From positions 1-64,000 of IMG/VR virus record IMGVR_UViG_3300044730_000313: DNA of 64,000 nt, one strand, 5' to 3'. The notes below the pieces were generated by a model. The model was given only the letters and a program-made list of their open reading frames with translations. It was not told the origin of the DNA and did no database searches. The DNA comes from a virus. Below, piece after piece: positions 1 to 64,000 of this stretch (position 1 is the stretch's first letter; every line of letters begins with the position of its first letter). The position numbers and the translations under genes were made by a program.

Positions 1-40
1 AAGGGGCTTTCTTATTAAACAAACAACTATAAAACAACAA

Positions 41-178
41 CTATTTTGATAGGCGTTTCACCTTCATAGGCCACATCTTACTCTTTAAACGAAGCTTTGT
101 GTCAGGTTCCTTCATATAATTAGAATTAGGCCTGGGATTGGGCACCTTTGGAGCCTTTTTGGGTCTACCTGATTTCAT
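41..178 (-). CDS. Small basic protein, 45 aa, unknown function
   Basis: Reading the minus strand gives an intact 45-codon frame from ATG at 178 to TAG at 41, starting one base after the TAA stop of the upstream gene. The product is very rich in Lys, Arg and Pro and begins MKSGRPKKAPKVPNP. It has no signal peptide or membrane segment. It is the last member of an array of short lysine-rich proteins that fills the first 2.6 kb, and its position and composition suggest the same role, probably a virion-internal or DNA-binding protein. No family was recognised. The call rests on tight spacing, frame and composition. Confidence 0.6.
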   Translation of the reverse strand: MKSGRPKKAPKVPNPRPNSNYMKEPDTKLRLKSKMWPMKVKRLSK

Positions 179-179
179 A

Positions 180-587
180 TTAGTAGCAACCTCCTCTGCA
201 TTTACCACCCAATTTCATCATCTTAGCTCCGCCCATAGCTTTTCTTGTATGAGCTGAAGAAAGACGTCTAGATGTAGATGATTTACTAGGAGAAAGTGTA
301 CCACCAACTTTTAGCTTTTTGCTAGAACCAAGGCGCTTAGATACACTAGAAACTGTGGGAGAAAGAGATGCACCACCACGAGCTTTCTTAGGTTTCTTAC
401 CAGCTTTCTTCATAGCAATAGCTGTAGCAGCTTGCTTCTTTAGTTTAACACCACCTTTAGCTTCTTTTTTAGCAGCTACGATGATATCAGCACGTGTTAC
501 ACCAGGATTCTTATCAAACCCAGCTTTTACAGATTTCATACCAAGGGCAGATTTACCACCGTTTTGATATTTTTTCATTGTTCCCAT
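180..587 (-). CDS. Lysine-rich phage protein with N-terminal KKYQNGG box
   Basis: This 135-residue protein is strongly basic (many Lys, Ala, Gly, Ser) and looks disordered. Residues 4-11 read MKKYQNGG, a version of a KK(A/Y)QxG box also near the start of three neighbouring proteins. Further in are two similar segments of the type 'LSPTVSSVSKRLGSSKKLKVGG' and 'LSPSKSSTSRRLSSAHTRKAMGG', so it carries an internal imperfect repeat. It ends in a short Cys-Gly tail (CRGGCY). Function is unknown; a DNA-condensing or packaged virion protein is the simplest inference. It is cotranscribed with the array downstream of the promoter at about 2.66 kb. Confidence 0.7.
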   Translation of the reverse strand: MGTMKKYQNGGKSALGMKSVKAGFDKNPGVTRADIIVAAKKEAKGGVKLKKQAATAIAMKKAGKKPKKARGGASLSPTVSSVSKRLGSSKKLKVGGTLSPSKSSTSRRLSSAHTRKAMGGAKMMKLGGKCRGGCY

Positions 588-608
588 TGTTATATTAGAT
601 TTTAATTG

Positions 609-1088
609 TTAGCAATTCCATTTTCTCAACGATTTGTTGATTCTGCTGTTTGGATCGTTAGCAGTTTTTGCTGATGTAAGACGCTTCTTCATGCCAGACA
701 TACGAGCACAGAAGCTCTTACGTCTGTTAGCAGCTTTGCTTCCAGCCTTTAATTTTGAGGGCTTAGTGGTAACAGCTGTCTTAAGCTTACTTCCAGGATT
801 AGCACGTCTGTACGATGCAACACCCTTAGCATTCAATCCACCAGAAGGATTCTTTCCTTCCTTTCTTTGCCAAGCAGGTGTGCTACCACCACTACGTAAT
901 TTAGGCTGAGCCCATTTAGGAGCTTTACGAGCATCTTGACGCTCTTCACGTCTAGCTTGTCTATCAGCTTGACGGTTTTCTCTAGCAGCCTGACGTTCAT
1001 CCTTGCGTATTTGTTTTTCAATACCACAAGATCTCCCTCCAGATCTACCAACGCGCTCACCAAATTGAGCCTTTTTAATCCTAGCCAT
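609..1088 (-). CDS. Basic phage protein with GGLNAKG / SFCARM module (DUF6321-like)
   Basis: This 159-residue basic protein begins MARIKKAQFGER, again the KKAQxG box. Residues about 15-55 are an Arg/Gln/Glu/Asp-rich helical stretch. The C-terminal half contains a module I recognise as widespread in phages: NPSGGLNAKGVASYRR, then RRKSFCARMSGMKKRL, then a NDPNSRINKSLRKWNC ending. From memory this is the DUF6321-type family, whose biochemical role is unknown; the family number should be confirmed. It sits in tight tandem with the genes at 180 and 1090. Possible roles are a virion-packaged nucleic-acid-binding protein or a structural accessory protein. Confidence 0.78.
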   Translation of the reverse strand: MARIKKAQFGERVGRSGGRSCGIEKQIRKDERQAARENRQADRQARREERQDARKAPKWAQPKLRSGGSTPAWQRKEGKNPSGGLNAKGVASYRRANPGSKLKTAVTTKPSKLKAGSKAANRRKSFCARMSGMKKRLTSAKTANDPNSRINKSLRKWNC

Positions 1089-1089
1089 G

Positions 1090-1581
1090 TTATTTCTTTT
1101 TGCCCTTGTACTTATAATTAGGATTGTCTCTGTGCCATTTCTTGGTAGCAGCCACTCCCTGTTTAACAGTTTTGGCTTTACCTTTTCTGGTGAGGTTGAT
1201 GGTGTCCCATTTACCCTTGTCTTTAGTGGGATGGTTTACCATTATGTCTCCTTTTGTACCCTTAGTATAATTTTTGGCAGCTTTATAAACTACATGTTTC
1301 TCACCACCAGCCATCACCTTCACCTTACCACCAGTTTTTAGTGTAGATCCCTTTACAGAGACGCCCCTCACAATCCCCTTTCTTTTAATCAAGGGACCGT
1401 TTGGGACGGGACTGATAGAACCTTTTATAGATGTAACACTGTCTCCATTTTTAAGAACCCCCTTTCCTACATAAGCAGAAGCTTTCTGTGGGTTCCTAAC
1501 ACCATTGCCCCTAGTGATGTTCTGGGGCAACGTGTTGCGCATTCTAGGAGCGCTCTTGAGGAGTTTCTTTATAGAGTTCAT
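1090..1581 (-). CDS. Basic phage protein with KWDTINLT / ATKKWHR module
   Basis: This 163-residue lysine-rich protein has a C-terminal module, MVNHPTKDKGKWDTINLTRK followed by QGVAATKKWHRDNPNY, that I recognise as recurring in small phage proteins of unknown function. The N-terminus (MNSIKKLLKSAPRMRNT) is basic but lacks the exact KKAQxG box of its neighbours. The middle is Gly- and Lys-rich, with several turns of the form KGSISPVPNG. No membrane segment or enzymatic motif is visible. It is separated by one base from the next gene and clearly belongs to the same transcription unit. Confidence 0.75.
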   Translation of the reverse strand: MNSIKKLLKSAPRMRNTLPQNITRGNGVRNPQKASAYVGKGVLKNGDSVTSIKGSISPVPNGPLIKRKGIVRGVSVKGSTLKTGGKVKVMAGGEKHVVYKAAKNYTKGTKGDIMVNHPTKDKGKWDTINLTRKGKAKTVKQGVAATKKWHRDNPNYKYKGKKK

Positions 1582-1582
1582 T

Positions 1583-1936
1583 TTACTTCTTACGCATCTT
1601 CTTCAGAGTCTGAGCAAGACGTGCACGCTGACCAAGCTTTCCTTTTGACTTAGCAGCTTTAGCTAGCTTAGCAGCAGGAATTGGTTTACCAGGTTTAGCA
1701 CCAAGTTGAGCACGCAGAGCTCCAGGCTTTTTGATAGCCTTTTGAATCCACTTGCCACCCTTGGCCATAGATGTAGCACCCTGTTGCTTGTCTTTTGTAA
1801 GACTCACCTTGGTTTTTACATTACGAGGAGGCAGGTTCATTTCCTGCACCTTTGTCCAAGCACCCTTAGGATCAACTGGTCCAACACGTTTATTAGAAGC
1901 ATTTAAGCCAGCTTGGGCTTTCTTCATCTTTCCCAT
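1583..1936 (-). CDS. Basic phage protein with PGALR module
   Basis: This 117-residue protein begins MGKMKKAQAGLN (KKAQxG box) and ends in a widespread phage module: WIQKAIKKPGALRAQLG, a Lys/Ala-rich helix containing IPAAKLAKAAK, then LGQRARLAQTLKKM. I recognise the PGALR module from many tailed phages, where it occurs as a small protein or as a segment of a larger one; its function is not established. The protein is highly positively charged, consistent with DNA or RNA binding inside the capsid. Its stop overlaps the start region of its neighbour by one base. Confidence 0.78.
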   Translation of the reverse strand: MGKMKKAQAGLNASNKRVGPVDPKGAWTKVQEMNLPPRNVKTKVSLTKDKQQGATSMAKGGKWIQKAIKKPGALRAQLGAKPGKPIPAAKLAKAAKSKGKLGQRARLAQTLKKMRKK

Positions 1937-2385
1937 TATTTCTTAGATTTAGCTTTGATCTTGCGTTCTTGTTTGAGCATAGCAGCTGTAGGCTTTTTAC
2001 CAGGCTTACCAGCAGCTTTGTTACGCTTTGCAGCAGCACGGATGTTATCCCACAAACCACGTTGTGAAACAGATCCATCAGCACGCTTCATCATTTGCTT
2101 GCCACCTTTAGCTCTACCCACCTTAATACCTCTGCGACCAATGTTTGTTTTGGAAGGAGGCATAGCTCCCTTCTTATTAAGCTCCTTGATCATTTCACTT
2201 TCCAATGCAGGACGTTTAGGAGCTGCTTTCTTGGAAGGAGTTTTTTTGGAAGGATCTAATGACTTAGGAGTTTTTCCAGGATAATTCTTGTTTAAAACAG
2301 AATCACTTTTAGGATCATATTTCCTAAATAAAGTGGTATCAATAACATCACCACCTCTTTGATACTTCTTAATAGTCTTTCTCAT
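1936..2385 (-). CDS. Lysine-rich phage protein with KKYQRGGD box
   Basis: This 149-residue basic protein begins MRKTIKKYQRGGDV, another copy of the KK(A/Y)QxG box. The C-terminal part contains QRGLWDNIRAAAKRNKAAGK followed by KKPTAAMLKQERKIKAKSKK, a motif I recognise in other small lysine-rich phage proteins. The centre carries KKPSKKAAPKRP-type Lys/Pro/Ala repeats and a GRRGIKVGRAKGG segment resembling a nucleic-acid-binding tail. Function is unknown. It is second after the promoter near 2.66 kb, so its transcript probably starts with the 79-residue gene just upstream. Confidence 0.75.
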   Translation of the reverse strand: MRKTIKKYQRGGDVIDTTLFRKYDPKSDSVLNKNYPGKTPKSLDPSKKTPSKKAAPKRPALESEMIKELNKKGAMPPSKTNIGRRGIKVGRAKGGKQMMKRADGSVSQRGLWDNIRAAAKRNKAAGKPGKKPTAAMLKQERKIKAKSKK

Positions 2386-2387
2386 TT

Positions 2388-2627
2388 TTATAGATTTGCT
2401 TGTTGTGGTGTTTCTGGAGCCTCTTTAACAACATCAGCTTCAACAGCTGCTGCAAGAGCACGCTCTACAGCTTCATTAGCTTGACTAGCTAAGAGTACAC
2501 GTCCAGCTTCTTCTGTTGCAAGAAGAGCACGGAAGGCATTTAGGATTAAGCCAAATTCAGCACCACTGAGTTCAAACTTGTCTGTAGGGGTCCAGGTGTA
2601 ACGTTTGTTAGGATCGTAAGTTGCCAT
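2388..2627 (-). CDS. Conserved small phage protein, 79 aa
   Basis: This small acidic to neutral protein begins MATYDPNKRYTWTPTDKFEL and continues as an Ala-rich helix (FGLILNAFRALLATEEAGRVLL). The opening segment is familiar to me from large Bacteroidota phages, without a known function. Its acidic helical character contrasts with the basic array that follows, so the two could pair as partner and cargo, but that is speculation. It is the first gene after a predicted promoter, with the ATG about 20 bases from the expected transcription start. Confidence 0.72.
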   Translation of the reverse strand: MATYDPNKRYTWTPTDKFELSGAEFGLILNAFRALLATEEAGRVLLASQANEAVERALAAAVEADVVKEAPETPQQANL

Positions 2628-2653
2628 AGTTTATAAGTATTTGGTTTAGAGTA

Positions 2654-2686
2654 CAAATATAAGGGGAATTGAATTAATTATCCAAA
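2654..2686 (-). promoter_or_regulatory. Bacteroidota-type promoter for the small basic protein array
   Basis: On the minus strand there is TTTG at 2686-2683, a 21-base spacer, then TATATTTG at 2661-2654. This matches the Bacteroidota housekeeping consensus TTTG, 17-23 bases, TAnnTTTG. The -33 box lies inside the last codons of the upstream gene and the predicted start is about 20 bases before the ATG at 2627. It separates the array at 41-2627 from the block above it. Confidence 0.65.
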
Positions 2687-2961
2687 TTTATTTCAAACAC
2701 AATGGTTGCAGAGGCTTTAATAGACTTAGACAGGTTGAGCTTGATTTGGAAGATGTTGTGCAGTTTTAGTATCTCCTCTAAGAGTAATTCATTATATTTA
2801 GGTAGGCTAGCAGCCAGTCTAAAGTGATATGAGTGGGGGTTCTTGGTTATCTCGAGGGTGGATAATTCATCCACTGAGTTAATCACTCCCTCCAGGTGTG
2901 CAAAATAAGCTTGTTCGTTATCTGGCATCACCTCAGAGAAGAACCTCTTACTTACGGTCAT
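2674..2961 (-). CDS. Conserved hypothetical phage protein, 95 aa
   Basis: The 95-residue product has a C-terminal half with the pattern YHFRLAASLPKYNELLLEEI and then LNLSKSIKASATIVFEINLD, which looks like a conserved alpha/beta domain ending in a beta-strand pair. I have a sense of similar sequences in other Bacteroidota phages but no function is known. Its start overlaps the stop of the DUF5856-like gene upstream by one base (ATGA-type coupling), so translation is probably coupled. No signal peptide or membrane segment is present. Confidence 0.7.
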   Translation of the reverse strand: MTVSKRFFSEVMPDNEQAYFAHLEGVINSVDELSTLEITKNPHSYHFRLAASLPKYNELLLEEILKLHNIFQIKLNLSKSIKASATIVFEINLDN

Positions 2962-3374
2962 TACGATAGAGTTAGGAGATATTTGGTCTTTGCAGCTTCA
3001 CCACTTAAGGCATCAGCTAGGTTTGCAATGTCATGAAAGCTGTTGCTCTCAGCAAAACTCTTAAGGCTGGAGGCGAAACTCATAAGCTCGCTCACCACAA
3101 TACTAGCACTTGCTGTATCTGATAGAGGTTCCATCTTGGGTGCTTTGGGACGCTTGCCCATATAGCCCATGAGCTTCTCAATCACCCCATCCTTAAAATC
3201 ATGTACATAGTCATACAATCCACCAAGAGCTTGGTGTTCTGCATAACTAGTTGTAGTCCAATGCAATAGATGTAATTGTTCATGGAAATAGGTGAGCTTC
3301 CCTGCAATATTTTCCAGGGTCATTTCACCAGTCCCACTCTTCAGCATGTCTGAAGGGAATAATGATTTTGCCAT
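2961..3374 (-). CDS. Ferritin-like phage protein (DUF5856-like)
   Basis: The 137-residue protein is almost all helical and contains YFHEQLHLLHWTTTSYAEHQ followed by LGGLYDYVHDFKDGVIEKLM. The spacing of His, Glu and Asp resembles the first helix pair of Dps/ferritin-like four-helix bundles. I associate this pattern with the phage family DUF5856 (number from memory). In Dps these residues bind iron and protect DNA from oxidants; whether this phage protein binds metal cannot be told from sequence. It sits between the Thr-tailed proteins and the hypothetical gene at 2674, with overlaps or 2-base gaps that indicate one operon. Confidence 0.7.
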   Translation of the reverse strand: MAKSLFPSDMLKSGTGEMTLENIAGKLTYFHEQLHLLHWTTTSYAEHQALGGLYDYVHDFKDGVIEKLMGYMGKRPKAPKMEPLSDTASASIVVSELMSFASSLKSFAESNSFHDIANLADALSGEAAKTKYLLTLS

Positions 3375-3376
3375 GA

Positions 3377-3622
3377 TTAGATGGTTGTTGTGCTACTAGT
3401 TGTTGTTGTTGTGGTAGGTGCTGCTGTAGTGCTACTAGTAGTGGTAGTAGTTGGAGGAGCTGTAGTGGTAGTGGTGGTTGTAGGAATACAACACTCATTA
3501 GCATCAATCTCTTTCCAGTTACCCACCTTAGGTTTATTGCGCTGAAGAATCAAACTACCAGCGATTACACGTCCTGTTCCATCGAAACGAACGTATGCTT
3601 TTAATTTATTATTAGTTGCCAT
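3377..3622 (-). CDS. Small appendage protein with poly-Thr C-terminal tail (paralogue 1)
   Basis: The first 47 or so residues form a compact domain with KLKAYVRFDGTGRVIAGSLI and ending in NECCIP. The rest is a mucin-like tract built from runs of Thr with Ser, Ala and Pro. The tract uses ACA, ACC and ACT codons mixed together, so the amino-acid sequence rather than a DNA microsatellite seems to be kept. It is a tandem paralogue of the gene at 3635-3856. The tract would make a good O-glycosylation acceptor, and a glycosyltransferase gene lies two genes upstream. A virion-surface role is inferred, not shown. Confidence 0.72.
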   Translation of the reverse strand: MATNNKLKAYVRFDGTGRVIAGSLILQRNKPKVGNWKEIDANECCIPTTTTTTTAPPTTTTTSSTTAAPTTTTTTSSTTTI

Positions 3623-3634
3623 AGGTTAGGAGTT

Positions 3635-3856
3635 TTATCTAGCAGTTGTACTACTAGTAGTGGTTGTAGTGGTAGGAGGTACCGTTGTTGAAGATGTGGT
3701 TGTAGTGGTAGGTTCACAGCACTCATATGCTGGAATCTCCACCCATTTACCCACCTTGGGCTTCTTTCTCCTGAGGATCAGGCTGCTGGGGACGATTCTC
3801 CCAGTACCATCAAAGCGTACATAGGCTTTGAGCGGGCGTTTGTCAATTGTGGCCAT
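3635..3856 (-). CDS. Small appendage protein with poly-Thr C-terminal tail (paralogue 2)
   Basis: The 73-residue protein shares the domain of its downstream neighbour: PLKAYVRFDGTGRIVPSSLI, a basic turn with KKPKVGKW, then YECCEP and a Thr/Ser-rich tail. The conserved Cys pair just before the tail could form a disulfide or bind metal. The two genes clearly arose by tandem duplication and have diverged, especially in the tail. The position directly downstream of a glycosyltransferase-like gene (3859-4875) suggests, but does not prove, that the tail is glycosylated. Confidence 0.72.
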   Translation of the reverse strand: MATIDKRPLKAYVRFDGTGRIVPSSLILRRKKPKVGKWVEIPAYECCEPTTTTTSSTTVPPTTTTTTSSTTAR

Positions 3857-3858
3857 GA

Positions 3859-4875
3859 TTAATAATTAAGATTGTATTTATTAGATAATTTTTTAAGCTC
3901 GTTTGCGTAATACCATGTACAACGTGGTTTACTCTTTTCATCATTTAACACCACATCTAGATGAGGATCTTTTGTGGGATCTCCACCCGTGTGATATTTA
4001 GCTTTGTAAAAGCAGGCATATCCATCCATTTGTGTAGATACTATCCCTGCGTTATGAAAGATGGGGTGGGTTTCTAGTTTGGTGATGGGATCAGGGGCCC
4101 ATGAAAAGCCCATTTCATCTATCACCTTCACCTCTTTTTCTCTCACCCATAGGTTCCAAAGCACAGCCCACATATCAGCGCACCAGCTCTGGAATCCCTT
4201 GTTTTCGTTCTCAAAGAACTCTTTGTTTATTCTCTGAAGGTAGCTTCTAATCAGGATGCAATCGTTCATCACCTTGCTCCAGAAAGCTGCATCTATGTTC
4301 TTCAGAAGGTATTGTGCACCACCTGAATCTTTATCTTTTTGTTCAGCTTCCTCACGACTAATCCCAACTACACTTCCAATCTCAGCTAGGATGTCTCGTG
4401 TTTTGTATTCTTCCAGCTTATCAGGAAGCACATCTCTTACCTTGCTGTCAAAGTAAGCAGCGCCTATATAACTCTGTGTATCAGATAGATAGCACACGTC
4501 ATCATCTATATACTTTTGAACGTCAAACGCTTCTGTAAAGAGCACGTCTGAATCGCAGTAGAAGATTGCCTTATCACTGAGCTCTGGGTGTTCTTTCCAG
4601 TGTCTCCAAAGGGTGTAAGGTCTCAGCACTGGGATGTATATCCCTAATAGTTGACTCACATCATGTTCATCTTTGTAGAAGTGAAACTCAGCTTCTGGAT
4701 AGAGGTCTGTTACCTGTTTCCATTTCTTGTTCACCTCTCTGTCTTTAGGAGTGAAGATGAGCACAACTGCTTTATCTGCCTCTCCTCTGTTCTTTAAACT
4801 TTCCAGCCACATGTGCACTTGCCATGTGTAATACTGATCGTCTGGTTGAACACAGACATACTTAAGATCCTTCAT
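3859..4875 (-). CDS. GT-A-type glycosyltransferase-like protein
   Basis: The 338-residue protein begins with a beta-strand (LKYVCVQPDD) and has FYCDSDVLF with Asp108-Ser109-Asp110, a good candidate for the metal- and nucleotide-sugar-binding DxD motif of GT-A enzymes. Later segments include SGGAQYLLKNID, GFQSWCADMWAVLW and FHNAGIVST, conserved-looking pocket segments. The layout reminds me of peptidyl hydroxyproline or serine glycosyltransferases, but I cannot confirm that family. It has no membrane anchor, so it would act in the cytoplasm on virion proteins or a nucleotide-sugar-linked glycan. Its neighbours on both sides encode Thr-rich appendage proteins, which are plausible acceptors. Confidence 0.68.
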   Translation of the reverse strand: MKDLKYVCVQPDDQYYTWQVHMWLESLKNRGEADKAVVLIFTPKDREVNKKWKQVTDLYPEAEFHFYKDEHDVSQLLGIYIPVLRPYTLWRHWKEHPELSDKAIFYCDSDVLFTEAFDVQKYIDDDVCYLSDTQSYIGAAYFDSKVRDVLPDKLEEYKTRDILAEIGSVVGISREEAEQKDKDSGGAQYLLKNIDAAFWSKVMNDCILIRSYLQRINKEFFENENKGFQSWCADMWAVLWNLWVREKEVKVIDEMGFSWAPDPITKLETHPIFHNAGIVSTQMDGYACFYKAKYHTGGDPTKDPHLDVVLNDEKSKPRCTWYYANELKKLSNKYNLNY

Positions 4876-4901
4876 ATGTAGTTTGTTGGTTTGTTATTGA
4901 A

Positions 4902-5051
4902 CTACGTTGGTTGCGTAGTGGATGTAGTGGTAGTGGTGAAATTGTCATTAAGCTCACAAAGCTGGCAGGATATTCCCTCCAGTTGCTTTGCAATCTGCCA
5001 CAACAAGTTCTCTGTGGTACCCCACCCTATTTGTCTGCTAGGTATTGGCAT
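4902..5051 (-). CDS. 49-aa appendage anchor protein with Thr tail (short paralogue)
   Basis: An intact minus-strand frame runs from ATG at 5051 to TAG at 4902. Its first 37 or so residues, beginning MPIPSRQIGWGTTENLLWQI, are nearly the same as the N-terminus of the next gene (MPIPSRQIGWSTQDNLLWQI). Instead of a long fibre it ends in a short Thr/Ser tail of the form TTTTTSTTQPT. The shared block is probably the virion-attachment module of fibre proteins. It may be a minimal appendage protein, or a duplicated anchor whose fibre was lost. The stop lies 26 bases before the glycosyltransferase start. Confidence 0.78.
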   Translation of the reverse strand: MPIPSRQIGWGTTENLLWQIAKQLEGISCQLCELNDNFTTTTTSTTQPT

Positions 5052-5052
5052 T

Positions 5053-6201
5053 TTAATAAGTTTTGTTCAGTATGAAAATATCACTATATATACTGTTTCC
5101 TGTGCTAGCAGCACCCCATTGAATAGTGACATCTAATGTATTACTGATTGTTGTATCAAATGTTGTACTATTGACTGTGTTAAACGCAAAACCCTCAACA
5201 ACACCATTCACCGTTTTAGTGTAGTGGAATCCACCTAAAGTGACAATTGATGCTACACCAGCAGCTCCTAGTTGTCTAATGGTGAAATCTATATTCAAAT
5301 TAAACACATTGTTTGTAATATTTGTGATGTTCTGTGCTCCACTGTCAAGTAGGATAACAGATCCTGTTTTCACTCTAACTCTTATAGTTTGGTTATTTGT
5401 AGCAGTTAAAAGTCCACCAAACACAGCTCTAAAGCTATCTCCTACAGAGAACCCATTAGCTGGTACAGATAGTGTACCCACACCACCGTTAATTAAACTG
5501 GTTTCTGTAGTGGTGTTAGTGATTATAGTGCTGTTTGCTGTCTGAGCAAAAAGTCCATAATTCACTGATGTTGGTAGTGTTGCAGAAGTTCCACTGGTAC
5601 CTGAAGTGCCACTAGTACCAGTAGACCCACTAGTGCCTGAGGTACCCGAGGTTCCAGTTGATCCACTTGTACCGCTAGTTGCGCTCGTACCACTAGTACC
5701 AGCAGTACCAGAGGTACCGTTTGTACCATTACCACCAGCAGCTCCATTGAGGTTAACACCCCAAGAGCTATAAGTGCCTGATCCCGTCAATTGAGAAGGT
5801 GTACCAAATACCAAAACCCCTGTAAGGGGATTATATGAAGTGACCGTTGAAACCTGATGATTATTAATATCGTATGCTATCAGTACGTCCTGAGCTGTTG
5901 TATATGCTAGCCCAGTACCTATAGTGATAGTTCCACCAGTTCCTAATGTAAATGTGCTGGATGACGTAGTTTGATATCTATCTCCAGGTTGTCCAGCACT
6001 TCCTGAAGTTCCCGATGTTCCAGCTGTCCCAGATATGCCCGATGTTCCAGAGGTGCCAGAGGTACCGCTTGTACCAGTGATGATTCCAATGTTATCATTG
6101 AGCGTACAGAGCTGACAGCTAGCTTGCTCCATCTGTTTAGCAATCTGCCACAGCAGGTTATCCTGTGTGCTCCAGCCTATCTGTCTTGAGGGTATTGGCA
6201 T
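5053..6201 (-). CDS. Collagen-like tail fibre / appendage protein
   Basis: The 382-residue protein has: an anchor block at about 1-38 (MPIPSRQIGW...CQLCTLNDN); a first Gly-Thr-Ser collagen-like stretch at about 44-70; a beta-rich domain with GDRYQTTSSSTFTLG and SYNPLTGVLVFG, a layout common in phage fibres; a second Gly-Thr/Ser-rich stretch at about 155-210; and a C-terminal domain of about 170 residues that looks like a beta-sandwich (C1q/TNF-like arrangement, inferred only from strand pattern). Gly at every third position predicts a trimeric collagen-like stalk. The Cys pair CQLC is kept in the short paralogue. It probably forms a surface appendage. Confidence 0.78.
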   Translation of the reverse strand: MPIPSRQIGWSTQDNLLWQIAKQMEQASCQLCTLNDNIGIITGTSGTSGTSGTSGISGTAGTSGTSGSAGQPGDRYQTTSSSTFTLGTGGTITIGTGLAYTTAQDVLIAYDINNHQVSTVTSYNPLTGVLVFGTPSQLTGSGTYSSWGVNLNGAAGGNGTNGTSGTAGTSGTSATSGTSGSTGTSGTSGTSGSTGTSGTSGTSGTSATLPTSVNYGLFAQTANSTIITNTTTETSLINGGVGTLSVPANGFSVGDSFRAVFGGLLTATNNQTIRVRVKTGSVILLDSGAQNITNITNNVFNLNIDFTIRQLGAAGVASIVTLGGFHYTKTVNGVVEGFAFNTVNSTTFDTTISNTLDVTIQWGAASTGNSIYSDIFILNKTY

Positions 6202-6207
6202 AAGTTA

Positions 6208-6238
6208 CAAATCTATGGTGAAATTAACAAAAAACAAT
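6208..6238 (-). promoter_or_regulatory. Probable promoter for the appendage and glycosyltransferase block
   Basis: On the minus strand TAGATTTG lies at 6215-6208, an exact TAnnTTTG box, preceded after 19 bases by ATTG at 6238-6235 (three of four matches to TTTG). The box ends 7 bases before the ATG at 6201, so the transcript would be nearly leaderless. The -33 match is imperfect, so confidence is moderate. Confidence 0.5.
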
Positions 6239-6256
6239 GAGCATCAACAAATTACG

Positions 6257-6300
6257 TTAACTAAATTAGTTAAACAGCTCTAACTAAATTTGTTTAAATA
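6257..6300. repeat. AT-rich palindrome plus direct repeat in the intergenic region
   Basis: TTAACTAA at 6257-6264 and TTAGTTAA at 6266-6273 form a perfect 8-base inverted repeat around one base. A second copy of the left part (TAACTAAATT followed by TGTTTAAA) begins about 23 bases later and overlaps the stop of the gene at 6280. It sits between the lysis cassette end and the promoter at 6208-6238, so it may be an operator or part of a transcription end. No T-run follows directly, so it is not called a terminator. Confidence 0.4.
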
Positions 6301-6498
6301 TTTGGATAGCAAGATATATGACAAGAAAAAGCAGCCTGAGATTCCATAGAAAATAAGATCTGCCACCCAATATGAGCCAGTTGCCTGCATGATAAGCTTG
6401 AAAAGAAAGTCGTATCCAAAGGGCAAAAAGAACATTGCCAGCATTAGAGAGCCATCTCGTAAGCTTCGTAATTGCTTCTTTTTCAATTGTTTGTACAT
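6280..6498 (-). CDS. Small two-TM membrane protein
   Basis: The 72-residue product starts at an ATG (6498); a GTG two codons upstream is possible. It has a basic N-terminus (MYKQLKKKQLRSLRDG) and two predicted membrane helices, about 17-37 and 45-66, with GYDFLFKLIMQATGSYWVAD between them. This frame was chosen over an overlapping one because it shows clean hydrophobic segments and resembles small membrane proteins I associate with Bacteroidota phages. It lies at the end of the lysis cassette and could be a second holin or an antiholin, but that is inference. Confidence 0.6.
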   Translation of the reverse strand: MYKQLKKKQLRSLRDGSLMLAMFFLPFGYDFLFKLIMQATGSYWVADLIFYGISGCFFLSYILLSKYLNKFS

Positions 6499-6525
6499 GA
6501 TCACCGTCCATACAGGGGGTTTTCG

Positions 6526-6654
6526 TTATCTACCTTGACCTCTGTATTTAGAGGTCTTTCTGTCTTTAGGACCTTTGCTCTTAGCAGCTTTTCCGCCTTT
6601 GCGTTTTCCAAAGGTGATTTTACGGGAATCACCCAGTGCTTTTGATTTTGCCAT
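6526..6654 (-). CDS. 42-aa basic phage protein ending YRGQGR
   Basis: A minus-strand frame runs from ATG at 6654 to TAA at 6526. It encodes a strongly basic peptide with ITFGKRKGGKAAKSKGPKDR and the ending SKYRGQGR. I recognise the FGKRKxG...YRGQGR pattern as a small lysine-rich phage protein found in several large phages, with no known function. It is placed five bases after the o-spanin-like lipoprotein gene, away from the main basic protein array. Spacing, frame and the recognisable ending support it. Confidence 0.68.
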   Translation of the reverse strand: MAKSKALGDSRKITFGKRKGGKAAKSKGPKDRKTSKYRGQGR

Positions 6655-6659
6655 GGTTT

Positions 6660-7001
6660 TTAGTTTTCAAGAGAATCTACCACTACAGATCCAGAGCTGT
6701 CCACTGTGGTCTTTTTCTTACCCCAGAAGTTCTTCTTCTCTGTAATGTAAATAGTGTCTCTTATGATGGTTTTAGTGTTCTTTGCTTTTGCTATCTCAGC
6801 CTTCAGATTGTCCATCTGGGCATCCATTTTTTCCACTATCGTGTGAACTTGCTCATCTGTCTTAGGAAGTAACACCATCGCTTCTTTTGCAAGGCTGTCA
6901 CTTTTTAGAAAAACAGTGTCAACTTCTTGATTTCTAGTGGTTTGCTGAGCTTCGCTTGTGCATCCGAGCACTAGGATTGAAATTATGATAAACCTTTTCA
7001 T
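6660..7001 (-). CDS. Lipoprotein, possible outer spanin
   Basis: The 113-residue protein begins MKRFIIISILVLGCTSEAQQ: a short basic start, a hydrophobic core and a lipobox ending at Cys14, so a lipid-anchored protein is predicted. The rest is a helical, charged segment (KMDAQMDNLKAEIAKAKNTK) and a tail with strand-like KKTTVDSSGSVVVDS. It follows a TM/coiled-coil protein with a 4-base overlap, and the two lie next to a holin-like and an endolysin gene. That layout fits an o-spanin that helps fuse inner and outer membranes at lysis. Function is inferred from topology and neighbours. Confidence 0.65.
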   Translation of the reverse strand: MKRFIIISILVLGCTSEAQQTTRNQEVDTVFLKSDSLAKEAMVLLPKTDEQVHTIVEKMDAQMDNLKAEIAKAKNTKTIIRDTIYITEKKNFWGKKKTTVDSSGSVVVDSLEN

Positions 7002-7282
7002 TTGATTTGTCCTAATTCTTGAAGAGTGGTTAACTTAGCCAAAGAGGCAGCTAGGAGGCTGTCGGACCTTTTGAGCTTAGAGCTCAGGTCGTCTATTTTA
7101 GCTTCCAGTGACTCAATCTTTTTCCCCTGCATTTCAATTTGCTTATTGTAGTTCATCTTACCATCTACATACAGGTAGCCTACAGCCACCAGACAGATGA
7201 ACATAAGCCCTTTTACAGGCTCTTTTGCAAACTCAGCAAAGCTGATGGGGAGAGCGTTAACTTTCAATTCCTTCTTGCTCAT
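6998..7282 (-). CDS. TM plus coiled-coil protein, possible inner spanin
   Basis: The 94-residue protein has one membrane helix at about 24-39 (VKGLMFICLVAVGYLYV) and then a heptad-like coiled coil at about 45-85 (MQGKKIESLEAKIDDLSSKL). This N-in, periplasmic coiled-coil topology is that of i-spanins. Its start overlaps the end of the holin-like gene by 26 bases and its end overlaps the lipoprotein gene by 4 bases, as expected for a spanin pair. No sequence family was recognised, so the role is inferred. Confidence 0.63.
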   Translation of the reverse strand: MSKKELKVNALPISFAEFAKEPVKGLMFICLVAVGYLYVDGKMNYNKQIEMQGKKIESLEAKIDDLSSKLKRSDSLLAASLAKLTTLQELGQIK

Positions 7283-7523
7283 TGTTGTTTCCTTTTGTTT
7301 TGTTAATAAATTTATCTACAGATGCTATACCGAAGCAAGCAATAGTAAGTATTTTAAAAGAGTCAAATATGAACTCGTTAACCAACAGAGGCTTGTTCAT
7401 AGCTCCTGTAACAATATCTGCCACAGCAAATATTGTCATCATGATAAAGGCAGCAAATCCAATCACTGCTTTCTCGTTGATGGAATTCTCATCATTGAAG
7501 AGATCGCTTAAGAACTTTTTCAT
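7257..7523 (-). CDS. Holin-like two-TM protein
   Basis: The 88-residue protein has two hydrophobic helices, about 18-42 (AVIGFAAFIMMTIFAVADIV) and about 50-72 (FIFDSFKILTIACFGIASVD), a charged start and a polar, Lys/Asn/Glu-rich C-terminus. Length, topology and position directly after the endolysin gene (4-base overlap) fit a class II-like holin that permeabilises the inner membrane at lysis time. Small two-TM proteins can have other roles, so the call rests mainly on context. Confidence 0.68.
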   Translation of the reverse strand: MKKFLSDLFNDENSINEKAVIGFAAFIMMTIFAVADIVTGAMNKPLLVNEFIFDSFKILTIACFGIASVDKFINKTKGNNNEQEGIES

Positions 7524-8119
7524 GCTAGTAGATTATGGTATTCTTTAAAATGTTTGATACGATCAGCCAGACCAATTGTACCACCATTTACACGCTTAGT
7601 CACCTCAGTGACTACAGCGTCTGTAGCACCCTTGTCAGCTATTTTGTGTAATCCATTTTTATGGAAAAACCATGCTGCAGAAAGGAGGGGATATTTGCTA
7701 GCCACCAAGTCTGGGTTAGCTAGGATGTCCTCAGGAACTACAGCATCAAATGCTTTGTAGTTATCCTTTCCTGTAAGCTGGATGTAGCCTCTTCCACGGA
7801 ACTTAAATCCTTCACCAGAGGCTTCAGGACCATTGCCCATTCTTCCTCCATATACCAAATTGGCTATCTTTTCAGGCTTACGCTCGTATTCCTTAGCCTT
7901 GGCTTCTGTAGGGAAGTATTTCTTAAATATACCTAGAAGGCCTTTTGCCCCATAGTTCAGGTTTTCGGTTGTAGCTTTGAACCCACCACTCTCATGCCCT
8001 GTTTGAGCTAAGAAGTGAGCTAGTCGTAAGGGTGTATTGAGCTCAAACTTCTGCATAGTGTCAGGAATCTGAGATATTACGCTGTCTGGGATGTGTCCTT
8101 TTAGTTTATCTAGGTTCAT
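7520..8119 (-). CDS. Endolysin, GH19 chitinase/lysozyme-like
   Basis: The 199-residue protein is a clear GH19-fold peptidoglycan hydrolase. It has LAQTGHESGGFKATTENLNY with the expected catalytic Glu43, and MGNGPEASGEGFKFRGRGYI followed by QLTG, where the family's second acidic residue (Glu99 or Glu103) and the substrate-groove residues lie. The single domain is the usual length for phage GH19 endolysins and lacks a cell-wall-binding domain. It has no signal peptide, so it would need the adjacent holin to cross the membrane. It overlaps its neighbours on both sides by 4 bases, so the lysis genes are translated together. Confidence 0.92.
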   Translation of the reverse strand: MNLDKLKGHIPDSVISQIPDTMQKFELNTPLRLAHFLAQTGHESGGFKATTENLNYGAKGLLGIFKKYFPTEAKAKEYERKPEKIANLVYGGRMGNGPEASGEGFKFRGRGYIQLTGKDNYKAFDAVVPEDILANPDLVASKYPLLSAAWFFHKNGLHKIADKGATDAVVTEVTKRVNGGTIGLADRIKHFKEYHNLLA

Positions 8120-8727
8120 TTCTTAAGTTTTATCTTCCAATAAGAGTGAATTCCATACTGAACATCGCCATAAGTGTTTATACTTAGTGACCCTCCAAAC
8201 AGTTTTTCATTCCTGGTTTTCAGAAGAGCAGATGCCATTATTCCGTTTGGAGCAGGATCGCCTAAGATAGCCCCCCCTACATACAGCTGGTTGGTCTTTT
8301 TTGCTGGCAGGGTGATGGTTTCCCTAATAATTGGGTAGGAGATTTTACTCTGTACGCTTCTACCTATAACAAGGTTTTTCTGGACAGTGTCAGTGATTTT
8401 AACATATCCCACACTGTCTATAGCCACACTATCTTGCATGATGTTCTTTGCAAGTAGTTGATTCACAACCTCTTGATACTGCAACACAAGCTTTGCATAG
8501 TTAGTATCTGGGATGTATTGCTGGGTGATGATAGTATCATGTGATTCTATCGCTATTGTTTTAACCACCTGGGGCTTGGTAGTTGTAAAGGATTCCTTGA
8601 CAACTAGAACGGTGTCTCTAACAATCCTGGGAGCCTCTATGATGGGCTGTTCGCATCTTTGTAAAAATACTAAGACGAGAAGAATAGAAACAATAATGGC
8701 TATCAGGTTGTCTTTAACGAATTTCAT
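8116..8727 (-). CDS. Membrane-anchored periplasmic protein upstream of the lysis genes
   Basis: The 203-residue protein has one N-terminal membrane helix at about 7-24 (NLIAIIVSILLVLVFLQRC) and a long extracytoplasmic part. The middle is helix/strand mixed and the end looks beta-rich (LYVGGAILGDPAPNGIMASA and then GGSLSINTYGDVQYGIHSYW). The end resembles outer-membrane-barrel or spanin-like domains, but no family was recognised. It is the first gene after the lysis promoter and overlaps the endolysin by 4 bases. A spanin-type or envelope-modifying function is a guess from context. Confidence 0.6.
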   Translation of the reverse strand: MKFVKDNLIAIIVSILLVLVFLQRCEQPIIEAPRIVRDTVLVVKESFTTTKPQVVKTIAIESHDTIITQQYIPDTNYAKLVLQYQEVVNQLLAKNIMQDSVAIDSVGYVKITDTVQKNLVIGRSVQSKISYPIIRETITLPAKKTNQLYVGGAILGDPAPNGIMASALLKTRNEKLFGGSLSINTYGDVQYGIHSYWKIKLKK

Positions 8728-8742
8728 TGGTAAATAAAAATA

Positions 8743-8779
8743 ACGTTCCCCGTCTCATCCGAAAAGAGAAAAGGAACGT
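8743..8779. repeat. 7-base inverted repeat in the lysis operon leader
   Basis: ACGTTCC at 8743-8749 and GGAACGT at 8773-8779 are exact reverse complements around 23 bases. They lie in the roughly 120-base leader between the predicted minus-strand start and the ATG at 8727, so they could form a leader hairpin or bind a regulator. The match is short, so it may be chance. Bases 8728-8909 otherwise hold no convincing gene. Confidence 0.35.
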
Positions 8780-8812
8780 CATGGAGTTTAGTAAAATAGC
8801 GCCCAGGTCAGG

Positions 8813-8827
8813 GCATAATATAGCAAT
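8813..8827. repeat. Copy of a 15-base intergenic repeat
   Basis: GCATAATATAGCAAT here equals bases 28211-28225. It lies inside the predicted leader of the lysis transcript, just downstream of that promoter in the direction of transcription. The role is unknown. Confidence 0.4.
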
Positions 8828-8853
8828 AACTTGACAGAGTAGGTCTCTAGGCA

Positions 8854-8885
8854 CAAATCTAAGAAATTGTTTTGAAACTACCAAA
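8854..8885 (-). promoter_or_regulatory. Promoter for the lysis cassette (minus strand)
   Basis: On the minus strand TTTG lies at 8885-8882 and TAGATTTG at 8861-8854, with a 20-base spacer. Both boxes match the Bacteroidota consensus exactly. The predicted start near 8847 gives a leader of about 120 bases before the ATG at 8727, longer than for the other promoters here. It overlaps the plus-strand promoter at 8871-8902. Confidence 0.62.
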
Positions 8886-8902
8886 TTTTTTTTCTACCTT
8901 TG
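8871..8902 (+). promoter_or_regulatory. Promoter for the 1138-aa glycosyltransferase gene (plus strand)
   Basis: TTTG at 8871-8874, a 20-base spacer and TACCTTTG at 8895-8902 match the Bacteroidota consensus. The -7 box ends seven bases before the ATG at 8910, so the mRNA is predicted to be leaderless or nearly so. The spacer includes a T-run from 8886 to 8893. It shares sequence with the divergent minus-strand promoter. Confidence 0.65.
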
Positions 8903-8909
8903 GGCTTAT

Positions 8910-11900
8910 ATGCCAAACAGTTACACATATTTTAAACCTGAAATCAAGCAGTGGTTTCTAGATAATGTTCCCACCAGTAAACGCATCCTAGATGTAGGTC
9001 CTGGACAGGGTACATATTCTGACCTGCTTAGAGATCATGGGTATAGAATAGATGCTGTAGAAATCTGGGCTCCTTACGTAGATCAGTTTGGATTGAGGGC
9101 TAAATATGACAATGTCTACATAGCAGACATCCGTGAGTTTGATATAAGCGATTATGACTTCATCATACTGGGAGATGTCCTAGAACATCTGTCTACAGAG
9201 GATGCCAAGCGTCTAATAGACAAGATATTATTTTCAGAGATGGGGTGTCTTGTGGCCATTCCCTACATGATGCCTCAAGAGGGGGCAGAATATGGAAATG
9301 AACATGAAACCCATTTACAGCCAGACCTCACACCACAGGTGATGATGGATAGATATCCCAGTTTGGTAAAACTGTATGATAATCAGTGGTATGGATATTA
9401 CGTAATGGAGGATAGCAAGTGGGAAAAGGCCTATGTACTCTATGCCACAGAAAGCTACAAGGACACTGTACAAGCCTGTGTGGACAGCATCAAGATGGTG
9501 AGTGAGATTCCCATTATTGTCTACATGCTTAATTCAGATGTTGATATAAAGGGAGCTGTCACCATCAAGTGGGAATGCAATGTTGACAATCCTAAGCAGG
9601 ACAAATACATCAATAGAGCTAGCAGTGACATATATAAGATACTTATACAACGTCCAGCTATTGTAAAAGATGCGCTTAGATATGCTAAGACGGTGGCTTA
9701 TATAGATAGCGATAGTGTAGCTACAAGATATATAGATACCATCTTTGACTATTTCCCAGTTAAGAATACCCATCCCTATTTTGTAGAGGGTATATATGAC
9801 TGGATGGTGCTAAATGGTAGGGGTGGAGCAATGTCTTATGATGACCTATCCACCACCCTAGAACACCCAGCTTGTTACTTGTTCAAGGTGGATCAGTATT
9901 TTAGAACCACCTACAGACAGACAGGCTATTTTGTAACTGGTCAGTGGTGTGAAAACTTTCTAGATGAATGGGTGTGGATGTGTAACCATCCAGCCATCCT
10001 TAAGAACCCACAATATTACGCTCCCTATCACGAGGAAACCATAGCCAATGTGCTTCTGTGGAAGTGGAGGGTGAACAAGGGACTGCCCTATCTATACATA
10101 AACGGTTCACTAGATATGGTGAACAATGTAGAATTCACTGGTTACAAGAAACACACTAGTCATTTTGTAGCCAGCCCTGCTTCTGAGAACCAACTGCTTT
10201 TCTATCACGGAGAGAAAGATGCTGTCACCATGTACAGAATGATAGAACGTATAAACCGTCTAAGAGTGCTGTTTGTAGCTCCTCACCTGTCTACAGGTGG
10301 TATGCCTGCCTTCCTCTTGAGAAGAATACAAGCTCTGCAGGCGCACACAAACGTAGACATCTATGTGGTGGAATATGCCAATCACAGTGATCACTATGTT
10401 GTGCAGAAAGATCAGATAAAACAGCTAGTGAAACACTTCTACACCCTGGGAGAAGATAAGCACGAACTTATAAATATCATACAACAGAACTTTATAGATA
10501 TTGTACACGTAGAGGAGATGGTGGAAGATGGCTGGAACAACTGGCCAGAGAGTTTAAGGGAAGCTCTCTATGCTTCTGATAGGACATGGAGGATGGTGGA
10601 AACCTGTCATAACATTGTGTTCAAGCCAGACATTGAGAAGCGCTTCCATCCAGACAGCTACATGTTCTGCACTCCCCACCACCTGAAGACATTTGTAAAC
10701 ATGCCTTCTCCTAAATACGTGGTGGAATACCCCATAGAAAAGAAGAATGCTGTAAAGCTAGACCTAGGACCAGGAAAGCATGTACTTAATGTAGGACTAT
10801 GGACTCCTGGCAAGAATCAAGGAGAAGCTGTAGAGCTAGCTAGACAAATGCCAGATGTGCACTTCCACTTTGTAGGGAATCAAGCAGGTAACTTCCAGCA
10901 CTACTGGGAACCTCTAATGAAAGATGTTCCTTCTAATGTGCATGTGTGGGGAGAGCGTAATGATGTAGGTAGTTTTATGAAGGGGTGTGATGTCTTCCTT
11001 TTTAACAGTACGTTTGAGTGTAATCCTCTGGTGATTAGAGAAGCCATAGGATTTGGTAAACCCATCATAGCTCGCAACCTCCCACAATATGGAGACATGT
11101 TCACTAAATACATCACTGACCTAGACCCAAAGAGGCTCAAGGAACAGGTGTATGAACAGCTTGACAATCCAAAGAAGTATGATGTTCCTGAGAACGAAGA
11201 GTTAGAGTTTGCCCTGTCTCATCTTGCCATCTATCAGAAGGTGACACATAGTCCCATACAGTCTAATGAAACCATAACCATCGATCACAACTTTGTGTTA
11301 CAACCCTTCCTTGAAATCAAGGGTAGGTCTAAGAGTAAGTTCAGGGTGGAATATCTAGATGAGCAGGGCGTGTGTCATTACAGAAACACAATAGGTGTTA
11401 ACAACTGGGTGAAGCTCAACAGGAGGTGGTATACCAAGTGGACCATTAAGATATGGAAAGACGATGAGCCCTATTATGAATACACCCTAGACTATACAGG
11501 CAAACGCGTGTATATAGCCTTTGATAGTAAATCCTTGGGAGACACAATAGCCTGGATGCCCTACGCTCTTGAGTTTAAGAAGAAGCACAACTGCCATGTG
11601 ATAGTGAGTACATTCAAGAACTTTCTGTTTGATGTCGTTTATCCAGAGCTTGAGTTTATTGAACCAGGACAACCTGCTTCCAACATATATGCTCAGTATT
11701 GTATTGGTTGGTTTTACAATTCAGACAAAGAACCAGCTTTGTGTAACATCGTAAAGCTCCAAGAGGCAGCCACTAACATCTTAGGTCTTGAGTTTCAAGA
11801 GATTAGACCCAGAATAGCCTTCACTCCTGGTGACAATTTATATGGTAAATATGTTACAATAGCCACCAACTCAACAGCAGGCTGTAAGTTCTGGACCAAA

Positions 11901-12326
11901 GAAGGCTGGCAGCAAGTGATTAACTTCCTGCACGAGAAAGGATATAAGGTAGTAAATGTGTCCAAAGAAAAGAATCCTTTTGACAACTGTGAGCAGATAG
12001 AGGATGTGTCCATGGAAAACACTATGAATGTCATCCATCATAGCCATCTATTTATTGGACTATCTAGTGGACTTAGTTGGTTAGCCTGGGCTATGAATAA
12101 GAAGGTGGTGATGATATCCAACTTTACAGACTCAGATCATGAGTTTAGCTGCATCAGAATTACCAAGACAGATGTGTGTCATGGCTGTTGGAATAAGGCT
12201 GAATACAGATTTGATGCAGGAGATTGGGACTGGTGCCCAGAGCACAAAGGTACAGACAGACAGTTTGAATGTCACCAGAAGATATCTGCTAGTCAGGTTG
12301 TTTTTGCTCTTTTAAACCATATTTAA
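8910..12326 (+). CDS. Multi-domain methyltransferase / glycosyltransferase with O-heptosyltransferase-like C-terminus
   Basis: The 1138-residue protein appears to join four units. (1) About 1-170, a class I SAM methyltransferase (ILDVGPGQGTYS at 26-37). (2) About 170-445, a GT-A-like unit with YIDSDS and Asp266-x-Asp268. (3) About 450-790, a GT4-like GT-B unit (RVLFVAPHLSTGGMPAF; ECNPLVIREA with Glu703 and Glu711 in the EX7E layout). (4) About 790-1138, a region resembling autotransporter strand-loop-strand O-heptosyltransferases (BAHT/TibC): VYIAFDSKSLGDTIAWMPY with Asp878, then Cys1090, Cys1093, Cys1109 and Cys1121, like the iron-binding cysteines of TibC. ADP-heptose transfer to Ser on protein is the family reaction; the acceptor here is inferred. 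It is the only plus-strand gene and its end overlaps the convergent gene by 38 bases. Confidence 0.82.
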   Translation: MPNSYTYFKPEIKQWFLDNVPTSKRILDVGPGQGTYSDLLRDHGYRIDAVEIWAPYVDQFGLRAKYDNVYIADIREFDISDYDFIILGDVLEHLSTEDAKRLIDKILFSEMGCLVAIPYMMPQEGAEYGNEHETHLQPDLTPQVMMDRYPSLVKLYDNQWYGYYVMEDSKWEKAYVLYATESYKDTVQACVDSIKMVSEIPIIVYMLNSDVDIKGAVTIKWECNVDNPKQDKYINRASSDIYKILIQRPAIVKDALRYAKTVAYIDSDSVATRYIDTIFDYFPVKNTHPYFVEGIYDWMVLNGRGGAMSYDDLSTTLEHPACYLFKVDQYFRTTYRQTGYFVTGQWCENFLDEWVWMCNHPAILKNPQYYAPYHEETIANVLLWKWRVNKGLPYLYINGSLDMVNNVEFTGYKKHTSHFVASPASENQLLFYHGEKDAVTMYRMIERINRLRVLFVAPHLSTGGMPAFLLRRIQALQAHTNVDIYVVEYANHSDHYVVQKDQIKQLVKHFYTLGEDKHELINIIQQNFIDIVHVEEMVEDGWNNWPESLREALYASDRTWRMVETCHNIVFKPDIEKRFHPDSYMFCTPHHLKTFVNMPSPKYVVEYPIEKKNAVKLDLGPGKHVLNVGLWTPGKNQGEAVELARQMPDVHFHFVGNQAGNFQHYWEPLMKDVPSNVHVWGERNDVGSFMKGCDVFLFNSTFECNPLVIREAIGFGKPIIARNLPQYGDMFTKYITDLDPKRLKEQVYEQLDNPKKYDVPENEELEFALSHLAIYQKVTHSPIQSNETITIDHNFVLQPFLEIKGRSKSKFRVEYLDEQGVCHYRNTIGVNNWVKLNRRWYTKWTIKIWKDDEPYYEYTLDYTGKRVYIAFDSKSLGDTIAWMPYALEFKKKHNCHVIVSTFKNFLFDVVYPELEFIEPGQPASNIYAQYCIGWFYNSDKEPALCNIVKLQEAATNILGLEFQEIRPRIAFTPGDNLYGKYVTIATNSTAGCKFWTKEGWQQVINFLHEKGYKVVNVSKEKNPFDNCEQIEDVSMENTMNVIHHSHLFIGLSSGLSWLAWAMNKKVVMISNFTDSDHEFSCIRITKTDVCHGCWNKAEYRFDAGDWDWCPEHKGTDRQFECHQKISASQVVFALLNHI

Positions 12327-12513
12327 TCCACCTATACCAGATGCGTTCGTGGAAGTAGTATTGTACAGGCTTCCATAGGAGCTCAGCAATACCAAAGGCA
12401 GCACCTGCTTTTAAAGATCCTGTCACTACAAGCATTGTAGCAAACCCAATCAGTGTGCTTATCAGACGGTAGCTAATAGTCTTAGCTATATGTCGTTTCT
12501 TTAATACAGTCAC
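12289..12513 (-). CDS. DUF2061-like small membrane protein
   Basis: The 74-residue protein has KTISYRLISTLIGFATMLVV and then WKPVQYYFHERIWYRWIKYG, which match the DUF2061 pattern: a short basic start, two membrane helices and a conserved HERxW segment. The function of DUF2061 is unknown. It closes the sugar/sulfate cluster, overlaps the NMNAT-like gene by 4 bases, and runs tail to tail into the plus-strand glycosyltransferase gene. A link to sulfate or nucleotide metabolism is suggested only by its neighbours. Confidence 0.72.
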   Translation of the reverse strand: MTVLKKRHIAKTISYRLISTLIGFATMLVVTGSLKAGAAFGIAELLWKPVQYYFHERIWYRWIKYGLKEQKQPD

Positions 12514-12896
12514 AGCTTACCCTCCGCTTTCATTTGCTCACGTATTTTTGTGGCAGATATGTCATGTATATCTGCAGGAGGAATGTGCTCAATAACATCA
12601 TAGCCCACACCTCTACCAATGTTGATGGACTCAATATTAGGAATCTTTATGATGCTCAGCCTACCAGTCTCAAGTAGTTCTTTAAGTTCACTAGATAGAT
12701 TCATCAGTATTTCCTGTGCGGTCCAGGGATTCTTTTCATCCACAGGCACATCTCTTATGCAGAGAAGCACCTTCTTATCCTCGTTCAGAGCTTGATCAAT
12801 AAGCCATCTGTGTCCTGCATGCCAGGGTTGCCATCTTCCAATAAACATTGCCCACTCTCCTGATTTGTGAGCAGCTTTTGCCAGTACGTTTTGCAT
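12510..12896 (-). CDS. NMNAT/cytidylyltransferase-like nucleotidyltransferase
   Basis: Using the ATG at 12896 the product has 128 residues (an upstream ATG at 12935 would add 13; the ATG at 12848 would remove 16). The core has WAMFIGRWQPWHAGHRWLID, with an HxGH-type nucleotide-binding motif (WHAGH), and near the C-terminus DISATKIREQ, which matches the ISxxxxR motif of the superfamily. GRGVGYDVIEH is also conserved-looking. Members join a nucleotide to NMN, phosphopantetheine or a sugar phosphate. The pattern closely resembles NMN adenylyltransferases, so NAD synthesis is possible, but its sugar-cluster setting allows other substrates. Its start overlaps the epimerase gene. Confidence 0.68.
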   Translation of the reverse strand: MQNVLAKAAHKSGEWAMFIGRWQPWHAGHRWLIDQALNEDKKVLLCIRDVPVDEKNPWTAQEILMNLSSELKELLETGRLSIIKIPNIESINIGRGVGYDVIEHIPPADIHDISATKIREQMKAEGKL

Positions 12897-13639
12897 AATG
12901 TTAATCCTTCGTTTAATGAATATCGTGGTGCCCAACCAGGCATCCAGTATCTAGGATTGCTACATGTGTAGAACTGGTATCCTTCTGGTATAGCTAATTG
13001 GTCATGATAGGTGTATGGTATATCCAATACGTCTGCAATATACTCAAAGCTGTGTGCCTCTCCAAGTCCTACATCATATTTCTTTCCTGATAGCACATCG
13101 TAATGTGCTAGAGCACGTAGATTAGCTAGTATTACATCATCCACATATATAAAGTCACGCTTGGGCTCACCAGGAAACAGCTTTGTGCTTCCAGCTTTTA
13201 ACATCTGGAAAGCCATAGAAGCCATCTTACCCTTATGTTCTTCTCCTGGTCCATAGACATTGTAATATCTAAGCGCTATTCCTCCTCTACTAAGAACATA
13301 CTGCTCACCCACATATTTGGACCACCCGTAGAGGTTTGATGGACATACACCATTGTTCCCATAACATGCTGCTGAGGAGGAGTAAATGAGGGGAACGTTG
13401 TTATTGTGACACCAGTCTGAAATAATTCTTGTTGATTCATAGTTAGTAAGCATTATGTAATTAACGTCTGTCTCCAGGGTGTTAGAACAAGCTCCTACAT
13501 GAAACACAGCCTCTGGCTTGTTCTCATCTAACCACTCTGTAGTGACAGGTGTGTCTTCATTAAGCTCAAGAGGGCTGTCAAAATACTTCTTTAAATTGCC
13601 CCCTATAAACCCTTTAGTCCCTGTGATTAATACCTTCAT
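12785..13639 (-). CDS. NAD-dependent sugar epimerase, HldD-like
   Basis: The 284-residue protein is an extended SDR: GTKGFIGGN (nucleotide-binding GxxGFIG at 7-13), FHVGACSNTLETDVNYIMLT, SSSAACYG at 87-94, and Tyr104...Lys108 (NLYGWSK). The segments GACSNTLETD and YYNVYGPGEEHKGKMASMAF resemble ADP-L-glycero-D-manno-heptose 6-epimerase (HldD), which interconverts ADP-heptose epimers. The last 25 or so residues overlap the NMNAT-like gene in another frame, so the tail may be non-family sequence. It starts with a 4-base overlap with the HldE-kinase-like gene, giving three consecutive ADP-heptose pathway-like genes. Confidence 0.8.
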   Translation of the reverse strand: MKVLITGTKGFIGGNLKKYFDSPLELNEDTPVTTEWLDENKPEAVFHVGACSNTLETDVNYIMLTNYESTRIISDWCHNNNVPLIYSSSAACYGNNGVCPSNLYGWSKYVGEQYVLSRGGIALRYYNVYGPGEEHKGKMASMAFQMLKAGSTKLFPGEPKRDFIYVDDVILANLRALAHYDVLSGKKYDVGLGEAHSFEYIADVLDIPYTYHDQLAIPEGYQFYTCSNPRYWMPGWAPRYSLNEGLTLCKTYWQKLLTNQESGQCLLEDGNPGMQDTDGLLIKL

Positions 13640-14382
13640 GGTGTATTCACCCCTCTTTTAGATACAACAATAGAGCTCATCTTATTAGCAAAGGTAATAG
13701 AAACATCAACATCTTGCACCTGTAAATACTTGATAGCAAAAGCAGCCAGGAATGTATCACCAGCCCCTGACACATCTATTGTTTCTTTGGGTTCTGTAGG
13801 ATAGAGAGTGCCCATATATTTAGCTCCCTTACCACCTAGTGTAATAATCATCCTGAGGAGCAGTTGTCTGTCATCTGTTCTATTGTATTCCCACTCTAAC
13901 TCATTGAGTTTTACAAAGTTGTAGAGCAAGATGGTATCTGGATGCAGCTTCTTCTTAGTATCAAGAAATGAAAGTTTTGCAAGTTCTGCTATTTCTTGGA
14001 GCATCTCTTCTGTTAGAAAGCCCTTATTGTAATCACTTACAATTACAGCATCTGCTTCTTTAATCTTTTGTATAACATCCTCTGTAAACCTGAAGGGCAC
14101 CATAGCTCCATTCTCACCCTCATCCACTCTGAGGAACATGTGGTTGGTTTTCCTGTCAATATATCTGCACTTAACAATCACCTCAGACTGACAGATGCAT
14201 TCGATTTGATATTCATCCGTGAGCGCTTCTAGGTTCTTTCTAACATTCCCAGCCATCCCATGGTTTAATGTTCTGGTGATGTTAGACAACACAGGGACAG
14301 GAGCTTCTGGAGATAGTCTTTTAACATCTCCATAAGTGAATACATCTATACAACTCTCACCTATTACTAGTATCTTTTTCAT
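13636..14382 (-). CDS. PfkB-family sugar kinase, HldE N-terminal-domain-like
   Basis: The 248-residue protein resembles the kinase half of HldE: GESCIDVFTYGDVKRLSPEA, SDYNKGFLTEEML, KLNELEWEYN and the PfkB signature DVSGAGDTFLAAFA with the expected catalytic Asp209. HldE kinase phosphorylates D-glycero-D-manno-heptose 7-phosphate at O1. At 248 residues it is shorter than most PfkB kinases (about 300), so some loops are trimmed. The nucleotidyltransferase half is a separate gene (14357-14758) overlapping it by 26 bases, so this is a split arrangement. A different sugar phosphate substrate cannot be ruled out. Confidence 0.8.
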   Translation of the reverse strand: MKKILVIGESCIDVFTYGDVKRLSPEAPVPVLSNITRTLNHGMAGNVRKNLEALTDEYQIECICQSEVIVKCRYIDRKTNHMFLRVDEGENGAMVPFRFTEDVIQKIKEADAVIVSDYNKGFLTEEMLQEIAELAKLSFLDTKKKLHPDTILLYNFVKLNELEWEYNRTDDRQLLLRMIITLGGKGAKYMGTLYPTEPKETIDVSGAGDTFLAAFAIKYLQVQDVDVSITFANKMSSIVVSKRGVNTP

Positions 14383-14758
14383 AGCTCAGTATTGTAGTTG
14401 TTGAAATTTCCGCTATCCTCTCAAAGTACCTAACATTCTTAGAATGTTCTGCTCCAATTACACGTTTATCCCTATAGTCAGAACCCACTATCATTATGTC
14501 TGGTTGATAGAGTTTGATCTGATCAATAAGCTCCTGCTCACTACCAAACCCCACCACTTCATCTACAAAGCGTAGAGACTCTAGCATTTCCTTTCTGTCT
14601 TTAAAACAATTAAAGGGCCTTGTGGGACCCTTTAGCTCTTTTATTCTATCATCTGTGTCTATTCCCACTCTCAAATAGCCCATAGCTGCTGCATATTTTA
14701 AGAGCTTTATGTGTCCTATATGTAGGATGTCAAAAGCTCCGTTCACCCATATTCTCAT
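14357..14758 (-). CDS. HldE C-terminal-domain-like nucleotidyltransferase
   Basis: The 133-residue protein is a cytidylyltransferase-fold enzyme: VNGAFDILHIGHIKLLKYA with the HxGH motif at 13-16, then IMIVGSDYRDKRVIGAEHSK and STTTIL. These match the ADP-forming half of HldE (RfaE domain II), which transfers AMP from ATP to heptose 1-phosphate to give ADP-heptose. Length fits a single domain. It lies between a HAD-like protein (4-base overlap) and the HldE-kinase-like gene, matching the pathway order. Substrate choice cannot be read from the sequence, so other sugar 1-phosphates are possible. Confidence 0.82.
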   Translation of the reverse strand: MRIWVNGAFDILHIGHIKLLKYAAAMGYLRVGIDTDDRIKELKGPTRPFNCFKDRKEMLESLRFVDEVVGFGSEQELIDQIKLYQPDIMIVGSDYRDKRVIGAEHSKNVRYFERIAEISTTTILSYEKDTSNR

Positions 14759-15057
14759 ATCTCTTCTATACGTTTAGTTTTATCACATATCATTAGGTCG
14801 TATGCAGGCTTGTGGTTCATAATCAGATGGGTGTATTTACAGTTCCAATCATGTAACTGTTTGATTGTCAGCATTTTATAATCATGTCTAGACTGTTGAC
14901 CTCTAGCTGTGTAATACACTATCTCGTGTCCCTCATCATAGAGCTTGTTTATCTTGGCTATGTGTTCAGGAATAGGAACACAGTTTTCATAGTCAGATCC
15001 TTGTGTTTGACAAATAGTGTTGTCAATGTCTACATATATTTTTAGTCTCCTTTCCAT
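14755..15057 (-). CDS. HAD-superfamily phosphatase-like protein
   Basis: The 100-residue protein begins MERRLKIYVDIDNTICQTQG, with Asp10-x-Asp12-x-Thr14 as the HAD nucleophile motif, followed by EIVYYTARGQQSRHDYKMLT (motif II-type YTARG) and YDLMICDKTK. It resembles small HAD proteins found next to capsule and sugar-nucleotide genes. A heptose bisphosphate phosphatase step (GmhB-like) is needed in the ADP-heptose pathway, and this gene is a candidate by location, but it lacks the usual GmhB length and motif set. It overlaps the genes on both sides. Confidence 0.7.
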   Translation of the reverse strand: MERRLKIYVDIDNTICQTQGSDYENCVPIPEHIAKINKLYDEGHEIVYYTARGQQSRHDYKMLTIKQLHDWNCKYTHLIMNHKPAYDLMICDKTKRIEEI

Positions 15058-15413
15058 ATTCTGTAGCTGTCTGTATCAAAGTGCTGTGTACTCACCTCAA
15101 ATATCTCACCATCCTCTAGAGCCTCAAGCTGATGTGGCTGTCCTGGGTATTGTGTCACCACATCTCCAGGCTTTAATTGTGTAGAATGTTCTATTCCTTC
15201 TGTTGTATCTATCCAGCGGTAGATGAATGTCCCTTTGTTTACATACCATGTTTCCTGTTTTATCAGATGGTAATGCATAGAGAACTTACATCCAGCTTTA
15301 AACACCAGTATCTTCCCACAATACTTCTCAGAGTTGTGGATGATGAGCTCATGTCCCCAACCCTTAGCTATTTTACATTCAGAACATTCGTGAACGTTGG
15401 TTAACATAGTCAT
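15042..15413 (-). CDS. Cupin-fold protein, possible sugar isomerase
   Basis: The 123-residue protein has a single cupin core: KYCGKILVFKAGCKFSMHYH with His47 and His49, Glu54, the second-box His94 in YPGQPHQLEALEDG, then FEVSTQHFDTDSYR. These are the expected metal ligands. The layout resembles the C-terminal cupin of mannose-6-phosphate isomerase type II proteins. In the cluster it may act on a sugar phosphate. Overlaps with both neighbours indicate one translation unit. The Cys-rich start (ECSECK) is unusual. Confidence 0.72.
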   Translation of the reverse strand: MTMLTNVHECSECKIAKGWGHELIIHNSEKYCGKILVFKAGCKFSMHYHLIKQETWYVNKGTFIYRWIDTTEGIEHSTQLKPGDVVTQYPGQPHQLEALEDGEIFEVSTQHFDTDSYRIWKGD

Positions 15414-15831
15414 TGATTAAGGATAGACATCTTTTTATTGAAAGATCCGTTGTACTTAGGCTCAGCACCTTCTCATCATTTGTAGGCATTTCAAAATCAG
15501 GAACATGAAATGACTCTCTTCCTCTCTCATCTGTGTAATGTAAATACACCCACACCACATTATTGGTGAGGTTATTGAGATAGTCTCTAGCTTCTTTGTA
15601 GGGATAGACCAATGATACAACAACATTGCTTCTTGTAGAGTTGAGGAAGTGAGCTATGTCACTAGCCCTATTCAGGTTCTTAATCCTACCCTCCTTAGAA
15701 TAGTCCTTGTTTGCAAACAGCTCTCTAAGCTTGTCCCCATCTATGTTTACAAATGTGGATGTCTGCTTTATTATCTCATTAGCGATGGTGGACTTACCAC
15801 TGTGAGGCTGTCCAAAGAGTACGATTATCAT
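15379..15831 (-). CDS. APS kinase (CysC)-like P-loop protein
   Basis: The 150-residue protein begins MIIVLFGQPHSGKSTIANEI (P-loop at 7-15, GQPHSGKST) followed by NIDGDKLRELFANKDYSKEG, where Asp31-Gly32-Asp33 and Arg36 match the APS kinase pattern, and then NRASDIAHFL. CysC phosphorylates adenylylsulfate to PAPS, the donor for sulfotransferases, and a sulfotransferase gene lies directly upstream with a 4-base overlap. The C-terminal third is less typical. A general small kinase is the alternative. Confidence 0.75.
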   Translation of the reverse strand: MIIVLFGQPHSGKSTIANEIIKQTSTFVNIDGDKLRELFANKDYSKEGRIKNLNRASDIAHFLNSTRSNVVVSLVYPYKEARDYLNNLTNNVVWVYLHYTDERGRESFHVPDFEMPTNDEKVLSLSTTDLSIKRCLSLINDYVNQRSRMF

Positions 15832-16646
15832 TTGCTATATCTGAATTGATCAAAGAACCATTTGTAGTTTGTGTAAATCCAATCTGTCACATCCTTACCA
15901 AGGAGCTGTTTAGCCTTAGACTGTACAGGCTCAAGCTTCTTTCTAATCACATGGTCACCAAACTGACCATACACCTCATCATCCTCCTTAGTTACCTGCT
16001 CAATGTTATCAAAGTCATGATCATAATAGGGTATGTCAAGGTATTGGTATATCCTAATCATCTCTGATTTAGGATAGAGACAGAGGTCTTCAAACTTGAC
16101 AAATAGCATCTTGTCTGCATATCCTAGTCTAAAGAGTTCACTCAACCTTTCGATAGCAAGACCAACAGGTTGACTCTGTGCCCAGATGTCTATACGTTTA
16201 GGAACTGTTGTACCAGTCATCTGTGCCCAGTTGAGAATAGCATTTGCTTTGTCAGGATGCTTTCTATAATTGTTCTCCATAGAAGCAAACACATCACGCA
16301 GGTCTCTCACCATGCATATAATCTTTGGATCAGGCTGTATGAAATTCAAAAAGTCATAGTGTATACCCCATCCTCTAGACTTGTCAACAACATATTTCTT
16401 GTCTGTAATAGCATTGTAATACGCATCCATACCGTGTTTACAGAAAGCTTGGAAGGCTTTCTTCATCACCTCAGGGTCTTGAGCCTGGAACTCAGGGCTG
16501 TCTGTATAATTAGTCCTGGCTGCAAACACAAGTTCTAACACACCACTAGTAGGAGTGGCATAGATGTCTGGGTTCTGGGCTAGGATGTTTTGTAACAGTG
16601 TAGATCCTGCTCTTGGCAGGGAGGATTGATAGAATATCTTCTCCAT
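15828..16646 (-). CDS. Sulfotransferase
   Basis: The 272-residue protein has the two PAPS-binding signatures of the sulfotransferase family: SLPRAGSTLLQNIL (5'-phosphosulfate loop, about 9-22) and ICMVRDLRDVFAS with Arg114 and Ser122 (3'-phosphate box). VDKSRGW and FEDLCLYPKSEM also fit the fold. The family moves sulfate from PAPS to hydroxyl or amine groups of sugars, proteins or lipids. It is soluble here (no membrane helix). The neighbouring APS kinase-like gene supports PAPS supply. The acceptor, possibly a glycan on the virion or a glycosyl intermediate, is unknown. Confidence 0.85.
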   Translation of the reverse strand: MEKIFYQSSLPRAGSTLLQNILAQNPDIYATPTSGVLELVFAARTNYTDSPEFQAQDPEVMKKAFQAFCKHGMDAYYNAITDKKYVVDKSRGWGIHYDFLNFIQPDPKIICMVRDLRDVFASMENNYRKHPDKANAILNWAQMTGTTVPKRIDIWAQSQPVGLAIERLSELFRLGYADKMLFVKFEDLCLYPKSEMIRIYQYLDIPYYDHDFDNIEQVTKEDDEVYGQFGDHVIRKKLEPVQSKAKQLLGKDVTDWIYTNYKWFFDQFRYSK

Positions 16647-16652
16647 GTTGGT

Positions 16653-17522
16653 TTATTTCAGAGAATCAATAATCTGTTGAATGTTAAATATCTCAGTTTC
16701 GTTATTGTAAGGAAACTCTAATAGGTTTCCTGCTATGTCAAACTTCTGTAGATATGCATTTCTAAGCTCAGGTTTCTTAGTGAATGGGTTGGACACAATG
16801 TTATTGTGCACCTCATGACCAAACACTACAGGAGTGTTTGCTATCCACAGCACTGTAGAAGGCTTGTTTAAAGCTGCTGCAGCATGGTGTCCAAAGCTAT
16901 CCATGAGTAGACGTTTCTCACTAAGAGATATAAGAACACACAGAGCTCTAAAGTTATCTGTTACAGACGTGGTGCCATTATATGCTATTTGATCCTCACG
17001 TCTTATGTGCACAATGTTGTATTCACTTTCATAAGCTCGTATAACATCAGACACAACAACAGAAGGAATGTCTCTAGCCCAAGAGTATTTAAGATCTTGG
17101 TTAGGAGCTCCTCCGTTTGTTTGAAGTAGTAGGATGGGTTTGTCAGAACTAAACTTGCTAGCAAAGAATGTATTTTCTCTTTCTGTAAGGAATATTTCAG
17201 GTTCTGTGCCATCATGCTCTATTCCAAACATTCTGCACCATGTCTTAGATAGGTGTTCATCTTGCTTTAGATAGTCTGTTTCCACGTAGGGATCATGCAC
17301 AAATACCCTGAAGGCTTTGTCCTCAATAAAATCCTGATAGAAATAGCTCATATTGCCAAAGGCAAACGCTCTATCTACATAAGGATTGTTGAGAAAAACC
17401 TCAGGGTATCCACTTACAACAATGAGTTGATCCTCAGGATGTTGTTTCTTAATAGCTCTACATACAGCTGTAGCTATAACACACTTACCTATACCACCGT
17501 TAATTGAGAATATTATGTTCAT
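16653..17522 (-). CDS. GT9/heptosyltransferase-like glycosyltransferase
   Basis: The 289-residue protein has the GT9-like start NIIFSINGGIGKCVIATAVC, where the Gly-rich loop precedes the helix of the N-terminal Rossmann half. Later come LLLQTNGGAPNQDLKYSWAR and LLMDSFGHHAAAALNKPSTV, the GT-B region lining the nucleotide-sugar site in heptosyltransferases. Overall identity to LPS heptosyltransferases cannot be judged by eye. It is first in the cluster, after its own promoter, so a heptose or other hexose transfer step is likely. It is soluble. Confidence 0.72.
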   Translation of the reverse strand: MNIIFSINGGIGKCVIATAVCRAIKKQHPEDQLIVVSGYPEVFLNNPYVDRAFAFGNMSYFYQDFIEDKAFRVFVHDPYVETDYLKQDEHLSKTWCRMFGIEHDGTEPEIFLTERENTFFASKFSSDKPILLLQTNGGAPNQDLKYSWARDIPSVVVSDVIRAYESEYNIVHIRREDQIAYNGTTSVTDNFRALCVLISLSEKRLLMDSFGHHAAAALNKPSTVLWIANTPVVFGHEVHNNIVSNPFTKKPELRNAYLQKFDIAGNLLEFPYNNETEIFNIQQIIDSLK

Positions 17523-17536
17523 ACGTAGGTTTTCTA

Positions 17537-17568
17537 CAAAGATAGTTCCTACCTATGATAATTCCAAA
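17537..17568 (-). promoter_or_regulatory. Promoter of the sugar and sulfate modification cluster
   Basis: On the minus strand TTTG at 17568-17565, a 20-base spacer and TATCTTTG at 17544-17537 match the consensus exactly. The predicted start lies about 8 bases before the ATG at 17522, so the leader is very short. The -33 box abuts the stop codon region of the gene at 17569. Its flanking sequence (TTTGGAATTATCAT) closely resembles that of the promoter at 17928-17959. Confidence 0.66.
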
Positions 17569-17913
17569 TTATTCTTCAGTGGTGGTGGTGGTAGTGGTAG
17601 TTGGACTATAAGCCAACACTGCCTCAGCAAGATCGTTCAACAACTCCTGATCCAGATCTTCTGCTTGCACTCTGAAGGATTCAGCATTAGGTTGGTTAGG
17701 TAACCAGTCTGAGAAAAGGGTGTTAAAGTTGTTGATCGCATGGAAGCTTTTAGGACCTGCATATCCTTCAGGTCTGTTAGCCCATACATCATCCACTACA
17801 GCATCCACCTGAGCCTGAAAAGCTGATATGGGAGCCTGTACATTCTGTGTGTCAGAGATTGCTTGTACAGTTCCAAATCCAAAGATGTGGAGGGTGTTCC
17901 AAGTTTGCGCCAT
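17569..17913 (-). CDS. Phage protein with poly-Thr C-terminus, 114 aa
   Basis: The 114-residue protein has a mostly helical body (FQAQVDAVVDDVWANRPEGY, LDQELLNDLAEAVLAYSP) and ends in eight consecutive Thr and two Glu. The body was not matched to a family. Like other Thr-tailed proteins in the window it sits next to fibre genes, so a virion-surface role with a glycosylated tail is possible. It has its own promoter. Confidence 0.68.
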   Translation of the reverse strand: MAQTWNTLHIFGFGTVQAISDTQNVQAPISAFQAQVDAVVDDVWANRPEGYAGPKSFHAINNFNTLFSDWLPNQPNAESFRVQAEDLDQELLNDLAEAVLAYSPTTTTTTTTEE

Positions 17914-17927
17914 GTTACTAGTTTTTA

Positions 17928-17959
17928 CAAAATTAATAAATATTTATGATTATTCCAAA
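17928..17959 (-). promoter_or_regulatory. Promoter of the 114-aa Thr-tailed gene
   Basis: On the minus strand TTTG at 17959-17956, a 20-base spacer and TAATTTTG at 17935-17928 match the Bacteroidota consensus. The predicted start is about 8 bases before the ATG at 17913. The region 17914-17965 between the genes holds no other visible element. Confidence 0.64.
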
Positions 17960-17965
17960 GTTATC

Positions 17966-18493
17966 TTAGCAAGTTACAGGGAAGCTAACTACATACCAAT
18001 CAGTTCCATTATATCCCACCTCAACAGCATTATTAGGTGAATACCAGTACCAAGAAGTTGTTGTGCTCAATTGATAGAAACCATTGATTGTCAAGATGGT
18101 ATTTGTTGTAAGAGTTCCTGTATAAGAGTACACTGCTGTAGCTGCTGTTGCTCCATTATTACAAGCATCAGTGGAAGAGGTCCAGCCGTTTGTAATAGCT
18201 TTATTTCTTCCACTACCATGTAATGTAATACTTGTTGGTGCAGATGTGGTAGTAGTGGTAGTTGTCGTACCAGAAGCAACTAGATCAGATTTAACAACCA
18301 ACTGATTAGAAGCCTTTGCTGCATAAGGAGCATAAGAAGTGTCAATACTCACATAAGTGCTTGCGTCTGACTTAGTTATCTGTTCACTGCTAACAGGAAT
18401 AGTGGTAAGGGCTGTGAAAACACCAGTGTTTACAGCGTTCTGAAGGTTGTTAAATGATACAGTTTGGTTATTTGCTAAACCTGCCCAACTCAT
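17966..18493 (-). CDS. Appendage protein with internal poly-Thr tract, 175 aa
   Basis: The first 75 or so residues form a domain beginning MSWAGLANNQTVSFNNLQNA and ending ASNQLVVKSDLV, a start I recognise from Bacteroidota phage proteins. A Thr-run (about eight Thr, then SAP) links it to a C-terminal beta-rich domain of about 90 residues with GFYQLSTTTSWYWYSPN and YNGTDWYVVSF. The Thr linker again looks like a glycosylation target. It overlaps the 3086-residue fibre gene by 4 bases, suggesting translational coupling and a shared structure. Confidence 0.72.
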   Translation of the reverse strand: MSWAGLANNQTVSFNNLQNAVNTGVFTALTTIPVSSEQITKSDASTYVSIDTSYAPYAAKASNQLVVKSDLVASGTTTTTTTTSAPTSITLHGSGRNKAITNGWTSSTDACNNGATAATAVYSYTGTLTTNTILTINGFYQLSTTTSWYWYSPNNAVEVGYNGTDWYVVSFPVTC

Positions 18494-21400
18494 GGTGTAA
18501 GCTTTTTAATAATATCTTCAAGTTGAGCAATCCTTTCTTCAAGTTTAGTCATCTTATAGATGTGAACTTGGTGATAATCAACATTATAGTAGCCACGTTC
18601 GTCTGTTTTTACAGCATTTGGTAGCACCTCTTTGATATTTTGTGCAGAGTAGCCTATGTTGATAACACTAGGATCACCCTCTTTCCAGTTGTAATAAATA
18701 GGACTTACACAGTCAGAAGAAGAAACACGACAATGTACATTTTTGAGGCGTTCATCAGAGGTTTCAAAATAGGCTACTGCCCACATACAGGATGTAGCAC
18801 AGAAGTTATTCCAATAGAAGGTGCATCCGCAAGAGCCTGATATGTTGCAGCCTCCACCACCTCCCGCTGTTCCTGATATAGTGTTTCCACATCCACCAAG
18901 GACTGAAGAACATCCACCTGAAGCTGTGTTTGCGCATCCACTAAATACACCTGATGCTATTGCTGAGGCAGTGTTATAAGAGCCTCCGCCCACTGTAGAG
19001 CAATAACTTGAAGTGGTATTTAAGGCACCCCCTGATATTGTACTTCCGAGTCCTGAAGCTGTGTTTGCAGCACCACCGCCAATAACTGATTGTATTCCTG
19101 AGCCGAGATTCAGAATACCACCTCCAATTGTTGAACAAGCCCCTGTGGCTCTGTTTTGACAGCCGCCTCCTATAAATGAAAGACATCCTGCTGCGACAAA
19201 ACAAGTTGCTGCAACACTATATGTTCCTCCCGCTGCATTCCAAGTCCCCCCAACTGTGTTGTTTCCAACCCCGCCTGCCACTGTCGCTCCCGCTGTGCAA
19301 AGAGAACAAACAGTAGAGCAAAGGATATTACATATACCTCCACCTATTGTTGCATTATTACCTTGCACGACATTTCTGTAACCCCCACTAATTGATGATG
19401 CATAGCCTATTGCAGAGTTTACATATCCTCCTGCTACAGTTGCATAATAGTTTGAGGCTGTGTTTGTTGTTCCTCCCCCAACAGTGGCTCTTCTAACTGT
19501 GGCGCAGTTGTTTATACCTCCTGCAACAGTTGTTTGGTCTGCACTTGCACAGTTTGCACTACCTCCTCCGACAAATGAATCGCTTCCTAATGATTTGTTG
19601 AATTTACCACCTGAAACTGTTGAGCAAGCACCTGAAGCAACATTCTGTTGTCCACCCCCAACAGTTGACCTCGCTGCTGTTGAGCAGTTAAGTATTCCTC
19701 CCCCAACCGTGGAGCCATTGTTTCCTGTGGCTTCGTTCCTATACCCACCTGATATTGTTCCGTAACCTCCTGAAGCTATGTTTTGATAACCACCTCCTAT
19801 AAATGCGTAGGCTCCCGATGCTGTGCTATTATAACCTCCTGCTACGACACTTCTTCCGCTGTTAGATGTGTTACTATCACCACCTCCTATAAAAGTATAA
19901 ACCCCCGAAGAAACATTCGATGCACCGCCTCCAACAACAGTTGCATAATTACCGCTTGCAGTGTTTCCCGTTCCTCCACCTACGAATGAACGAGAACCTG
20001 AAGATAAATTACTTTCACCACCACCTATAAATGAACAGCCTCCTGATGAAGTGTTATTAATACCACCCACAACAGAAGCCCTTGAACTTGATGCAGTGTT
20101 ACTTTGTCCGCCTCCAACAAAAGACCATCCGCCTGACGCTGTGTTACTTCTACCGCCCACTACAGCAGCACATATACTTGAAGCTGTGTTAGATTGACCA
20201 CCAACTACCACCGAGTAGTTACCACTAACAGTATTAGCACCACCTGTTAAAATGCCTCCTTCTGTAGCTGATGATATTTGGTTACTATAACCACCTGCTA
20301 TGACATGATAAGAACCACCTACGATTCTATTGTTATAACCACCACCAATTGAGTTTACGAATCCTGTGGTAATACAGTTTTGAAATCCACCACCAATGAC
20401 ATTACATCCTGAGGATGTTCCACAAATTCTATTTTGTTGCCCTCCACCAATTACATTTCTTACACCTGCTGTAGAATAGTTATTACTACCACTACCTATA
20501 AATTCATATCCTCCTGTTGCAGTATTAGTTTGACCACCTGCAATTACAGCAAAATTATTTGAAACAGTGTTTGATTCCCCTCCTGCGACAGTAGATGAAG
20601 TTCCACTTGCAGTGTTTGCTACACCACCTCCAACAGTAGAACCATATCCACTACTTGTGTGGTTTCTACCACCTCCCACAAATGAATACGCACCTAAGGC
20701 TTTATTATTATCACCACCTACTACAGCACCTACATATCCTGGAGCACAGTTGTAATAACCACCCCCTACAAAAGAATATCCATTACTTGCCTGATTTCCT
20801 GTTCCACCAACAACAGTTGAAACATAACTTCCACTAGCAGTATTAAGACAACCACCACCTACAAATGAACAAGCACCTGAAGCAATGTTTGCTCTTCCTC
20901 CTGAAACTACCGAAGTAGCACCTGAAGCGGTATTTTGATAACCACCTGAAATAGTTGAGTTTGTTCCTGATGCTGTACTATTATATCCACCACCAATAGT
21001 TGCATAATAACCTCCACTTGCTACGTTATCTCCACCTCCACCTATTGCACTTGTTACTCCTGAGGCTACGTTACTATTACCACCTGCTACTGTTGAAAAT
21101 AATCCTGATGCTACATTACTATTACCACCTGTTACTGTAGAGCGATCACCTGCTGCTCTATTCTGAAAACCTCCACCTATTGTACTATAAATACCTGCTG
21201 TACAGACCGTTGGGTTCACAGTTGGCACTCCATAAGCATTCCATGTTCCACCCGTAGTGTTATTACCAATACCACCTGCTATTGTCGCTCCTGTTACGCA
21301 ACAAGTTGCTGTTGGGCTACATATCTTATTCCATGAACCACCACCAACAACAGACATATCCCCACTTGCGTTGTTGCATAAACCTGCACCCACAAATGAG

Positions 21401-24400
21401 TATCTACCACTAGCTGTGTTTTGCTGACCCCCAGCCACTGCTGAGTATCCACAGGTAGCTGCGTTATAATAACCACCACCAACAAATGTTCCCGAAGCAG
21501 TAGAGCAGATTCCTACACCTCCAACAATTGCAGCATATCCTGAAGAAGAAAGATTGCTATATCCACCAACGACAATTGAACAGTTACCTGATGCTGTATT
21601 TGATTGACCACCAAGCACAGCAGCACGATAACCCGATGATGTATTGCTATCACCACCACCCACTATTGACCTTCCACCTGAAGCTGTGTTTGAGGCACCA
21701 CCTGCTACAGTTGGGAAATAACCTCCACTTGCTGTGTTACTTGAACCACCACCAACAAAACTCCATCCTGAACTTGAAGCTGTGTTTCCAGAACCGCCAA
21801 CTACTGCCGCTCTAAATCCTGATGCACAATTGTTATAACCACCACCAACAAATGAAAAACATCCTACGGCTCTACTATTATAACCACCTGAGACGGTTGA
21901 ATATCCATGAGTAGCGCAGTTAAGAAGACCACCTCCAACTGTTGCGTAACAACAAGTTGTTTGGTTTGCATTACCACCTGAAATAGTGGAAATATACCCT
22001 GAGGCTGTGCTATTAACACCAAATACTGTAGTAAAACTTGCACTACCTGTATTACTTCTTCCTCCTACTGTTGCGTAATTTCCTGATGCAGTATTAGCTT
22101 GTCCTCCTGTGACTGTTGCTCTTGACCCTGATGCTGTATTAGAACACCCACCGCTTACAGTTGTGATGTAACCTGATGCTGTATTAGTCAAACCACCTGC
22201 TACAGTAGAATAAGTGCTTGAAGCTGTGTTAGTTCTACCTCCCCCCACCGCAGATGCACCTCCTGATGCTACGTTACCAAATCCACCTACAACAGCCGCA
22301 CAACCTCCTGAAACACTATTTCCTTGACCTGCTCCTATAAAGTTAGCCCAAGCTGATGTAGTATTTGATACACCACCTACTATAGTTCCATAGTAATTGC
22401 ATGATACAGTGTTATTATATCCACCACCAATAAATGCAAGACCTGAGCCTGCTATGCAGTTTGCACTACCCCCAACAATTGAAGAACGACCTGTAGAAGC
22501 TACAATGATATTACCATAGCCGCCACTTATACTATTGCAAGCAGTTGATGTAGAGTTGCCTCTTCCTCCTAAAACAGTTGATGTATTTCCTGATGCTGTA
22601 TTATTACAACCACCAACAACGCTTGAATTTGCACCCGAAGCTGTGTTCGTGCATCCACCACCTACAAATGATATATTACCACTTGCTGCGTTTGCTTTTC
22701 CACCTACTAATGCAGCACAGTTACCTGCCACTCCATTGATACTACCTGCTCCTAAGAATGCATAAGTACCACTTACTGTGTTAAAATATCCACCTCCTGC
22801 TACTGAATATACTCCTGATGCTGTATTGTTTTGTCCACCTGCTACAACTGAAAAATTATTTGTGGCAAGATTTGATTCACCACCTGCTATCGTTCCTCTT
22901 GTGCCTGACGCTGTATTACTTTGTCCACCCCCAACTGATGAAAAATTCCCCGTAGCTCTATTCTGAAATCCTCCTCCTATGAAAGAGTATTGACCTGCGT
23001 TACATACAGTAGGAGCAACAGTGAACGCACATGAAGCCAAAGACCAAGAACCACCTGTTGTATTATTTCCTACTCCACCTACTACAACTGCACCAAAAGC
23101 TAAACATCCTGATGTAGAATTAATTGCACGATTGCAATTACCACCACCTATAAATCCATTTATTGCATTTACTCTATTTGCGCAACCTCCAACCATGGCT
23201 GCGCCTGTTCCATCTACTAAATTAAGATATCCACCTGAAACAGTAGAACCTCCGTTAGCAGTTGCACAATTCAATAACCCACCACCTACAAATGAATATC
23301 CTCCTGATGAACTATTTGCTCTACCTCCACTGACTGTTGAAACAAAGCAAGAAGCAATATTACAGCATCCACCACCAATTGTTGAATGTCCTCCTGATGC
23401 TGTATTACCTTGACCACCTCCTACAAACGAACAGTTACCTGATGCTGTATTACTAATTCCTCCTGCAACTGTTGAAGCAGTTCCTGAAGCACCTCCTGCA
23501 TTACCTCCTGCCACTGTCGCAAATGCTCCACTCGCTGTGTTAACGATACCACCACCTACAAAAGCATATCCTGCTGAGGCTGTGTTTGCTTGACCACCAC
23601 CTATAAAGCTACAATTTCCTGAAGCAGTATTACATTGACCACTTCCTACTCCTGACCTAAGACCTGATGCACCATTAGCAAAACCTGCTCCAATAAAAGC
23701 CATACATCCTGAAGCAGAGTTAGCATTACCCCCACCAACATGAGATTCATTACCTCCTGCTGTGTTGTTATAACCACCACTTATTGACGACCAACTACCG
23801 CTTGATAGGTTACCCCTACCACTTAAAACACCTGCTGTTGTTCCTGAGGCCAAGTTGTTGCACCCAGCTCCAACAAAGCTAAATGCTCCGCTAGCAGTGT
23901 TAGTTCTACCGCCTGCTAATGAAGCGCATTTTCCAGAGACTACGTTATTACTACCTGCAAGGATGGCTGAGTACGAGTTGCTCACACTGTTGTTTCCTCC
24001 CACCACAATCGCGGATTCTGAGGCACTTGTGATCAAACAGTTTCTATATCCACCACCGATGAAATTGTATCCTCCTGATGTAATGCAGTTGCAGATACCA
24101 CCTACTAGTGTTTGCCAAACACCTGTTGAGATGTAGTTAAAACACCCTCCACCTATAAATGATTCAGCAGAAGAAGTTGCTCGGTTATAACATCCACCTA
24201 CAACAACATCGTGTGGACCTGATGCAACGTTTACAACACCACCGCCTATAACAGAGCGGTAGCCTGATGCAGTGTTGGTTTGACCTGCTCCAATAAAAGA
24301 TTGTCCACCTGAGGCTGTATTTACATTACCTCCTCCAAGTACAGATATAGAACCTGAAGCAGTGTTTCCATATCCACCTCCAATGAAAGAAATATATCCA

Positions 24401-27400
24401 CTTGCAGATTGCAGGCTTCCGCCAACTATTGCTGAAAAGTTTCCACAAGCACTTAAATATTGACCACCTCCTGCAAATGAACCTTGTCCACCTGCTAAGT
24501 TAGTAAAACCACCAACTGCTGTACTTCTATATCCGCTTGCACTATTACTTTGCCCTCCTAAAGCTGCACTGTAACTACCTGCTGAAGCATTACCTACACC
24601 ACACCTAACCGAAGAACATGTTCCTCCACCAAGAATAATAACAGCAGAAGAACCTACATTTATACCACTAGTGCCACTGGTACCTGACGTTCCAGATGTA
24701 CCACTTGATCCACTAGTGCCTGATGTACCTGAAGATCCAGCTGTACCAGAGGTACCTGTTGTACCACTAGTCCCTGTTGTTCCTGAGGTGCCTGATGTAC
24801 CGTTTACACCACTGGTCCCAGATGTACCTGATGACCCAGAGGTGCCACTAGACCCACTAGTGCCACTAGTTCCTGGAGATCCGTTAGTACCACTTGAACC
24901 TGCTGTTCCACTTGTTCCACTGCTACCAGCTGTGCCTGAGCTACCGCTAGTTCCTGATGATCCAGAAGTGCCTGACGTACCATTAGTACCGTTTATACCA
25001 CTTGTACCACTGCTACCAGAGGTGCCACTAGTTCCAGACGTACCTGTTGTACCGCTGGTGCCACTAGTTCCTGTTGTACCACTACTTCCTGCTGTACCGC
25101 TAGACCCAGAGGTTCCAGATGTACCTGGACTACCTGCTGTACCACTAGTGCCAGAAGATCCTGAAGATCCAGAACTTCCACTTGAGCCACTTGTACCACC
25201 ACTACCGTCTGTACCTGATGTGCCAGACGTGCCTGATGAACCAGAGCTACCACTGGTGCCTGAGCTTCCAGAGGTTGCACTTGTACCAGAGGTACCAGAC
25301 GTACCTGTGGTTCCAGAGGTACCTGTAGTTCCACTAGTTCCTGCAGTGCCACTTGTACCACTTGATCCACTAACACCAGAGGTTCCAGATGAACCTGATG
25401 TACCTGTCGTACCAGATGTACCTGATGTAGAAGATGATCCAGAGGACCCTGAACTACCACTAGTTCCTGATGTACCTGAAGGAGGGGTGAATGTGGTTTG
25501 TGCGTATGAGTAGTTACTTGTTCCTTCTGTATAGAATGTAATGTTTTGACTTCCGCCTCCTGTGTGCTCAGCATAGATTTGGCAATAGAGCCTGTCTGTA
25601 GTGAGCATTGCTGTTTGAGGTAGGAACAGGTCTGTAAAGAACTCCTTGATGGTATTGGTGGTCATCACCTCAGTGTCAAGGTTGGTGGTTCCTAAGGAAA
25701 CCACGCTTCCACCTGTGGAGTCACATTTGTAAAGCTCCACATCCACCTTCATGCTAACATTAGCATTTATTGAGAAGTGTGTAACCCATGCCCAAAGTCC
25801 TGAAGGTAAACTTATTACGCCTGGAACATTTGAGTCAGTGGCAAATGTAGCAATTAGTGTTCTGGTGCTACCAGCAACACTTGTCACCACTGTTTGTTCT
25901 GCACCACCTGTAGGTGTACCAGACCATTGCTTATATGTAGGAGTGCCTATTGCACTACTAGTGTTTAATGATTGGTTTAGATAGTATACAAGTCCTCCAG
26001 ATACACCGTTTTGACCTGAGGAGCCCGATGTTCCAGATGTGCCTGAAGTACCAGTTGTTCCTGAAGAACCACTAGTTCCACTGGACCCAGAACTTCCAGA
26101 GCTTCCAGAGCTTCCGCTAGTACCACTTGTTCCAGATGTACCACTGGTTCCTCCAGAACCATCCGTACCACTAGAACCAGAGGTTCCACTTGTTCCAGAA
26201 GATCCTGAGCTTCCAGACGATCCACTTGTTGCACTTGTTCCACTTGTGCCTGATGTTCCTCCAGATCCATCAGTACCGCTTGAGCCTGATGTACCTGAAG
26301 TGGCAGAAGTACCTGATGTTCCACTCGTTCCCCCTGTTCCATCTGTACCAGATGTTCCAGAAGTGCCTGAGGTTCCACTAGTTGCAGAGGTTCCTGAGGT
26401 ACCTGTTGTACCTGAAGTTCCTGACGTTGCACTAGTTCCACTACTTCCTGACGTTCCAGATGTACCGCTTGTACCTCCAGATCCATCAGTTCCAGAGCTA
26501 CCAGATGTTCCACTGGTTCCACTAGACCCACTGGTCCCTGTAGTGCCACTTGTTCCACTAGTTGCTGACGTACCAGAAGTACCAGATGTACCTCCTGTTC
26601 CGTCTGTAGCGCTAGTACCTGATGTACCACTTGTAGCTGATGTACCCGATGTACCTGATGTTCCACCAGTACCATCAGTGGCTGATGTTCCAGACGTACC
26701 ACTGGTGCCAGAAGTGCCTGTAGAACCTGAGGTACCAGATGTGCCCGTAGTACCGCTAGTCCCAGATGTTGCACTGGTTCCTGAAGTTCCCGTAGTACCA
26801 CTGGTGGCAGAGGTTCCTGACGTACCTGATGTTCCTGTTGTGCCTGATGTGCCAGAAGTTCCACTTGTACCACCAGTACCATCTGTTGCAGATGTACCAG
26901 AAGTACCCGTAGTGCCTGATGTGCCACTTGTTCCTGCTGTCCCACTTGATCCAGAAGAACCACTTGTTCCTGTTGTACCAGAGGTTCCCGTAGTTCCAGA
27001 GGTTCCACTTGTACCTGTAGTTCCAGACGTACCAGAGGTCCCACTAGTACCGCTGGTTCCTGATGTACCCCCTGAACCATCTGTTCCTGATGTTCCAGAT
27101 GTCCCCGTGGTACCTGAAGTTCCAGTGGTGCCTGACGTGCCTGACGTACCACTAGTTCCAGAGGTACCAGTAGTGCCAGAAGTACCTGTGGTACCTGATG
27201 TTCCTGTGGTTCCACTGGTCCCGCTGGTACCACTTGTACCAGAGGTTCCAGAGCTACCTGATAGGTCACCAGCAAGGGCTGCCTCTATCTTCTCAAGAGC
27301 TATCTGAAGGTTGTCATTTGTATTAATCTTTGTGTAGACCAGGTTGGGTCCTTCATAGAACACACAGGTGGCGTTCAATATAATAGGACAAGGATTGGCT

Positions 27401-27750
27401 CCACAAATAACAGGAGAATTACAGTTCCCTAGGAAATTACTAATTTGACTGTTATTAGAAACAAGTTTCTGCACAAAGGGAATTCCTTCATTAGAAGTTC
27501 CTGAGGACTCAGTCATAATCACTCTAGGAGCCATTGTAAATGTAGAAGGGGTTTCTGAACCCTTGGCAGACATTAGCTTCTTTAAAAACGGTACCTTTTC
27601 TGTACTAGGTTCTTCTGAAGACTTAGGGGCAGGTGCTGTCACCCTAGGTGCACTCTTAGGATTATGAATGAATATAGCAGGCGTAGATTGCCCTGAAGTT
27701 CCAGAGGAACCAGAGCTTCCATAACCTAGTATAGAAGGTAGTACGTTCAT
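18490..27750 (-). CDS. Giant tail fibre: collagen-like, beta-roll repeats, S74 chaperone
   Basis: This 3086-residue protein has: an N-terminal part (1 to about 163) including CVFYEGPNL; a collagen-like Gly-Thr/Ser stalk (about 164-577); a beta-rich domain of about 170 residues; a second collagen-like stalk (about 755-1028); roughly 1900 residues of 15-residue repeats of the type NTASGNCSFVGGGQG, like YadA-type beta-roll heads; and a C-terminal S74 intramolecular chaperone with Ser2998 in SDERLKN, IGYSAQNIKEVLPNAV and a short final coiled coil. S74 proteins cut themselves at this Ser after helping trimer folding, which would release the last 88 residues or so. The repeats hold many Cys, unusual for a phage fibre. 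The Ser/Thr content makes it a likely O-glycosylation target. It is probably the main host-binding fibre. Confidence 0.88.
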   Translation of the reverse strand: MNVLPSILGYGSSGSSGTSGQSTPAIFIHNPKSAPRVTAPAPKSSEEPSTEKVPFLKKLMSAKGSETPSTFTMAPRVIMTESSGTSNEGIPFVQKLVSNNSQISNFLGNCNSPVICGANPCPIILNATCVFYEGPNLVYTKINTNDNLQIALEKIEAALAGDLSGSSGTSGTSGTSGTSGTTGTSGTTGTSGTTGTSGTSGTSGTSGTTGTSGTTGTSGTSGTDGSGGTSGTSGTSGTSGTSGTTGTSGTSGTTGTSGTTGTSGSSGSSGTAGTSGTSGTTGTSGTSATDGTGGTSGTSGTSGTTGTSGTSGTSATSGTTGTSGTSATSGTSGTTGTSGTSGSTGTSGTSGTSGTSATDGTGGTSGTSGTSATSGTSGTSATDGTGGTSGTSGTSATSGTSGTTGTSGSSGTSGTSGSSGTDGSGGTSGTSGTSGSSGTSATSGTSGTTGTSGTSATSGTSGTSGTSGTDGTGGTSGTSGTSATSGTSGSSGTDGSGGTSGTSGTSATSGSSGSSGSSGTSGTSGSSGTDGSGGTSGTSGTSGTSGSSGSSGSSGSSGTSGSSGTTGTSGTSGTSGSSGQNGVSGGLVYYLNQSLNTSSAIGTPTYKQWSGTPTGGAEQTVVTSVAGSTRTLIATFATDSNVPGVISLPSGLWAWVTHFSINANVSMKVDVELYKCDSTGGSVVSLGTTNLDTEVMTTNTIKEFFTDLFLPQTAMLTTDRLYCQIYAEHTGGGSQNITFYTEGTSNYSYAQTTFTPPSGTSGTSGSSGSSGSSSTSGTSGTTGTSGSSGTSGVSGSSGTSGTAGTSGTTGTSGTTGTSGTSGTSATSGSSGTSGSSGSSGTSGTSGTDGSGGTSGSSGSSGSSGSSGTSGTAGSPGTSGTSGSSGTAGSSGTTGTSGTSGTTGTSGTSGTSGSSGTSGINGTNGTSGTSGSSGTSGSSGTAGSSGTSGTAGSSGTNGSPGTSGTSGSSGTSGSSGTSGTSGVNGTSGTSGTTGTSGTTGTSGTAGSSGTSGTSGSSGTSGTSGTSGTSGINVGSSAVIILGGGTCSSVRCGVGNASAGSYSAALGGQSNSASGYRSTAVGGFTNLAGGQGSFAGGGQYLSACGNFSAIVGGSLQSASGYISFIGGGYGNTASGSISVLGGGNVNTASGGQSFIGAGQTNTASGYRSVIGGGVVNVASGPHDVVVGGCYNRATSSAESFIGGGCFNYISTGVWQTLVGGICNCITSGGYNFIGGGYRNCLITSASESAIVVGGNNSVSNSYSAILAGSNNVVSGKCASLAGGRTNTASGAFSFVGAGCNNLASGTTAGVLSGRGNLSSGSWSSISGGYNNTAGGNESHVGGGNANSASGCMAFIGAGFANGASGLRSGVGSGQCNTASGNCSFIGGGQANTASAGYAFVGGGIVNTASGAFATVAGGNAGGASGTASTVAGGISNTASGNCSFVGGGQGNTASGGHSTIGGGCCNIASCFVSTVSGGRANSSSGGYSFVGGGLLNCATANGGSTVSGGYLNLVDGTGAAMVGGCANRVNAINGFIGGGNCNRAINSTSGCLAFGAVVVGGVGNNTTGGSWSLASCAFTVAPTVCNAGQYSFIGGGFQNRATGNFSSVGGGQSNTASGTRGTIAGGESNLATNNFSVVAGGQNNTASGVYSVAGGGYFNTVSGTYAFLGAGSINGVAGNCAALVGGKANAASGNISFVGGGCTNTASGANSSVVGGCNNTASGNTSTVLGGRGNSTSTACNSISGGYGNIIVASTGRSSIVGGSANCIAGSGLAFIGGGYNNTVSCNYYGTIVGGVSNTTSAWANFIGAGQGNSVSGGCAAVVGGFGNVASGGASAVGGGRTNTASSTYSTVAGGLTNTASGYITTVSGGCSNTASGSRATVTGGQANTASGNYATVGGRSNTGSASFTTVFGVNSTASGYISTISGGNANQTTCCYATVGGGLLNCATHGYSTVSGGYNSRAVGCFSFVGGGYNNCASGFRAAVVGGSGNTASSSGWSFVGGGSSNTASGGYFPTVAGGASNTASGGRSIVGGGDSNTSSGYRAAVLGGQSNTASGNCSIVVGGYSNLSSSGYAAIVGGVGICSTASGTFVGGGYYNAATCGYSAVAGGQQNTASGRYSFVGAGLCNNASGDMSVVGGGSWNKICSPTATCCVTGATIAGGIGNNTTGGTWNAYGVPTVNPTVCTAGIYSTIGGGFQNRAAGDRSTVTGGNSNVASGLFSTVAGGNSNVASGVTSAIGGGGDNVASGGYYATIGGGYNSTASGTNSTISGGYQNTASGATSVVSGGRANIASGACSFVGGGCLNTASGSYVSTVVGGTGNQASNGYSFVGGGYYNCAPGYVGAVVGGDNNKALGAYSFVGGGRNHTSSGYGSTVGGGVANTASGTSSTVAGGESNTVSNNFAVIAGGQTNTATGGYEFIGSGSNNYSTAGVRNVIGGGQQNRICGTSSGCNVIGGGFQNCITTGFVNSIGGGYNNRIVGGSYHVIAGGYSNQISSATEGGILTGGANTVSGNYSVVVGGQSNTASSICAAVVGGRSNTASGGWSFVGGGQSNTASSSRASVVGGINNTSSGGCSFIGGGESNLSSGSRSFVGGGTGNTASGNYATVVGGGASNVSSGVYTFIGGGDSNTSNSGRSVVAGGYNSTASGAYAFIGGGYQNIASGGYGTISGGYRNEATGNNGSTVGGGILNCSTAARSTVGGGQQNVASGACSTVSGGKFNKSLGSDSFVGGGSANCASADQTTVAGGINNCATVRRATVGGGTTNTASNYYATVAGGYVNSAIGYASSISGGYRNVVQGNNATIGGGICNILCSTVCSLCTAGATVAGGVGNNTVGGTWNAAGGTYSVAATCFVAAGCLSFIGGGCQNRATGACSTIGGGILNLGSGIQSVIGGGAANTASGLGSTISGGALNTTSSYCSTVGGGSYNTASAIASGVFSGCANTASGGCSSVLGGCGNTISGTAGGGGGCNISGSCGCTFYWNNFCATSCMWAVAYFETSDERLKNVHCRVSSSDCVSPIYYNWKEGDPSVINIGYSAQNIKEVLPNAVKTDERGYYNVDYHQVHIYKMTKLEERIAQLEDIIKKLTP
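18880..24640 (-). repeat. About 125 coding repeats of a 15-residue beta-roll unit
   Basis: Within the fibre gene the motif ASGxxSxVxGGxxNT recurs about every 45 bases (the count comes from span divided by 45). The DNA copies differ, so conservation is at protein level. Recombination between copies could easily change the length. Boundaries are approximate. Confidence 0.75.
24665..25485 (-). repeat. Collagen-like coding repeat, second stalk
   Basis: A roughly 270-residue stretch of Gly-Thr-Ser, Gly-Ser-Ser and Gly-Thr-Thr triplets with very little Pro. Gly at every third residue predicts a triple-helical, collagen-like stalk. Codons are mixed. Boundaries are approximate. Confidence 0.75.
26020..27260 (-). 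repeat. Collagen-like coding repeat, first stalk
   Basis: About 413 residues of Gly-x-y triplets dominated by Gly-Thr-Ser, with periodic Asp-Gly-(Ser/Thr)-Gly-Gly interruptions that may kink the stalk. The high Ser/Thr density makes it a strong acceptor candidate for O-glycosylation. Boundaries are approximate. Confidence 0.75.
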
Positions 27751-27758
27751 GTCTTAAA

Positions 27759-28154
27759 TTAATGTACGATTTTCAGAACATCTCCTGTGCGGTAAACCTG
27801 ACCAGCAAGCAAACCACCAGCAATAGCAGCAGCATTATCAGTGTATTGGGGGGCTCCTGTATAAGGAACAGAAAGCACAATCCTCCAATCCAGAGCACCT
27901 GTGCCTGTTGTTTGGGCATAATAAAGGGTTCTGGGTGCAGTGGTTCTTACAAAAAGCTGTCCTAAATAGATGGCAGCAGCTGTGGGAGCCCCACTTCCTG
28001 TTACAGGAACGAGGTTGTCATTCACCTTACCTAACGCAACCTCCAGAGAATCAAGGGGATTGACGTCAATATTGGTAAGATAGGGGCCATTATAGAGCAC
28101 GCACAAAGCGTTCTCAAATGTGGCACAGGTTGGGCAAATTGCAGCGGTTCTCAT
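27759..28154 (-). CDS. Small appendage protein sharing the fibre's CVxYxGP module
   Basis: The 131-residue protein has CPTCATFENALCVLYNGPYL followed by DSLEVALGKVNDNL, which parallels a segment near the start of the 3086-residue fibre (ATCVFYEGPNL, then LQIALEKIEAAL). The shared piece is probably a virion-attachment or oligomerisation module. The C-terminal half is beta-rich (FVRTTAPRTLYYAQTTGTG) and ends YRTGDVLKIVH. It is read just before the fibre gene, eight bases upstream. Bases 28155-28230 hold a short repeat but no gene. Confidence 0.72.
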   Translation of the reverse strand: MRTAAICPTCATFENALCVLYNGPYLTNIDVNPLDSLEVALGKVNDNLVPVTGSGAPTAAAIYLGQLFVRTTAPRTLYYAQTTGTGALDWRIVLSVPYTGAPQYTDNAAAIAGGLLAGQVYRTGDVLKIVH

Positions 28155-28210
28155 AGCGAGCGAAATTAGTTATTAGTTATTAATATTCAATGAGTTAAAA
28201 TAAAAATACA

Positions 28211-28225
28211 GCATAATATAGCAAT
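28211..28225. repeat. Copy of a 15-base intergenic repeat
   Basis: GCATAATATAGCAAT occurs here and, identically, at 8813-8827, both in short non-coding gaps. The match continues as NAC. Its role is unknown; a shared protein-binding or processing site is possible. Confidence 0.4.
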
Positions 28226-28230
28226 CACAT

Positions 28231-31200
28231 CTATCTTATTCCTGACTGGGAAGGCATTCTAATACCAAGGTCCTTAGCTAGGTCAGGAGATCCAAGAGGA
28301 AGAAGCTGTGCTCCCTGGCTGGTGATAGGAAAAGACTTCATCAAATACTTGATTACGTAGTTCTCTTCTACTAGTTCCTCATCTCCTATACTCATTCCAT
28401 ACATCTCCTTTGAGAAGTTGAACAGGGTTTTCTTGTAGTTGTCTAATAGGCTTATAGATGGGAATACACCCTGACCTACCAGGTCAAGTATGTTAGTGGG
28501 ATTATAGAAGTAGGCAATCTCATCAGAAAGTTTGTCAGTTATTCTGAGCATATACTTCCATCTGTTTCTTACGAGTGGATCTTCGTCTTCATCAGGCATG
28601 TTTGCCTTAAGTCCAAAGTAGATGGACAGTAGTCCTATGAATATAAGTACGTCTAAAAGCTGGTTCTTTACATTCATCCTCACTAAGTCAACAAATTGAT
28701 CCTCAGTCATTTCCAGCTCTTTGCCAGTGTCCTGCTCATAATCTCTCTTCTTTGCTTCATAAAGCTTACGTATCTGTTGAACAAACTTATCATCGTTTCC
28801 AAGAAGAGCGCTTTTTAAGCTGTCTACAGCACCAAGAAAATCTGTAGTTATGAATCTAAACAGCATTCTCATTCTACCCCATTCATAAGCATCTGAGGCA
28901 GAGTTGTATTTAAGGTTACCAAAACGCACATCCACCAGACGGGGAATCCAGTTCTTAAACACCATCACTGAGTTACCGTATATGTTTAAGTTGATGAGAC
29001 GTTTATTAGCTTCAGACATATTACCTAAAGCATCAGCTGTAACCTGTTGCACTTTTCTTCTAAACTCTACAACGCTCTCAGACTTTTGGTCTACACCAGG
29101 AATTACAAATTGCTCTCCTTCAATTTTACCAAGCTTCATTACCCCCTTCTCTTTAACAAGCTTTTTTACATCCTGCTCAAACTTATCAGCTCTAGCTTTT
29201 CTCTCCTCTCTGGTTCCCTCGTACATCTTGTTAAGGTATTCAGGCTGTTGTCTGAGGTATTCTCTAACGTTAACTATCTGATTATCAACCACTATGCTAT
29301 TATTAAGGAAGGCATAGAAGTTAACAGCTTGTACAGCACGATCAGATTGTCTCATTAATATCATAAGCCAGTCCTGTATACTCTCCTGACTTATTCTACT
29401 CATAGACAAACTCTTGGCCAAATCTCTGTTGTAGTTTTCTATGAAAGGCATAAAGAAATTCTTAGCTGCTATAAACTTCTTAGCATCCTCTCCCCCTAGC
29501 TTATTCCATAGTAAGCTAGCTTCAGCTTTTACAAAGTCTGTTTTGGTAAAATACCTACCTGAATTAATCAAAGACTGGGTGGTACCACCAAATAAGTTGG
29601 ACATGGAGGATGTAAAGTTGAAGCCCAACGCTTGTAGTTGGAAGTTGGTATTCAAGGTGTCAATAGCCTTGTTCATACTAAACTGTCTTCCAATAAGTCC
29701 TTCTCCAGGTATAAGCTTGAAACCTAATGTTTTATTTATCTTTTCTACCACCGTACCAACGTTACCAAGAACAGCATCAAATGTATCACTTTGAATATAC
29801 TTCTGTTGATAGATGATTGCCTTGGTCATGCTTTCTATGATTTGAGCATTCTCATTGTTGTTGGGGTTATATTGGATTTCTCCATTCTTGTATTCTGTCT
29901 TTCCCCAGTAGGTAGTAGCAATAGATCTCTTGTTTTTTTCAAGTCTGTTTAACGCAGCCACCTGATCTTCAATCTGAGATAGGTATTTATATCTAAGAGC
30001 AAACTCATTGTACAAAGCCATTGTACGGAACAAGTCTGTACTAATATCATCTTCTAGCTCCTTAGTAAAGTAAATGGGCACCTTGTCTATCAGTTCACCA
30101 CTAATAGGGTCACGCTGTCCATATCCCACATCACCCTCATCAATGGATATATCTCTAAGGAACTGTTGTCCTATACTTATTTTACCCCCCAAGACCAGTT
30201 GTTCTGTGAGTCCTTTTCTCACCCAGGGTAGAAACACCCTAGACTGTTTTGCATTAATGTACCCAAGGTCTCTGTACAATTCGTTTCTCTCACGGATGTA
30301 GTTGTAGAAATCAATAGCTGGCTGGTTGATAAACTTACCAGAAGCATCCTTTTTTGTAAGCTCTTTCCATTCTTTGGATTCCCAGTTTTCTCTTTTTGGG
30401 AACAGCTTTACATCATCGTACAACAACCATCCTACAGACTGCTCTGTGCTAACGTTATAAAGTTCTTTTGCTTTCTTCAGTTCATTTTTAATCTGATTAG
30501 CAATCTCTTCCTCCGTACCAATACGAGGCTTATCAAATATGCGTGTCTCTTCCTCACTTAGTTTATTGCGTAAGTGTTCAGCGTAAGCAGCCTTATCTAC
30601 ATTATCTCTAATCCAAGCATAGTTCTTTTCATCTACAGCTCGTCTAAGTTTAGAATAAAACTGAGGATCAAACTCATCAATTAGTTCGTTCTTATCCTTG
30701 ATAGCACGTTGATAACGTTCCTCAATCTTAGCCACCTCCTGTTTGTATGACTCTTCACTAAGCTCAGGTTTCATTTTGTTGAGCTCATCCATCTCAATCT
30801 TCTTACGAGCATCAGCTTCCTTCTGATATGAATCAGCTTTCTTTCTAATGATGTCAAAGTAGTTCTTGGAGGTGAGTCCTTTTCCTTTAGCCCAAGCATC
30901 ATATCTTCTTTTTATCTCAAAAAGCTTTCTGCTTTCTGCAGCTGTGTCCTGACCTGCATAAGTAAATGCACGGTCAGCTTTTCTAAATAGAACACTAGCA
31001 GATTTAAGCTGTAGGGTGGCTGTAGTACCAAACCATTTACTTAGTAATGTTACAGGCTTTTCTCCTTCTTTAATTCCCTTCACCTTTTCAGACACTGCAA
31101 TAAAGTCATTGGTAAAGTTTTTATCAAGACGCAACAATTGAGCTCTTAATTTAGCAGCCTCAGCACTAACCTTAGAAATTTCGTCTCTAGTGTTTTCAGC

Positions 31201-34200
31201 ATCCTTACTAAGCTCACCTGTAAACAAGAAGTCAAGATCTGTGGATAAATCAGCATACGTGTCTAATGCTTCTAGTCCATCTCCTATTTCTTTTGTAAAT
31301 TCACTACGATCGTCTTCTGTAAAACTCATTGGGTCTTTACCCTTGAACTTCTCATCAAACTTAGTGAATAGATCTTTAATCTGTTTATTGATTACACGAG
31401 CCTGATACACAAGAGACTTAGCATCTCTTCTCATTTGCAAGTGACGTATAGCCTTAAACAGAGAGTTAAGCTGTTCAGCCTTGGTGAGTTTCTCACCAGG
31501 GGTCACCTGTTTTTCAGATATCTTTTTGTATATCTTATTAAGCTTTACTAACAGTTCGTCTAGTTCTTCTTGTCCTGTGGCTTCTTCCTCTAGACCAACA
31601 GGCAATAGGTAGTCTTCCTGAATATTCTTTATATCCACATCTCCAATTCTAATACTAGAAAGACGTGGTAAGATTTCCTTTTTATAGTCAGCCTCTGTAT
31701 ATATAGCCTGAATAGGAATCATCCTAGTTTGGTCAAACTGCTCTTCTTTAATATTATATGCTGACTTTAGGATTAACTTGTACTGGTTCATTTGCGTACG
31801 CCACGCGTTCACCTTATACCAAGGAACATCCTCATACTTGTTTGTATTGAGGTTGATAAACTTCCAGTCAAGTATGTTCACTTTGCCATCTTCTGTAATA
31901 GCCATAAAGTCCACTGTACCAGCAATACCACCTCCCTGTCTTTTAGCATCATATATAACAGTTTCAGCAAGGAACATTGTGTTGGGACCAAACGAATCTA
32001 GACGCTTCTTTAGATTGTCTCTAAGGATGGTGTAATACTTACGATCTTTATCATTTAACTGAGATACATAAGCACTGTCATCCAAAGGCACACGTCTCAT
32101 TAACCCTGTCTTAGGATCAACATACACCTTGAATGCTTCTTCTAAATCAATGTGTCCAGCTGTACCCTTGTCAGCTTTCATAGAATCAATAGCCTTCTGG
32201 AACTCTGAGTCTGTCAGCTTCTTCTCTGTAAACCTGCGCTGATACCAATCATTCACTAGGTCTGTTACACGTTTTGGAACCTTCTTACCATTTACATAAT
32301 ATCCGTCTCCACGTTTTTCAACAGCCATGGAGCCCCTCTTAATGGTGTCAAATATCTGCTGCTGTTTAGATTGCTGCAAGAACACCTCGTTCTCATTAGC
32401 ACGAATGTCATCAGCTGTACCAATATCTTTACCAGAGATGATGTCCATAGCTGCCTGGTCAAACCCACTTCTTGAGAACAGCCCTTTGAGCCATTCCAAT
32501 ATCTGGGCCCACCAGCTTTGCACCTTAGCTAGCTTCTCAGCGCTTTCTTTATTATTTTCATTCTGGTAGATGATAGTTTCAGAAAGCACCTTACCAATAG
32601 CCTCGTCCTTGATTTTCAATACGTTAGGCTTACCATCTTTGGTTTGATAGAGAGGATTGTTGCTATACTCAGCAAATGTATCCTTCAATATCTGATAGCT
32701 ATTAATCTCGCTAAGTAGTTTTTGGTAGAGCTTGGGATTGGTTTGCTTGATGATTTCTACAACAAAGTGCATAGCCTCCTCAGGAAGAGCTCTAGCCTCC
32801 ATACCGTTCACCACCTGGATGAGCTTCTGTGTTACAATGGCTGCAGCGTTAGCATCCATCTGAACACCATTAACAATGATGCTGTCAACATTCTGTGTGC
32901 TAACACCAATGCGCTTAAGGAAGTCCTTAATCATTGCAATGGTTCTAGGGGATGCTGTTGATAGTTCTGTTCCTTTCTTCTGCAAAAGAATAGGCTGTTG
33001 TTCTCTTTCAGGAACTATATCTATCTCGTTCCACTTATTCCCATATTCATCTGTAATCTCTTTTACATTCTGGGCACCATAAATCTTTTTAAGAGTGTTG
33101 GTTACAGTGTTCTCATAGAAGTTGAAGATGGGTTTAAGAGCTCCAAATCCTTCTCTCTCAACTCTTTCAAGTTCTTGTTTTAAAACAGCTATTTCTTTTT
33201 TAGGAAGTTCTTTATTTATTGCAACATTAGCACTTTCTAGAGTTCTATAAGAACCACGCATTTGTTCTTTTGTATCTTTAGTTTGAAGTCTATAATACTT
33301 TCCAGTAGAGTCTTCAACTTCAACCGCTTCAAGATTATCGTTTATTTTGATTTGATCCTCAAGTTCTTTGATCCTCTCTTCTTTCTGTCTTTTAAATTCT
33401 TCTAATGTTGAATGTCCTTCCACCTTACTAGCTGTATTTCCTTTAGGAAATAGTACCTTCTCATATCCTTTTTTAGCTGAGTCTTGAACAATAGATCTGA
33501 TGAAGAAGCTTACCCAATTGTTTCCTTTGTTTAAGAGTTGGAGGAATTGGTTTTCTTTATTTCCTTGTTGTAATCCTTCTACAACACGTCCTTGAGAATG
33601 GTCAAATTGTCTTTTTCCTGCTAATACATCTTTATCTCTACCCTTCTGAAACAAATCAGATTGTACTTCTAGTATTCTACGAGTTTTAGGTGTGGCATAT
33701 TTAGCTTTTCTATATTCTTCTTCTGATATGATTTCTCCATTCTTTTTATGTATAAATCCTTTGCTTAGAGAATACTCTTGTGTATATTTATTACCTGCAT
33801 ATTCAAAATCTTTTTCTTTATTTTGAACACTCATAGCTTGTTTAATAAAAGAAGCATCATCACTTCTAAACCATCCTATACCCTGATCTGTAGCAAACTG
33901 AGCATGTCCTCTGATAGCAGGTGTGATGGCTGGTGTAGCTATCTCATTCTCTGTATAGTTAGTACCACCTGGTACTGTTAGATTGGAATAGTATCGACTA
34001 GGTATGTATATTCTTTCTAAATTAGGAAATGCTCCAGGAGTAACTCTTGCTCCTCCTATGTCAGGTATCATTTCTTCCTCAGAAATATTAATCTCAATAG
34101 CAAAGCTATAATCAGCTAACATATTGGTAACCAATTCCTCACGATCTGTGGTGTTGTATTGCTTGAGAATATCAATCTGCTCTTTAGGTATCTGCAGATC

Positions 34201-34449
34201 AGCTTGCACCTTATTCCAGAAAGCATCCCCTGTCACCTTGTTTCTCTCAAGAGTGGAGAAAAGCTGAACAGCTTTTGGAGACTGAAGAATGTTTGTAGCC
34301 TTTATTCCAGATTTTACAACAGACTGTCTGCTCTCACTATCAGGAACATTTCCATCAAATTTATCCCATAGATAGTAAGCAACATCCTCGCCTCTAGCAG
34401 CTACAAGATTTTTCCAGGAGTCAAGATTGATATTTGGACAAGTTGCCAT
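28231..34449 (-). CDS. Giant protein with PD-(D/E)XK nuclease motif, probably virion-packaged
   Basis: The 2072-residue protein begins MATCPNINLDSWKNLVAARG, a start I associate with giant crAss-like proteins. At about 847-863 is AGTVDFMAI...ILDWKF, with Asp847, Asp861 and Lys863 in the D, 13 residues, D-x-K layout of RecB-type PD-(D/E)XK nucleases; a downstream QMNQYKLIL fits the Q-x3-Y motif. At 556-561 is PEEAMH, which may mark a metal site. The rest is mainly helical, with long charged coiled-coil-like stretches (about 1000-1400). It overlaps the RNA polymerase-like gene by one base, suggesting the two are made together and perhaps ejected into the host. Function is inferred from the motif and context. 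Confidence 0.75.
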   Translation of the reverse strand: MATCPNINLDSWKNLVAARGEDVAYYLWDKFDGNVPDSESRQSVVKSGIKATNILQSPKAVQLFSTLERNKVTGDAFWNKVQADLQIPKEQIDILKQYNTTDREELVTNMLADYSFAIEINISEEEMIPDIGGARVTPGAFPNLERIYIPSRYYSNLTVPGGTNYTENEIATPAITPAIRGHAQFATDQGIGWFRSDDASFIKQAMSVQNKEKDFEYAGNKYTQEYSLSKGFIHKKNGEIISEEEYRKAKYATPKTRRILEVQSDLFQKGRDKDVLAGKRQFDHSQGRVVEGLQQGNKENQFLQLLNKGNNWVSFFIRSIVQDSAKKGYEKVLFPKGNTASKVEGHSTLEEFKRQKEERIKELEDQIKINDNLEAVEVEDSTGKYYRLQTKDTKEQMRGSYRTLESANVAINKELPKKEIAVLKQELERVEREGFGALKPIFNFYENTVTNTLKKIYGAQNVKEITDEYGNKWNEIDIVPEREQQPILLQKKGTELSTASPRTIAMIKDFLKRIGVSTQNVDSIIVNGVQMDANAAAIVTQKLIQVVNGMEARALPEEAMHFVVEIIKQTNPKLYQKLLSEINSYQILKDTFAEYSNNPLYQTKDGKPNVLKIKDEAIGKVLSETIIYQNENNKESAEKLAKVQSWWAQILEWLKGLFSRSGFDQAAMDIISGKDIGTADDIRANENEVFLQQSKQQQIFDTIKRGSMAVEKRGDGYYVNGKKVPKRVTDLVNDWYQRRFTEKKLTDSEFQKAIDSMKADKGTAGHIDLEEAFKVYVDPKTGLMRRVPLDDSAYVSQLNDKDRKYYTILRDNLKKRLDSFGPNTMFLAETVIYDAKRQGGGIAGTVDFMAITEDGKVNILDWKFINLNTNKYEDVPWYKVNAWRTQMNQYKLILKSAYNIKEEQFDQTRMIPIQAIYTEADYKKEILPRLSSIRIGDVDIKNIQEDYLLPVGLEEEATGQEELDELLVKLNKIYKKISEKQVTPGEKLTKAEQLNSLFKAIRHLQMRRDAKSLVYQARVINKQIKDLFTKFDEKFKGKDPMSFTEDDRSEFTKEIGDGLEALDTYADLSTDLDFLFTGELSKDAENTRDEISKVSAEAAKLRAQLLRLDKNFTNDFIAVSEKVKGIKEGEKPVTLLSKWFGTTATLQLKSASVLFRKADRAFTYAGQDTAAESRKLFEIKRRYDAWAKGKGLTSKNYFDIIRKKADSYQKEADARKKIEMDELNKMKPELSEESYKQEVAKIEERYQRAIKDKNELIDEFDPQFYSKLRRAVDEKNYAWIRDNVDKAAYAEHLRNKLSEEETRIFDKPRIGTEEEIANQIKNELKKAKELYNVSTEQSVGWLLYDDVKLFPKRENWESKEWKELTKKDASGKFINQPAIDFYNYIRERNELYRDLGYINAKQSRVFLPWVRKGLTEQLVLGGKISIGQQFLRDISIDEGDVGYGQRDPISGELIDKVPIYFTKELEDDISTDLFRTMALYNEFALRYKYLSQIEDQVAALNRLEKNKRSIATTYWGKTEYKNGEIQYNPNNNENAQIIESMTKAIIYQQKYIQSDTFDAVLGNVGTVVEKINKTLGFKLIPGEGLIGRQFSMNKAIDTLNTNFQLQALGFNFTSSMSNLFGGTTQSLINSGRYFTKTDFVKAEASLLWNKLGGEDAKKFIAAKNFFMPFIENYNRDLAKSLSMSRISQESIQDWLMILMRQSDRAVQAVNFYAFLNNSIVVDNQIVNVREYLRQQPEYLNKMYEGTREERKARADKFEQDVKKLVKEKGVMKLGKIEGEQFVIPGVDQKSESVVEFRRKVQQVTADALGNMSEANKRLINLNIYGNSVMVFKNWIPRLVDVRFGNLKYNSASDAYEWGRMRMLFRFITTDFLGAVDSLKSALLGNDDKFVQQIRKLYEAKKRDYEQDTGKELEMTEDQFVDLVRMNVKNQLLDVLIFIGLLSIYFGLKANMPDEDEDPLVRNRWKYMLRITDKLSDEIAYFYNPTNILDLVGQGVFPSISLLDNYKKTLFNFSKEMYGMSIGDEELVEENYVIKYLMKSFPITSQGAQLLPLGSPDLAKDLGIRMPSQSGIR

Positions 34450-37400
34450 TAACAGATTGATTTTAATAGTTTACCGATTTCTTTTGGTTTATATCCTATC
34501 TTCTCAAGAAGATCAGCATTGATATCGCTTATTAGATATTCTTTACCATCTTTAAGTTTCAGTTTACCAGAAGGTGTGGTAATTTTAGTGGCTGTTGTAG
34601 GTGTAGGAGACTGTTGTACAATATCATCCACCTTAATGTTCTGAGACAGAGCAGCAATGATGTCAGCATTAGGAATCTCGTTCTTGATTCTGAGCGTGTT
34701 ATTATCCACCACAGAAGGCTTGAAGTCTGTGTAGTATTCTGATCCAAAGGCTCCCTCACCATACAGGTTGATGAGCTTGTATACATACTTGTTCTCTATC
34801 TCGTTCTTGTAGTTCTTTACGCCAATTGTTACAGGTGTGCCATCTGGATAGGTAACCTTCTGGTAACCAAGGACTTGTGTAAGTATGGGATTACCAGCTT
34901 TTTTCATAAAGGCATATGCTTTACCAGAAACACCCACACCCTTTAGAACATCCACAAGTTCTCCTCCATTTTTGTTAGCCACTATCCTTCTTATTTTTAC
35001 GTAGTCACCACTATTGATAGCCTCATTGTCGTAGTTCTCGTCCAAATATAAGATTTTTCTGTCGCTTGACTTAATCTTAAGTGCTTCATTATTAGGGAAA
35101 ACAGGGGAGTAATATTCATACACTTCCTCACCAGCAATGTCTGAGAAGGTAGGTCTATCTGCAGTGGTTTTAAAGAACACCTCTCTTACGGGATAGAATA
35201 CATTATTATCATCCCAGTTGTTACGCTGGAACATTCCATCAGCAAATGCATCCATATCTTCTGTCACTTGTAGGCCTCCTATTACAGGAGCTACAATAGC
35301 ACTGTAGTCTTCAATAGGAATGATGTTCTTAATAGACACCCCTGTCTGGTATGTACCCTGAAGGATGGAGAGTGTAATCAGATCTTTGTAAAGCTGATTG
35401 GTCTTAGGGTTGTTTCTAAGTTCTCTCATCATACCAATGTACATGTTCTCACTAGCAGCATCCTTTACGTTAGCCATTAGCATCACTGTATGAATACCAT
35501 TGTCTCTATTAAACCTCACCTCAAGTTGTCTGAGGATTGGTAACTCATTGGCATACAACGTTTTAGCTTCAGCCAGACGTGTAGCTACAGATGTGTTAGC
35601 ATCAATAAGCAAAGGTTTGATTGCAGCGTTCAGACCTGTTTTGGTTTGAATGATGTAGTCTAAGAAGGATGCTCTTATTTTATTAGCTGTACGAGCATAG
35701 TCATCCTCAGACATATACTCTTTTCTCTTGTACTGATCAAGAATCTTGTCTGTAATACCTCTGAACCTATCTTGGTCTAATACAAAGATGGAACCAACAG
35801 CATCGTCAGACATATCAAGGATTCTCTTCTGTAGTCCGATGTGGGAGTTGTTGAGCACCTCTTCAGGAGATGTAAAGATGTTAGTCTCCTTAGCGATGTC
35901 ACTCTTCATAATCTTTCTACCCAAAGCATCAGAACTCTTGAACTTAGTAGTGTCAAAGTTGATGGCCTGTGTAAAGCTGAAATTATACTTGGCCATCATA
36001 GCCAGTCTCAAGAACTGGTCAAATATCAACTGCTGCTCAGCATTCTTCTTAAGGGTGCTAAGCTTACCGTTGTTTGCAAACTCACGAATGTTTTCTGCAA
36101 GTGCTTCTGTATCAATGGTTTTAGCCACCTCTACAGTTTGTTGATCTTTATCTTTAACAGGGAATCTGTTTCTGATGTTCTTCATGTTAGCAGCACGGAA
36201 CAATCCACGAGATCCTGTTCCTTCTACTAGCTCTAGGTATTGCTTAATAATGGGCTGGTTCATGAACAGAGCTGCTGTACGAATAGGAACACCAATTCTT
36301 TGCATGAGCATGAACGTACCTACAGCCTTATCACTTCTGATAATCTTCATGATGTAGGGGTCCTTAGCCACGTCCACAAAGGATGTGATGTATCCAGATA
36401 GACCATCAGAGATGTAGAGCTTGTTGTCTGCATCCATTACACCAGACATAGATATGTACTCTTTTCCATTGATAGTCACCTTGTTATGAGGTAACAGAAG
36501 AGTACCATCACCCAGAAACTTCTGGTCAAATGCAGGAGAGTCTTTTATTCTCTCAGGGTCCATGATCACTGTAACCTTCTGTGACAAAGACTGATTGGTG
36601 ATATTTACAGCACCAATACCCACCCAGCGCTTAGCAGTTAAGAACGCATGTCTAAGAGTGGCCATGTAGTTAGGATCAAGAATCTTATTCTTTACATCTG
36701 CTTCTCTATCATTAGTAAGATCTTCAATCTCTAAAGCAATTTCTTTCAGACCACCATCTCCTACAGGAGACAGCAAACGCTGGCGGTTCTCAGGAAGTGT
36801 AAGCAGCTCCTCAAAAGAGTCATAGTATTCATTCTCAAGGGAACGCTTGTACATATCCTCTACAAACTCTGTCTTAAGTTTATCGTTAAGGATTTTCTTT
36901 GTAAGCTTAGTTTTCTTATCTGCCAGATTCTCAACCTGTTGTGCAACGTATTCACTAGCATCCACATTAGCATCAGCAGCCTGTTTTACAATTTCTTTAA
37001 ACAGGTTTTTATGATTACGGAAGAAATCAATTTCTTGCTCATCCAACACTGCAGTGATACTTTCTGAAGAGTAGTCTTGTAAACCTTCCATCTTAAACAA
37101 CACATCATAGAGCTTGTCTCTAAACTCTTCAAATTTTTCTATTCTGTCAATTTCAGTTTGGATGGTATCCTCATACACCTTTGTAAAGAACTCTTTTGTA
37201 GCTTCCTCAGACCCTTTGTATTTAACCAGTCTAAGGTTACCTGTAGCATCTACATATACGTTTCTCAGGTAGGTGTTGAGTTTATCTATGTCAAAGTCAG
37301 ATCCTGCCTTGGTAACCAGCTCTGTTGGTACAATCACTGTATCACCCATGTATTGAGGGAGGAACCCTACCACCTTGAATGAGTCTATGGAAGACAAAGA

Positions 37401-40400
37401 CTGTGTAGGAATACGGAATCCAATACCTCTAAGTATCTTGGCACCATCAGGACTGTTATTAATGTAGTTAAGGAGTTCCTCTTCAGTTTTGAACTTCTTA
37501 GCAGCCAGCTTATCTTTAAACCAGTGAGGAAGTAACACCTCCATGTAAGGCTGATCCTTTGTATAGAACTTGAGGGTGTCACTTGTCATACGCACCTTCT
37601 TCTTCTTACTATCATCTAGTGCCTCATACGCTTCTCTAGATATCTTCTTCCACCCTTCATCAGTCTTTTGAACCAGGCTTCTTCCTTTCTCAGCATTCTC
37701 CCACATAGTTACAGGAGCCTGAACCAAAGGTTTACCACCCATTGATGGAGAAAGAATAGCCTTGTTAATCATCGAGTAGATGATATTTCTAATCTGTACG
37801 TAAGAAGGAGAAGCTTCAAAAGGAATGTTAAATTCATCTTCCTCATTAAGTCTCACTGTATCTTTGGCATTCTCAGAGAGCTCTCTACGGAACATCTCAT
37901 ATACCAACAGTTCAGATAGAGCTTGTTTATCTTCAAGAGTGAATCCCTGACCGTTATCTATAATACCCAGCTTCTTAAGCAAACGATTGTAGGCATTCAC
38001 ATGCATTCTATCTAGGTCTCTAACATTGCGTTTGTAGAGCTCCTTGATATATTCAGCACGCTGACCTGTAGCTGCAAACACCTGACCGTTAGCAAACAAG
38101 TCAATGCTAACAAGCTTAGTGGGCTGAGAACCACGGGTTTGTTCTTTACCCTCATCATAGATGTTCTCCACCTGAATACCATAAGCTTTCCAAGGAACAT
38201 CAACAAAGTTGTTAAATACTTCCTCGTTAAATGTACCATTAGGATTGTATAGATTGTGCAAGCCTTCAGCTCCGACCTTTCTTCCTGATTCTACGATAGC
38301 ATATCCATATCCTTGCTCCAACATTTGTATGTAGAACTTCTCCAAACTCTTTCCTTCCACCATACTATAGTAGATGGGCATCTGAGAGAACTTGTCCAAT
38401 ACCAGATTGATATTGTTTGCGTTGTATTTAACACCAGATACAATAGGCTTCAGCACCTCTAGTGTATATTTAGGAGAAGGTGTAGATGTAAGCTTCTCAT
38501 CGTAAGCCTTTAGTTCAGGACTACGATATGTATACTTACCCTTGGCAGCTAGCTTCTTTCTAGTGTAAGCCATTTGCCACTGGTGGAAGTTCTCAGCCTC
38601 ATCAGACCACTGACCATTCTTCAGCTTAATCTCTCTGAAGGTGTTATCCATTAACCAAGAGGCAGCATCAGCTTCCTTAATACCTACATACGCAGGAATA
38701 GTGTTAGCTAATACGCTAGCTATCTTAGGATCTACAAGAGTAACAGTTCTTGTATAAGCTTTGTGATTATAGTAACCAGGATCACCAGGCTGGAGCATAA
38801 TACCAGCCACCTCGTTCATATTGTCATTCAAGAAGTTATCAAACTCAGCCATGTCAAACGTAGTCTTACGTGGAGACAGGAAGCTCTTGATACGCTTAGT
38901 TTCGTCAAATTTACCATCCTCTGTAGAGAACTGTAGGGGATCACCAAAGAGCATCTTGTGATACTCAATGTTACTAATAGTGTAATTGGCAGTTCTGAAC
39001 AACAGAATTTGCTTTGCTACATCCTCTATAATAGGTTTGTTTTTATCAATCTTATTCTCGCGAGCAAACCCATTATCTAAACTCTCCCAAAACACACCAC
39101 CTTCAACATATGAAATCTGACTGTTACTTCTTAACAGGTTCATTGTTTTTGTAGCTATACCATCTATAAATGCAGCTACATCTTGATTGATTGATTCTTG
39201 GTTCTCGTTTACATACTTTGTAATCTCATCCATAGAAACTGACTTATCAGCTATCATGCTGTTTAGTTCGTTCAGTGTTTTAGGACGGAGGATGTCATTA
39301 AAAAAGCGCAGTTCTTTAGCTCTTTCTTTAACATTTTTCAGCTTGCCACGGTTCTTGAAGTCACGGGCTAGAGCAATGTCATCCATCAGATAACCCTTGT
39401 AGATTTTGTAGATCTTGTTCCAAGCCTTACCGTCTACAAACTCTTGATAACTAACTTGGTTACCCACATTCATCATCCATTCTGTAGAGCTATCTGCAGG
39501 GATGAGGATATAATAGTTACCATTTAGGTTCTGGTTTATTTCAAGAGACAGTCCCTCTCCAAGTCCAAGTTTGGAAATAGATTTACTATCACCAGCATCA
39601 CTATCATCTACCCCTTGGATGGTCATCACCTTGATCTCTCTGATTCTATTACCCTCTTTGTCAAAGTAGAGTCCACCCTTTTTCAGTATTTGAGAATTGG
39701 TAGAGAAGATATCTTTTAGCTCAGGACGTTTTTCAAGAAGTTCATCAAGTGTAGCAGACTCATTGAATTCATTTTCAAACACTGATGAAGTGTTGTTATC
39801 AATGTAAGCCTGCATTCTCTTTCTCTCAATACCAAAATAGGTGATGTCCTGGTTGGGATTGTTTGCATTTACATACAACCTACCCAGGGTGTTGAGTTGT
39901 GTGGTGATACCTAGTGTCTGGCCACTTATGCTAACCAGATCGTTTGCTTTCTGTAGGAAGGCACGAATGTCTTTTACAGCATTAGCAAACTGACTTTTCT
40001 GACTCTTGTCACCGCCATAAGTTTTTAGTTTCTTGTAGGTGTCCATATCAAAGGTGACACCAATCTGATTTAGAAACTCTATCATCTTTTTAGGAGACTC
40101 AATGGTCATCTCCTTAATCTTATCAACACTTGCTTTATATGTCTCAGTCTTAGCATTATAGAAAACAGCACCTTTATCTGTTCTAGCCAACACCTTCATG
40201 TTGGTCACCCATGTGTCAACTTGTTGTCTAGCAGCAGTTTGTATGTTTGCAGAGGTGGTGAAGGTTTGACCTCCAGCAACACGCTGCACCATAGCATCAG
40301 GTCTCTGTCTAGTGAAGGTTTGTATGAAGTTGATGAAGAATCTCCAATCTTCAGCTTTGAAGTTACCGTATGGAACAGACTTATCTTTCTTACCACCTAG

Positions 40401-43400
40401 ACGTGTGAACATGCGAACATAATCACTATCATTAGCAGCAAGCTCTATAAGCTTATCCATTGTATTATTCACCCCACTGGTGTTAGACAATCTCTCAAGA
40501 AGGGTGGCAAATGCTGTACTGAAGTTGAGTAGCTTATATCCCAGTACCTCTGGATCAATCTGAGCCTCAGGCATTTCTAGGGTGAGAGAGTTGCTCTGGT
40601 CCATAGCCTTAGCTTTGAACAGAGTGGCAAGAGTGAACTTAACATCAAATGAAGAGCTCTTTTTAACATCCACAGTGAATGGTTCTGGAGCGTAGTCATT
40701 CTTATTAGTTTCCTCGTTATTAAGACTCGGTCTATCTTCTATATCAAAGTTCACACCCATGGTGCGAAGCTTCTCTTTTGTTCTTTGTACAAGCGCGTTC
40801 CAACGAGCATCTCCAAGCTTGGTGCGTTTGTTTACACCAGTCCATCCTGGAGTTTCACCTTCCCTCAGATACATCTCTTCTACCTCTCCAAAGATTTGTT
40901 TACCAGTGAGTTTCTGTGGGCTATACAAAAACTTCTTTGCCTTGAGGAAGACTAGACCAGCAACCCTGGCTGTCATATCCTCAACAAACTTCTGGGCCTG
41001 TTGCTCAGACAGTCCTTCAATCTCCTTATACTCAGCAGCCTCATTCTTTACAGTGTCAGGGAGAACACTCTCCTTGAACTTACCCATATCAATTGCCTCA
41101 AACAATTGTTGCTTGAGTGTAGGCTTAGCGTTGAAGTTCTTAAAGAAGTTCATGATGGACCTAAAGAATCTGAGCATTAGTTCCTTAAGACTTCTAGCAG
41201 GAAGCTTACCCAGTCTGAAATCAGCAAAGTCATCAGCTATTCTTTCCTTAGCTTCTTTATCTGTAGCAGCAGCATACTCAATATCACGTCCACTAGCTCT
41301 ATCTCTAAAGGTGCCAGACTGACCCTTAAATTCATTTAGAAGATCTTGTCTTTCACCAGGAGACAGGAATCCTTTCCATATACCCTCAAAGATTTCATGG
41401 TATTCTGTACCGCGTGTAGCACTTCTGTAGAACTTAGCCACACCATTCTCGAACACACCCCAAGCTGTAATGTCTGGGTTTCTGCGGATGATGTTTTCTA
41501 ATATCTCAAAAGGAATACCAGGAACATTAGCAGCATGCCATTTCCTAAACTCAGCTAAGTCTAGGTTGTCTATCTTATCTTCTTTCTTCTCACCCTTAGC
41601 AATTACACGGAAGTCTGTGCTAGGCCCTGTTGTACCCTTATTGTTATAAGGTTGACCAGGTTTAGCTCCTTCTAAAGCAGCTAGTTCTGCATCATATTTA
41701 GCTTCTATTATCTCTTGAGGAGTAAATCTTGCATAGTGACTTCCACCCATTATTCCAACAGTAGATCCTTCAGGTAAATTTACTTCTAATCCATTTATAT
41801 CAAGCTCTGTTCTATTTCTTTCTTTTGAAACATATATACTATATCCTCTATTTCCTTCAAACTTCCATCCAAAATTATTTACAAAAAACTTACCTATTGC
41901 TTGTAATAAATCATTAGTAGATGAATGTCCTGAAAAAGCATCTCCTATTTCTTTTTTTAATGTATCAAGTTTAGCTAAATCTTGTTTTTTTCTTTCTTCT
42001 ATTTCAGCTTTCTTATCAGAAACAGGAGCTGCTGGAGATTTGTAGTTTATTTTAGTTACATCATTTCCCAAATGTGTGCTTCTATATTTTTCTCCATCTT
42101 TTTCAAACCTTCTTTGGTCAAATGTATTATAACCAATTTTTGGTTCTGTAGAGGCATCGATAGCAGCAAGTACTTTATCGTCTTTTATAATTGCAAGCTT
42201 TACATTTTTTCCTGCAACTTCAGAGTTTTTATTATAGATATTACCTTCAGCATCAATAACATATAGTTTCATTCCTCCTTGTCTATTCTGAGCAGATAAA
42301 AAGTCTTCCTCTTGATCAGAATTATCAAATTTAACAAAGACGATTAGTTCAGCAGGCTCATGTTTTTCATTTGCAGCTGTTTTAAATCTTTCAACTTTTC
42401 CATCAGGTAACACTGTATAAACACTTCCTTTAGAAGTTTCAAAGCTTTCTATATTAGAAAGATCTGTATTAGAAACAGGAGCTGCTGTTGGAGCTACAGG
42501 AGCTGCAGCAGGCTTTTCCTTTAGCTTCTGCCCTAATGATGTAGCAGCAACAAGGGAAACATAATCACCAGCAATCTCCTCATCTGTTTTTTCAACATCT
42601 CTTACAGGATCGTATATACCAAGTTCCTTAAGCTGTGGAACTATTTGATTATTGATGAGGTCTTTATTCTTTGCAATCCTGGCTAGTGTATCTTTAGTGA
42701 GTTGACTATCAACCAGTTCCACTGTTACAGAACCATTAGGTTCAACGCTTGCTGTAAATTCAACATCTCCAAACTCTTTTCTGAGAGAATATATACCAGT
42801 GGTTTTACCGTCTAGTACATAACCATCCACTGTAGGAACACCCTGAGCAGCAGCTTGTTGAGCAGGAGCTGTGTATTGTACATCCAACTCTAGTCCTTCC
42901 AACACAGCATATTTCTGCATGTAGGAATAAGGAATAGATGCTGTGGGTTTAGATACAGATGTGAATAGGGGAGTCTCTTTTACAGAACGTTTACTACCAT
43001 CAGGATAGCTAGCAGACAACAGATATGAGTTGTAGCTAGGCCATTCTCTGGAAGCAATTTGATCGTTCTGATCTATGAAGTATTCAGTGAACGCATAGTC
43101 ACTGAAGATAGTCTTGTTGTTTACATTAGAGAAGGTCTTTTGGAGTTCTTCCATTATCTCTGCTTCTCTATCAGCCACCTCAGATAGGGGTATATCCTTA
43201 CCTGCGATGCGGAGTTCCATGGTGTCAGGGTTGATGTACACCTGATTCTTGGAAGGACTCTTTCCTTGTTTCCAGTGCAGAACGTTCTGTAGGAAGTTTA
43301 CGTAAGACTCTTCTAGATTACTGTTTAATGCAAATCCTTTGGATAGCTCACTGAGTAGACGGAAGATTGTTTTAGCCTCAGCTTTGTTGAACGCCCTATT

Positions 43401-46400
43401 GTTTAGTACCTGTAGGGTGTCACCATATTGCAGGACAGGTGTACCTCTTAACACATTGACAGGCAACCCGTTATGTATAATCTCACCAGTGATTGATATT
43501 AAAATCAAACCCTTGTTACCCACCTTATCTTCAGGAACTAACACCTCACCTACATGGTTTCTCTCAAAGGTTAATATAGGTTTACCCTCAGCATTACGAA
43601 CAGGACTACCGTTCTCATCTAGGAGAGGAACATCATTTACAATTGGAATACCACGAGATATACGGAAGTCATAGATGGTGAATGCTGTAGCAGGAGCACC
43701 CATAAGTTGCTCTCTGTATTTAGCCCAAGCTTCTGAATAAGCCTTAGCCTCAGCCTCTTGACCAGCTCTGTAACGAGGGTTGCCCTTGCTATCATTGAGC
43801 TCAGGAGTGGGCATTGTTTGGAACACCACCTTGTTCAGGTCCACTTGTGTTCCCACCTCGTTCATAGGATTACCAGCCTCATCTGCAAAGAATAGCTTGT
43901 TGCCCTTTTGGACAACAAACACTTGGGCTATAAATCCTGTGTCAGGCTTTCTAATTGTTGCATTGAACTCTTTCAGTTCAGCCTCAGTCATCTTGGTGGT
44001 GTCCACCTTGTATGACAGAGCAGCCAGTCCTGTAAGTCCTAGACCAGCTTCCTGATTAGGTGTAACAAGGATGGCTTTAACATTAGCCCTGTTCTTGTTA
44101 TTCTTCACATTGTTCAGGAACCTTCTAGAACGTATAACATGGGGAGCTGACTTAGCAGGATCGTTATAAGTTTCTGATTCTGTAATACCACCAGTGAATA
44201 GAATAGACACCTCTCTTTTAGCAGGTTCTCTTTCACCAAACTCTTGAGAGGAGTCAATAGTGGTGACACCACCAGAGTTTTTCTCAATCTCATCTTGCTG
44301 ACGTGTAAGTTCTTCTTTCTTCTCAATCAGTTTCTCCTGAGCAGTTTGGATTCTTTCATACCCAGCCATTTGTGTAGGCTTGATATTTTGTATGTTACCA
44401 GCAAGGTCTTCCACCTTTATTGTACCATCCTCATTGATAGCCAACACCTTAACCTTCTGTAGGTCTTGGATGTTCTCATTCATATCCTCTGCAGCTTGAT
44501 CAGCATCCTCTTTATTACCATAGAATGTGCTCTCACCGAGTGGGGACACCACCTCATAGCGATCATCTGCAATCTTTGTCACCTTGGCCAGTTTGAGACC
44601 GTCCAACTGATATTCTCTATCTGTTTGAGGAATCTCTTTAAGACCTGCTTTATTTACAAACTCTAAAGGTTTTTCCTCAACTGCTTCTTCTTCCTCTTTC
44701 ACTTCTTGTTCTTCTACAGCAGCCTCTTGTTCTTCACTCATCTTTTCAGCCTGCTCAAAGAATTTGTTAAACCCTCCCTCGGTGGACAAAGCATCAACAG
44801 ACGCTTGAGCATCTTTCTTATGCTGTAAGAGTCCATTTATATCAGCCCCTAGTTTGTATATTTGTTCAATCTTATCTGAAGGAACTTGTTGATCCTCAAT
44901 ACTTTGCTGTCCACTTAGCTCAAAGTTAAGCAGTGTTCCAAAGGTTTTGAGGTCAAGATTGTTGTTATTAAGGGCAAGGTTGATACGCTCAGAAAGTGTG
45001 CGTAGAGTTTTAATTTGATTCCTAATAGACTTTTTATCTGCAGGGCTTGTGAACTCAGTAATGGTTTCTCCTAACATTTTAGCCTTCTGTTCGTATATGG
45101 AAGAAAGTTCCTTCAGGCCAGTTCTATTAGTGAGGGAAGATGCTGTGTTATTATTAAGGAGGGGATTGATTGCCACTAAGTCTTGCTCAATGTTTTTCAA
45201 TCTACCATCAACATCAGAAGCTACAGTGGAATAGTAGGCTAGGTTAGTCTTCCATTCATTTACAGTGTCATGCTTGAAGTTCTCAATAGCTTCCTCTTCA
45301 GTTTTAGGATCGTCGTAAGATACAAATGGATTTCTAAATGACTCGTTAATAGAGGTGATTGTACTGTTCATTTCGTTAGCCTTCTCAATCAGGCTATCTA
45401 CATAACTTGAAACAGTCTTCTTATTTGTCTCACTGAAGTCCATTCCAAAGGTCTTGGTGAACTCAGCCTCATTCAAATCTTTTAACATCTTTAGCTGCTC
45501 AACGGTTACATCATGCATCCCGTTTCTTGAGCGAGAGTTAACAAGATTGAAGAACATGTCGTGCTTCAGATTCTTGTATTTGAATACATTACCAGAATCT
45601 ACAGCATCTTGCATCTCTTGAGCAATACCCTTAGCATTGAGTGTATCAGAGTATTGATCTTGCAACATTCCTGTTATACCATATCTATTCAACAGATTAA
45701 CAGCACTTTGTAAACGCTCGTTATCTGTAGGAACACCCATAGCACGTTGAACTCTATTTGACATGCCACCCATGATAACAGAAGAGATACCCCCAATCAC
45801 CATGTTCTTCAAGCCTTCTGAACTAGTGAATTGTTCTGACAGTCCCTCTATTGTAGCAGCCATAACCTCATTAGTGGTTCTCCAGTTGTCTAGATTCCCT
45901 TCATCTTTGAGGTTCTTATACTTTCTTGTGTAGTAGTCAAATGTACCCTTCTCAGCAGCAAACTGTCCACCCTCTTCATATACACCCTCTGTAAGAACAT
46001 TCTTTAGGGTGGGTTTTACATAGTCCCAAACTTTACCTGTAGCGGTCTTTGCCACTTGTCTTTCAAACACATCCAGTGATCCTTCAGCAAGTCTTACACC
46101 ACCAGGTCCAACAGCTATGCCTCTTGCAGCAGCTCTTGCAGCAGCAGGAGCAGTGAATGCTCTAAGTAGGCTTCCATACTGAACAGCGTTTGAAACTGTC
46201 AGAAGCGCCATGTTAATTCCAAATCTTACATTCCTAGCATCAGCTGCTGTTTGTTTTATTTCTTCCAGATCAGCTCCTCCTGGAGACTCACCGTTATTTT
46301 TAGCTTTATAATCGTTAATTAAAGCTTCTGTAATTGTATGTTCTCCATCAGCAGCTTCAATAGCAGCTTCTGTTCTAGCAGAATTAAATAAACCTAATCC

Positions 46401-47321
46401 CCACTTAGCACCACTTGTCACCTTAGCTCCTTGGGCAGCATAGGCCAATCCTTGTAGTGTAATTAGTTGATTAGGGTTGGCACCAGCCAGTCTAGCTGCA
46501 TTAAGGGCATCATCTATTTTAGATGTACCTGTAGCAAGTTTGCTAAGGTAGACAGAAGTTTTACCAAGAGCACTGGTTACACCAGCTCCAAGTCTAGCAA
46601 GCTGAGCTCCTATCACTGGAAGTGTTGCAGCTCCTCCAGTGGCTGCTGTAATAGCAAGATCTGTTACAATAGCATTACCAATTGCACCCACTCCAAAGAA
46701 TAAGTTCTTGATTACACCATCTCCCCAGAAGTTTGCAGAACCTCTCGTGAATGGTATAACACCAGCCATTGGATTCTCACGTTCATACTTATCAATATAG
46801 TTTGGAAGAAGATCCTCAAATTGTCTTAGGTTCTCACTGATGTCTTTTTCCCATCCGTATTGTTTGGAAACCTCATCATATGATCCTTTTCTAATTGCAT
46901 CTATTCCATGAGGAATGCTAGCAAAACCTTGCAAGAAGGTTCCGCCCATTGTTCCAAGTCCTTTTACAACACCATTTGTAAGTTTATCAAGAGGACCTTG
47001 GTTCTGTGCATGTAAATCCTCCAGATCAATACCTCTGTCATACACATTGTATCGTCTGGAAGCATCGTTCAGTTCTGATTGAAAAACAAATTGACTAGGA
47101 GATCCAAATCCAAAGTCACGCTTTGGAATACTAGATAGCTGTTTAATCTCTTCTAAAGATATCCCACCTCTTGCAGGATTAGGATCAGCATACCCACCAA
47201 ATTTAGATGGACCTGGTATGTTAATATCCGAAGAGTAGGGAGAACTTAAATAGGAATTTATCCTAGGAAGATTTCCAGGTTGACGGAGATCACGCAATAA
47301 TTCTTCATCAAAAAGAGGCAT
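34449..47321 (-). CDS. Giant virion RNA polymerase-like protein (crAss-like)
   Basis: This 4290-residue protein has GFRIPTQSLSSIDSFKVVGF, then FLPQYMGD and AGSDFDIDKLNTYL, where Asp3342, Asp3344 and Asp3346 form a DxDxD signature like NADFDGD of multisubunit and QDE-1-type RNA polymerases. Crass-like phages package giant RNA polymerases of this type for early transcription after ejection. The N-terminal half has hydrophobic stretches at about 210-280 (NLFFGVGAIGNAIVTDLAIT), possibly for membrane passage. At 1975-1979 is HEIFE, a degenerate zincin-like HExxH in a region resembling phage polyvalent domains. No other catalytic motif was located. It is cotranscribed with the 785- and 2072-residue genes. 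Confidence 0.85.
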   Translation of the reverse strand: MPLFDEELLRDLRQPGNLPRINSYLSSPYSSDINIPGPSKFGGYADPNPARGGISLEEIKQLSSIPKRDFGFGSPSQFVFQSELNDASRRYNVYDRGIDLEDLHAQNQGPLDKLTNGVVKGLGTMGGTFLQGFASIPHGIDAIRKGSYDEVSKQYGWEKDISENLRQFEDLLPNYIDKYERENPMAGVIPFTRGSANFWGDGVIKNLFFGVGAIGNAIVTDLAITAATGGAATLPVIGAQLARLGAGVTSALGKTSVYLSKLATGTSKIDDALNAARLAGANPNQLITLQGLAYAAQGAKVTSGAKWGLGLFNSARTEAAIEAADGEHTITEALINDYKAKNNGESPGGADLEEIKQTAADARNVRFGINMALLTVSNAVQYGSLLRAFTAPAAARAAARGIAVGPGGVRLAEGSLDVFERQVAKTATGKVWDYVKPTLKNVLTEGVYEEGGQFAAEKGTFDYYTRKYKNLKDEGNLDNWRTTNEVMAATIEGLSEQFTSSEGLKNMVIGGISSVIMGGMSNRVQRAMGVPTDNERLQSAVNLLNRYGITGMLQDQYSDTLNAKGIAQEMQDAVDSGNVFKYKNLKHDMFFNLVNSRSRNGMHDVTVEQLKMLKDLNEAEFTKTFGMDFSETNKKTVSSYVDSLIEKANEMNSTITSINESFRNPFVSYDDPKTEEEAIENFKHDTVNEWKTNLAYYSTVASDVDGRLKNIEQDLVAINPLLNNNTASSLTNRTGLKELSSIYEQKAKMLGETITEFTSPADKKSIRNQIKTLRTLSERINLALNNNNLDLKTFGTLLNFELSGQQSIEDQQVPSDKIEQIYKLGADINGLLQHKKDAQASVDALSTEGGFNKFFEQAEKMSEEQEAAVEEQEVKEEEEAVEEKPLEFVNKAGLKEIPQTDREYQLDGLKLAKVTKIADDRYEVVSPLGESTFYGNKEDADQAAEDMNENIQDLQKVKVLAINEDGTIKVEDLAGNIQNIKPTQMAGYERIQTAQEKLIEKKEELTRQQDEIEKNSGGVTTIDSSQEFGEREPAKREVSILFTGGITESETYNDPAKSAPHVIRSRRFLNNVKNNKNRANVKAILVTPNQEAGLGLTGLAALSYKVDTTKMTEAELKEFNATIRKPDTGFIAQVFVVQKGNKLFFADEAGNPMNEVGTQVDLNKVVFQTMPTPELNDSKGNPRYRAGQEAEAKAYSEAWAKYREQLMGAPATAFTIYDFRISRGIPIVNDVPLLDENGSPVRNAEGKPILTFERNHVGEVLVPEDKVGNKGLILISITGEIIHNGLPVNVLRGTPVLQYGDTLQVLNNRAFNKAEAKTIFRLLSELSKGFALNSNLEESYVNFLQNVLHWKQGKSPSKNQVYINPDTMELRIAGKDIPLSEVADREAEIMEELQKTFSNVNNKTIFSDYAFTEYFIDQNDQIASREWPSYNSYLLSASYPDGSKRSVKETPLFTSVSKPTASIPYSYMQKYAVLEGLELDVQYTAPAQQAAAQGVPTVDGYVLDGKTTGIYSLRKEFGDVEFTASVEPNGSVTVELVDSQLTKDTLARIAKNKDLINNQIVPQLKELGIYDPVRDVEKTDEEIAGDYVSLVAATSLGQKLKEKPAAAPVAPTAAPVSNTDLSNIESFETSKGSVYTVLPDGKVERFKTAANEKHEPAELIVFVKFDNSDQEEDFLSAQNRQGGMKLYVIDAEGNIYNKNSEVAGKNVKLAIIKDDKVLAAIDASTEPKIGYNTFDQRRFEKDGEKYRSTHLGNDVTKINYKSPAAPVSDKKAEIEERKKQDLAKLDTLKKEIGDAFSGHSSTNDLLQAIGKFFVNNFGWKFEGNRGYSIYVSKERNRTELDINGLEVNLPEGSTVGIMGGSHYARFTPQEIIEAKYDAELAALEGAKPGQPYNNKGTTGPSTDFRVIAKGEKKEDKIDNLDLAEFRKWHAANVPGIPFEILENIIRRNPDITAWGVFENGVAKFYRSATRGTEYHEIFEGIWKGFLSPGERQDLLNEFKGQSGTFRDRASGRDIEYAAATDKEAKERIADDFADFRLGKLPARSLKELMLRFFRSIMNFFKNFNAKPTLKQQLFEAIDMGKFKESVLPDTVKNEAAEYKEIEGLSEQQAQKFVEDMTARVAGLVFLKAKKFLYSPQKLTGKQIFGEVEEMYLREGETPGWTGVNKRTKLGDARWNALVQRTKEKLRTMGVNFDIEDRPSLNNEETNKNDYAPEPFTVDVKKSSSFDVKFTLATLFKAKAMDQSNSLTLEMPEAQIDPEVLGYKLLNFSTAFATLLERLSNTSGVNNTMDKLIELAANDSDYVRMFTRLGGKKDKSVPYGNFKAEDWRFFINFIQTFTRQRPDAMVQRVAGGQTFTTSANIQTAARQQVDTWVTNMKVLARTDKGAVFYNAKTETYKASVDKIKEMTIESPKKMIEFLNQIGVTFDMDTYKKLKTYGGDKSQKSQFANAVKDIRAFLQKANDLVSISGQTLGITTQLNTLGRLYVNANNPNQDITYFGIERKRMQAYIDNNTSSVFENEFNESATLDELLEKRPELKDIFSTNSQILKKGGLYFDKEGNRIREIKVMTIQGVDDSDAGDSKSISKLGLGEGLSLEINQNLNGNYYILIPADSSTEWMMNVGNQVSYQEFVDGKAWNKIYKIYKGYLMDDIALARDFKNRGKLKNVKERAKELRFFNDILRPKTLNELNSMIADKSVSMDEITKYVNENQESINQDVAAFIDGIATKTMNLLRSNSQISYVEGGVFWESLDNGFARENKIDKNKPIIEDVAKQILLFRTANYTISNIEYHKMLFGDPLQFSTEDGKFDETKRIKSFLSPRKTTFDMAEFDNFLNDNMNEVAGIMLQPGDPGYYNHKAYTRTVTLVDPKIASVLANTIPAYVGIKEADAASWLMDNTFREIKLKNGQWSDEAENFHQWQMAYTRKKLAAKGKYTYRSPELKAYDEKLTSTPSPKYTLEVLKPIVSGVKYNANNINLVLDKFSQMPIYYSMVEGKSLEKFYIQMLEQGYGYAIVESGRKVGAEGLHNLYNPNGTFNEEVFNNFVDVPWKAYGIQVENIYDEGKEQTRGSQPTKLVSIDLFANGQVFAATGQRAEYIKELYKRNVRDLDRMHVNAYNRLLKKLGIIDNGQGFTLEDKQALSELLVYEMFRRELSENAKDTVRLNEEDEFNIPFEASPSYVQIRNIIYSMINKAILSPSMGGKPLVQAPVTMWENAEKGRSLVQKTDEGWKKISREAYEALDDSKKKKVRMTSDTLKFYTKDQPYMEVLLPHWFKDKLAAKKFKTEEELLNYINNSPDGAKILRGIGFRIPTQSLSSIDSFKVVGFLPQYMGDTVIVPTELVTKAGSDFDIDKLNTYLRNVYVDATGNLRLVKYKGSEEATKEFFTKVYEDTIQTEIDRIEKFEEFRDKLYDVLFKMEGLQDYSSESITAVLDEQEIDFFRNHKNLFKEIVKQAADANVDASEYVAQQVENLADKKTKLTKKILNDKLKTEFVEDMYKRSLENEYYDSFEELLTLPENRQRLLSPVGDGGLKEIALEIEDLTNDREADVKNKILDPNYMATLRHAFLTAKRWVGIGAVNITNQSLSQKVTVIMDPERIKDSPAFDQKFLGDGTLLLPHNKVTINGKEYISMSGVMDADNKLYISDGLSGYITSFVDVAKDPYIMKIIRSDKAVGTFMLMQRIGVPIRTAALFMNQPIIKQYLELVEGTGSRGLFRAANMKNIRNRFPVKDKDQQTVEVAKTIDTEALAENIREFANNGKLSTLKKNAEQQLIFDQFLRLAMMAKYNFSFTQAINFDTTKFKSSDALGRKIMKSDIAKETNIFTSPEEVLNNSHIGLQKRILDMSDDAVGSIFVLDQDRFRGITDKILDQYKRKEYMSEDDYARTANKIRASFLDYIIQTKTGLNAAIKPLLIDANTSVATRLAEAKTLYANELPILRQLEVRFNRDNGIHTVMLMANVKDAASENMYIGMMRELRNNPKTNQLYKDLITLSILQGTYQTGVSIKNIIPIEDYSAIVAPVIGGLQVTEDMDAFADGMFQRNNWDDNNVFYPVREVFFKTTADRPTFSDIAGEEVYEYYSPVFPNNEALKIKSSDRKILYLDENYDNEAINSGDYVKIRRIVANKNGGELVDVLKGVGVSGKAYAFMKKAGNPILTQVLGYQKVTYPDGTPVTIGVKNYKNEIENKYVYKLINLYGEGAFGSEYYTDFKPSVVDNNTLRIKNEIPNADIIAALSQNIKVDDIVQQSPTPTTATKITTPSGKLKLKDGKEYLISDINADLLEKIGYKPKEIGKLLKSIC

Positions 47322-47324
47322 GTC

Positions 47325-49682
47325 TTAGTTGTTTTTCTGATTAAAAGCCTGTACAGTTCTAGGACCGATTTGTTGTAGAACGGTGCCTAAAACATCCTCA
47401 TTAACATAGTCAGAAAGTTCTCCTTTCTTCCAGTTACCATTTTGCAAACTGTACATTATCACCTTGAATCTATCAAAGGGTCCACCGTTATTATCTTTAG
47501 ATCCTTCTATATCAATCCTTGTTGTAACATCAAAACCTGTTCCTACAAGACCTGGGATTTCAAATCCAAACATTCTAGCTCCTGCAGGGTTTCTATCTCC
47601 AAAGGAATTTGTTGTTTTTGTATCTGATTGAAGAACTTCTCTTTTTATCTCACCAATAGGGTTGGTGTAAGAAAACCTAGGGAAGTGCATCATCATCTCT
47701 TGGGCAGATAAAGGAAGTACTTGTTTTGTTACTGTTTTCTTAGACCCTTCACCACTAACAACATTTACAGTGAGCACTCCAGAACCGTCAGCATTCTTTT
47801 GTAATACAGGTACAGTTTTCTTAACATCCTCTGCTGCTACTGTTAAAGCGGCCTCGCTAGCTGTAGCATCTGTTCCCAAAGTTCCCAATCTCAACTGTTG
47901 AAGTTTATTAGATAGTATATTCCTAAGCGCTTTTTCTGTGGCTTTTCCTTCTGGGTTTAAGCCAGCATACTGACCACCACGTTGTACAGCAAGTCTTTGT
48001 GCAATATAGTCAGCCTCAAAATTCACTTGTTTTTCTGCAGCTTCAGCAGCACTAAGAGGTCCAAGTTTTTCAACTTCTCTTTGAGCCCAAGTTGTAGCTG
48101 AGTTTCCAAGATTACTTATGTTATCGTATTGACTTTCAATGTTTTTTCTAGCTTTGATGTAGTTGAGAGCGTCACTGTTTTTAAGCTGTGTTGGGTTTGC
48201 TAGATAGTCCATGTATAATACATCTAAGGCATCCTTCCTAGCATTACCTTTTAAGTTGGGGAATATTCTAGCTCCATAATCATTATTTAATGATCCAACA
48301 CCTAAGAGCATTTGTTGCCTAGCGTCTGTCTTAATCTCATCAGATGTAAACCTAACATCTTTAGGATCTAAAGGAAGCGGATAGGTTGCAGGATTATCTT
48401 TCTCTGCCTCATCTAAAAGCTCTTGTTTCTTTTCAGTGAGTTCAACAGCCCATTTTTGTTCTGCAAGATTTTGTGCTCTTTGTGCAAGACCTAGTCTTGC
48501 TTGTTGCATACTAGCACTAAACTCAAACTTCTTCTTATCAAAAAGGGCTCTCCAAATAGGATTGCTTACAATTTGTTCCTCACGATTAACTATCTGTAAG
48601 TCTTGAGATAGGTTGGTAAGGGTTTTCTCTGTATACACTTTATACTTATAGTCATTTAGGTCTGCTACATTTTCTATTGCTGTAGCACCCTGTGTATACA
48701 TCTTTTCAAATGACCCATCTGTTAGCTTAGCATTTCCCGTTGCTATGGCAGCCTCGTATTGTGCCACTTGATCAGCAGTGAGCTTGTCATTCTTTTCAAG
48801 CTCAACAGACATGTCTACAACATTGTCATGAAGCAGTTTCTTCTGACTGCTAACAGTGGTATACAAATCATTTATAAGGCTTTGTTTTGTAACACCCTTA
48901 TAATGATATCTTGCATCAATCATTAGTTGACGCTTGTCATTCTCTGTAAGGCTGCTCATGAAGTTGTTCAAAATCCTCTGGGCTGTAATGCCAGAGGTTT
49001 TGATACGTTGCATGGTTAGATCAAGTTCTTTCTGTCCACCACCAGATGGGTCAGTGGAAGCACTTATCACTCTACCTTGAGCATCCTTCTTGAAGAATAA
49101 GACATTACCTTTATCATCTGTCTTCCAGGGAATATCGGCAGAACTCTTTTCCTCTTTAAGCTTTTCATAAACCTTTCTTAACTTCTCATCCATGTTTGTA
49201 TAGGAAACATACTCACCTGTAAATAGGCTATTAACGTTCCCATCATTCAACCAACTGTTTTTCTGTTCTAGATAATAGTCTTCGTTTTGAACAGATGACT
49301 TACCTTCTTGTTTAGCCTTGTCTAGGATAGCATCTTGATTCTTAATCCTTTGTGTAGAAAGTACAGCGTTCTGGATGGTGGGGTCCTTGATAATTTGGTT
49401 CACCATTCCACCAACAGAGTTGACTAATTGGAAGTTAGAGAAGTCCCCAGCAGCTACAGTTTTGAGGTTGTTTCCAAGCTCATTGAGTTTAGACTGCAAA
49501 TACATCTTATGTAGGGGCTTAGAAATATCCAGTCCAGCAACAGTATCTATCTGAGACTGAATCTTTTGGATGCCCTCATCATAGCGCTTCTGTTTCTCCA
49601 TGCCCACCTGCACCATTGCCTCTACGGGCAATTGTTGCACATACGGGTTAAACTGGGGTATTATATCGGTAAATGAAGCCAT
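47325..49682 (-). CDS. Conserved crAss-like virion protein, 785 aa, probably packaged
   Basis: The 785-residue protein begins MASFTDIIPQFNPYVQQLPV and continues with a largely helical body (EKQKRYDEGIQKIQSQIDTV, SKLNELGNNLKTVAAGDFSN), which feels familiar from structural/cargo proteins of crAss-like phages. The C-terminal 150 residues or so are beta-rich (GVLTVNVVSGEGSKKTVTKQ) and include PAGARMFGFEIPGLVGTG. It has no enzyme motif. It has its own promoter 16 bases upstream and heads the unit containing the giant polymerase-like protein, so co-packaging is a reasonable inference. Confidence 0.68.
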   Translation of the reverse strand: MASFTDIIPQFNPYVQQLPVEAMVQVGMEKQKRYDEGIQKIQSQIDTVAGLDISKPLHKMYLQSKLNELGNNLKTVAAGDFSNFQLVNSVGGMVNQIIKDPTIQNAVLSTQRIKNQDAILDKAKQEGKSSVQNEDYYLEQKNSWLNDGNVNSLFTGEYVSYTNMDEKLRKVYEKLKEEKSSADIPWKTDDKGNVLFFKKDAQGRVISASTDPSGGGQKELDLTMQRIKTSGITAQRILNNFMSSLTENDKRQLMIDARYHYKGVTKQSLINDLYTTVSSQKKLLHDNVVDMSVELEKNDKLTADQVAQYEAAIATGNAKLTDGSFEKMYTQGATAIENVADLNDYKYKVYTEKTLTNLSQDLQIVNREEQIVSNPIWRALFDKKKFEFSASMQQARLGLAQRAQNLAEQKWAVELTEKKQELLDEAEKDNPATYPLPLDPKDVRFTSDEIKTDARQQMLLGVGSLNNDYGARIFPNLKGNARKDALDVLYMDYLANPTQLKNSDALNYIKARKNIESQYDNISNLGNSATTWAQREVEKLGPLSAAEAAEKQVNFEADYIAQRLAVQRGGQYAGLNPEGKATEKALRNILSNKLQQLRLGTLGTDATASEAALTVAAEDVKKTVPVLQKNADGSGVLTVNVVSGEGSKKTVTKQVLPLSAQEMMMHFPRFSYTNPIGEIKREVLQSDTKTTNSFGDRNPAGARMFGFEIPGLVGTGFDVTTRIDIEGSKDNNGGPFDRFKVIMYSLQNGNWKKGELSDYVNEDVLGTVLQQIGPRTVQAFNQKNN

Positions 49683-49697
49683 GACACATTAAGTTAG

Positions 49698-49729
49698 CAA
49701 ATGTAATATGAATAATTATAATTTCCAAG
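49698..49729 (-). promoter_or_regulatory. Promoter of the polymerase-like giant protein unit
   Basis: On the minus strand CTTG at 49729-49726 (three of four TTTG), a 20-base spacer and TACATTTG at 49705-49698, an exact TAnnTTTG box, precede the ATG at 49682 by about 16 bases. The spacer length equals that of the other promoters. Bases 49730-49769 hold two GCTATAAC copies but no gene. Confidence 0.55.
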
Positions 49730-49769
49730 AGCTATAACGAGTTTTGGTAAATCGCTATAACTGAATCAG

Positions 49770-52700
49770 TTAGAGATTTTTGAAAGCTTTGACCACTGAG
49801 CTATTTAGGCTCTTCTTTTTGCTCACACTTATTCCTTTTCTCCCACCTCTTTTGTATTGTTCTTCTATCTCCTCCGCTGTAAACATTTGATCATCAAGCT
49901 CTTGTTCAGTGATTGGGGCAGGGGCTTGAACTGCAGGTGCTGAAGGAGCTGCTGCTGGAACTTTTCCTTGTGAAACAATTGGAGGTGTGGCAGTAGTACC
50001 AGGAGCCATTACTTGGTACTGCTTTCCATCAGGACCAACATACACTGTAGGTATCTGAGGTTGGAAAGGAGCGTTCATATTGATGGTTCTGAAGCGTGGG
50101 TCATAGCGGAAGTTGTACAGATTCTCGTATGTGGCTAACTTCCTGTTTTCCAATTGGTTACGCATGAACTTATCTCCAATAGAACTCAAGGCAGACTGTG
50201 TAATAGCTTTAGTCTTAGACTTGGCAGTTTCTTGTCTTACGTACTGTCTGTCTAGTATTTCTAGGTTTTTCAGACCGAACTCATTCAAGAGGTTTCTATT
50301 CTCTCTGTATACAGCATCCTTCATAGCCTGATTAGCTCTGAACTGCTCACCTAGCACCTTTTGGTTAGCTGCATACTTTTGAGCGTTTAGCATAGACTGA
50401 GCAGCAGGGTTATATCCCAGCATCCTTTGTTGTGATCTGAAGGCAGCTTCGTTCTCATTCAAAATATCCTGATAGGATATATCATAAGGAACAGACAGCT
50501 GAGGTTGGAGTGTTTGAGCCTGTACAGGTTCTAACTGGTTATTAGCCAAGGCATACATCTCACCAATCAATTGTCTTGGATCAAGTTCTTCTGTATCTGT
50601 AGGTCTAACGTAAGGAAGCACCTGACCGATTATATCCAATAAGGGATTTCTCTTATAAGGAGTGATGGGAATGACAGATGGACGTGCGGTTGTTTTATCA
50701 TCTGTAGTGGTAGCAGTGGTCTTCTTCTCAACATTAAGCTCACCTGAAGCAATACTAGTTGGAGTTTTCTTTGGTAGAGCAGCAATGTATTGTTCAGTGC
50801 GAGGACCAAAGAACATATCTAAGTTGGTGTCAAGAATCTCATCTGTTGAAAGCTTCTTTAGGTCATCTAAAGAATTGATACCCTTTGCTTTAGCTCTTGC
50901 TGTTACAGTGCCAGCATCCAAGATTATTTTCTTAGCAATGTCAGGGAAATACGCATGGTATCTCTTTTGAAGCTCTAATATATATGGATTTTTCTTTCCT
51001 GGATTCTGAGCATTTGCTGCTTTAGCTTTTTCATACAGCTCCATTATTTGTCTCACCTTTGCCTCTTCAGTGGTGGCAATTGGATAGTCTGATGCATCAG
51101 CTACATCTGCAGCAATAGTATTTACAACAGGTGCTGCAGCAGCTCTTGTAGACAATGGAACTACCGCTGGAGTTATCACTTCTTCTTCTGTATCAGGAAA
51201 ATCTATAGGTGCTGCAACAGGAGCGAACGGAACAGTAGCTTTTGCAGGAGCTGCTGCAGGAGCTGTTTGTTGCATTTGTTGAGCTGTTGCTTTTGGAAGC
51301 GATGGTACTGACATAGGAATTCCTAAAGGACCAGTTGCTCCTGAGGGAAGCATCATCTTCATTGCGGGAGCCACTTGTCGTGCAGTTCTTGAAACTCCAA
51401 GAACAGGTGACAATATAGGTCCAAATAATCCTCCAAATTGAGCGTTTTGTTTTATAGCCTTCTTGTCCATCTTCACTTTACCTCTAGCCAAATCATCAGC
51501 AACCAATCCCATTTCTTCAGCTGTATCATTGATGGCATTCTGCAAGGATGCAGCAGTCATCTTCTTATCTGCAAGCTCTTTGAGTTTTTGATTAGCTCCT
51601 AACATAGTGTATTGCAAGGAGTTGAGTGTCATTTTATCTATAGGCGTGCTCACCTCAAAGTCTTCTAACATCTGCGTTGCTTTATCAAGCTTTTTGTTCT
51701 GCTTGTTCTCTTTCTTAGATAGATCAGCCACATAGGTTTTGAACTTCTTACCCTTAGCCTCTTCTCCAAGCATTGGAATATAAGACTTAGGTATCTTGAG
51801 ATTACCAAACACTACAAGGTTAGAATCACCACTTGTGCCATCTTGTAGCTTTACAGCAGGTTCACCTCTTTCCACCTCTACAGGGTTCTCACCATAGGTG
51901 ATACCAATACCAGTGTTTCCTCTTCCATCAGACTCATCGTGGGATTGACCTCTGAACATGATAGTTTCACCACCATCTGGTAGATAGGGATTCTGAGACA
52001 TTGTTTCTGCATATCCACCCCAGTGTGTCTGGAGCTCTCCACCCATTTGCATAGCTGGTCTTTCTGTAGACATAGCTCGTGCACTAGGAGGAGTGTAGGC
52101 TTTCAGGTGACCACCAGCTCTGAGCATATCTGCATCATGAGGAGGCTTTAGAAGGTCTTTTACATTGTGCCCTCCAAAGGATACAATCTTCTGTGGTTGC
52201 CATGTATGACTTACCCATTTGTATGGAGATGTCATTCCACCATCTTCCATGTTAGCACCAAACTGTTGCTGAACACCTATTCCAAAGTTTTGTCCTACAA
52301 TTTTGTTTATGTTTTGTCTAGACAAATCTTGTTGATTCTCAATCTTTTTCTCTTGTAGTCTATCAATTGCAGACCCTATGAACCTAGTTGCAAAACCGAT
52401 GGGTCCACCAAACAAACTACCAACACTACCAAGCACCTCACTATATCCACCAGTTGTACCTCCTCCAGCAATGTTAGCAAGTTGTTGACCTTGTGAACTT
52501 CCCAAAGCATCCATAAATGCTCCACCACCAGCAGCCTTATGCAGCTTACCACCATGATAGAATTGCTTGTAACGCTCACTATCATTCAAGGGTTCATATC
52601 CAAGATTGTCATAAAGTGTACCAGGAGCATAGGTGTTCATGATTTCTCCACCCCCTACAGATGCTCCAAACTCAGCAAGCACATTTGTACCTACGCCATA

Positions 52701-53423
52701 AGATGGGAACATTTGTTCTGGTTGAAATGCCATATCTTCTGGTCTAAGATATTGTCTTCTAGGCTCTTGTACAGGTCTACTAGCAGCAGCCTGACCCATT
52801 ACATCCGTTAAAGCAGTTTGCTGTTTTGCTGCTCTATATGCTTCTCTTTGAGCCTTAATGTTTTGAATACCACCAATCACCTGACCAATAACAGGGATAC
52901 CTTTTGCTAAGTTAGGCTTCTTTTTAGGGGACGGCATAGCTGGAACATTATAATCAGTTCCCCAGTTAAACTGTTGTTGCTGAAGGTTTTGTGCACTAGG
53001 TGTAAGTTGAGGGCCAGTAGGACCTAGTCCAGGAATCTCATTTCCTACCTGAGATTTTGCAACTTTCTTTCCTTTCTTGGCACCAGCCATTTCTGCAAAC
53101 TGTGCCACCTGGCCCATGTCCATTCCACCACCTTGACCACCACCACTCTGAGCTATTTGAGCTGCAGCTTGTTGAATAGCTTCCATTTTAGCACGGTCAG
53201 CACTGGTCATACCTGTAAACTGGTAATCAAGCTCATCATACATACCACGAACATCAGCAGGCTGATACATAGTGGAGGGTGCTTCACTGGTCATATACGT
53301 ACCTATCTGAGCCTTCTTAAGCTCTTTACCATGCTTGGCCATGAATGCTTCTTCTGTAGGAAACTTCTTGTAGAATTCCTTTTCAGACTTAACACCAGCG
53401 ATCTTTAGAATGTTCTTTTTCAT
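49770..53423 (-). CDS. Large Gly/Ala/Gln-rich virion or cargo protein, 1217 aa
   Basis: The 1217-residue protein is low-complexity in many places and lacks enzyme motifs. Near residue 39 is ELKKAQIGT, and further on VAKSQVGNEI and KQNAQFGGLF, copies of the KK(A/Y)QxG-like box seen in the small basic proteins. A hydrophobic segment at about 330-360 (GSVGSLFGGPIGFATRFIGS) could cross a membrane. YHGGKLHKAAGGGAF and similar Gly-rich turns resemble internal proteins of crAss-like phages. The Pro/Ala/Thr-rich middle suggests flexible linkers. It is probably a virion-internal (cargo) protein, inferred only from composition and neighbourhood. Confidence 0.62.
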   Translation of the reverse strand: MKKNILKIAGVKSEKEFYKKFPTEEAFMAKHGKELKKAQIGTYMTSEAPSTMYQPADVRGMYDELDYQFTGMTSADRAKMEAIQQAAAQIAQSGGGQGGGMDMGQVAQFAEMAGAKKGKKVAKSQVGNEIPGLGPTGPQLTPSAQNLQQQQFNWGTDYNVPAMPSPKKKPNLAKGIPVIGQVIGGIQNIKAQREAYRAAKQQTALTDVMGQAAASRPVQEPRRQYLRPEDMAFQPEQMFPSYGVGTNVLAEFGASVGGGEIMNTYAPGTLYDNLGYEPLNDSERYKQFYHGGKLHKAAGGGAFMDALGSSQGQQLANIAGGGTTGGYSEVLGSVGSLFGGPIGFATRFIGSAIDRLQEKKIENQQDLSRQNINKIVGQNFGIGVQQQFGANMEDGGMTSPYKWVSHTWQPQKIVSFGGHNVKDLLKPPHDADMLRAGGHLKAYTPPSARAMSTERPAMQMGGELQTHWGGYAETMSQNPYLPDGGETIMFRGQSHDESDGRGNTGIGITYGENPVEVERGEPAVKLQDGTSGDSNLVVFGNLKIPKSYIPMLGEEAKGKKFKTYVADLSKKENKQNKKLDKATQMLEDFEVSTPIDKMTLNSLQYTMLGANQKLKELADKKMTAASLQNAINDTAEEMGLVADDLARGKVKMDKKAIKQNAQFGGLFGPILSPVLGVSRTARQVAPAMKMMLPSGATGPLGIPMSVPSLPKATAQQMQQTAPAAAPAKATVPFAPVAAPIDFPDTEEEVITPAVVPLSTRAAAAPVVNTIAADVADASDYPIATTEEAKVRQIMELYEKAKAANAQNPGKKNPYILELQKRYHAYFPDIAKKIILDAGTVTARAKAKGINSLDDLKKLSTDEILDTNLDMFFGPRTEQYIAALPKKTPTSIASGELNVEKKTTATTTDDKTTARPSVIPITPYKRNPLLDIIGQVLPYVRPTDTEELDPRQLIGEMYALANNQLEPVQAQTLQPQLSVPYDISYQDILNENEAAFRSQQRMLGYNPAAQSMLNAQKYAANQKVLGEQFRANQAMKDAVYRENRNLLNEFGLKNLEILDRQYVRQETAKSKTKAITQSALSSIGDKFMRNQLENRKLATYENLYNFRYDPRFRTINMNAPFQPQIPTVYVGPDGKQYQVMAPGTTATPPIVSQGKVPAAAPSAPAVQAPAPITEQELDDQMFTAEEIEEQYKRGGRKGISVSKKKSLNSSVVKAFKNL

Positions 53424-53424
53424 G

Positions 53425-54966
53425 TTAGTTATATTTATCTAACCATCCACCCTTGGTTGGTTTGTTATAGTTTGTAAAGTTAAGCAATTGATCTAACTTC
53501 TTAAGTGGTTGAGCATCAGCATTGTTTACACTCACACCACCTTTAGCCACAGGATATTCTGTTACATATTCTCCATCAAACTCATAGTCTTCTCCTGGTT
53601 CCATGTATTGGACATCTCCTGTGTCAGATATTCCGAGGAGGGGTTGATCTACACCCTCCATAGTGATTACATTTGAAGGGATGATGACAGGCCCACCCAC
53701 GTTCTCAGGGTTCCAATATCCCATAGGATCTACAGGTATGTCCCCTCCATCTTGTAGGGTGCCTGTAGCAGATGCATAGTCAGCACCCTCCTGGTATGTA
53801 GCATCTCTAATACCTCCTACAAAAGACTTGAGAGCAGCTTTGCTAGGGAAGTACATAGTCTTCTGCTCATTGTATTTGCCTGTAGGATAGGTAAAGGTGT
53901 ATTTAGTTGGCTTGTTTTCAAACTGACTAGCTTTGAGAGGACTAGGCGCATTTGGTACAGGAAGCTCATATCCTAAGTCTATTGCTTCTCTAGGAATAGG
54001 GATAGGTTTTGCTAGTTTCTTACTTTCAGGAAGAGGAAAAGGTCCAATTGTTCTTGAAGTTTGTTGCTTCTTTACAGGTGGTTGTTTCTTTACAGGTGGT
54101 TGATACTTAAGACTTTTTCTTACAGGAGGATGATATATTTCTACAGCAGCACTATAAGGAAGAACATTTGTTTCTGTTAAATTTTTATTTTCCTCTAACG
54201 CTTCTGTTAACCCTTTAATTTTTCTAGATGTATCAAAACCAGGATCTCCAACCACTATAACATCTTTAGGCACCTGAGGATATTGGGATGGACCCCAATA
54301 CTGTCTAGGAAGAGATTGCTCTGTGTATTTAGGAAGAAATCTTCTTTTTCCTTGATAGTCTCCATGTATAAGATTACTGAATGCACCAACTAGACCAGAG
54401 CTGCTCATTAAAGAAAAGTTACTAAGGTTCTTTTTTACATCAGCTCTAGCTTTAGCAAGATCTTTCTGTCCTCTTATGTAGTTTCTAACGCTATCCTGCC
54501 AACGTCTGTAATCATTTATATCTGTTGTAATAGCGCTACCATTCTGACTAATAGTCTTAGGTTTGAAGTCTAGTCCAGCTTGGTAGTATTTCATCTCCTG
54601 TCCATTCTGTGCACTAGCCTTTGTCTTCTTAGCATAGGGACCGTTAGAAGGAGCAGGACTCTGTGTACGTGCGTAGGTGAATCCTACAGCACCAGGGAGA
54701 ACACCACCCATTTGCATTGTTCCACCCCATGCTCCGTTGTAGTTGAATCCAACATCCGTTAGACCTCCCATAGTTCCTTCTATGCCATTCTGTGCTTGGG
54801 GAGCGTCATACTTATCTAACCATCCTCCAGATTCAGCTTTGTAGGGCTTAGCGCCACCAGCAATAGCTCCAAAGAACTTACGTTGTTGTTCTGTCAGGGG
54901 ATGCCCATGCACCTCCTTATCGTGAAGGATTTTCCTTGCTTTTGTGGATGTGAGTTTCTTTGCCAT
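53425..54966 (-). CDS. Putative virion protein with GGWLDKY and AQNG boxes, 513 aa
   Basis: The 513-residue protein begins with a module I recognise from many large phages (ARKILHDKEVHGHPLTEQQR, then FFGAIAGG). It is followed by SGGWLDKYDAPQAQNG at about 46-61, then SAQNGQEMKYYQAGLDF and TISQNGSAI. The last residues, PTKGGWLDKYN, repeat the GGWLDKY motif. Multiple Gly-Gln/Asn-Gly boxes link it to the 1217-residue neighbour. The middle is Pro/Lys-rich. It is likely a structural or cargo component, but no fold can be named. Confidence 0.62.
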   Translation of the reverse strand: MAKKLTSTKARKILHDKEVHGHPLTEQQRKFFGAIAGGAKPYKAESGGWLDKYDAPQAQNGIEGTMGGLTDVGFNYNGAWGGTMQMGGVLPGAVGFTYARTQSPAPSNGPYAKKTKASAQNGQEMKYYQAGLDFKPKTISQNGSAITTDINDYRRWQDSVRNYIRGQKDLAKARADVKKNLSNFSLMSSSGLVGAFSNLIHGDYQGKRRFLPKYTEQSLPRQYWGPSQYPQVPKDVIVVGDPGFDTSRKIKGLTEALEENKNLTETNVLPYSAAVEIYHPPVRKSLKYQPPVKKQPPVKKQQTSRTIGPFPLPESKKLAKPIPIPREAIDLGYELPVPNAPSPLKASQFENKPTKYTFTYPTGKYNEQKTMYFPSKAALKSFVGGIRDATYQEGADYASATGTLQDGGDIPVDPMGYWNPENVGGPVIIPSNVITMEGVDQPLLGISDTGDVQYMEPGEDYEFDGEYVTEYPVAKGGVSVNNADAQPLKKLDQLLNFTNYNKPTKGGWLDKYN

Positions 54967-55832
54967 TACTTGTAAGAGATTTGAGATGGTGTAATGATAA
55001 ACTGGCTAACTAGATGAGCATCATAGCGGTTGTCCAATATGTGTCTCACCTTCAACTCTTTAGCACGCAGAGGTTCTTTCTTGAAGGATCTCTTGCCATA
55101 GTCCATATTAGCCTGGTTTACCACCTTATCCAAAGATAGGGATTCACATGTACGTATGAATAATGGTTCCTGCTTATGCTTAACCAATGACCAGAATGTG
55201 TTATACTGGTAGAAGTTGTCACTCTTGGTGAATGTAATTGTCTTACTATCAGTGTTATATATTGGATACTTCAAGTAGTCCTTCAGGTTATTGATTGGTT
55301 TGGGAACCAGCTCAAGCACACCAGAAGACTGCTGACCGTTATACAAAACAGCTTTATTGAACCAAGCATCATCAGTTTCCACCTTACGGTTGTCATCAGA
55401 CACACCATCTGGATCAGAGAAGTATCTATATGCCTTAGTGTAATCTTGCACACTCTGAAGGATTTCATCTCTGTATTGGTAAGCAAAAGGATACTCAATG
55501 ATGTAAGGCTCAATGTTTCCGTAGAAGTAATTGTACACCACTGGGTTCTTCAGGTGCCTCCAGATACAAGCACTATAGGATTGCGTGTAGGTGGCTGCCA
55601 CCTGTTCATTAGGTGTCACTTGAGAAATAGGGAAGTTAATAGACTTTTTGCAGCCACCTGTGGATGTAATAGTAATTACACTAGCAGCACTATTCACGCT
55701 ATACACCACTCCATCAATCAGTTGACTCTTGGGTACATCTGTAGCTATTACATTTCCGAGGTTATCAGAAATGGTAAAAGGCCCGCTCCTGGGAGAGGCT
55801 TTCACTAGCTTTATGAATACGTTTTGAGGCAT
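54966..55832 (-). CDS. Conserved crAss-like structural protein, 288 aa
   Basis: The 288-residue protein has an N-terminal beta-rich part (VFIKLVKASPRSGPFTISDN) and a C-terminal part ending RSFKKEPLRAKELKVRHILD followed by a strand-rich end. The segment EPLRAKELKVRHI is the kind seen in a conserved structural protein adjacent to the stabilisation gene in crAss-like phages, though I cannot name its exact place in the virion. It lies between the 1684-residue protein and the AQNG-box protein with almost no spacing. Confidence 0.66.
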   Translation of the reverse strand: MPQNVFIKLVKASPRSGPFTISDNLGNVIATDVPKSQLIDGVVYSVNSAASVITITSTGGCKKSINFPISQVTPNEQVAATYTQSYSACIWRHLKNPVVYNYFYGNIEPYIIEYPFAYQYRDEILQSVQDYTKAYRYFSDPDGVSDDNRKVETDDAWFNKAVLYNGQQSSGVLELVPKPINNLKDYLKYPIYNTDSKTITFTKSDNFYQYNTFWSLVKHKQEPLFIRTCESLSLDKVVNQANMDYGKRSFKKEPLRAKELKVRHILDNRYDAHLVSQFIITPSQISYK

Positions 55833-55842
55833 TTATATCTTT

Positions 55843-58800
55843 TTATAATGGAGCTGTTGTAGTGGTAGTGGTAGTGGATGAACTGCTGGTAGTGGTTGTA
55901 GTTGTTGTACACTCTAAACAATCATCCTCACTTGTACAAGATGTGCCGCACAAAGCAATAATTACTCCTGGATCAGAATAGGGCACTGCTTCAGTGCTAA
56001 AGCACAAGTTTACAGTGGATGCTGGATTTACAGGAATGAATGATATGCTCTTGCTTCCACATACATACCCAGCTACATTATGAACCTCCTCTGTTGGGTT
56101 ATGAATAACATAACACTCACAAGGATATGCAGTTGTAGTGGTTGTGGTGGTGCTAGTGCTAGTTGTTGTTGTAGTGGTGATTTCACAAGCCACTCCCTCC
56201 AGATCACAGCCTGTATAATCTGTTGTTGTACTAGTTGTTGTGGATGTAGATGTACTTGTTGTGCTGGTACTAGTAGTAGTTGTAGTGTTTGGAATAGGAT
56301 TAGCTACAATAGCATCAAAGTCACCACAGCAATCATTTAGTCCTGAATAGAAGAAGTTGTTCTCACCAATATACCAGTTAGGGATGTAGCTATGAAAGCT
56401 TATCCAGCTCTTGGTATTGAAGTTAAAAGACACTGTCCAGCTCTTGTTACAGAAGTAGTCTGTGTCTGTAAGGAACACTTCTGTCTTGGTTAACTTCTCT
56501 GCACCACAGCAGTCTACAGGTTTCTCTAAGTAGAACTTCTTATCTACATCATCATATATGATACCTTCCACCTTTGGAACATAGTCAAGCTTGGTGATAA
56601 TCACCCTGTCATACTTGCTATCATATACACCATGCAGTCCTACACCATTAAAGTGATTATCCACATCCACCTTAGGGAAGTAACGTAATATCTCAAATGC
56701 CAGATGGTCTGTAAAGAACCTATTCATTCCTGAACCAAATCCTGATAAATCAACAGCTTCTGTACCAGTGATGAGGAACACTTGACCACGCTTAGCATCT
56801 ATAGTCACTTGTCCTTGTGGTATCTTGAGGAGCATCTTGTTCTGGGTTCCTACATATCCCAAGTCAGTTTCAGCAAAATCAATTGGAGGGGCTCCTCTAA
56901 ACAGCGATGGGTTACCAACATATGCTGCCTGAGGGTTGCTAGTATCAATGGTTAACAAGTTGTTGTACATCAACGTCTTGTTCTCAAATCTAGCCAGAAT
57001 AGCTCTGTTCTGAATTCCATCTAAAGAGATAAGGTCTCCAAAGTTTTGAGGGAAGTCAAAGTAAGATATGGCTCTGTAAACCAACCAGTTATTCACCCTA
57101 TTATCAGCATCTATGTTTTGAGGATCTGAGTAGATGGTTCTAAACGGATACTGTGTATAACATATTGTCTTCCAATCAAAAGGTAAGTGAGTGAATGTAT
57201 TCTCTCTGTTTTGCTTAGAGAAAGTTACATTATAGTAGTAGGTGTTGTCCTGAGCAATAGGGACATAGCTTTCTTGTACCCAGTCATCAGGAATACTTGT
57301 ACTTACATGTGGCCAGAAGTCACCCTCTCTGTTGTTAAAAGCTTGACGTAGATCTACGTTATAAGAACTCTCACAGTAGAAATAAGGAATACCATAAGCA
57401 AACTGATACATCTTACCATCGTAGAATGTTCTACCAGCACTTGTAATTGGAGTTTGCTCATTAGGACAATCAAGATTATTTGCCTTAATTGAGAAGAAGT
57501 TTGTTAATACAGCTGTCTCAATTGACGCATCTACAAGGATGGAACGTGCTGAGTGCCAGTATTCTGGGTAGGCCACATTACCAATCTCATCATAGAATAT
57601 ATCACTATCATCAGGAGCATTCACCCTGTTATCAATAAAGAAGGGCAGTTTGGTCTTGAAAGCAAACTTGCTGATGAACGTATCACCACCAAAGAACGTA
57701 GCTGTAGTAGTTGTTGCAGGAGTGATATCCACTTGAAATCCTGTATCCACTGTATCATAAGAGTATATCTGTCCATACTGATTGACAAATATGTTCTTAA
57801 GAGATCCGTAATAAGAGACAACACTTATGTATTCATCCTTAGCAGGAACAGGACAATTGTCTAGACTTCCATCAACACCCGCCTCACTAAGAGTCATTCT
57901 AGACCTATCGTTTACAGTGCCTGATATAGTGGGGGTTTGATTAGGGAATGGTAGAGGAGATCTAGGACCACCTGTATATGTTTCTTTAGTCTTTAGATAT
58001 ACAGAACTCTCTCTGTTCCAGTTGTTTATATCCTTGTTATCATTAACACCCTGTACACCAGGAATCAGGTATTGTTTGAGATCAAGCTCACGTTGCTTTA
58101 TTCCCAATCCATTAGCAATTGAATTACTATAGTCATAGCTAGCAATTGAGTTGTAGGAATAAGCGTAGTTTTGTCTGGTGATACCATTTATATAGATGGT
58201 GAGGTAGGCTTGATAGGCAGCAAACAGAGCGCTAGCGTTGTATGCACCAGTGGTGATGAGTGCTATTTGATTAGCGCTATCTAATGCATCCTGTTGAGCC
58301 TCAAGACTTACTAGTCTATACATGGCGTTATCTCTCACTTGTGTAAAGTGAGCTCTACCAGCACCAAATATTACATTCTCTAGTTTTAGTACACCACCTA
58401 AGAACGGTTGTCCAAAGGATGTTTCAGGAGAGTTAAATACATGTCTGTACTTTGCACCCTCCTCATCAAACGCATTTAGTTGAGCTGGAGCACACAGATC
58501 ATATCCAATTTCGTCTACTAATTCAATACTATAACCACCATCACCACTTGCATAAGTGGGAGGACTAAGAGAGGGTATAGTTCTAACACCACCAAACGTA
58601 GATCCATCTACTGTCCAGGTGCTTTGTTCTAAAGCTGCTTGAGGAGCATTACAACATCCGTTGCTCGGATTCTGAGCACAATATTCTGCCCAGTTAGCAT
58701 ATCCTACAGGAGGAAGTAATATAGATCCCGTAAGTGCATCTATTCCACAAGATATTCCTCCAGGAACAGGTGGATAATAATTAAATGTGGCAAGATCACC

Positions 58801-60897
58801 AGGTGCCACTGTAATTTTATACCAACTGTACGTGTTAGATATAATTGATCCTTGCGCTCCTCCACCAAATATAGGAGAGGGAAAACTTAACGCGCAAAGA
58901 TTAAATGATGTATTCAGAGGAAAATCACCACTAACACCAATTGTTTTTGTAACAGCTTCTCCTGAATAACAATCAATATACTTTATAGTGCCAGGCTGTG
59001 TTGCATATACAGTGAACTGTCTACATACAGAGGACGTACTTCTAGAAGCAAGAGGAATTGTGAAAGCATTGCTTTTCTCTAACAAGAACGGGTCTTGTCT
59101 TAAATCGTTGTAAGGATAGTTGGGGAAGTAATACTCTTGACCTTCGCGCTCATACTTACCCACATTTCTAAGTATACCCTTAGCTACAATGGATTTGTTT
59201 GTGCTTCTGTCACCACGGATAATCTTGAATCCAGCTATCTGACTCTTTTGTTCAGCTGTAAGATTGGAAGAGTTGATAAGAGACTGTACCTGTTGTACGT
59301 CTATTTTAACACCTAGTGGGAATATAGCGTCCTTTTGGATAGCCATAGAGTCTTGGCCTGCGAAGATGGCAGACTCAAATATGGGACTCACCAGGACATC
59401 TGGAAACTTATGGTGTCTAATGGGTTGACCAGCCAAGTCTCCCCATAGTTCTTCATTGCAAGGATATTCTTCTGTGGACTCCCAATAAGAAAACTCACCA
59501 AACTGGTAGGGTCCTTTGTACTCTGTTGCTGGAGAATAGCCAGGAGAGAACCCTGTCACTACAGCTGTATTATATATCTTCCAATAGGGGCTAGTTCCTG
59601 TTACAGGATCTGGATCACCTATAAAGTCATCATTTGTAGGAGAAACAGGAGATAGGTCTAACACATTTGCAATTCTACCAGGAATGTGGAAACCGTCAGT
59701 TTGCTTACCGTTAGTGAGCAAGAACACTATCTCAAAAGCATACACCTCATCCCTTAGATATCCTCTAAGGTTGGTGGCATTGAATGCATCAGCATAGGTT
59801 TCTGTATTAGGGATACGATAGGTTTCCCACTGCAGAGCGATACCGTTAGCTATCTTCTGGTAATTAATTCTTTCTACAGAAGTGAGTTGGTCCCACACCA
59901 GAATATCACGTACAGCTGTTATATCTTGAGCAATCTCGTAATATGGAAACTTCTCAAGTATGTCATTAATTGTCAGACGAACATTGGTTTTGTTCTGACC
60001 TGTGTAAGTAATCACCTGACTAGGACCATCAATAAAATAGGTGCCTATCAACTCAACGGAGGTAATGGCATTTACAGTTTTAATAACTGCTACATTAAAA
60101 TAATCGTACAGTCCTGTATTATCTAAGTTGCTGACAGTGAGCTCAATAGATTTACCCACCTGATAATTAAAATTAACAGTGGTGATACTGGGGTCAGCAA
60201 TAGGAGTGGGATTGGTAACAGAGTAGTAGGAAGTGAAAGGGTTTCCAGCAGGATCGGAATACTGAATAGCAAACTGATATGTACCTGCTTGAAGGTCACC
60301 CCCTGTGGTTATTCTAGTGACATCCAGCTGAGGAATAACAAAATCAGGCTGGACATTTAACCCGTTGCAATCTATCTCATTGCTGTACACAGGGTCGCAC
60401 GCAGGTGTACCTCCTATGAGAACATAGGGTAGGTTTTCTGGGTTGAGATCAATATATCTACGAGGATTGATTCCATCTGTCCAGTACACCTCTGTTGTGC
60501 ACTCTGTAATTCTGTGGACAGCCTTATGGATGGGATGATTAATGTTGAAATTGAGACAAGGAGCACTTACATAGGTGCGATAGATACAGTCGTTATTATC
60601 CATGTAGCCAATCTCAGAAGCACCTGTTTCTGGGTTGGTGATAAAGAATACATGTTTACTTCTCTCTTGGATGAAATGGGTACCTATTAATACAAAGCCA
60701 GGAGGGAACGTAACACAAAGTTCGTTCCCTGGCTCATTCTGATAGTTTACAGAATTAGCATCAAAGTTTTCTACAGCAGCATTCAGCGCATACGTTAGCT
60801 TACCCTTAGGAATCTGGTTGAGGGTCTGATCGAGGTTTAAGCCAGTGGTAGCGTTATTATACTCCTGTCTGATATTGCCTTGTTCTTGCTCAGCCAT
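55843..60897 (-). CDS. Tail stabilisation / muzzle-type protein with Thr-rich tail, 1684 aa
   Basis: The 1684-residue protein begins with EYNNATTGLNLDQTLNQIPK and GKLTYALNAAVENFDANSVN, then NEPGNELCVTFPPGF, resembling the long beta-propeller-like stabilisation (muzzle) protein of crAss-like phages. A beta-rich body of about 1500 residues follows. The last 160 residues hold three Thr/Ser-rich tracts separated by small Cys-rich segments (GCDLEGVACE, CECYVIHNP, SEDDCLEC). These tails look like acceptor sites or flexible spacers. In podovirus-like crAss phages this protein surrounds the tail tip. The homology call is by resemblance, and the Thr tail is unusual. Confidence 0.72.
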   Translation of the reverse strand: MAEQEQGNIRQEYNNATTGLNLDQTLNQIPKGKLTYALNAAVENFDANSVNYQNEPGNELCVTFPPGFVLIGTHFIQERSKHVFFITNPETGASEIGYMDNNDCIYRTYVSAPCLNFNINHPIHKAVHRITECTTEVYWTDGINPRRYIDLNPENLPYVLIGGTPACDPVYSNEIDCNGLNVQPDFVIPQLDVTRITTGGDLQAGTYQFAIQYSDPAGNPFTSYYSVTNPTPIADPSITTVNFNYQVGKSIELTVSNLDNTGLYDYFNVAVIKTVNAITSVELIGTYFIDGPSQVITYTGQNKTNVRLTINDILEKFPYYEIAQDITAVRDILVWDQLTSVERINYQKIANGIALQWETYRIPNTETYADAFNATNLRGYLRDEVYAFEIVFLLTNGKQTDGFHIPGRIANVLDLSPVSPTNDDFIGDPDPVTGTSPYWKIYNTAVVTGFSPGYSPATEYKGPYQFGEFSYWESTEEYPCNEELWGDLAGQPIRHHKFPDVLVSPIFESAIFAGQDSMAIQKDAIFPLGVKIDVQQVQSLINSSNLTAEQKSQIAGFKIIRGDRSTNKSIVAKGILRNVGKYEREGQEYYFPNYPYNDLRQDPFLLEKSNAFTIPLASRSTSSVCRQFTVYATQPGTIKYIDCYSGEAVTKTIGVSGDFPLNTSFNLCALSFPSPIFGGGAQGSIISNTYSWYKITVAPGDLATFNYYPPVPGGISCGIDALTGSILLPPVGYANWAEYCAQNPSNGCCNAPQAALEQSTWTVDGSTFGGVRTIPSLSPPTYASGDGGYSIELVDEIGYDLCAPAQLNAFDEEGAKYRHVFNSPETSFGQPFLGGVLKLENVIFGAGRAHFTQVRDNAMYRLVSLEAQQDALDSANQIALITTGAYNASALFAAYQAYLTIYINGITRQNYAYSYNSIASYDYSNSIANGLGIKQRELDLKQYLIPGVQGVNDNKDINNWNRESSVYLKTKETYTGGPRSPLPFPNQTPTISGTVNDRSRMTLSEAGVDGSLDNCPVPAKDEYISVVSYYGSLKNIFVNQYGQIYSYDTVDTGFQVDITPATTTTATFFGGDTFISKFAFKTKLPFFIDNRVNAPDDSDIFYDEIGNVAYPEYWHSARSILVDASIETAVLTNFFSIKANNLDCPNEQTPITSAGRTFYDGKMYQFAYGIPYFYCESSYNVDLRQAFNNREGDFWPHVSTSIPDDWVQESYVPIAQDNTYYYNVTFSKQNRENTFTHLPFDWKTICYTQYPFRTIYSDPQNIDADNRVNNWLVYRAISYFDFPQNFGDLISLDGIQNRAILARFENKTLMYNNLLTIDTSNPQAAYVGNPSLFRGAPPIDFAETDLGYVGTQNKMLLKIPQGQVTIDAKRGQVFLITGTEAVDLSGFGSGMNRFFTDHLAFEILRYFPKVDVDNHFNGVGLHGVYDSKYDRVIITKLDYVPKVEGIIYDDVDKKFYLEKPVDCCGAEKLTKTEVFLTDTDYFCNKSWTVSFNFNTKSWISFHSYIPNWYIGENNFFYSGLNDCCGDFDAIVANPIPNTTTTTSTSTTSTSTSTTTSTTTDYTGCDLEGVACEITTTTTTSTSTTTTTTTAYPCECYVIHNPTEEVHNVAGYVCGSKSISFIPVNPASTVNLCFSTEAVPYSDPGVIIALCGTSCTSEDDCLECTTTTTTTSSSSTTTTTTTAPL

Positions 60898-60902
60898 TGG
60901 TA

Positions 60903-61877
60903 TTAGTTATTGCGTCTCCAACCATACATTCCACCAACACGATTGGGTAGTTCGTACATATTAAATCTATTCAAGTCATTTTTAATCCTACGCTGCTTAG
61001 CCCAAGGATCTTGCTTCTTAATCTCAATATCAGCCATGATAAATGCTTCTTCAGATTGCTGCTTGTAATATGCGAGCTTCTGTTGGAGCTGGTTAAAGGT
61101 TTCATCATTGGTCTGGTTGGTGAGGGTTTCCATCATTTTAAACTTGATGAAAGCCTCAATATATTCCCTGATACGGAAGTTGTTGGGAATCAGTTGATTA
61201 CCACCAGCGTCATACTCTGTGGCATAGAAAATCAGGTGTACAATACCATTACGGAAGTTGGTGACAAACTTGTTATCCCTAATGTCAAATGAATCATACC
61301 CAGCAGAACCAGGGGTAAACTCACGAAGAGGGGGTGCCTCTTGATAGAACTCCCAGTTGTTTGTGTATTCCACACCGCAGTTCTTTTGTGCAGAGATGTT
61401 ACCAGGCTTGAGTAGATATTCCCTACGATATAGCACAGGAGCTTGGTTGTTTGTTTTGTATACTGTCTGAATAATCTCAGGCATACAAGACCCATCACAT
61501 CCTACATTACCACAACAAGGACTGGGAATAGGACAGTCTGTAACAATTGGACTCACCTGTATAGTGGTGGCTGTAGCAGCCTGGGAATAGAATGAGTTGG
61601 CTGTCTGATAGGGAAAGCCATTAATAGCTGTACAAAGCCACGCTTCACGAACAGCATAAAAGTTATCTGGGAGCCTAGCTTCATAGTCACAGATGTTTAA
61701 CACTTCCTCTTGAATAACATACGTTGCTCTACCCAACTTCAATAGACACTTGTCTAGGTAAGTGGGGAACATGAGGTCATCGATAGCCCCTGTATCGAAA
61801 TAGCTTTTAAACTCTTCCTTTACAGTGGAATAGATAATCTCAGGAGAGATGAAGTTATATTTGTAGTAGTATGACAT
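60903..61877 (-). CDS. crAss-like ring or connector-type structural protein, 324 aa
   Basis: The 324-residue protein begins YYYKYNFISPEIIYSTVKEE and has a strand/helix pattern with DYEARLPDNFYAVREAWLCT. A small Cys-rich loop lies at about 120-130 (CPIPSPCCGNVGCDGSC), and the C-terminus is helical (FIKFKMMETLTNQTNDETFN). The location immediately before the stabilisation protein fits a tail ring/connector component of crAss-like phages. No enzymatic motif is present. The identity is inferred from order and general sequence character. Confidence 0.66.
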   Translation of the reverse strand: MSYYYKYNFISPEIIYSTVKEEFKSYFDTGAIDDLMFPTYLDKCLLKLGRATYVIQEEVLNICDYEARLPDNFYAVREAWLCTAINGFPYQTANSFYSQAATATTIQVSPIVTDCPIPSPCCGNVGCDGSCMPEIIQTVYKTNNQAPVLYRREYLLKPGNISAQKNCGVEYTNNWEFYQEAPPLREFTPGSAGYDSFDIRDNKFVTNFRNGIVHLIFYATEYDAGGNQLIPNNFRIREYIEAFIKFKMMETLTNQTNDETFNQLQQKLAYYKQQSEEAFIMADIEIKKQDPWAKQRRIKNDLNRFNMYELPNRVGGMYGWRRNN

Positions 61878-61882
61878 CTAGT

Positions 61883-62359
61883 TTACTTTTTCCATTCGTG
61901 ATAAATATGTTGATATCTGTTGTCGGTTTTTATGTAGTGAGACAACAATCTGGATGTTGTTCTGGAGGGTTTGAAATACCACAGTGCTGAGTGTCTGAAT
62001 CTAGCTGTATCTTTGAACCACACCCACCCAAAGAAATAACCCTCTGTATGGAAGTTGAAATTGTAGATACGCTTGCCCTTCTCTTTGGTCTTTTTCCAGT
62101 CTATAGGGAGATTGACAAACTCTTTACCATCCACCCCCTTCATCTTTCTACGCTTCTTTTTGTTTATGGAGAATTCACCAAACCCATAAGGAAGTCTTGC
62201 TCTCTCACCTGTCTCTAGGATGTACTCTTTGAAAGCATCGTTATAGGTGTAAACGATGTTTCTCCACTCGTCAAATGTTAATTTAACCGATGGATTTTTC
62301 TTACAGAAATGATTGTAGTTTTCTTTACTGGCGCTTCTCCAGTCTATTTTTACTCGCAT
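61883..62359 (-). CDS. Phage structural or DNA-binding protein, 158 aa (possibly IHF-like)
   Basis: The 158-residue protein has YNDAFKEYILETGERARLPY followed by GFGEFSINKKKRRKM, similar in spacing to the arm region of HU/IHF proteins (GFGxF...basic). It then has the strand-like LPIDWKKTKEKGKRIYNFNF and a GYFFGWVWFK segment, followed by RFRHSALWYFKPSRTTSRLL. IHF-like proteins have been described in crAss-like structural blocks, so this is a candidate, but the second half does not look like HU. A tail-associated structural protein is an alternative. It ends tightly against both neighbours. Confidence 0.58.
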   Translation of the reverse strand: MRVKIDWRSASKENYNHFCKKNPSVKLTFDEWRNIVYTYNDAFKEYILETGERARLPYGFGEFSINKKKRRKMKGVDGKEFVNLPIDWKKTKEKGKRIYNFNFHTEGYFFGWVWFKDTARFRHSALWYFKPSRTTSRLLSHYIKTDNRYQHIYHEWKK

Positions 62360-63087
62360 TATCTAGTGTTTGGAACGTTGGGCGCTTGACCATCAACTCC
62401 ATCACTTGTAATGTCTGTCTTCAATTTGAAGTAGGTGGATAGTAACTTCTGGGAAGTTAACTCTAGCACTTGCTTCTCTAGGTAACCAGGAACAGGGGAC
62501 TCTTTGTCAAGAGGATTCTTGCAGAGCTCTTCTGTTGTATATTCTGGGCTACCACAGCCACACTCTGGGAACATAATGGAATTAGGAACATCCTCCTCGA
62601 ACAAAGCAACAAGTCTGATGGCTTTCAGAAGGGGGTTATTCACATACAGATATCCATTAGTAATCCAGTAGTATTCTTCCTTCTTGATGATAGGAAGCTT
62701 AAGCAAGTTAATATATCTATTGATGGTTATTTCTTTTAGCTTCTTTCCCTGACCACTCATTGCATTAATTGAGTATACACCCTGGATAACATACTGATAG
62801 TTACCCTCTGTGATGCGGGGAAGCTTGAACTTAGTTCTAGCTACAGAACAAGGATCAGAATATTCACAACATTCAGAAATAGGAACTTCCACCATCTCCA
62901 AACAGGGAATGGTCGTGAACACTGTATCAGTAGCCCAAAGCTTCCTCAGATTAGTCTCACGTTTGATAAGGAGGAAGGCATTGTTCTTAATCTCAGACAT
63001 GACAGCCCTATCCGTGATCAAGTTGTCTGTAGACAGCAACTTATGCATAGAGCGCACATCTGAAACTAATTTCCTAAAAGTTGACAT
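62359..63087 (-). CDS. Hypothetical virion protein, 242 aa
   Basis: The 242-residue protein begins TFRKLVSDVRSMHKLLSTDN, continues with VEVPISECCEYSDPCSVART and IMFPECGCGSPEYTTEELCK (Cys-rich segments), and has a beta-rich centre. Overlaps of one base with both neighbours show coupling with the metallophosphoesterase and the 158-residue protein. No family was recognised. The Cys pairs may bind metal. Its position in the tail/head completion block suggests a structural role. Confidence 0.62.
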   Translation of the reverse strand: MSTFRKLVSDVRSMHKLLSTDNLITDRAVMSEIKNNAFLLIKRETNLRKLWATDTVFTTIPCLEMVEVPISECCEYSDPCSVARTKFKLPRITEGNYQYVIQGVYSINAMSGQGKKLKEITINRYINLLKLPIIKKEEYYWITNGYLYVNNPLLKAIRLVALFEEDVPNSIMFPECGCGSPEYTTEELCKNPLDKESPVPGYLEKQVLELTSQKLLSTYFKLKTDITSDGVDGQAPNVPNTR

Positions 63088-64000
63088 TATAAATACTGTT
63101 TGAATATGTTTGTTATTCCATAATCAAAGTCTATGAGGAATCCAGTCACTTCACCTTTAGCTATTGTGTAGCCATTCTTATCATCCCAACCACTCTTGGC
63201 TGTAGAGAAAGCAGGAAGCTGGAAGAACTTAATACCGTTAAAATCCAAGCTCACCTCGTGGTGTTTATCTCCTGTGAAGATGTAGAAGTTATCATGGTCA
63301 GACCATGCTTCTTTATATTCCATAGGAAATAGACCAGCTAGTTTGGCAGGTTTCAAAGCATCCCCATGATTGAACATCATGGCTGAGCTTCCGTAGCTAA
63401 CATACTTCCTATATCTAGGAGAGATGTCAAAGGACACACGGTTTTCATTTCTGAAATAGATTTCTAACCAGCTAGCCAAGTGCCATCCTACAAACTCATC
63501 GTGGTTACCAGCTACAAATATCACCTCCACATCACCACCTCTTTGAAGAAGTAGGTTTATTACATTCACCTCATGATCACATATTGCCTGAAAAGCAGTG
63601 TGATAGGAAAGGATGTTCTGCTGAGGTGTACCCTTTGTAGTGGTGTTTGTGAACTCACTGTTGAATTCGTCAGACCCAATTATGTATTTAATTTCTGTAA
63701 CGTTGTTAGAAAGAATGGCTTGGTTAAGAATTGTTTCCACTTTTTGAATATAGGTGGCAAATCTTTCCAAAATATCATTGTTTCCTTCTATATCTAGCTT
63801 GTTCAGGTGGGAGTCCTGTTTATTAATTACCAAACAAGCATTTGCTTTAGACAGCTCAAATCTAGGACCAATTATCTCAGGAGATACTGGTTGGTAGGTC
63901 TCTAAAAACGAAATGAACGAGTCTTGGAAAACTTGTTCATTCTTCTTCTTACCCAACCAGGCTTTCACCTGGTAATAAGGGTGTTCAACATTTCCCCAGT
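63087..64000 (-). CDS. Metallophosphoesterase / nuclease-like protein (5' end outside window)
   Basis: The frame stays open through the window edge: before the GTG at 63968 there are ten more codons (WGNVEHPYYQ), so the true start lies beyond base 64000. The visible part has the calcineurin-like motif set: IIGSDEFNSEF (GxD), FVAGNHDEFVGWHLAS (GNHD), MFNHGDALKP (HGD) and TGDKHHEVSL (GxxHH-type), in order. Such phage proteins are annotated as exonuclease- or DNA-repair-like phosphoesterases. Metal-dependent cleavage of phosphodiesters is known for the family; the substrate here is unknown. It overlaps the next gene by one base. Confidence 0.82.
   Translation of the reverse strand, partial: WGNVEHPYYQVKAWLGKKKNEQVFQDSFISFLETYQPVSPEIIGPRFELSKANACLVINKQDSHLNKLDIEGNNDILERFATYIQKVETILNQAILSNNVTEIKYIIGSDEFNSEFTNTTTKGTPQQNILSYHTAFQAICDHEVNVINLLLQRGGDVEVIFVAGNHDEFVGWHLASWLEIYFRNENRVSFDISPRYRKYVSYGSSAMMFNHGDALKPAKLAGLFPMEYKEAWSDHDNFYIFTGDKHHEVSLDFNGIKFFQLPAFSTAKSGWDDKNGYTIAKGEVTGFLIDFDYGITNIFKQYL

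Follow-up and report, generated by a model that had tools for sequence, protein, structure and literature searches.

The locus described here lies in a window of 64,000 nucleotides, which opens an IMG/VR virus record of 113,703 bases, and combines a giant fibre gene, a minus-strand run of sugar- and sulfate-related genes and a convergent plus-strand gene for a multidomain glycosyltransferase (Table 1). From the fibre downwards, the minus-strand order is GT9-fold protein, sulfotransferase, APS-kinase-like, cupin, HAD, HldE-nucleotidyltransferase-like, HldE-kinase-like, HldD-like and NadM-like, and these genes overlap or almost abut in an operon-like manner. In a sequence search, the terminase of the record was found to share 40.7% identity with that of Leptolyngbya phage Lbo-JY46 and 34% with those of Cellulophaga phages phi17:2 and phi4:1, with weaker matches to crAss-like phages. 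The portal, the major head protein and the DNA polymerase of the record also match phage families and, judged from these four proteins, the source is an environmental phage that resembles podoviruses and belongs to the broad Cellulophaga/crAss-type group. Every gene named in the initial annotation was recovered as an open frame at its given coordinates or close to them. A gene at 3859-4875 was also considered as a member of the system, but relatives without the cassette carry this gene too and its membership is therefore not supported.

Table 1. Features of the fibre-linked gene cassette in the window.
Feature	Coordinates	Strand	Evidence or remark
Multidomain glycosyltransferase of 1138 aa: methyltransferase-like domain at the N-terminus, GT-like domain in the middle, GT4 domain, BAHT-like domain at the C-terminus	8910..12326	+	Pfam/NCBIfam
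BAHT-like (TibC/AAH-type) domain, aa 808-1132	11331..12305	+	TIGR04414, TibC match, conserved residues
NadM-like adenylyltransferase family protein (GRWQPxHxGH ... ISATxIR)	12510..12848	-	Accompanies APS kinase and sulfotransferase
HldD-like ADP-heptose 6-epimerase	12785..13639	-	TIGR02197 E=4.9e-49; GTKGFIG, YGWSK, HKGKMAS motifs
HldE-kinase-like (PfkB) heptose-7-phosphate kinase, short, 248 aa	13636..14382	-	TIGR02198 E=8e-38; GAGD present
HldE-nucleotidyltransferase-like (RfaE domain II)	14357..14758	-	TIGR02199 E=1.3e-26; HIGH, ISTT present
HAD-family phosphatase-like (EcbF/BcbF type)	14755..15057	-	TIGR01689 E=5.2e-7; block order also in unrelated phage L240
Cupin, sugar-isomerase/epimerase-like	15042..15413	-	Cupin_2 E=7.4e-7; accompanies HldE/HldD in other phages
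APS-kinase-like P-loop kinase (PAPS supply)	15379..15831	-	PF01583 E=1.8e-12; PDB 2yvu E=2.7e-13
PAPS-dependent sulfotransferase-like protein	15828..16646	-	PF13469 E=2.1e-19; PDB protein-tyrosine sulfotransferase E=1.3e-9
GT9-fold glycosyltransferase	16653..17522	-	AlphaFold2 model and Foldseek: WaaF, WaaC, TibC
Small fibre-linked protein, Thr-rich tail	17569..17913	-	13/13 relatives' loci show 15-aa-repeat-type fibre and GT9 gene
Small fibre-linked protein, Thr tract	17966..18493	-	Gene order kept in relatives
3086-aa fibre, proposed glycosylation/sulfation target	18490..27750	-	PF01391 E=3.2e-68; weak S74 C-terminal end
Region of 15-aa VGGGxxNTASG repeats (roughly aa 1090-2990) with a predicted beta-solenoid fold	18781..24483	-	Period 15
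Collagen-like region 2, aa 777-1031	24658..25422	-	Composition
Collagen-like Gly-Thr-Ser region 1, aa 165-587	25990..27258	-	GTS/GSS/GTT triplets dominate

The C-terminal domain of the plus-strand product had been read as a TibC-like O-heptosyltransferase-family domain, and comparison with TibC bears this out. The domain scores 275.7 bits against TIGR04414 (E=5.6e-82; curated cut-off 200) and matches TibC (4RAP) in the PDB at E=6e-51 over query residues 42-342. In TibC, D110 is the catalytic base, T226 and K230 are located at the phosphate and W305 at the sugar, R286, the contact to N1 of the adenine in ADP-heptose, is required for activity, P300 (Ser in AAH) sets stereoselectivity, and four cysteines form an iron finger (PMC4358343). 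Our alignment shows that D110, T226, K230 and W305 are all kept in the window's domain together with the iron-finger residues C339, C342, C358 and C370, and the enzyme is therefore probably active. P300 is replaced by Ser, matching AAH, and R286 is replaced by Thr. The catalytic, phosphate-site and sugar-site residues and the iron-finger cysteines were found to be kept in about 120 of the 125 distinct phage domains.

A difference from TibC and AAH is seen at position 286, where the phage equivalents are Thr, Val, Leu or Ser. Threonine occupies this position in 110 of the 125 distinct phage domains, valine in seven and leucine in two, whereas arginine was observed in 76 of the 79 bacterial sequences that have a residue there. 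The three bacterial exceptions, the top matches L086, L087 and L088, are nearest to phage copies in a tree in which phage and bacterial copies are largely separated. Because R286 is replaced, the domain is assigned to a BAHT-like subfamily and not to the ADP-heptose-specific BAHTs, and its donor nucleotide, possibly its sugar too, may differ from ADP-heptose. The phage domain also differs in being fused behind GT4 and other domains. Like the BAHT genes of bacteria, the phage gene adjoins one for a long, repetitive, adhesin-like protein, but the phage partner is a fibre and the bacterial partner an autotransporter. Bacterial BAHTs modify the beta-solenoid adhesins TibA and AIDA-I (PMC4358343).

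The initial annotation had described HldE-kinase-like, HldE-nucleotidyltransferase-like and HldD-like genes in a row, and profile matches and motifs agree with it. As in the ADP-heptose pathway, the kinase, nucleotidyltransferase and epimerase carry signature motifs and lie in one run. They differ from the known HldE and HldD in being phage-borne, split and short, and all three products fall under the NCBI equivalog cut-offs. A GmhA-type (SIS_2) gene found no match anywhere in the record, where the HAD phosphatase-like and cupin genes are present, and the former is a possible substitute for GmhB.

The sulfotransferase, APS kinase and adenylyltransferase-like genes form a sulfation set that was absent from the initial annotation. 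The NadM-like protein was considered as a candidate ATP sulfurylase, but it matched only NMN adenylyltransferases; it is the only member of the ATP sulfurylase superfamily seen in the record, and the host may supply APS. The product of 16653-17522 had been called GT9-like, an assignment that holds at the level of fold and not of sequence profiles: searches of Pfam and the PDB by sequence gave no match and no GT9 identity, while its AlphaFold2 model (pLDDT 76) matched WaaF (1psw, E=1.4e-9) and also a Veillonella GT9 protein, WaaC and TibC in Foldseek. On the basis of this model, the product is assigned a GT9 fold.

The Gly-Ser-Thr fibre proposed earlier is indeed present and is collagen-like, its longest collagen-like runs holding 77 GTS, 33 GSS and 17 GTT triplets. 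The 15-aa repeat covers about 1,900 residues of the fibre. A 180-aa piece of it was modelled with AlphaFold2 as all-beta and solenoid-like (pLDDT 92.6, pTM 0.87). This model found no significant match in the PDB; its hits among viral models were uncultured-phage, S74 and giant-virus collagen proteins. A search with NCBIfam models found no autotransporter strand-loop-strand repeats in the fibre. Small proteins with Thr tracts had been put forward as further glycosylation targets. The tracts are there, but they were also found in relatives without the cassette, and these proteins are therefore not supported as targets.

The BAHT-like domain is encoded by at least 581 viral contigs. We scanned 129 phage BAHT-like loci (80 in a first scan and 49 further) and observed a Gly/Ser/Thr-rich repeat fibre in view in 65 of them (39/80 and 26/49). 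In these 65 loci the gap between the BAHT-like gene and the fibre gene ranges from -16 to 6,448 bp, and the fibre is on the opposite strand and convergent in all except one (64/65). No fibre is visible in about half of the loci, in most cases owing to contig ends; locus L016 lacks one with more than 8 kb on both sides. In the cultivated Microcystis phage Mel-JY01, the BAHT-like gene, annotated as methyltransferase FkbM, directly follows a gene for a Ser-rich structural protein. In many BAHT-like loci the fibre was observed to be collagen-like and to lack the 15-aa repeat, so that the collagen-like part is a better candidate acceptor than the repeat.

Sixteen long relatives were picked by terminase and length only. 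Two were left out, one starting within a collagen-like fibre (G001) and the other ending inside the BAHT-like gene (G003), which left 14; terminase-chosen contigs of 34-79 kb were uninformative as they break before the fibre. All eight BAHT-positive relatives have a collagen-like Ser/Thr fibre with 14-56 collagen-model matches, whereas the six BAHT-negative ones show 0-2 such matches, with the fibre locus intact and other fibres at the same place. The Ser+Thr fraction of the fibre is 0.37-0.53 with the BAHT-like gene and 0.23-0.29 without it. For the bare 8/6 split the probability by chance is 1 in 3003; however, the records are related and the terminase tree, built before the two exclusions, needs only about 2-3 changes; the split is thus suggestive of a link to the fibre and no proof of one. 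The sulfotransferase family was found in 4/8 of the BAHT-positive records against 0/6 of the BAHT-negative ones. Furthermore, phages of 217-373 kb again have a block of NadM-like, APS kinase, sulfotransferase and GT9 genes adjoining giant fibres, and the sulfation genes are tied to the fibre more regularly than the heptose genes. The idea that the fibre is what the enzymes modify is thus supported by convergent adjacency and, suggestively, by joint presence and absence with Ser/Thr-rich fibres. The fibre is the likeliest target of the cassette, which probably acts on the virion.

The reading that we favour, with moderate confidence, is that of a fibre-linked modification cassette whose soluble enzymes would add sugar and sulfate to the fibre within the host cytoplasm ahead of virion assembly. 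The BAHT-like domain would put the first sugar on Ser/Thr residues of the giant repeat fibre that the same phage encodes, with the Gly-Thr-Ser collagen-like stretches common to most loci as the likeliest sites and the 15-aa beta-solenoid repeats as possible further ones. This sugar would be lengthened by the GT4 and GT9-type domains, and APS kinase together with the sulfotransferase would put sulfate on the glycan or on the protein. A heptose nucleotide, used in the first step or in a later one, may be provided by HldE/HldD-type enzymes in the window phage and in a few other phages, with GmhA activity coming from the host. The sequence data establish the genes, their families, the conserved residues and the link to Ser/Thr-rich fibres; from these we infer enzyme activity, the fibre as acceptor, heptose as the sugar and the order of steps.

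The main rival reading is that the cassette acts on a glycan of the host surface such as LPS or capsule, for instance masking the receptor of the phage's own fibre and excluding superinfecting or sibling phages. The best-known role of HldE/HldD and GT9 enzymes is in LPS core synthesis, and serotype conversion by phages is established. The fibre linkage would follow as well: a fibre type has to match its receptor, and linkage is therefore also expected if the enzymes alter that receptor. However, the cassette was found to hold no membrane glycosyltransferase, flippase, polymerase or lipid-linked step, and its proteins all lack strongly hydrophobic segments. In addition, the key enzyme is from a protein-O-glycosyltransferase family, and receptor masking does not predict an association with the Ser/Thr-rich repeat composition of the fibre. 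We consider modification of a host glycan unlikely.

The heptose genes raise a separate question, as they could be an independent passenger block that serves something else (upkeep of the host LPS, signalling by ADP-heptose or a different glycan) next to BAHT-like, GT4, GT9 and sulfotransferase enzymes that act on the fibre. Heptose genes were observed in just 4/80 BAHT-like loci and in one of the eight BAHT-positive terminase-chosen records, R286 is lost in nearly all phage copies, and in phage L240 the HldE2-HAD-cupin-HldE1-HldD order of the window phage occurs with no BAHT in view. Against this, Hld genes adjoin BAHT-like genes in the window phage and its close relatives, and an independent HldD search found the two together in unrelated phages (L226/L229, L231, L236, L249 and L261). 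As examples, HldD lies near BAHT and adjoins an apparent tail-sheath gene in L226/L229, and the gene orders are BAHT-cupin-APSK-HldD-HldE1 in L231 and HldD-GT4-BAHT-HldE2-HldE1 in L236. This pairing is hardly due to chance because only a small fraction of contigs carry the gene, and we regard a passenger block as improbable. Heptose has a slightly better than even claim to be the first sugar in the window phage; with R286 replaced, ADP-heptose as the donor is unproven. In loci without heptose genes, a Gram-negative host could supply the donor.

Lastly, decoration of DNA or of another phage structural protein instead of the fibre is very improbable: DNA-modifying phage glycosyltransferases are well known and the Thr-tailed proteins lie close by, but the cassette adjoins fibre genes and not replication genes, the Thr tracts persist where the cassette is missing, and the relatives of BAHT modify proteins.

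Both BAHT enzymes and the glycosylation of phage virions have been described before. The collagen-like fibres of mimivirus and BclA of the Bacillus exosporium are, like the window fibre, Gly-X-X repeat proteins, and they carry O-glycans. These systems use other enzymes, and we know of no BAHT-type transferase or sulfation set in them. For mycobacteriophages, the work of Freeman et al. 2023, as presented in PMC12619734, describes glycans on the C-termini of capsid and tail-tube proteins. The likeness would lie in glycans on phage virion proteins, while the target in the window phage would be a tail fibre, with a BAHT-type enzyme and sulfation genes. In the literature that we searched, the combination of BAHT and virion glycosylation, the phage BAHT-like branch and the sulfation link were not described, and reports of phage enzymes that sulfate virions were likewise not found.

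We therefore put forward, tentatively and at somewhat less than even confidence, that phages have a widespread BAHT-like protein O-glycosyltransferase branch of their own with altered reading of the donor nucleotide, which works with phage-encoded sulfotransferases and APS kinases to give sulfated, glycosylated tail fibres, and that fibre and enzymes travel from phage to phage as one cassette. If true, hundreds of environmental phages would coat their own fibres with charged sugars, which would affect adsorption, stability, recognition and fibre-based host prediction, and phages would be using an enzyme of autotransporter glycosylation. The isolate Mel-JY01 carries a BAHT-like gene, so that the question is open to direct test. 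Self-coating of fibres may be a common and unrecognised phage trait.

The BAHT-like copies found in three bacterial assemblies, those of Methylomagnum (L088), 'Cli_8' (L086) and Chloroflexi NAT137 (L087), all lack Arg286, the TibC residue that contacts the adenine of ADP-heptose, and their nearest neighbours are phage copies. These three loci are probably phage contigs which were binned into bacterial genomes. In the isolated Microcystis phage Mel-JY01, the domain forms the C-terminal end of a product currently annotated as 'methyltransferase FkbM'; position 286 is occupied by isoleucine and a Ser-rich structural gene adjoins the BAHT-like gene.

The heptose block of L240, a phage unrelated to that of the window, was observed to have a gene order identical to the window's and is surrounded by apparent structural genes, with no BAHT-like gene in view at this locus.

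Coordinates of the features discussed
Locus	Positions	Feature
Mel-JY01 (L440)	4750-8430	BAHT-like gene
L240	8185-10792	HldE2-HAD-cupin-HldE1-HldD
Window	12510-12848 (-)	NadM-like protein
Window's record (L005)	111390-113456	glycosyltransferase (phrog_2644); match to methyltransferase family phrog_21658
Window	180-2385	short Lys/Arg-rich proteins, 'KKAQxG'-like starts
Window	28231-47321	giant ORFs, 2072 aa and 4290 aa

The genes for the glycosyltransferase and for the protein with the methyltransferase-family match are distant from the cassette, at the opposite end of the record. The run of short proteins, which is repeated in relatives, possibly encodes DNA-binding or injected virion proteins. 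Giant virion proteins occur in crAss-like phages at the position matching the two giant ORFs; no family match at the cut-off was found for the smaller one.

The GRGxGYD residues of the NadM-like protein are invariant, and APS kinase and sulfotransferase are its travelling partners. This protein could provide a missing ATP-sulfurylase-like step.
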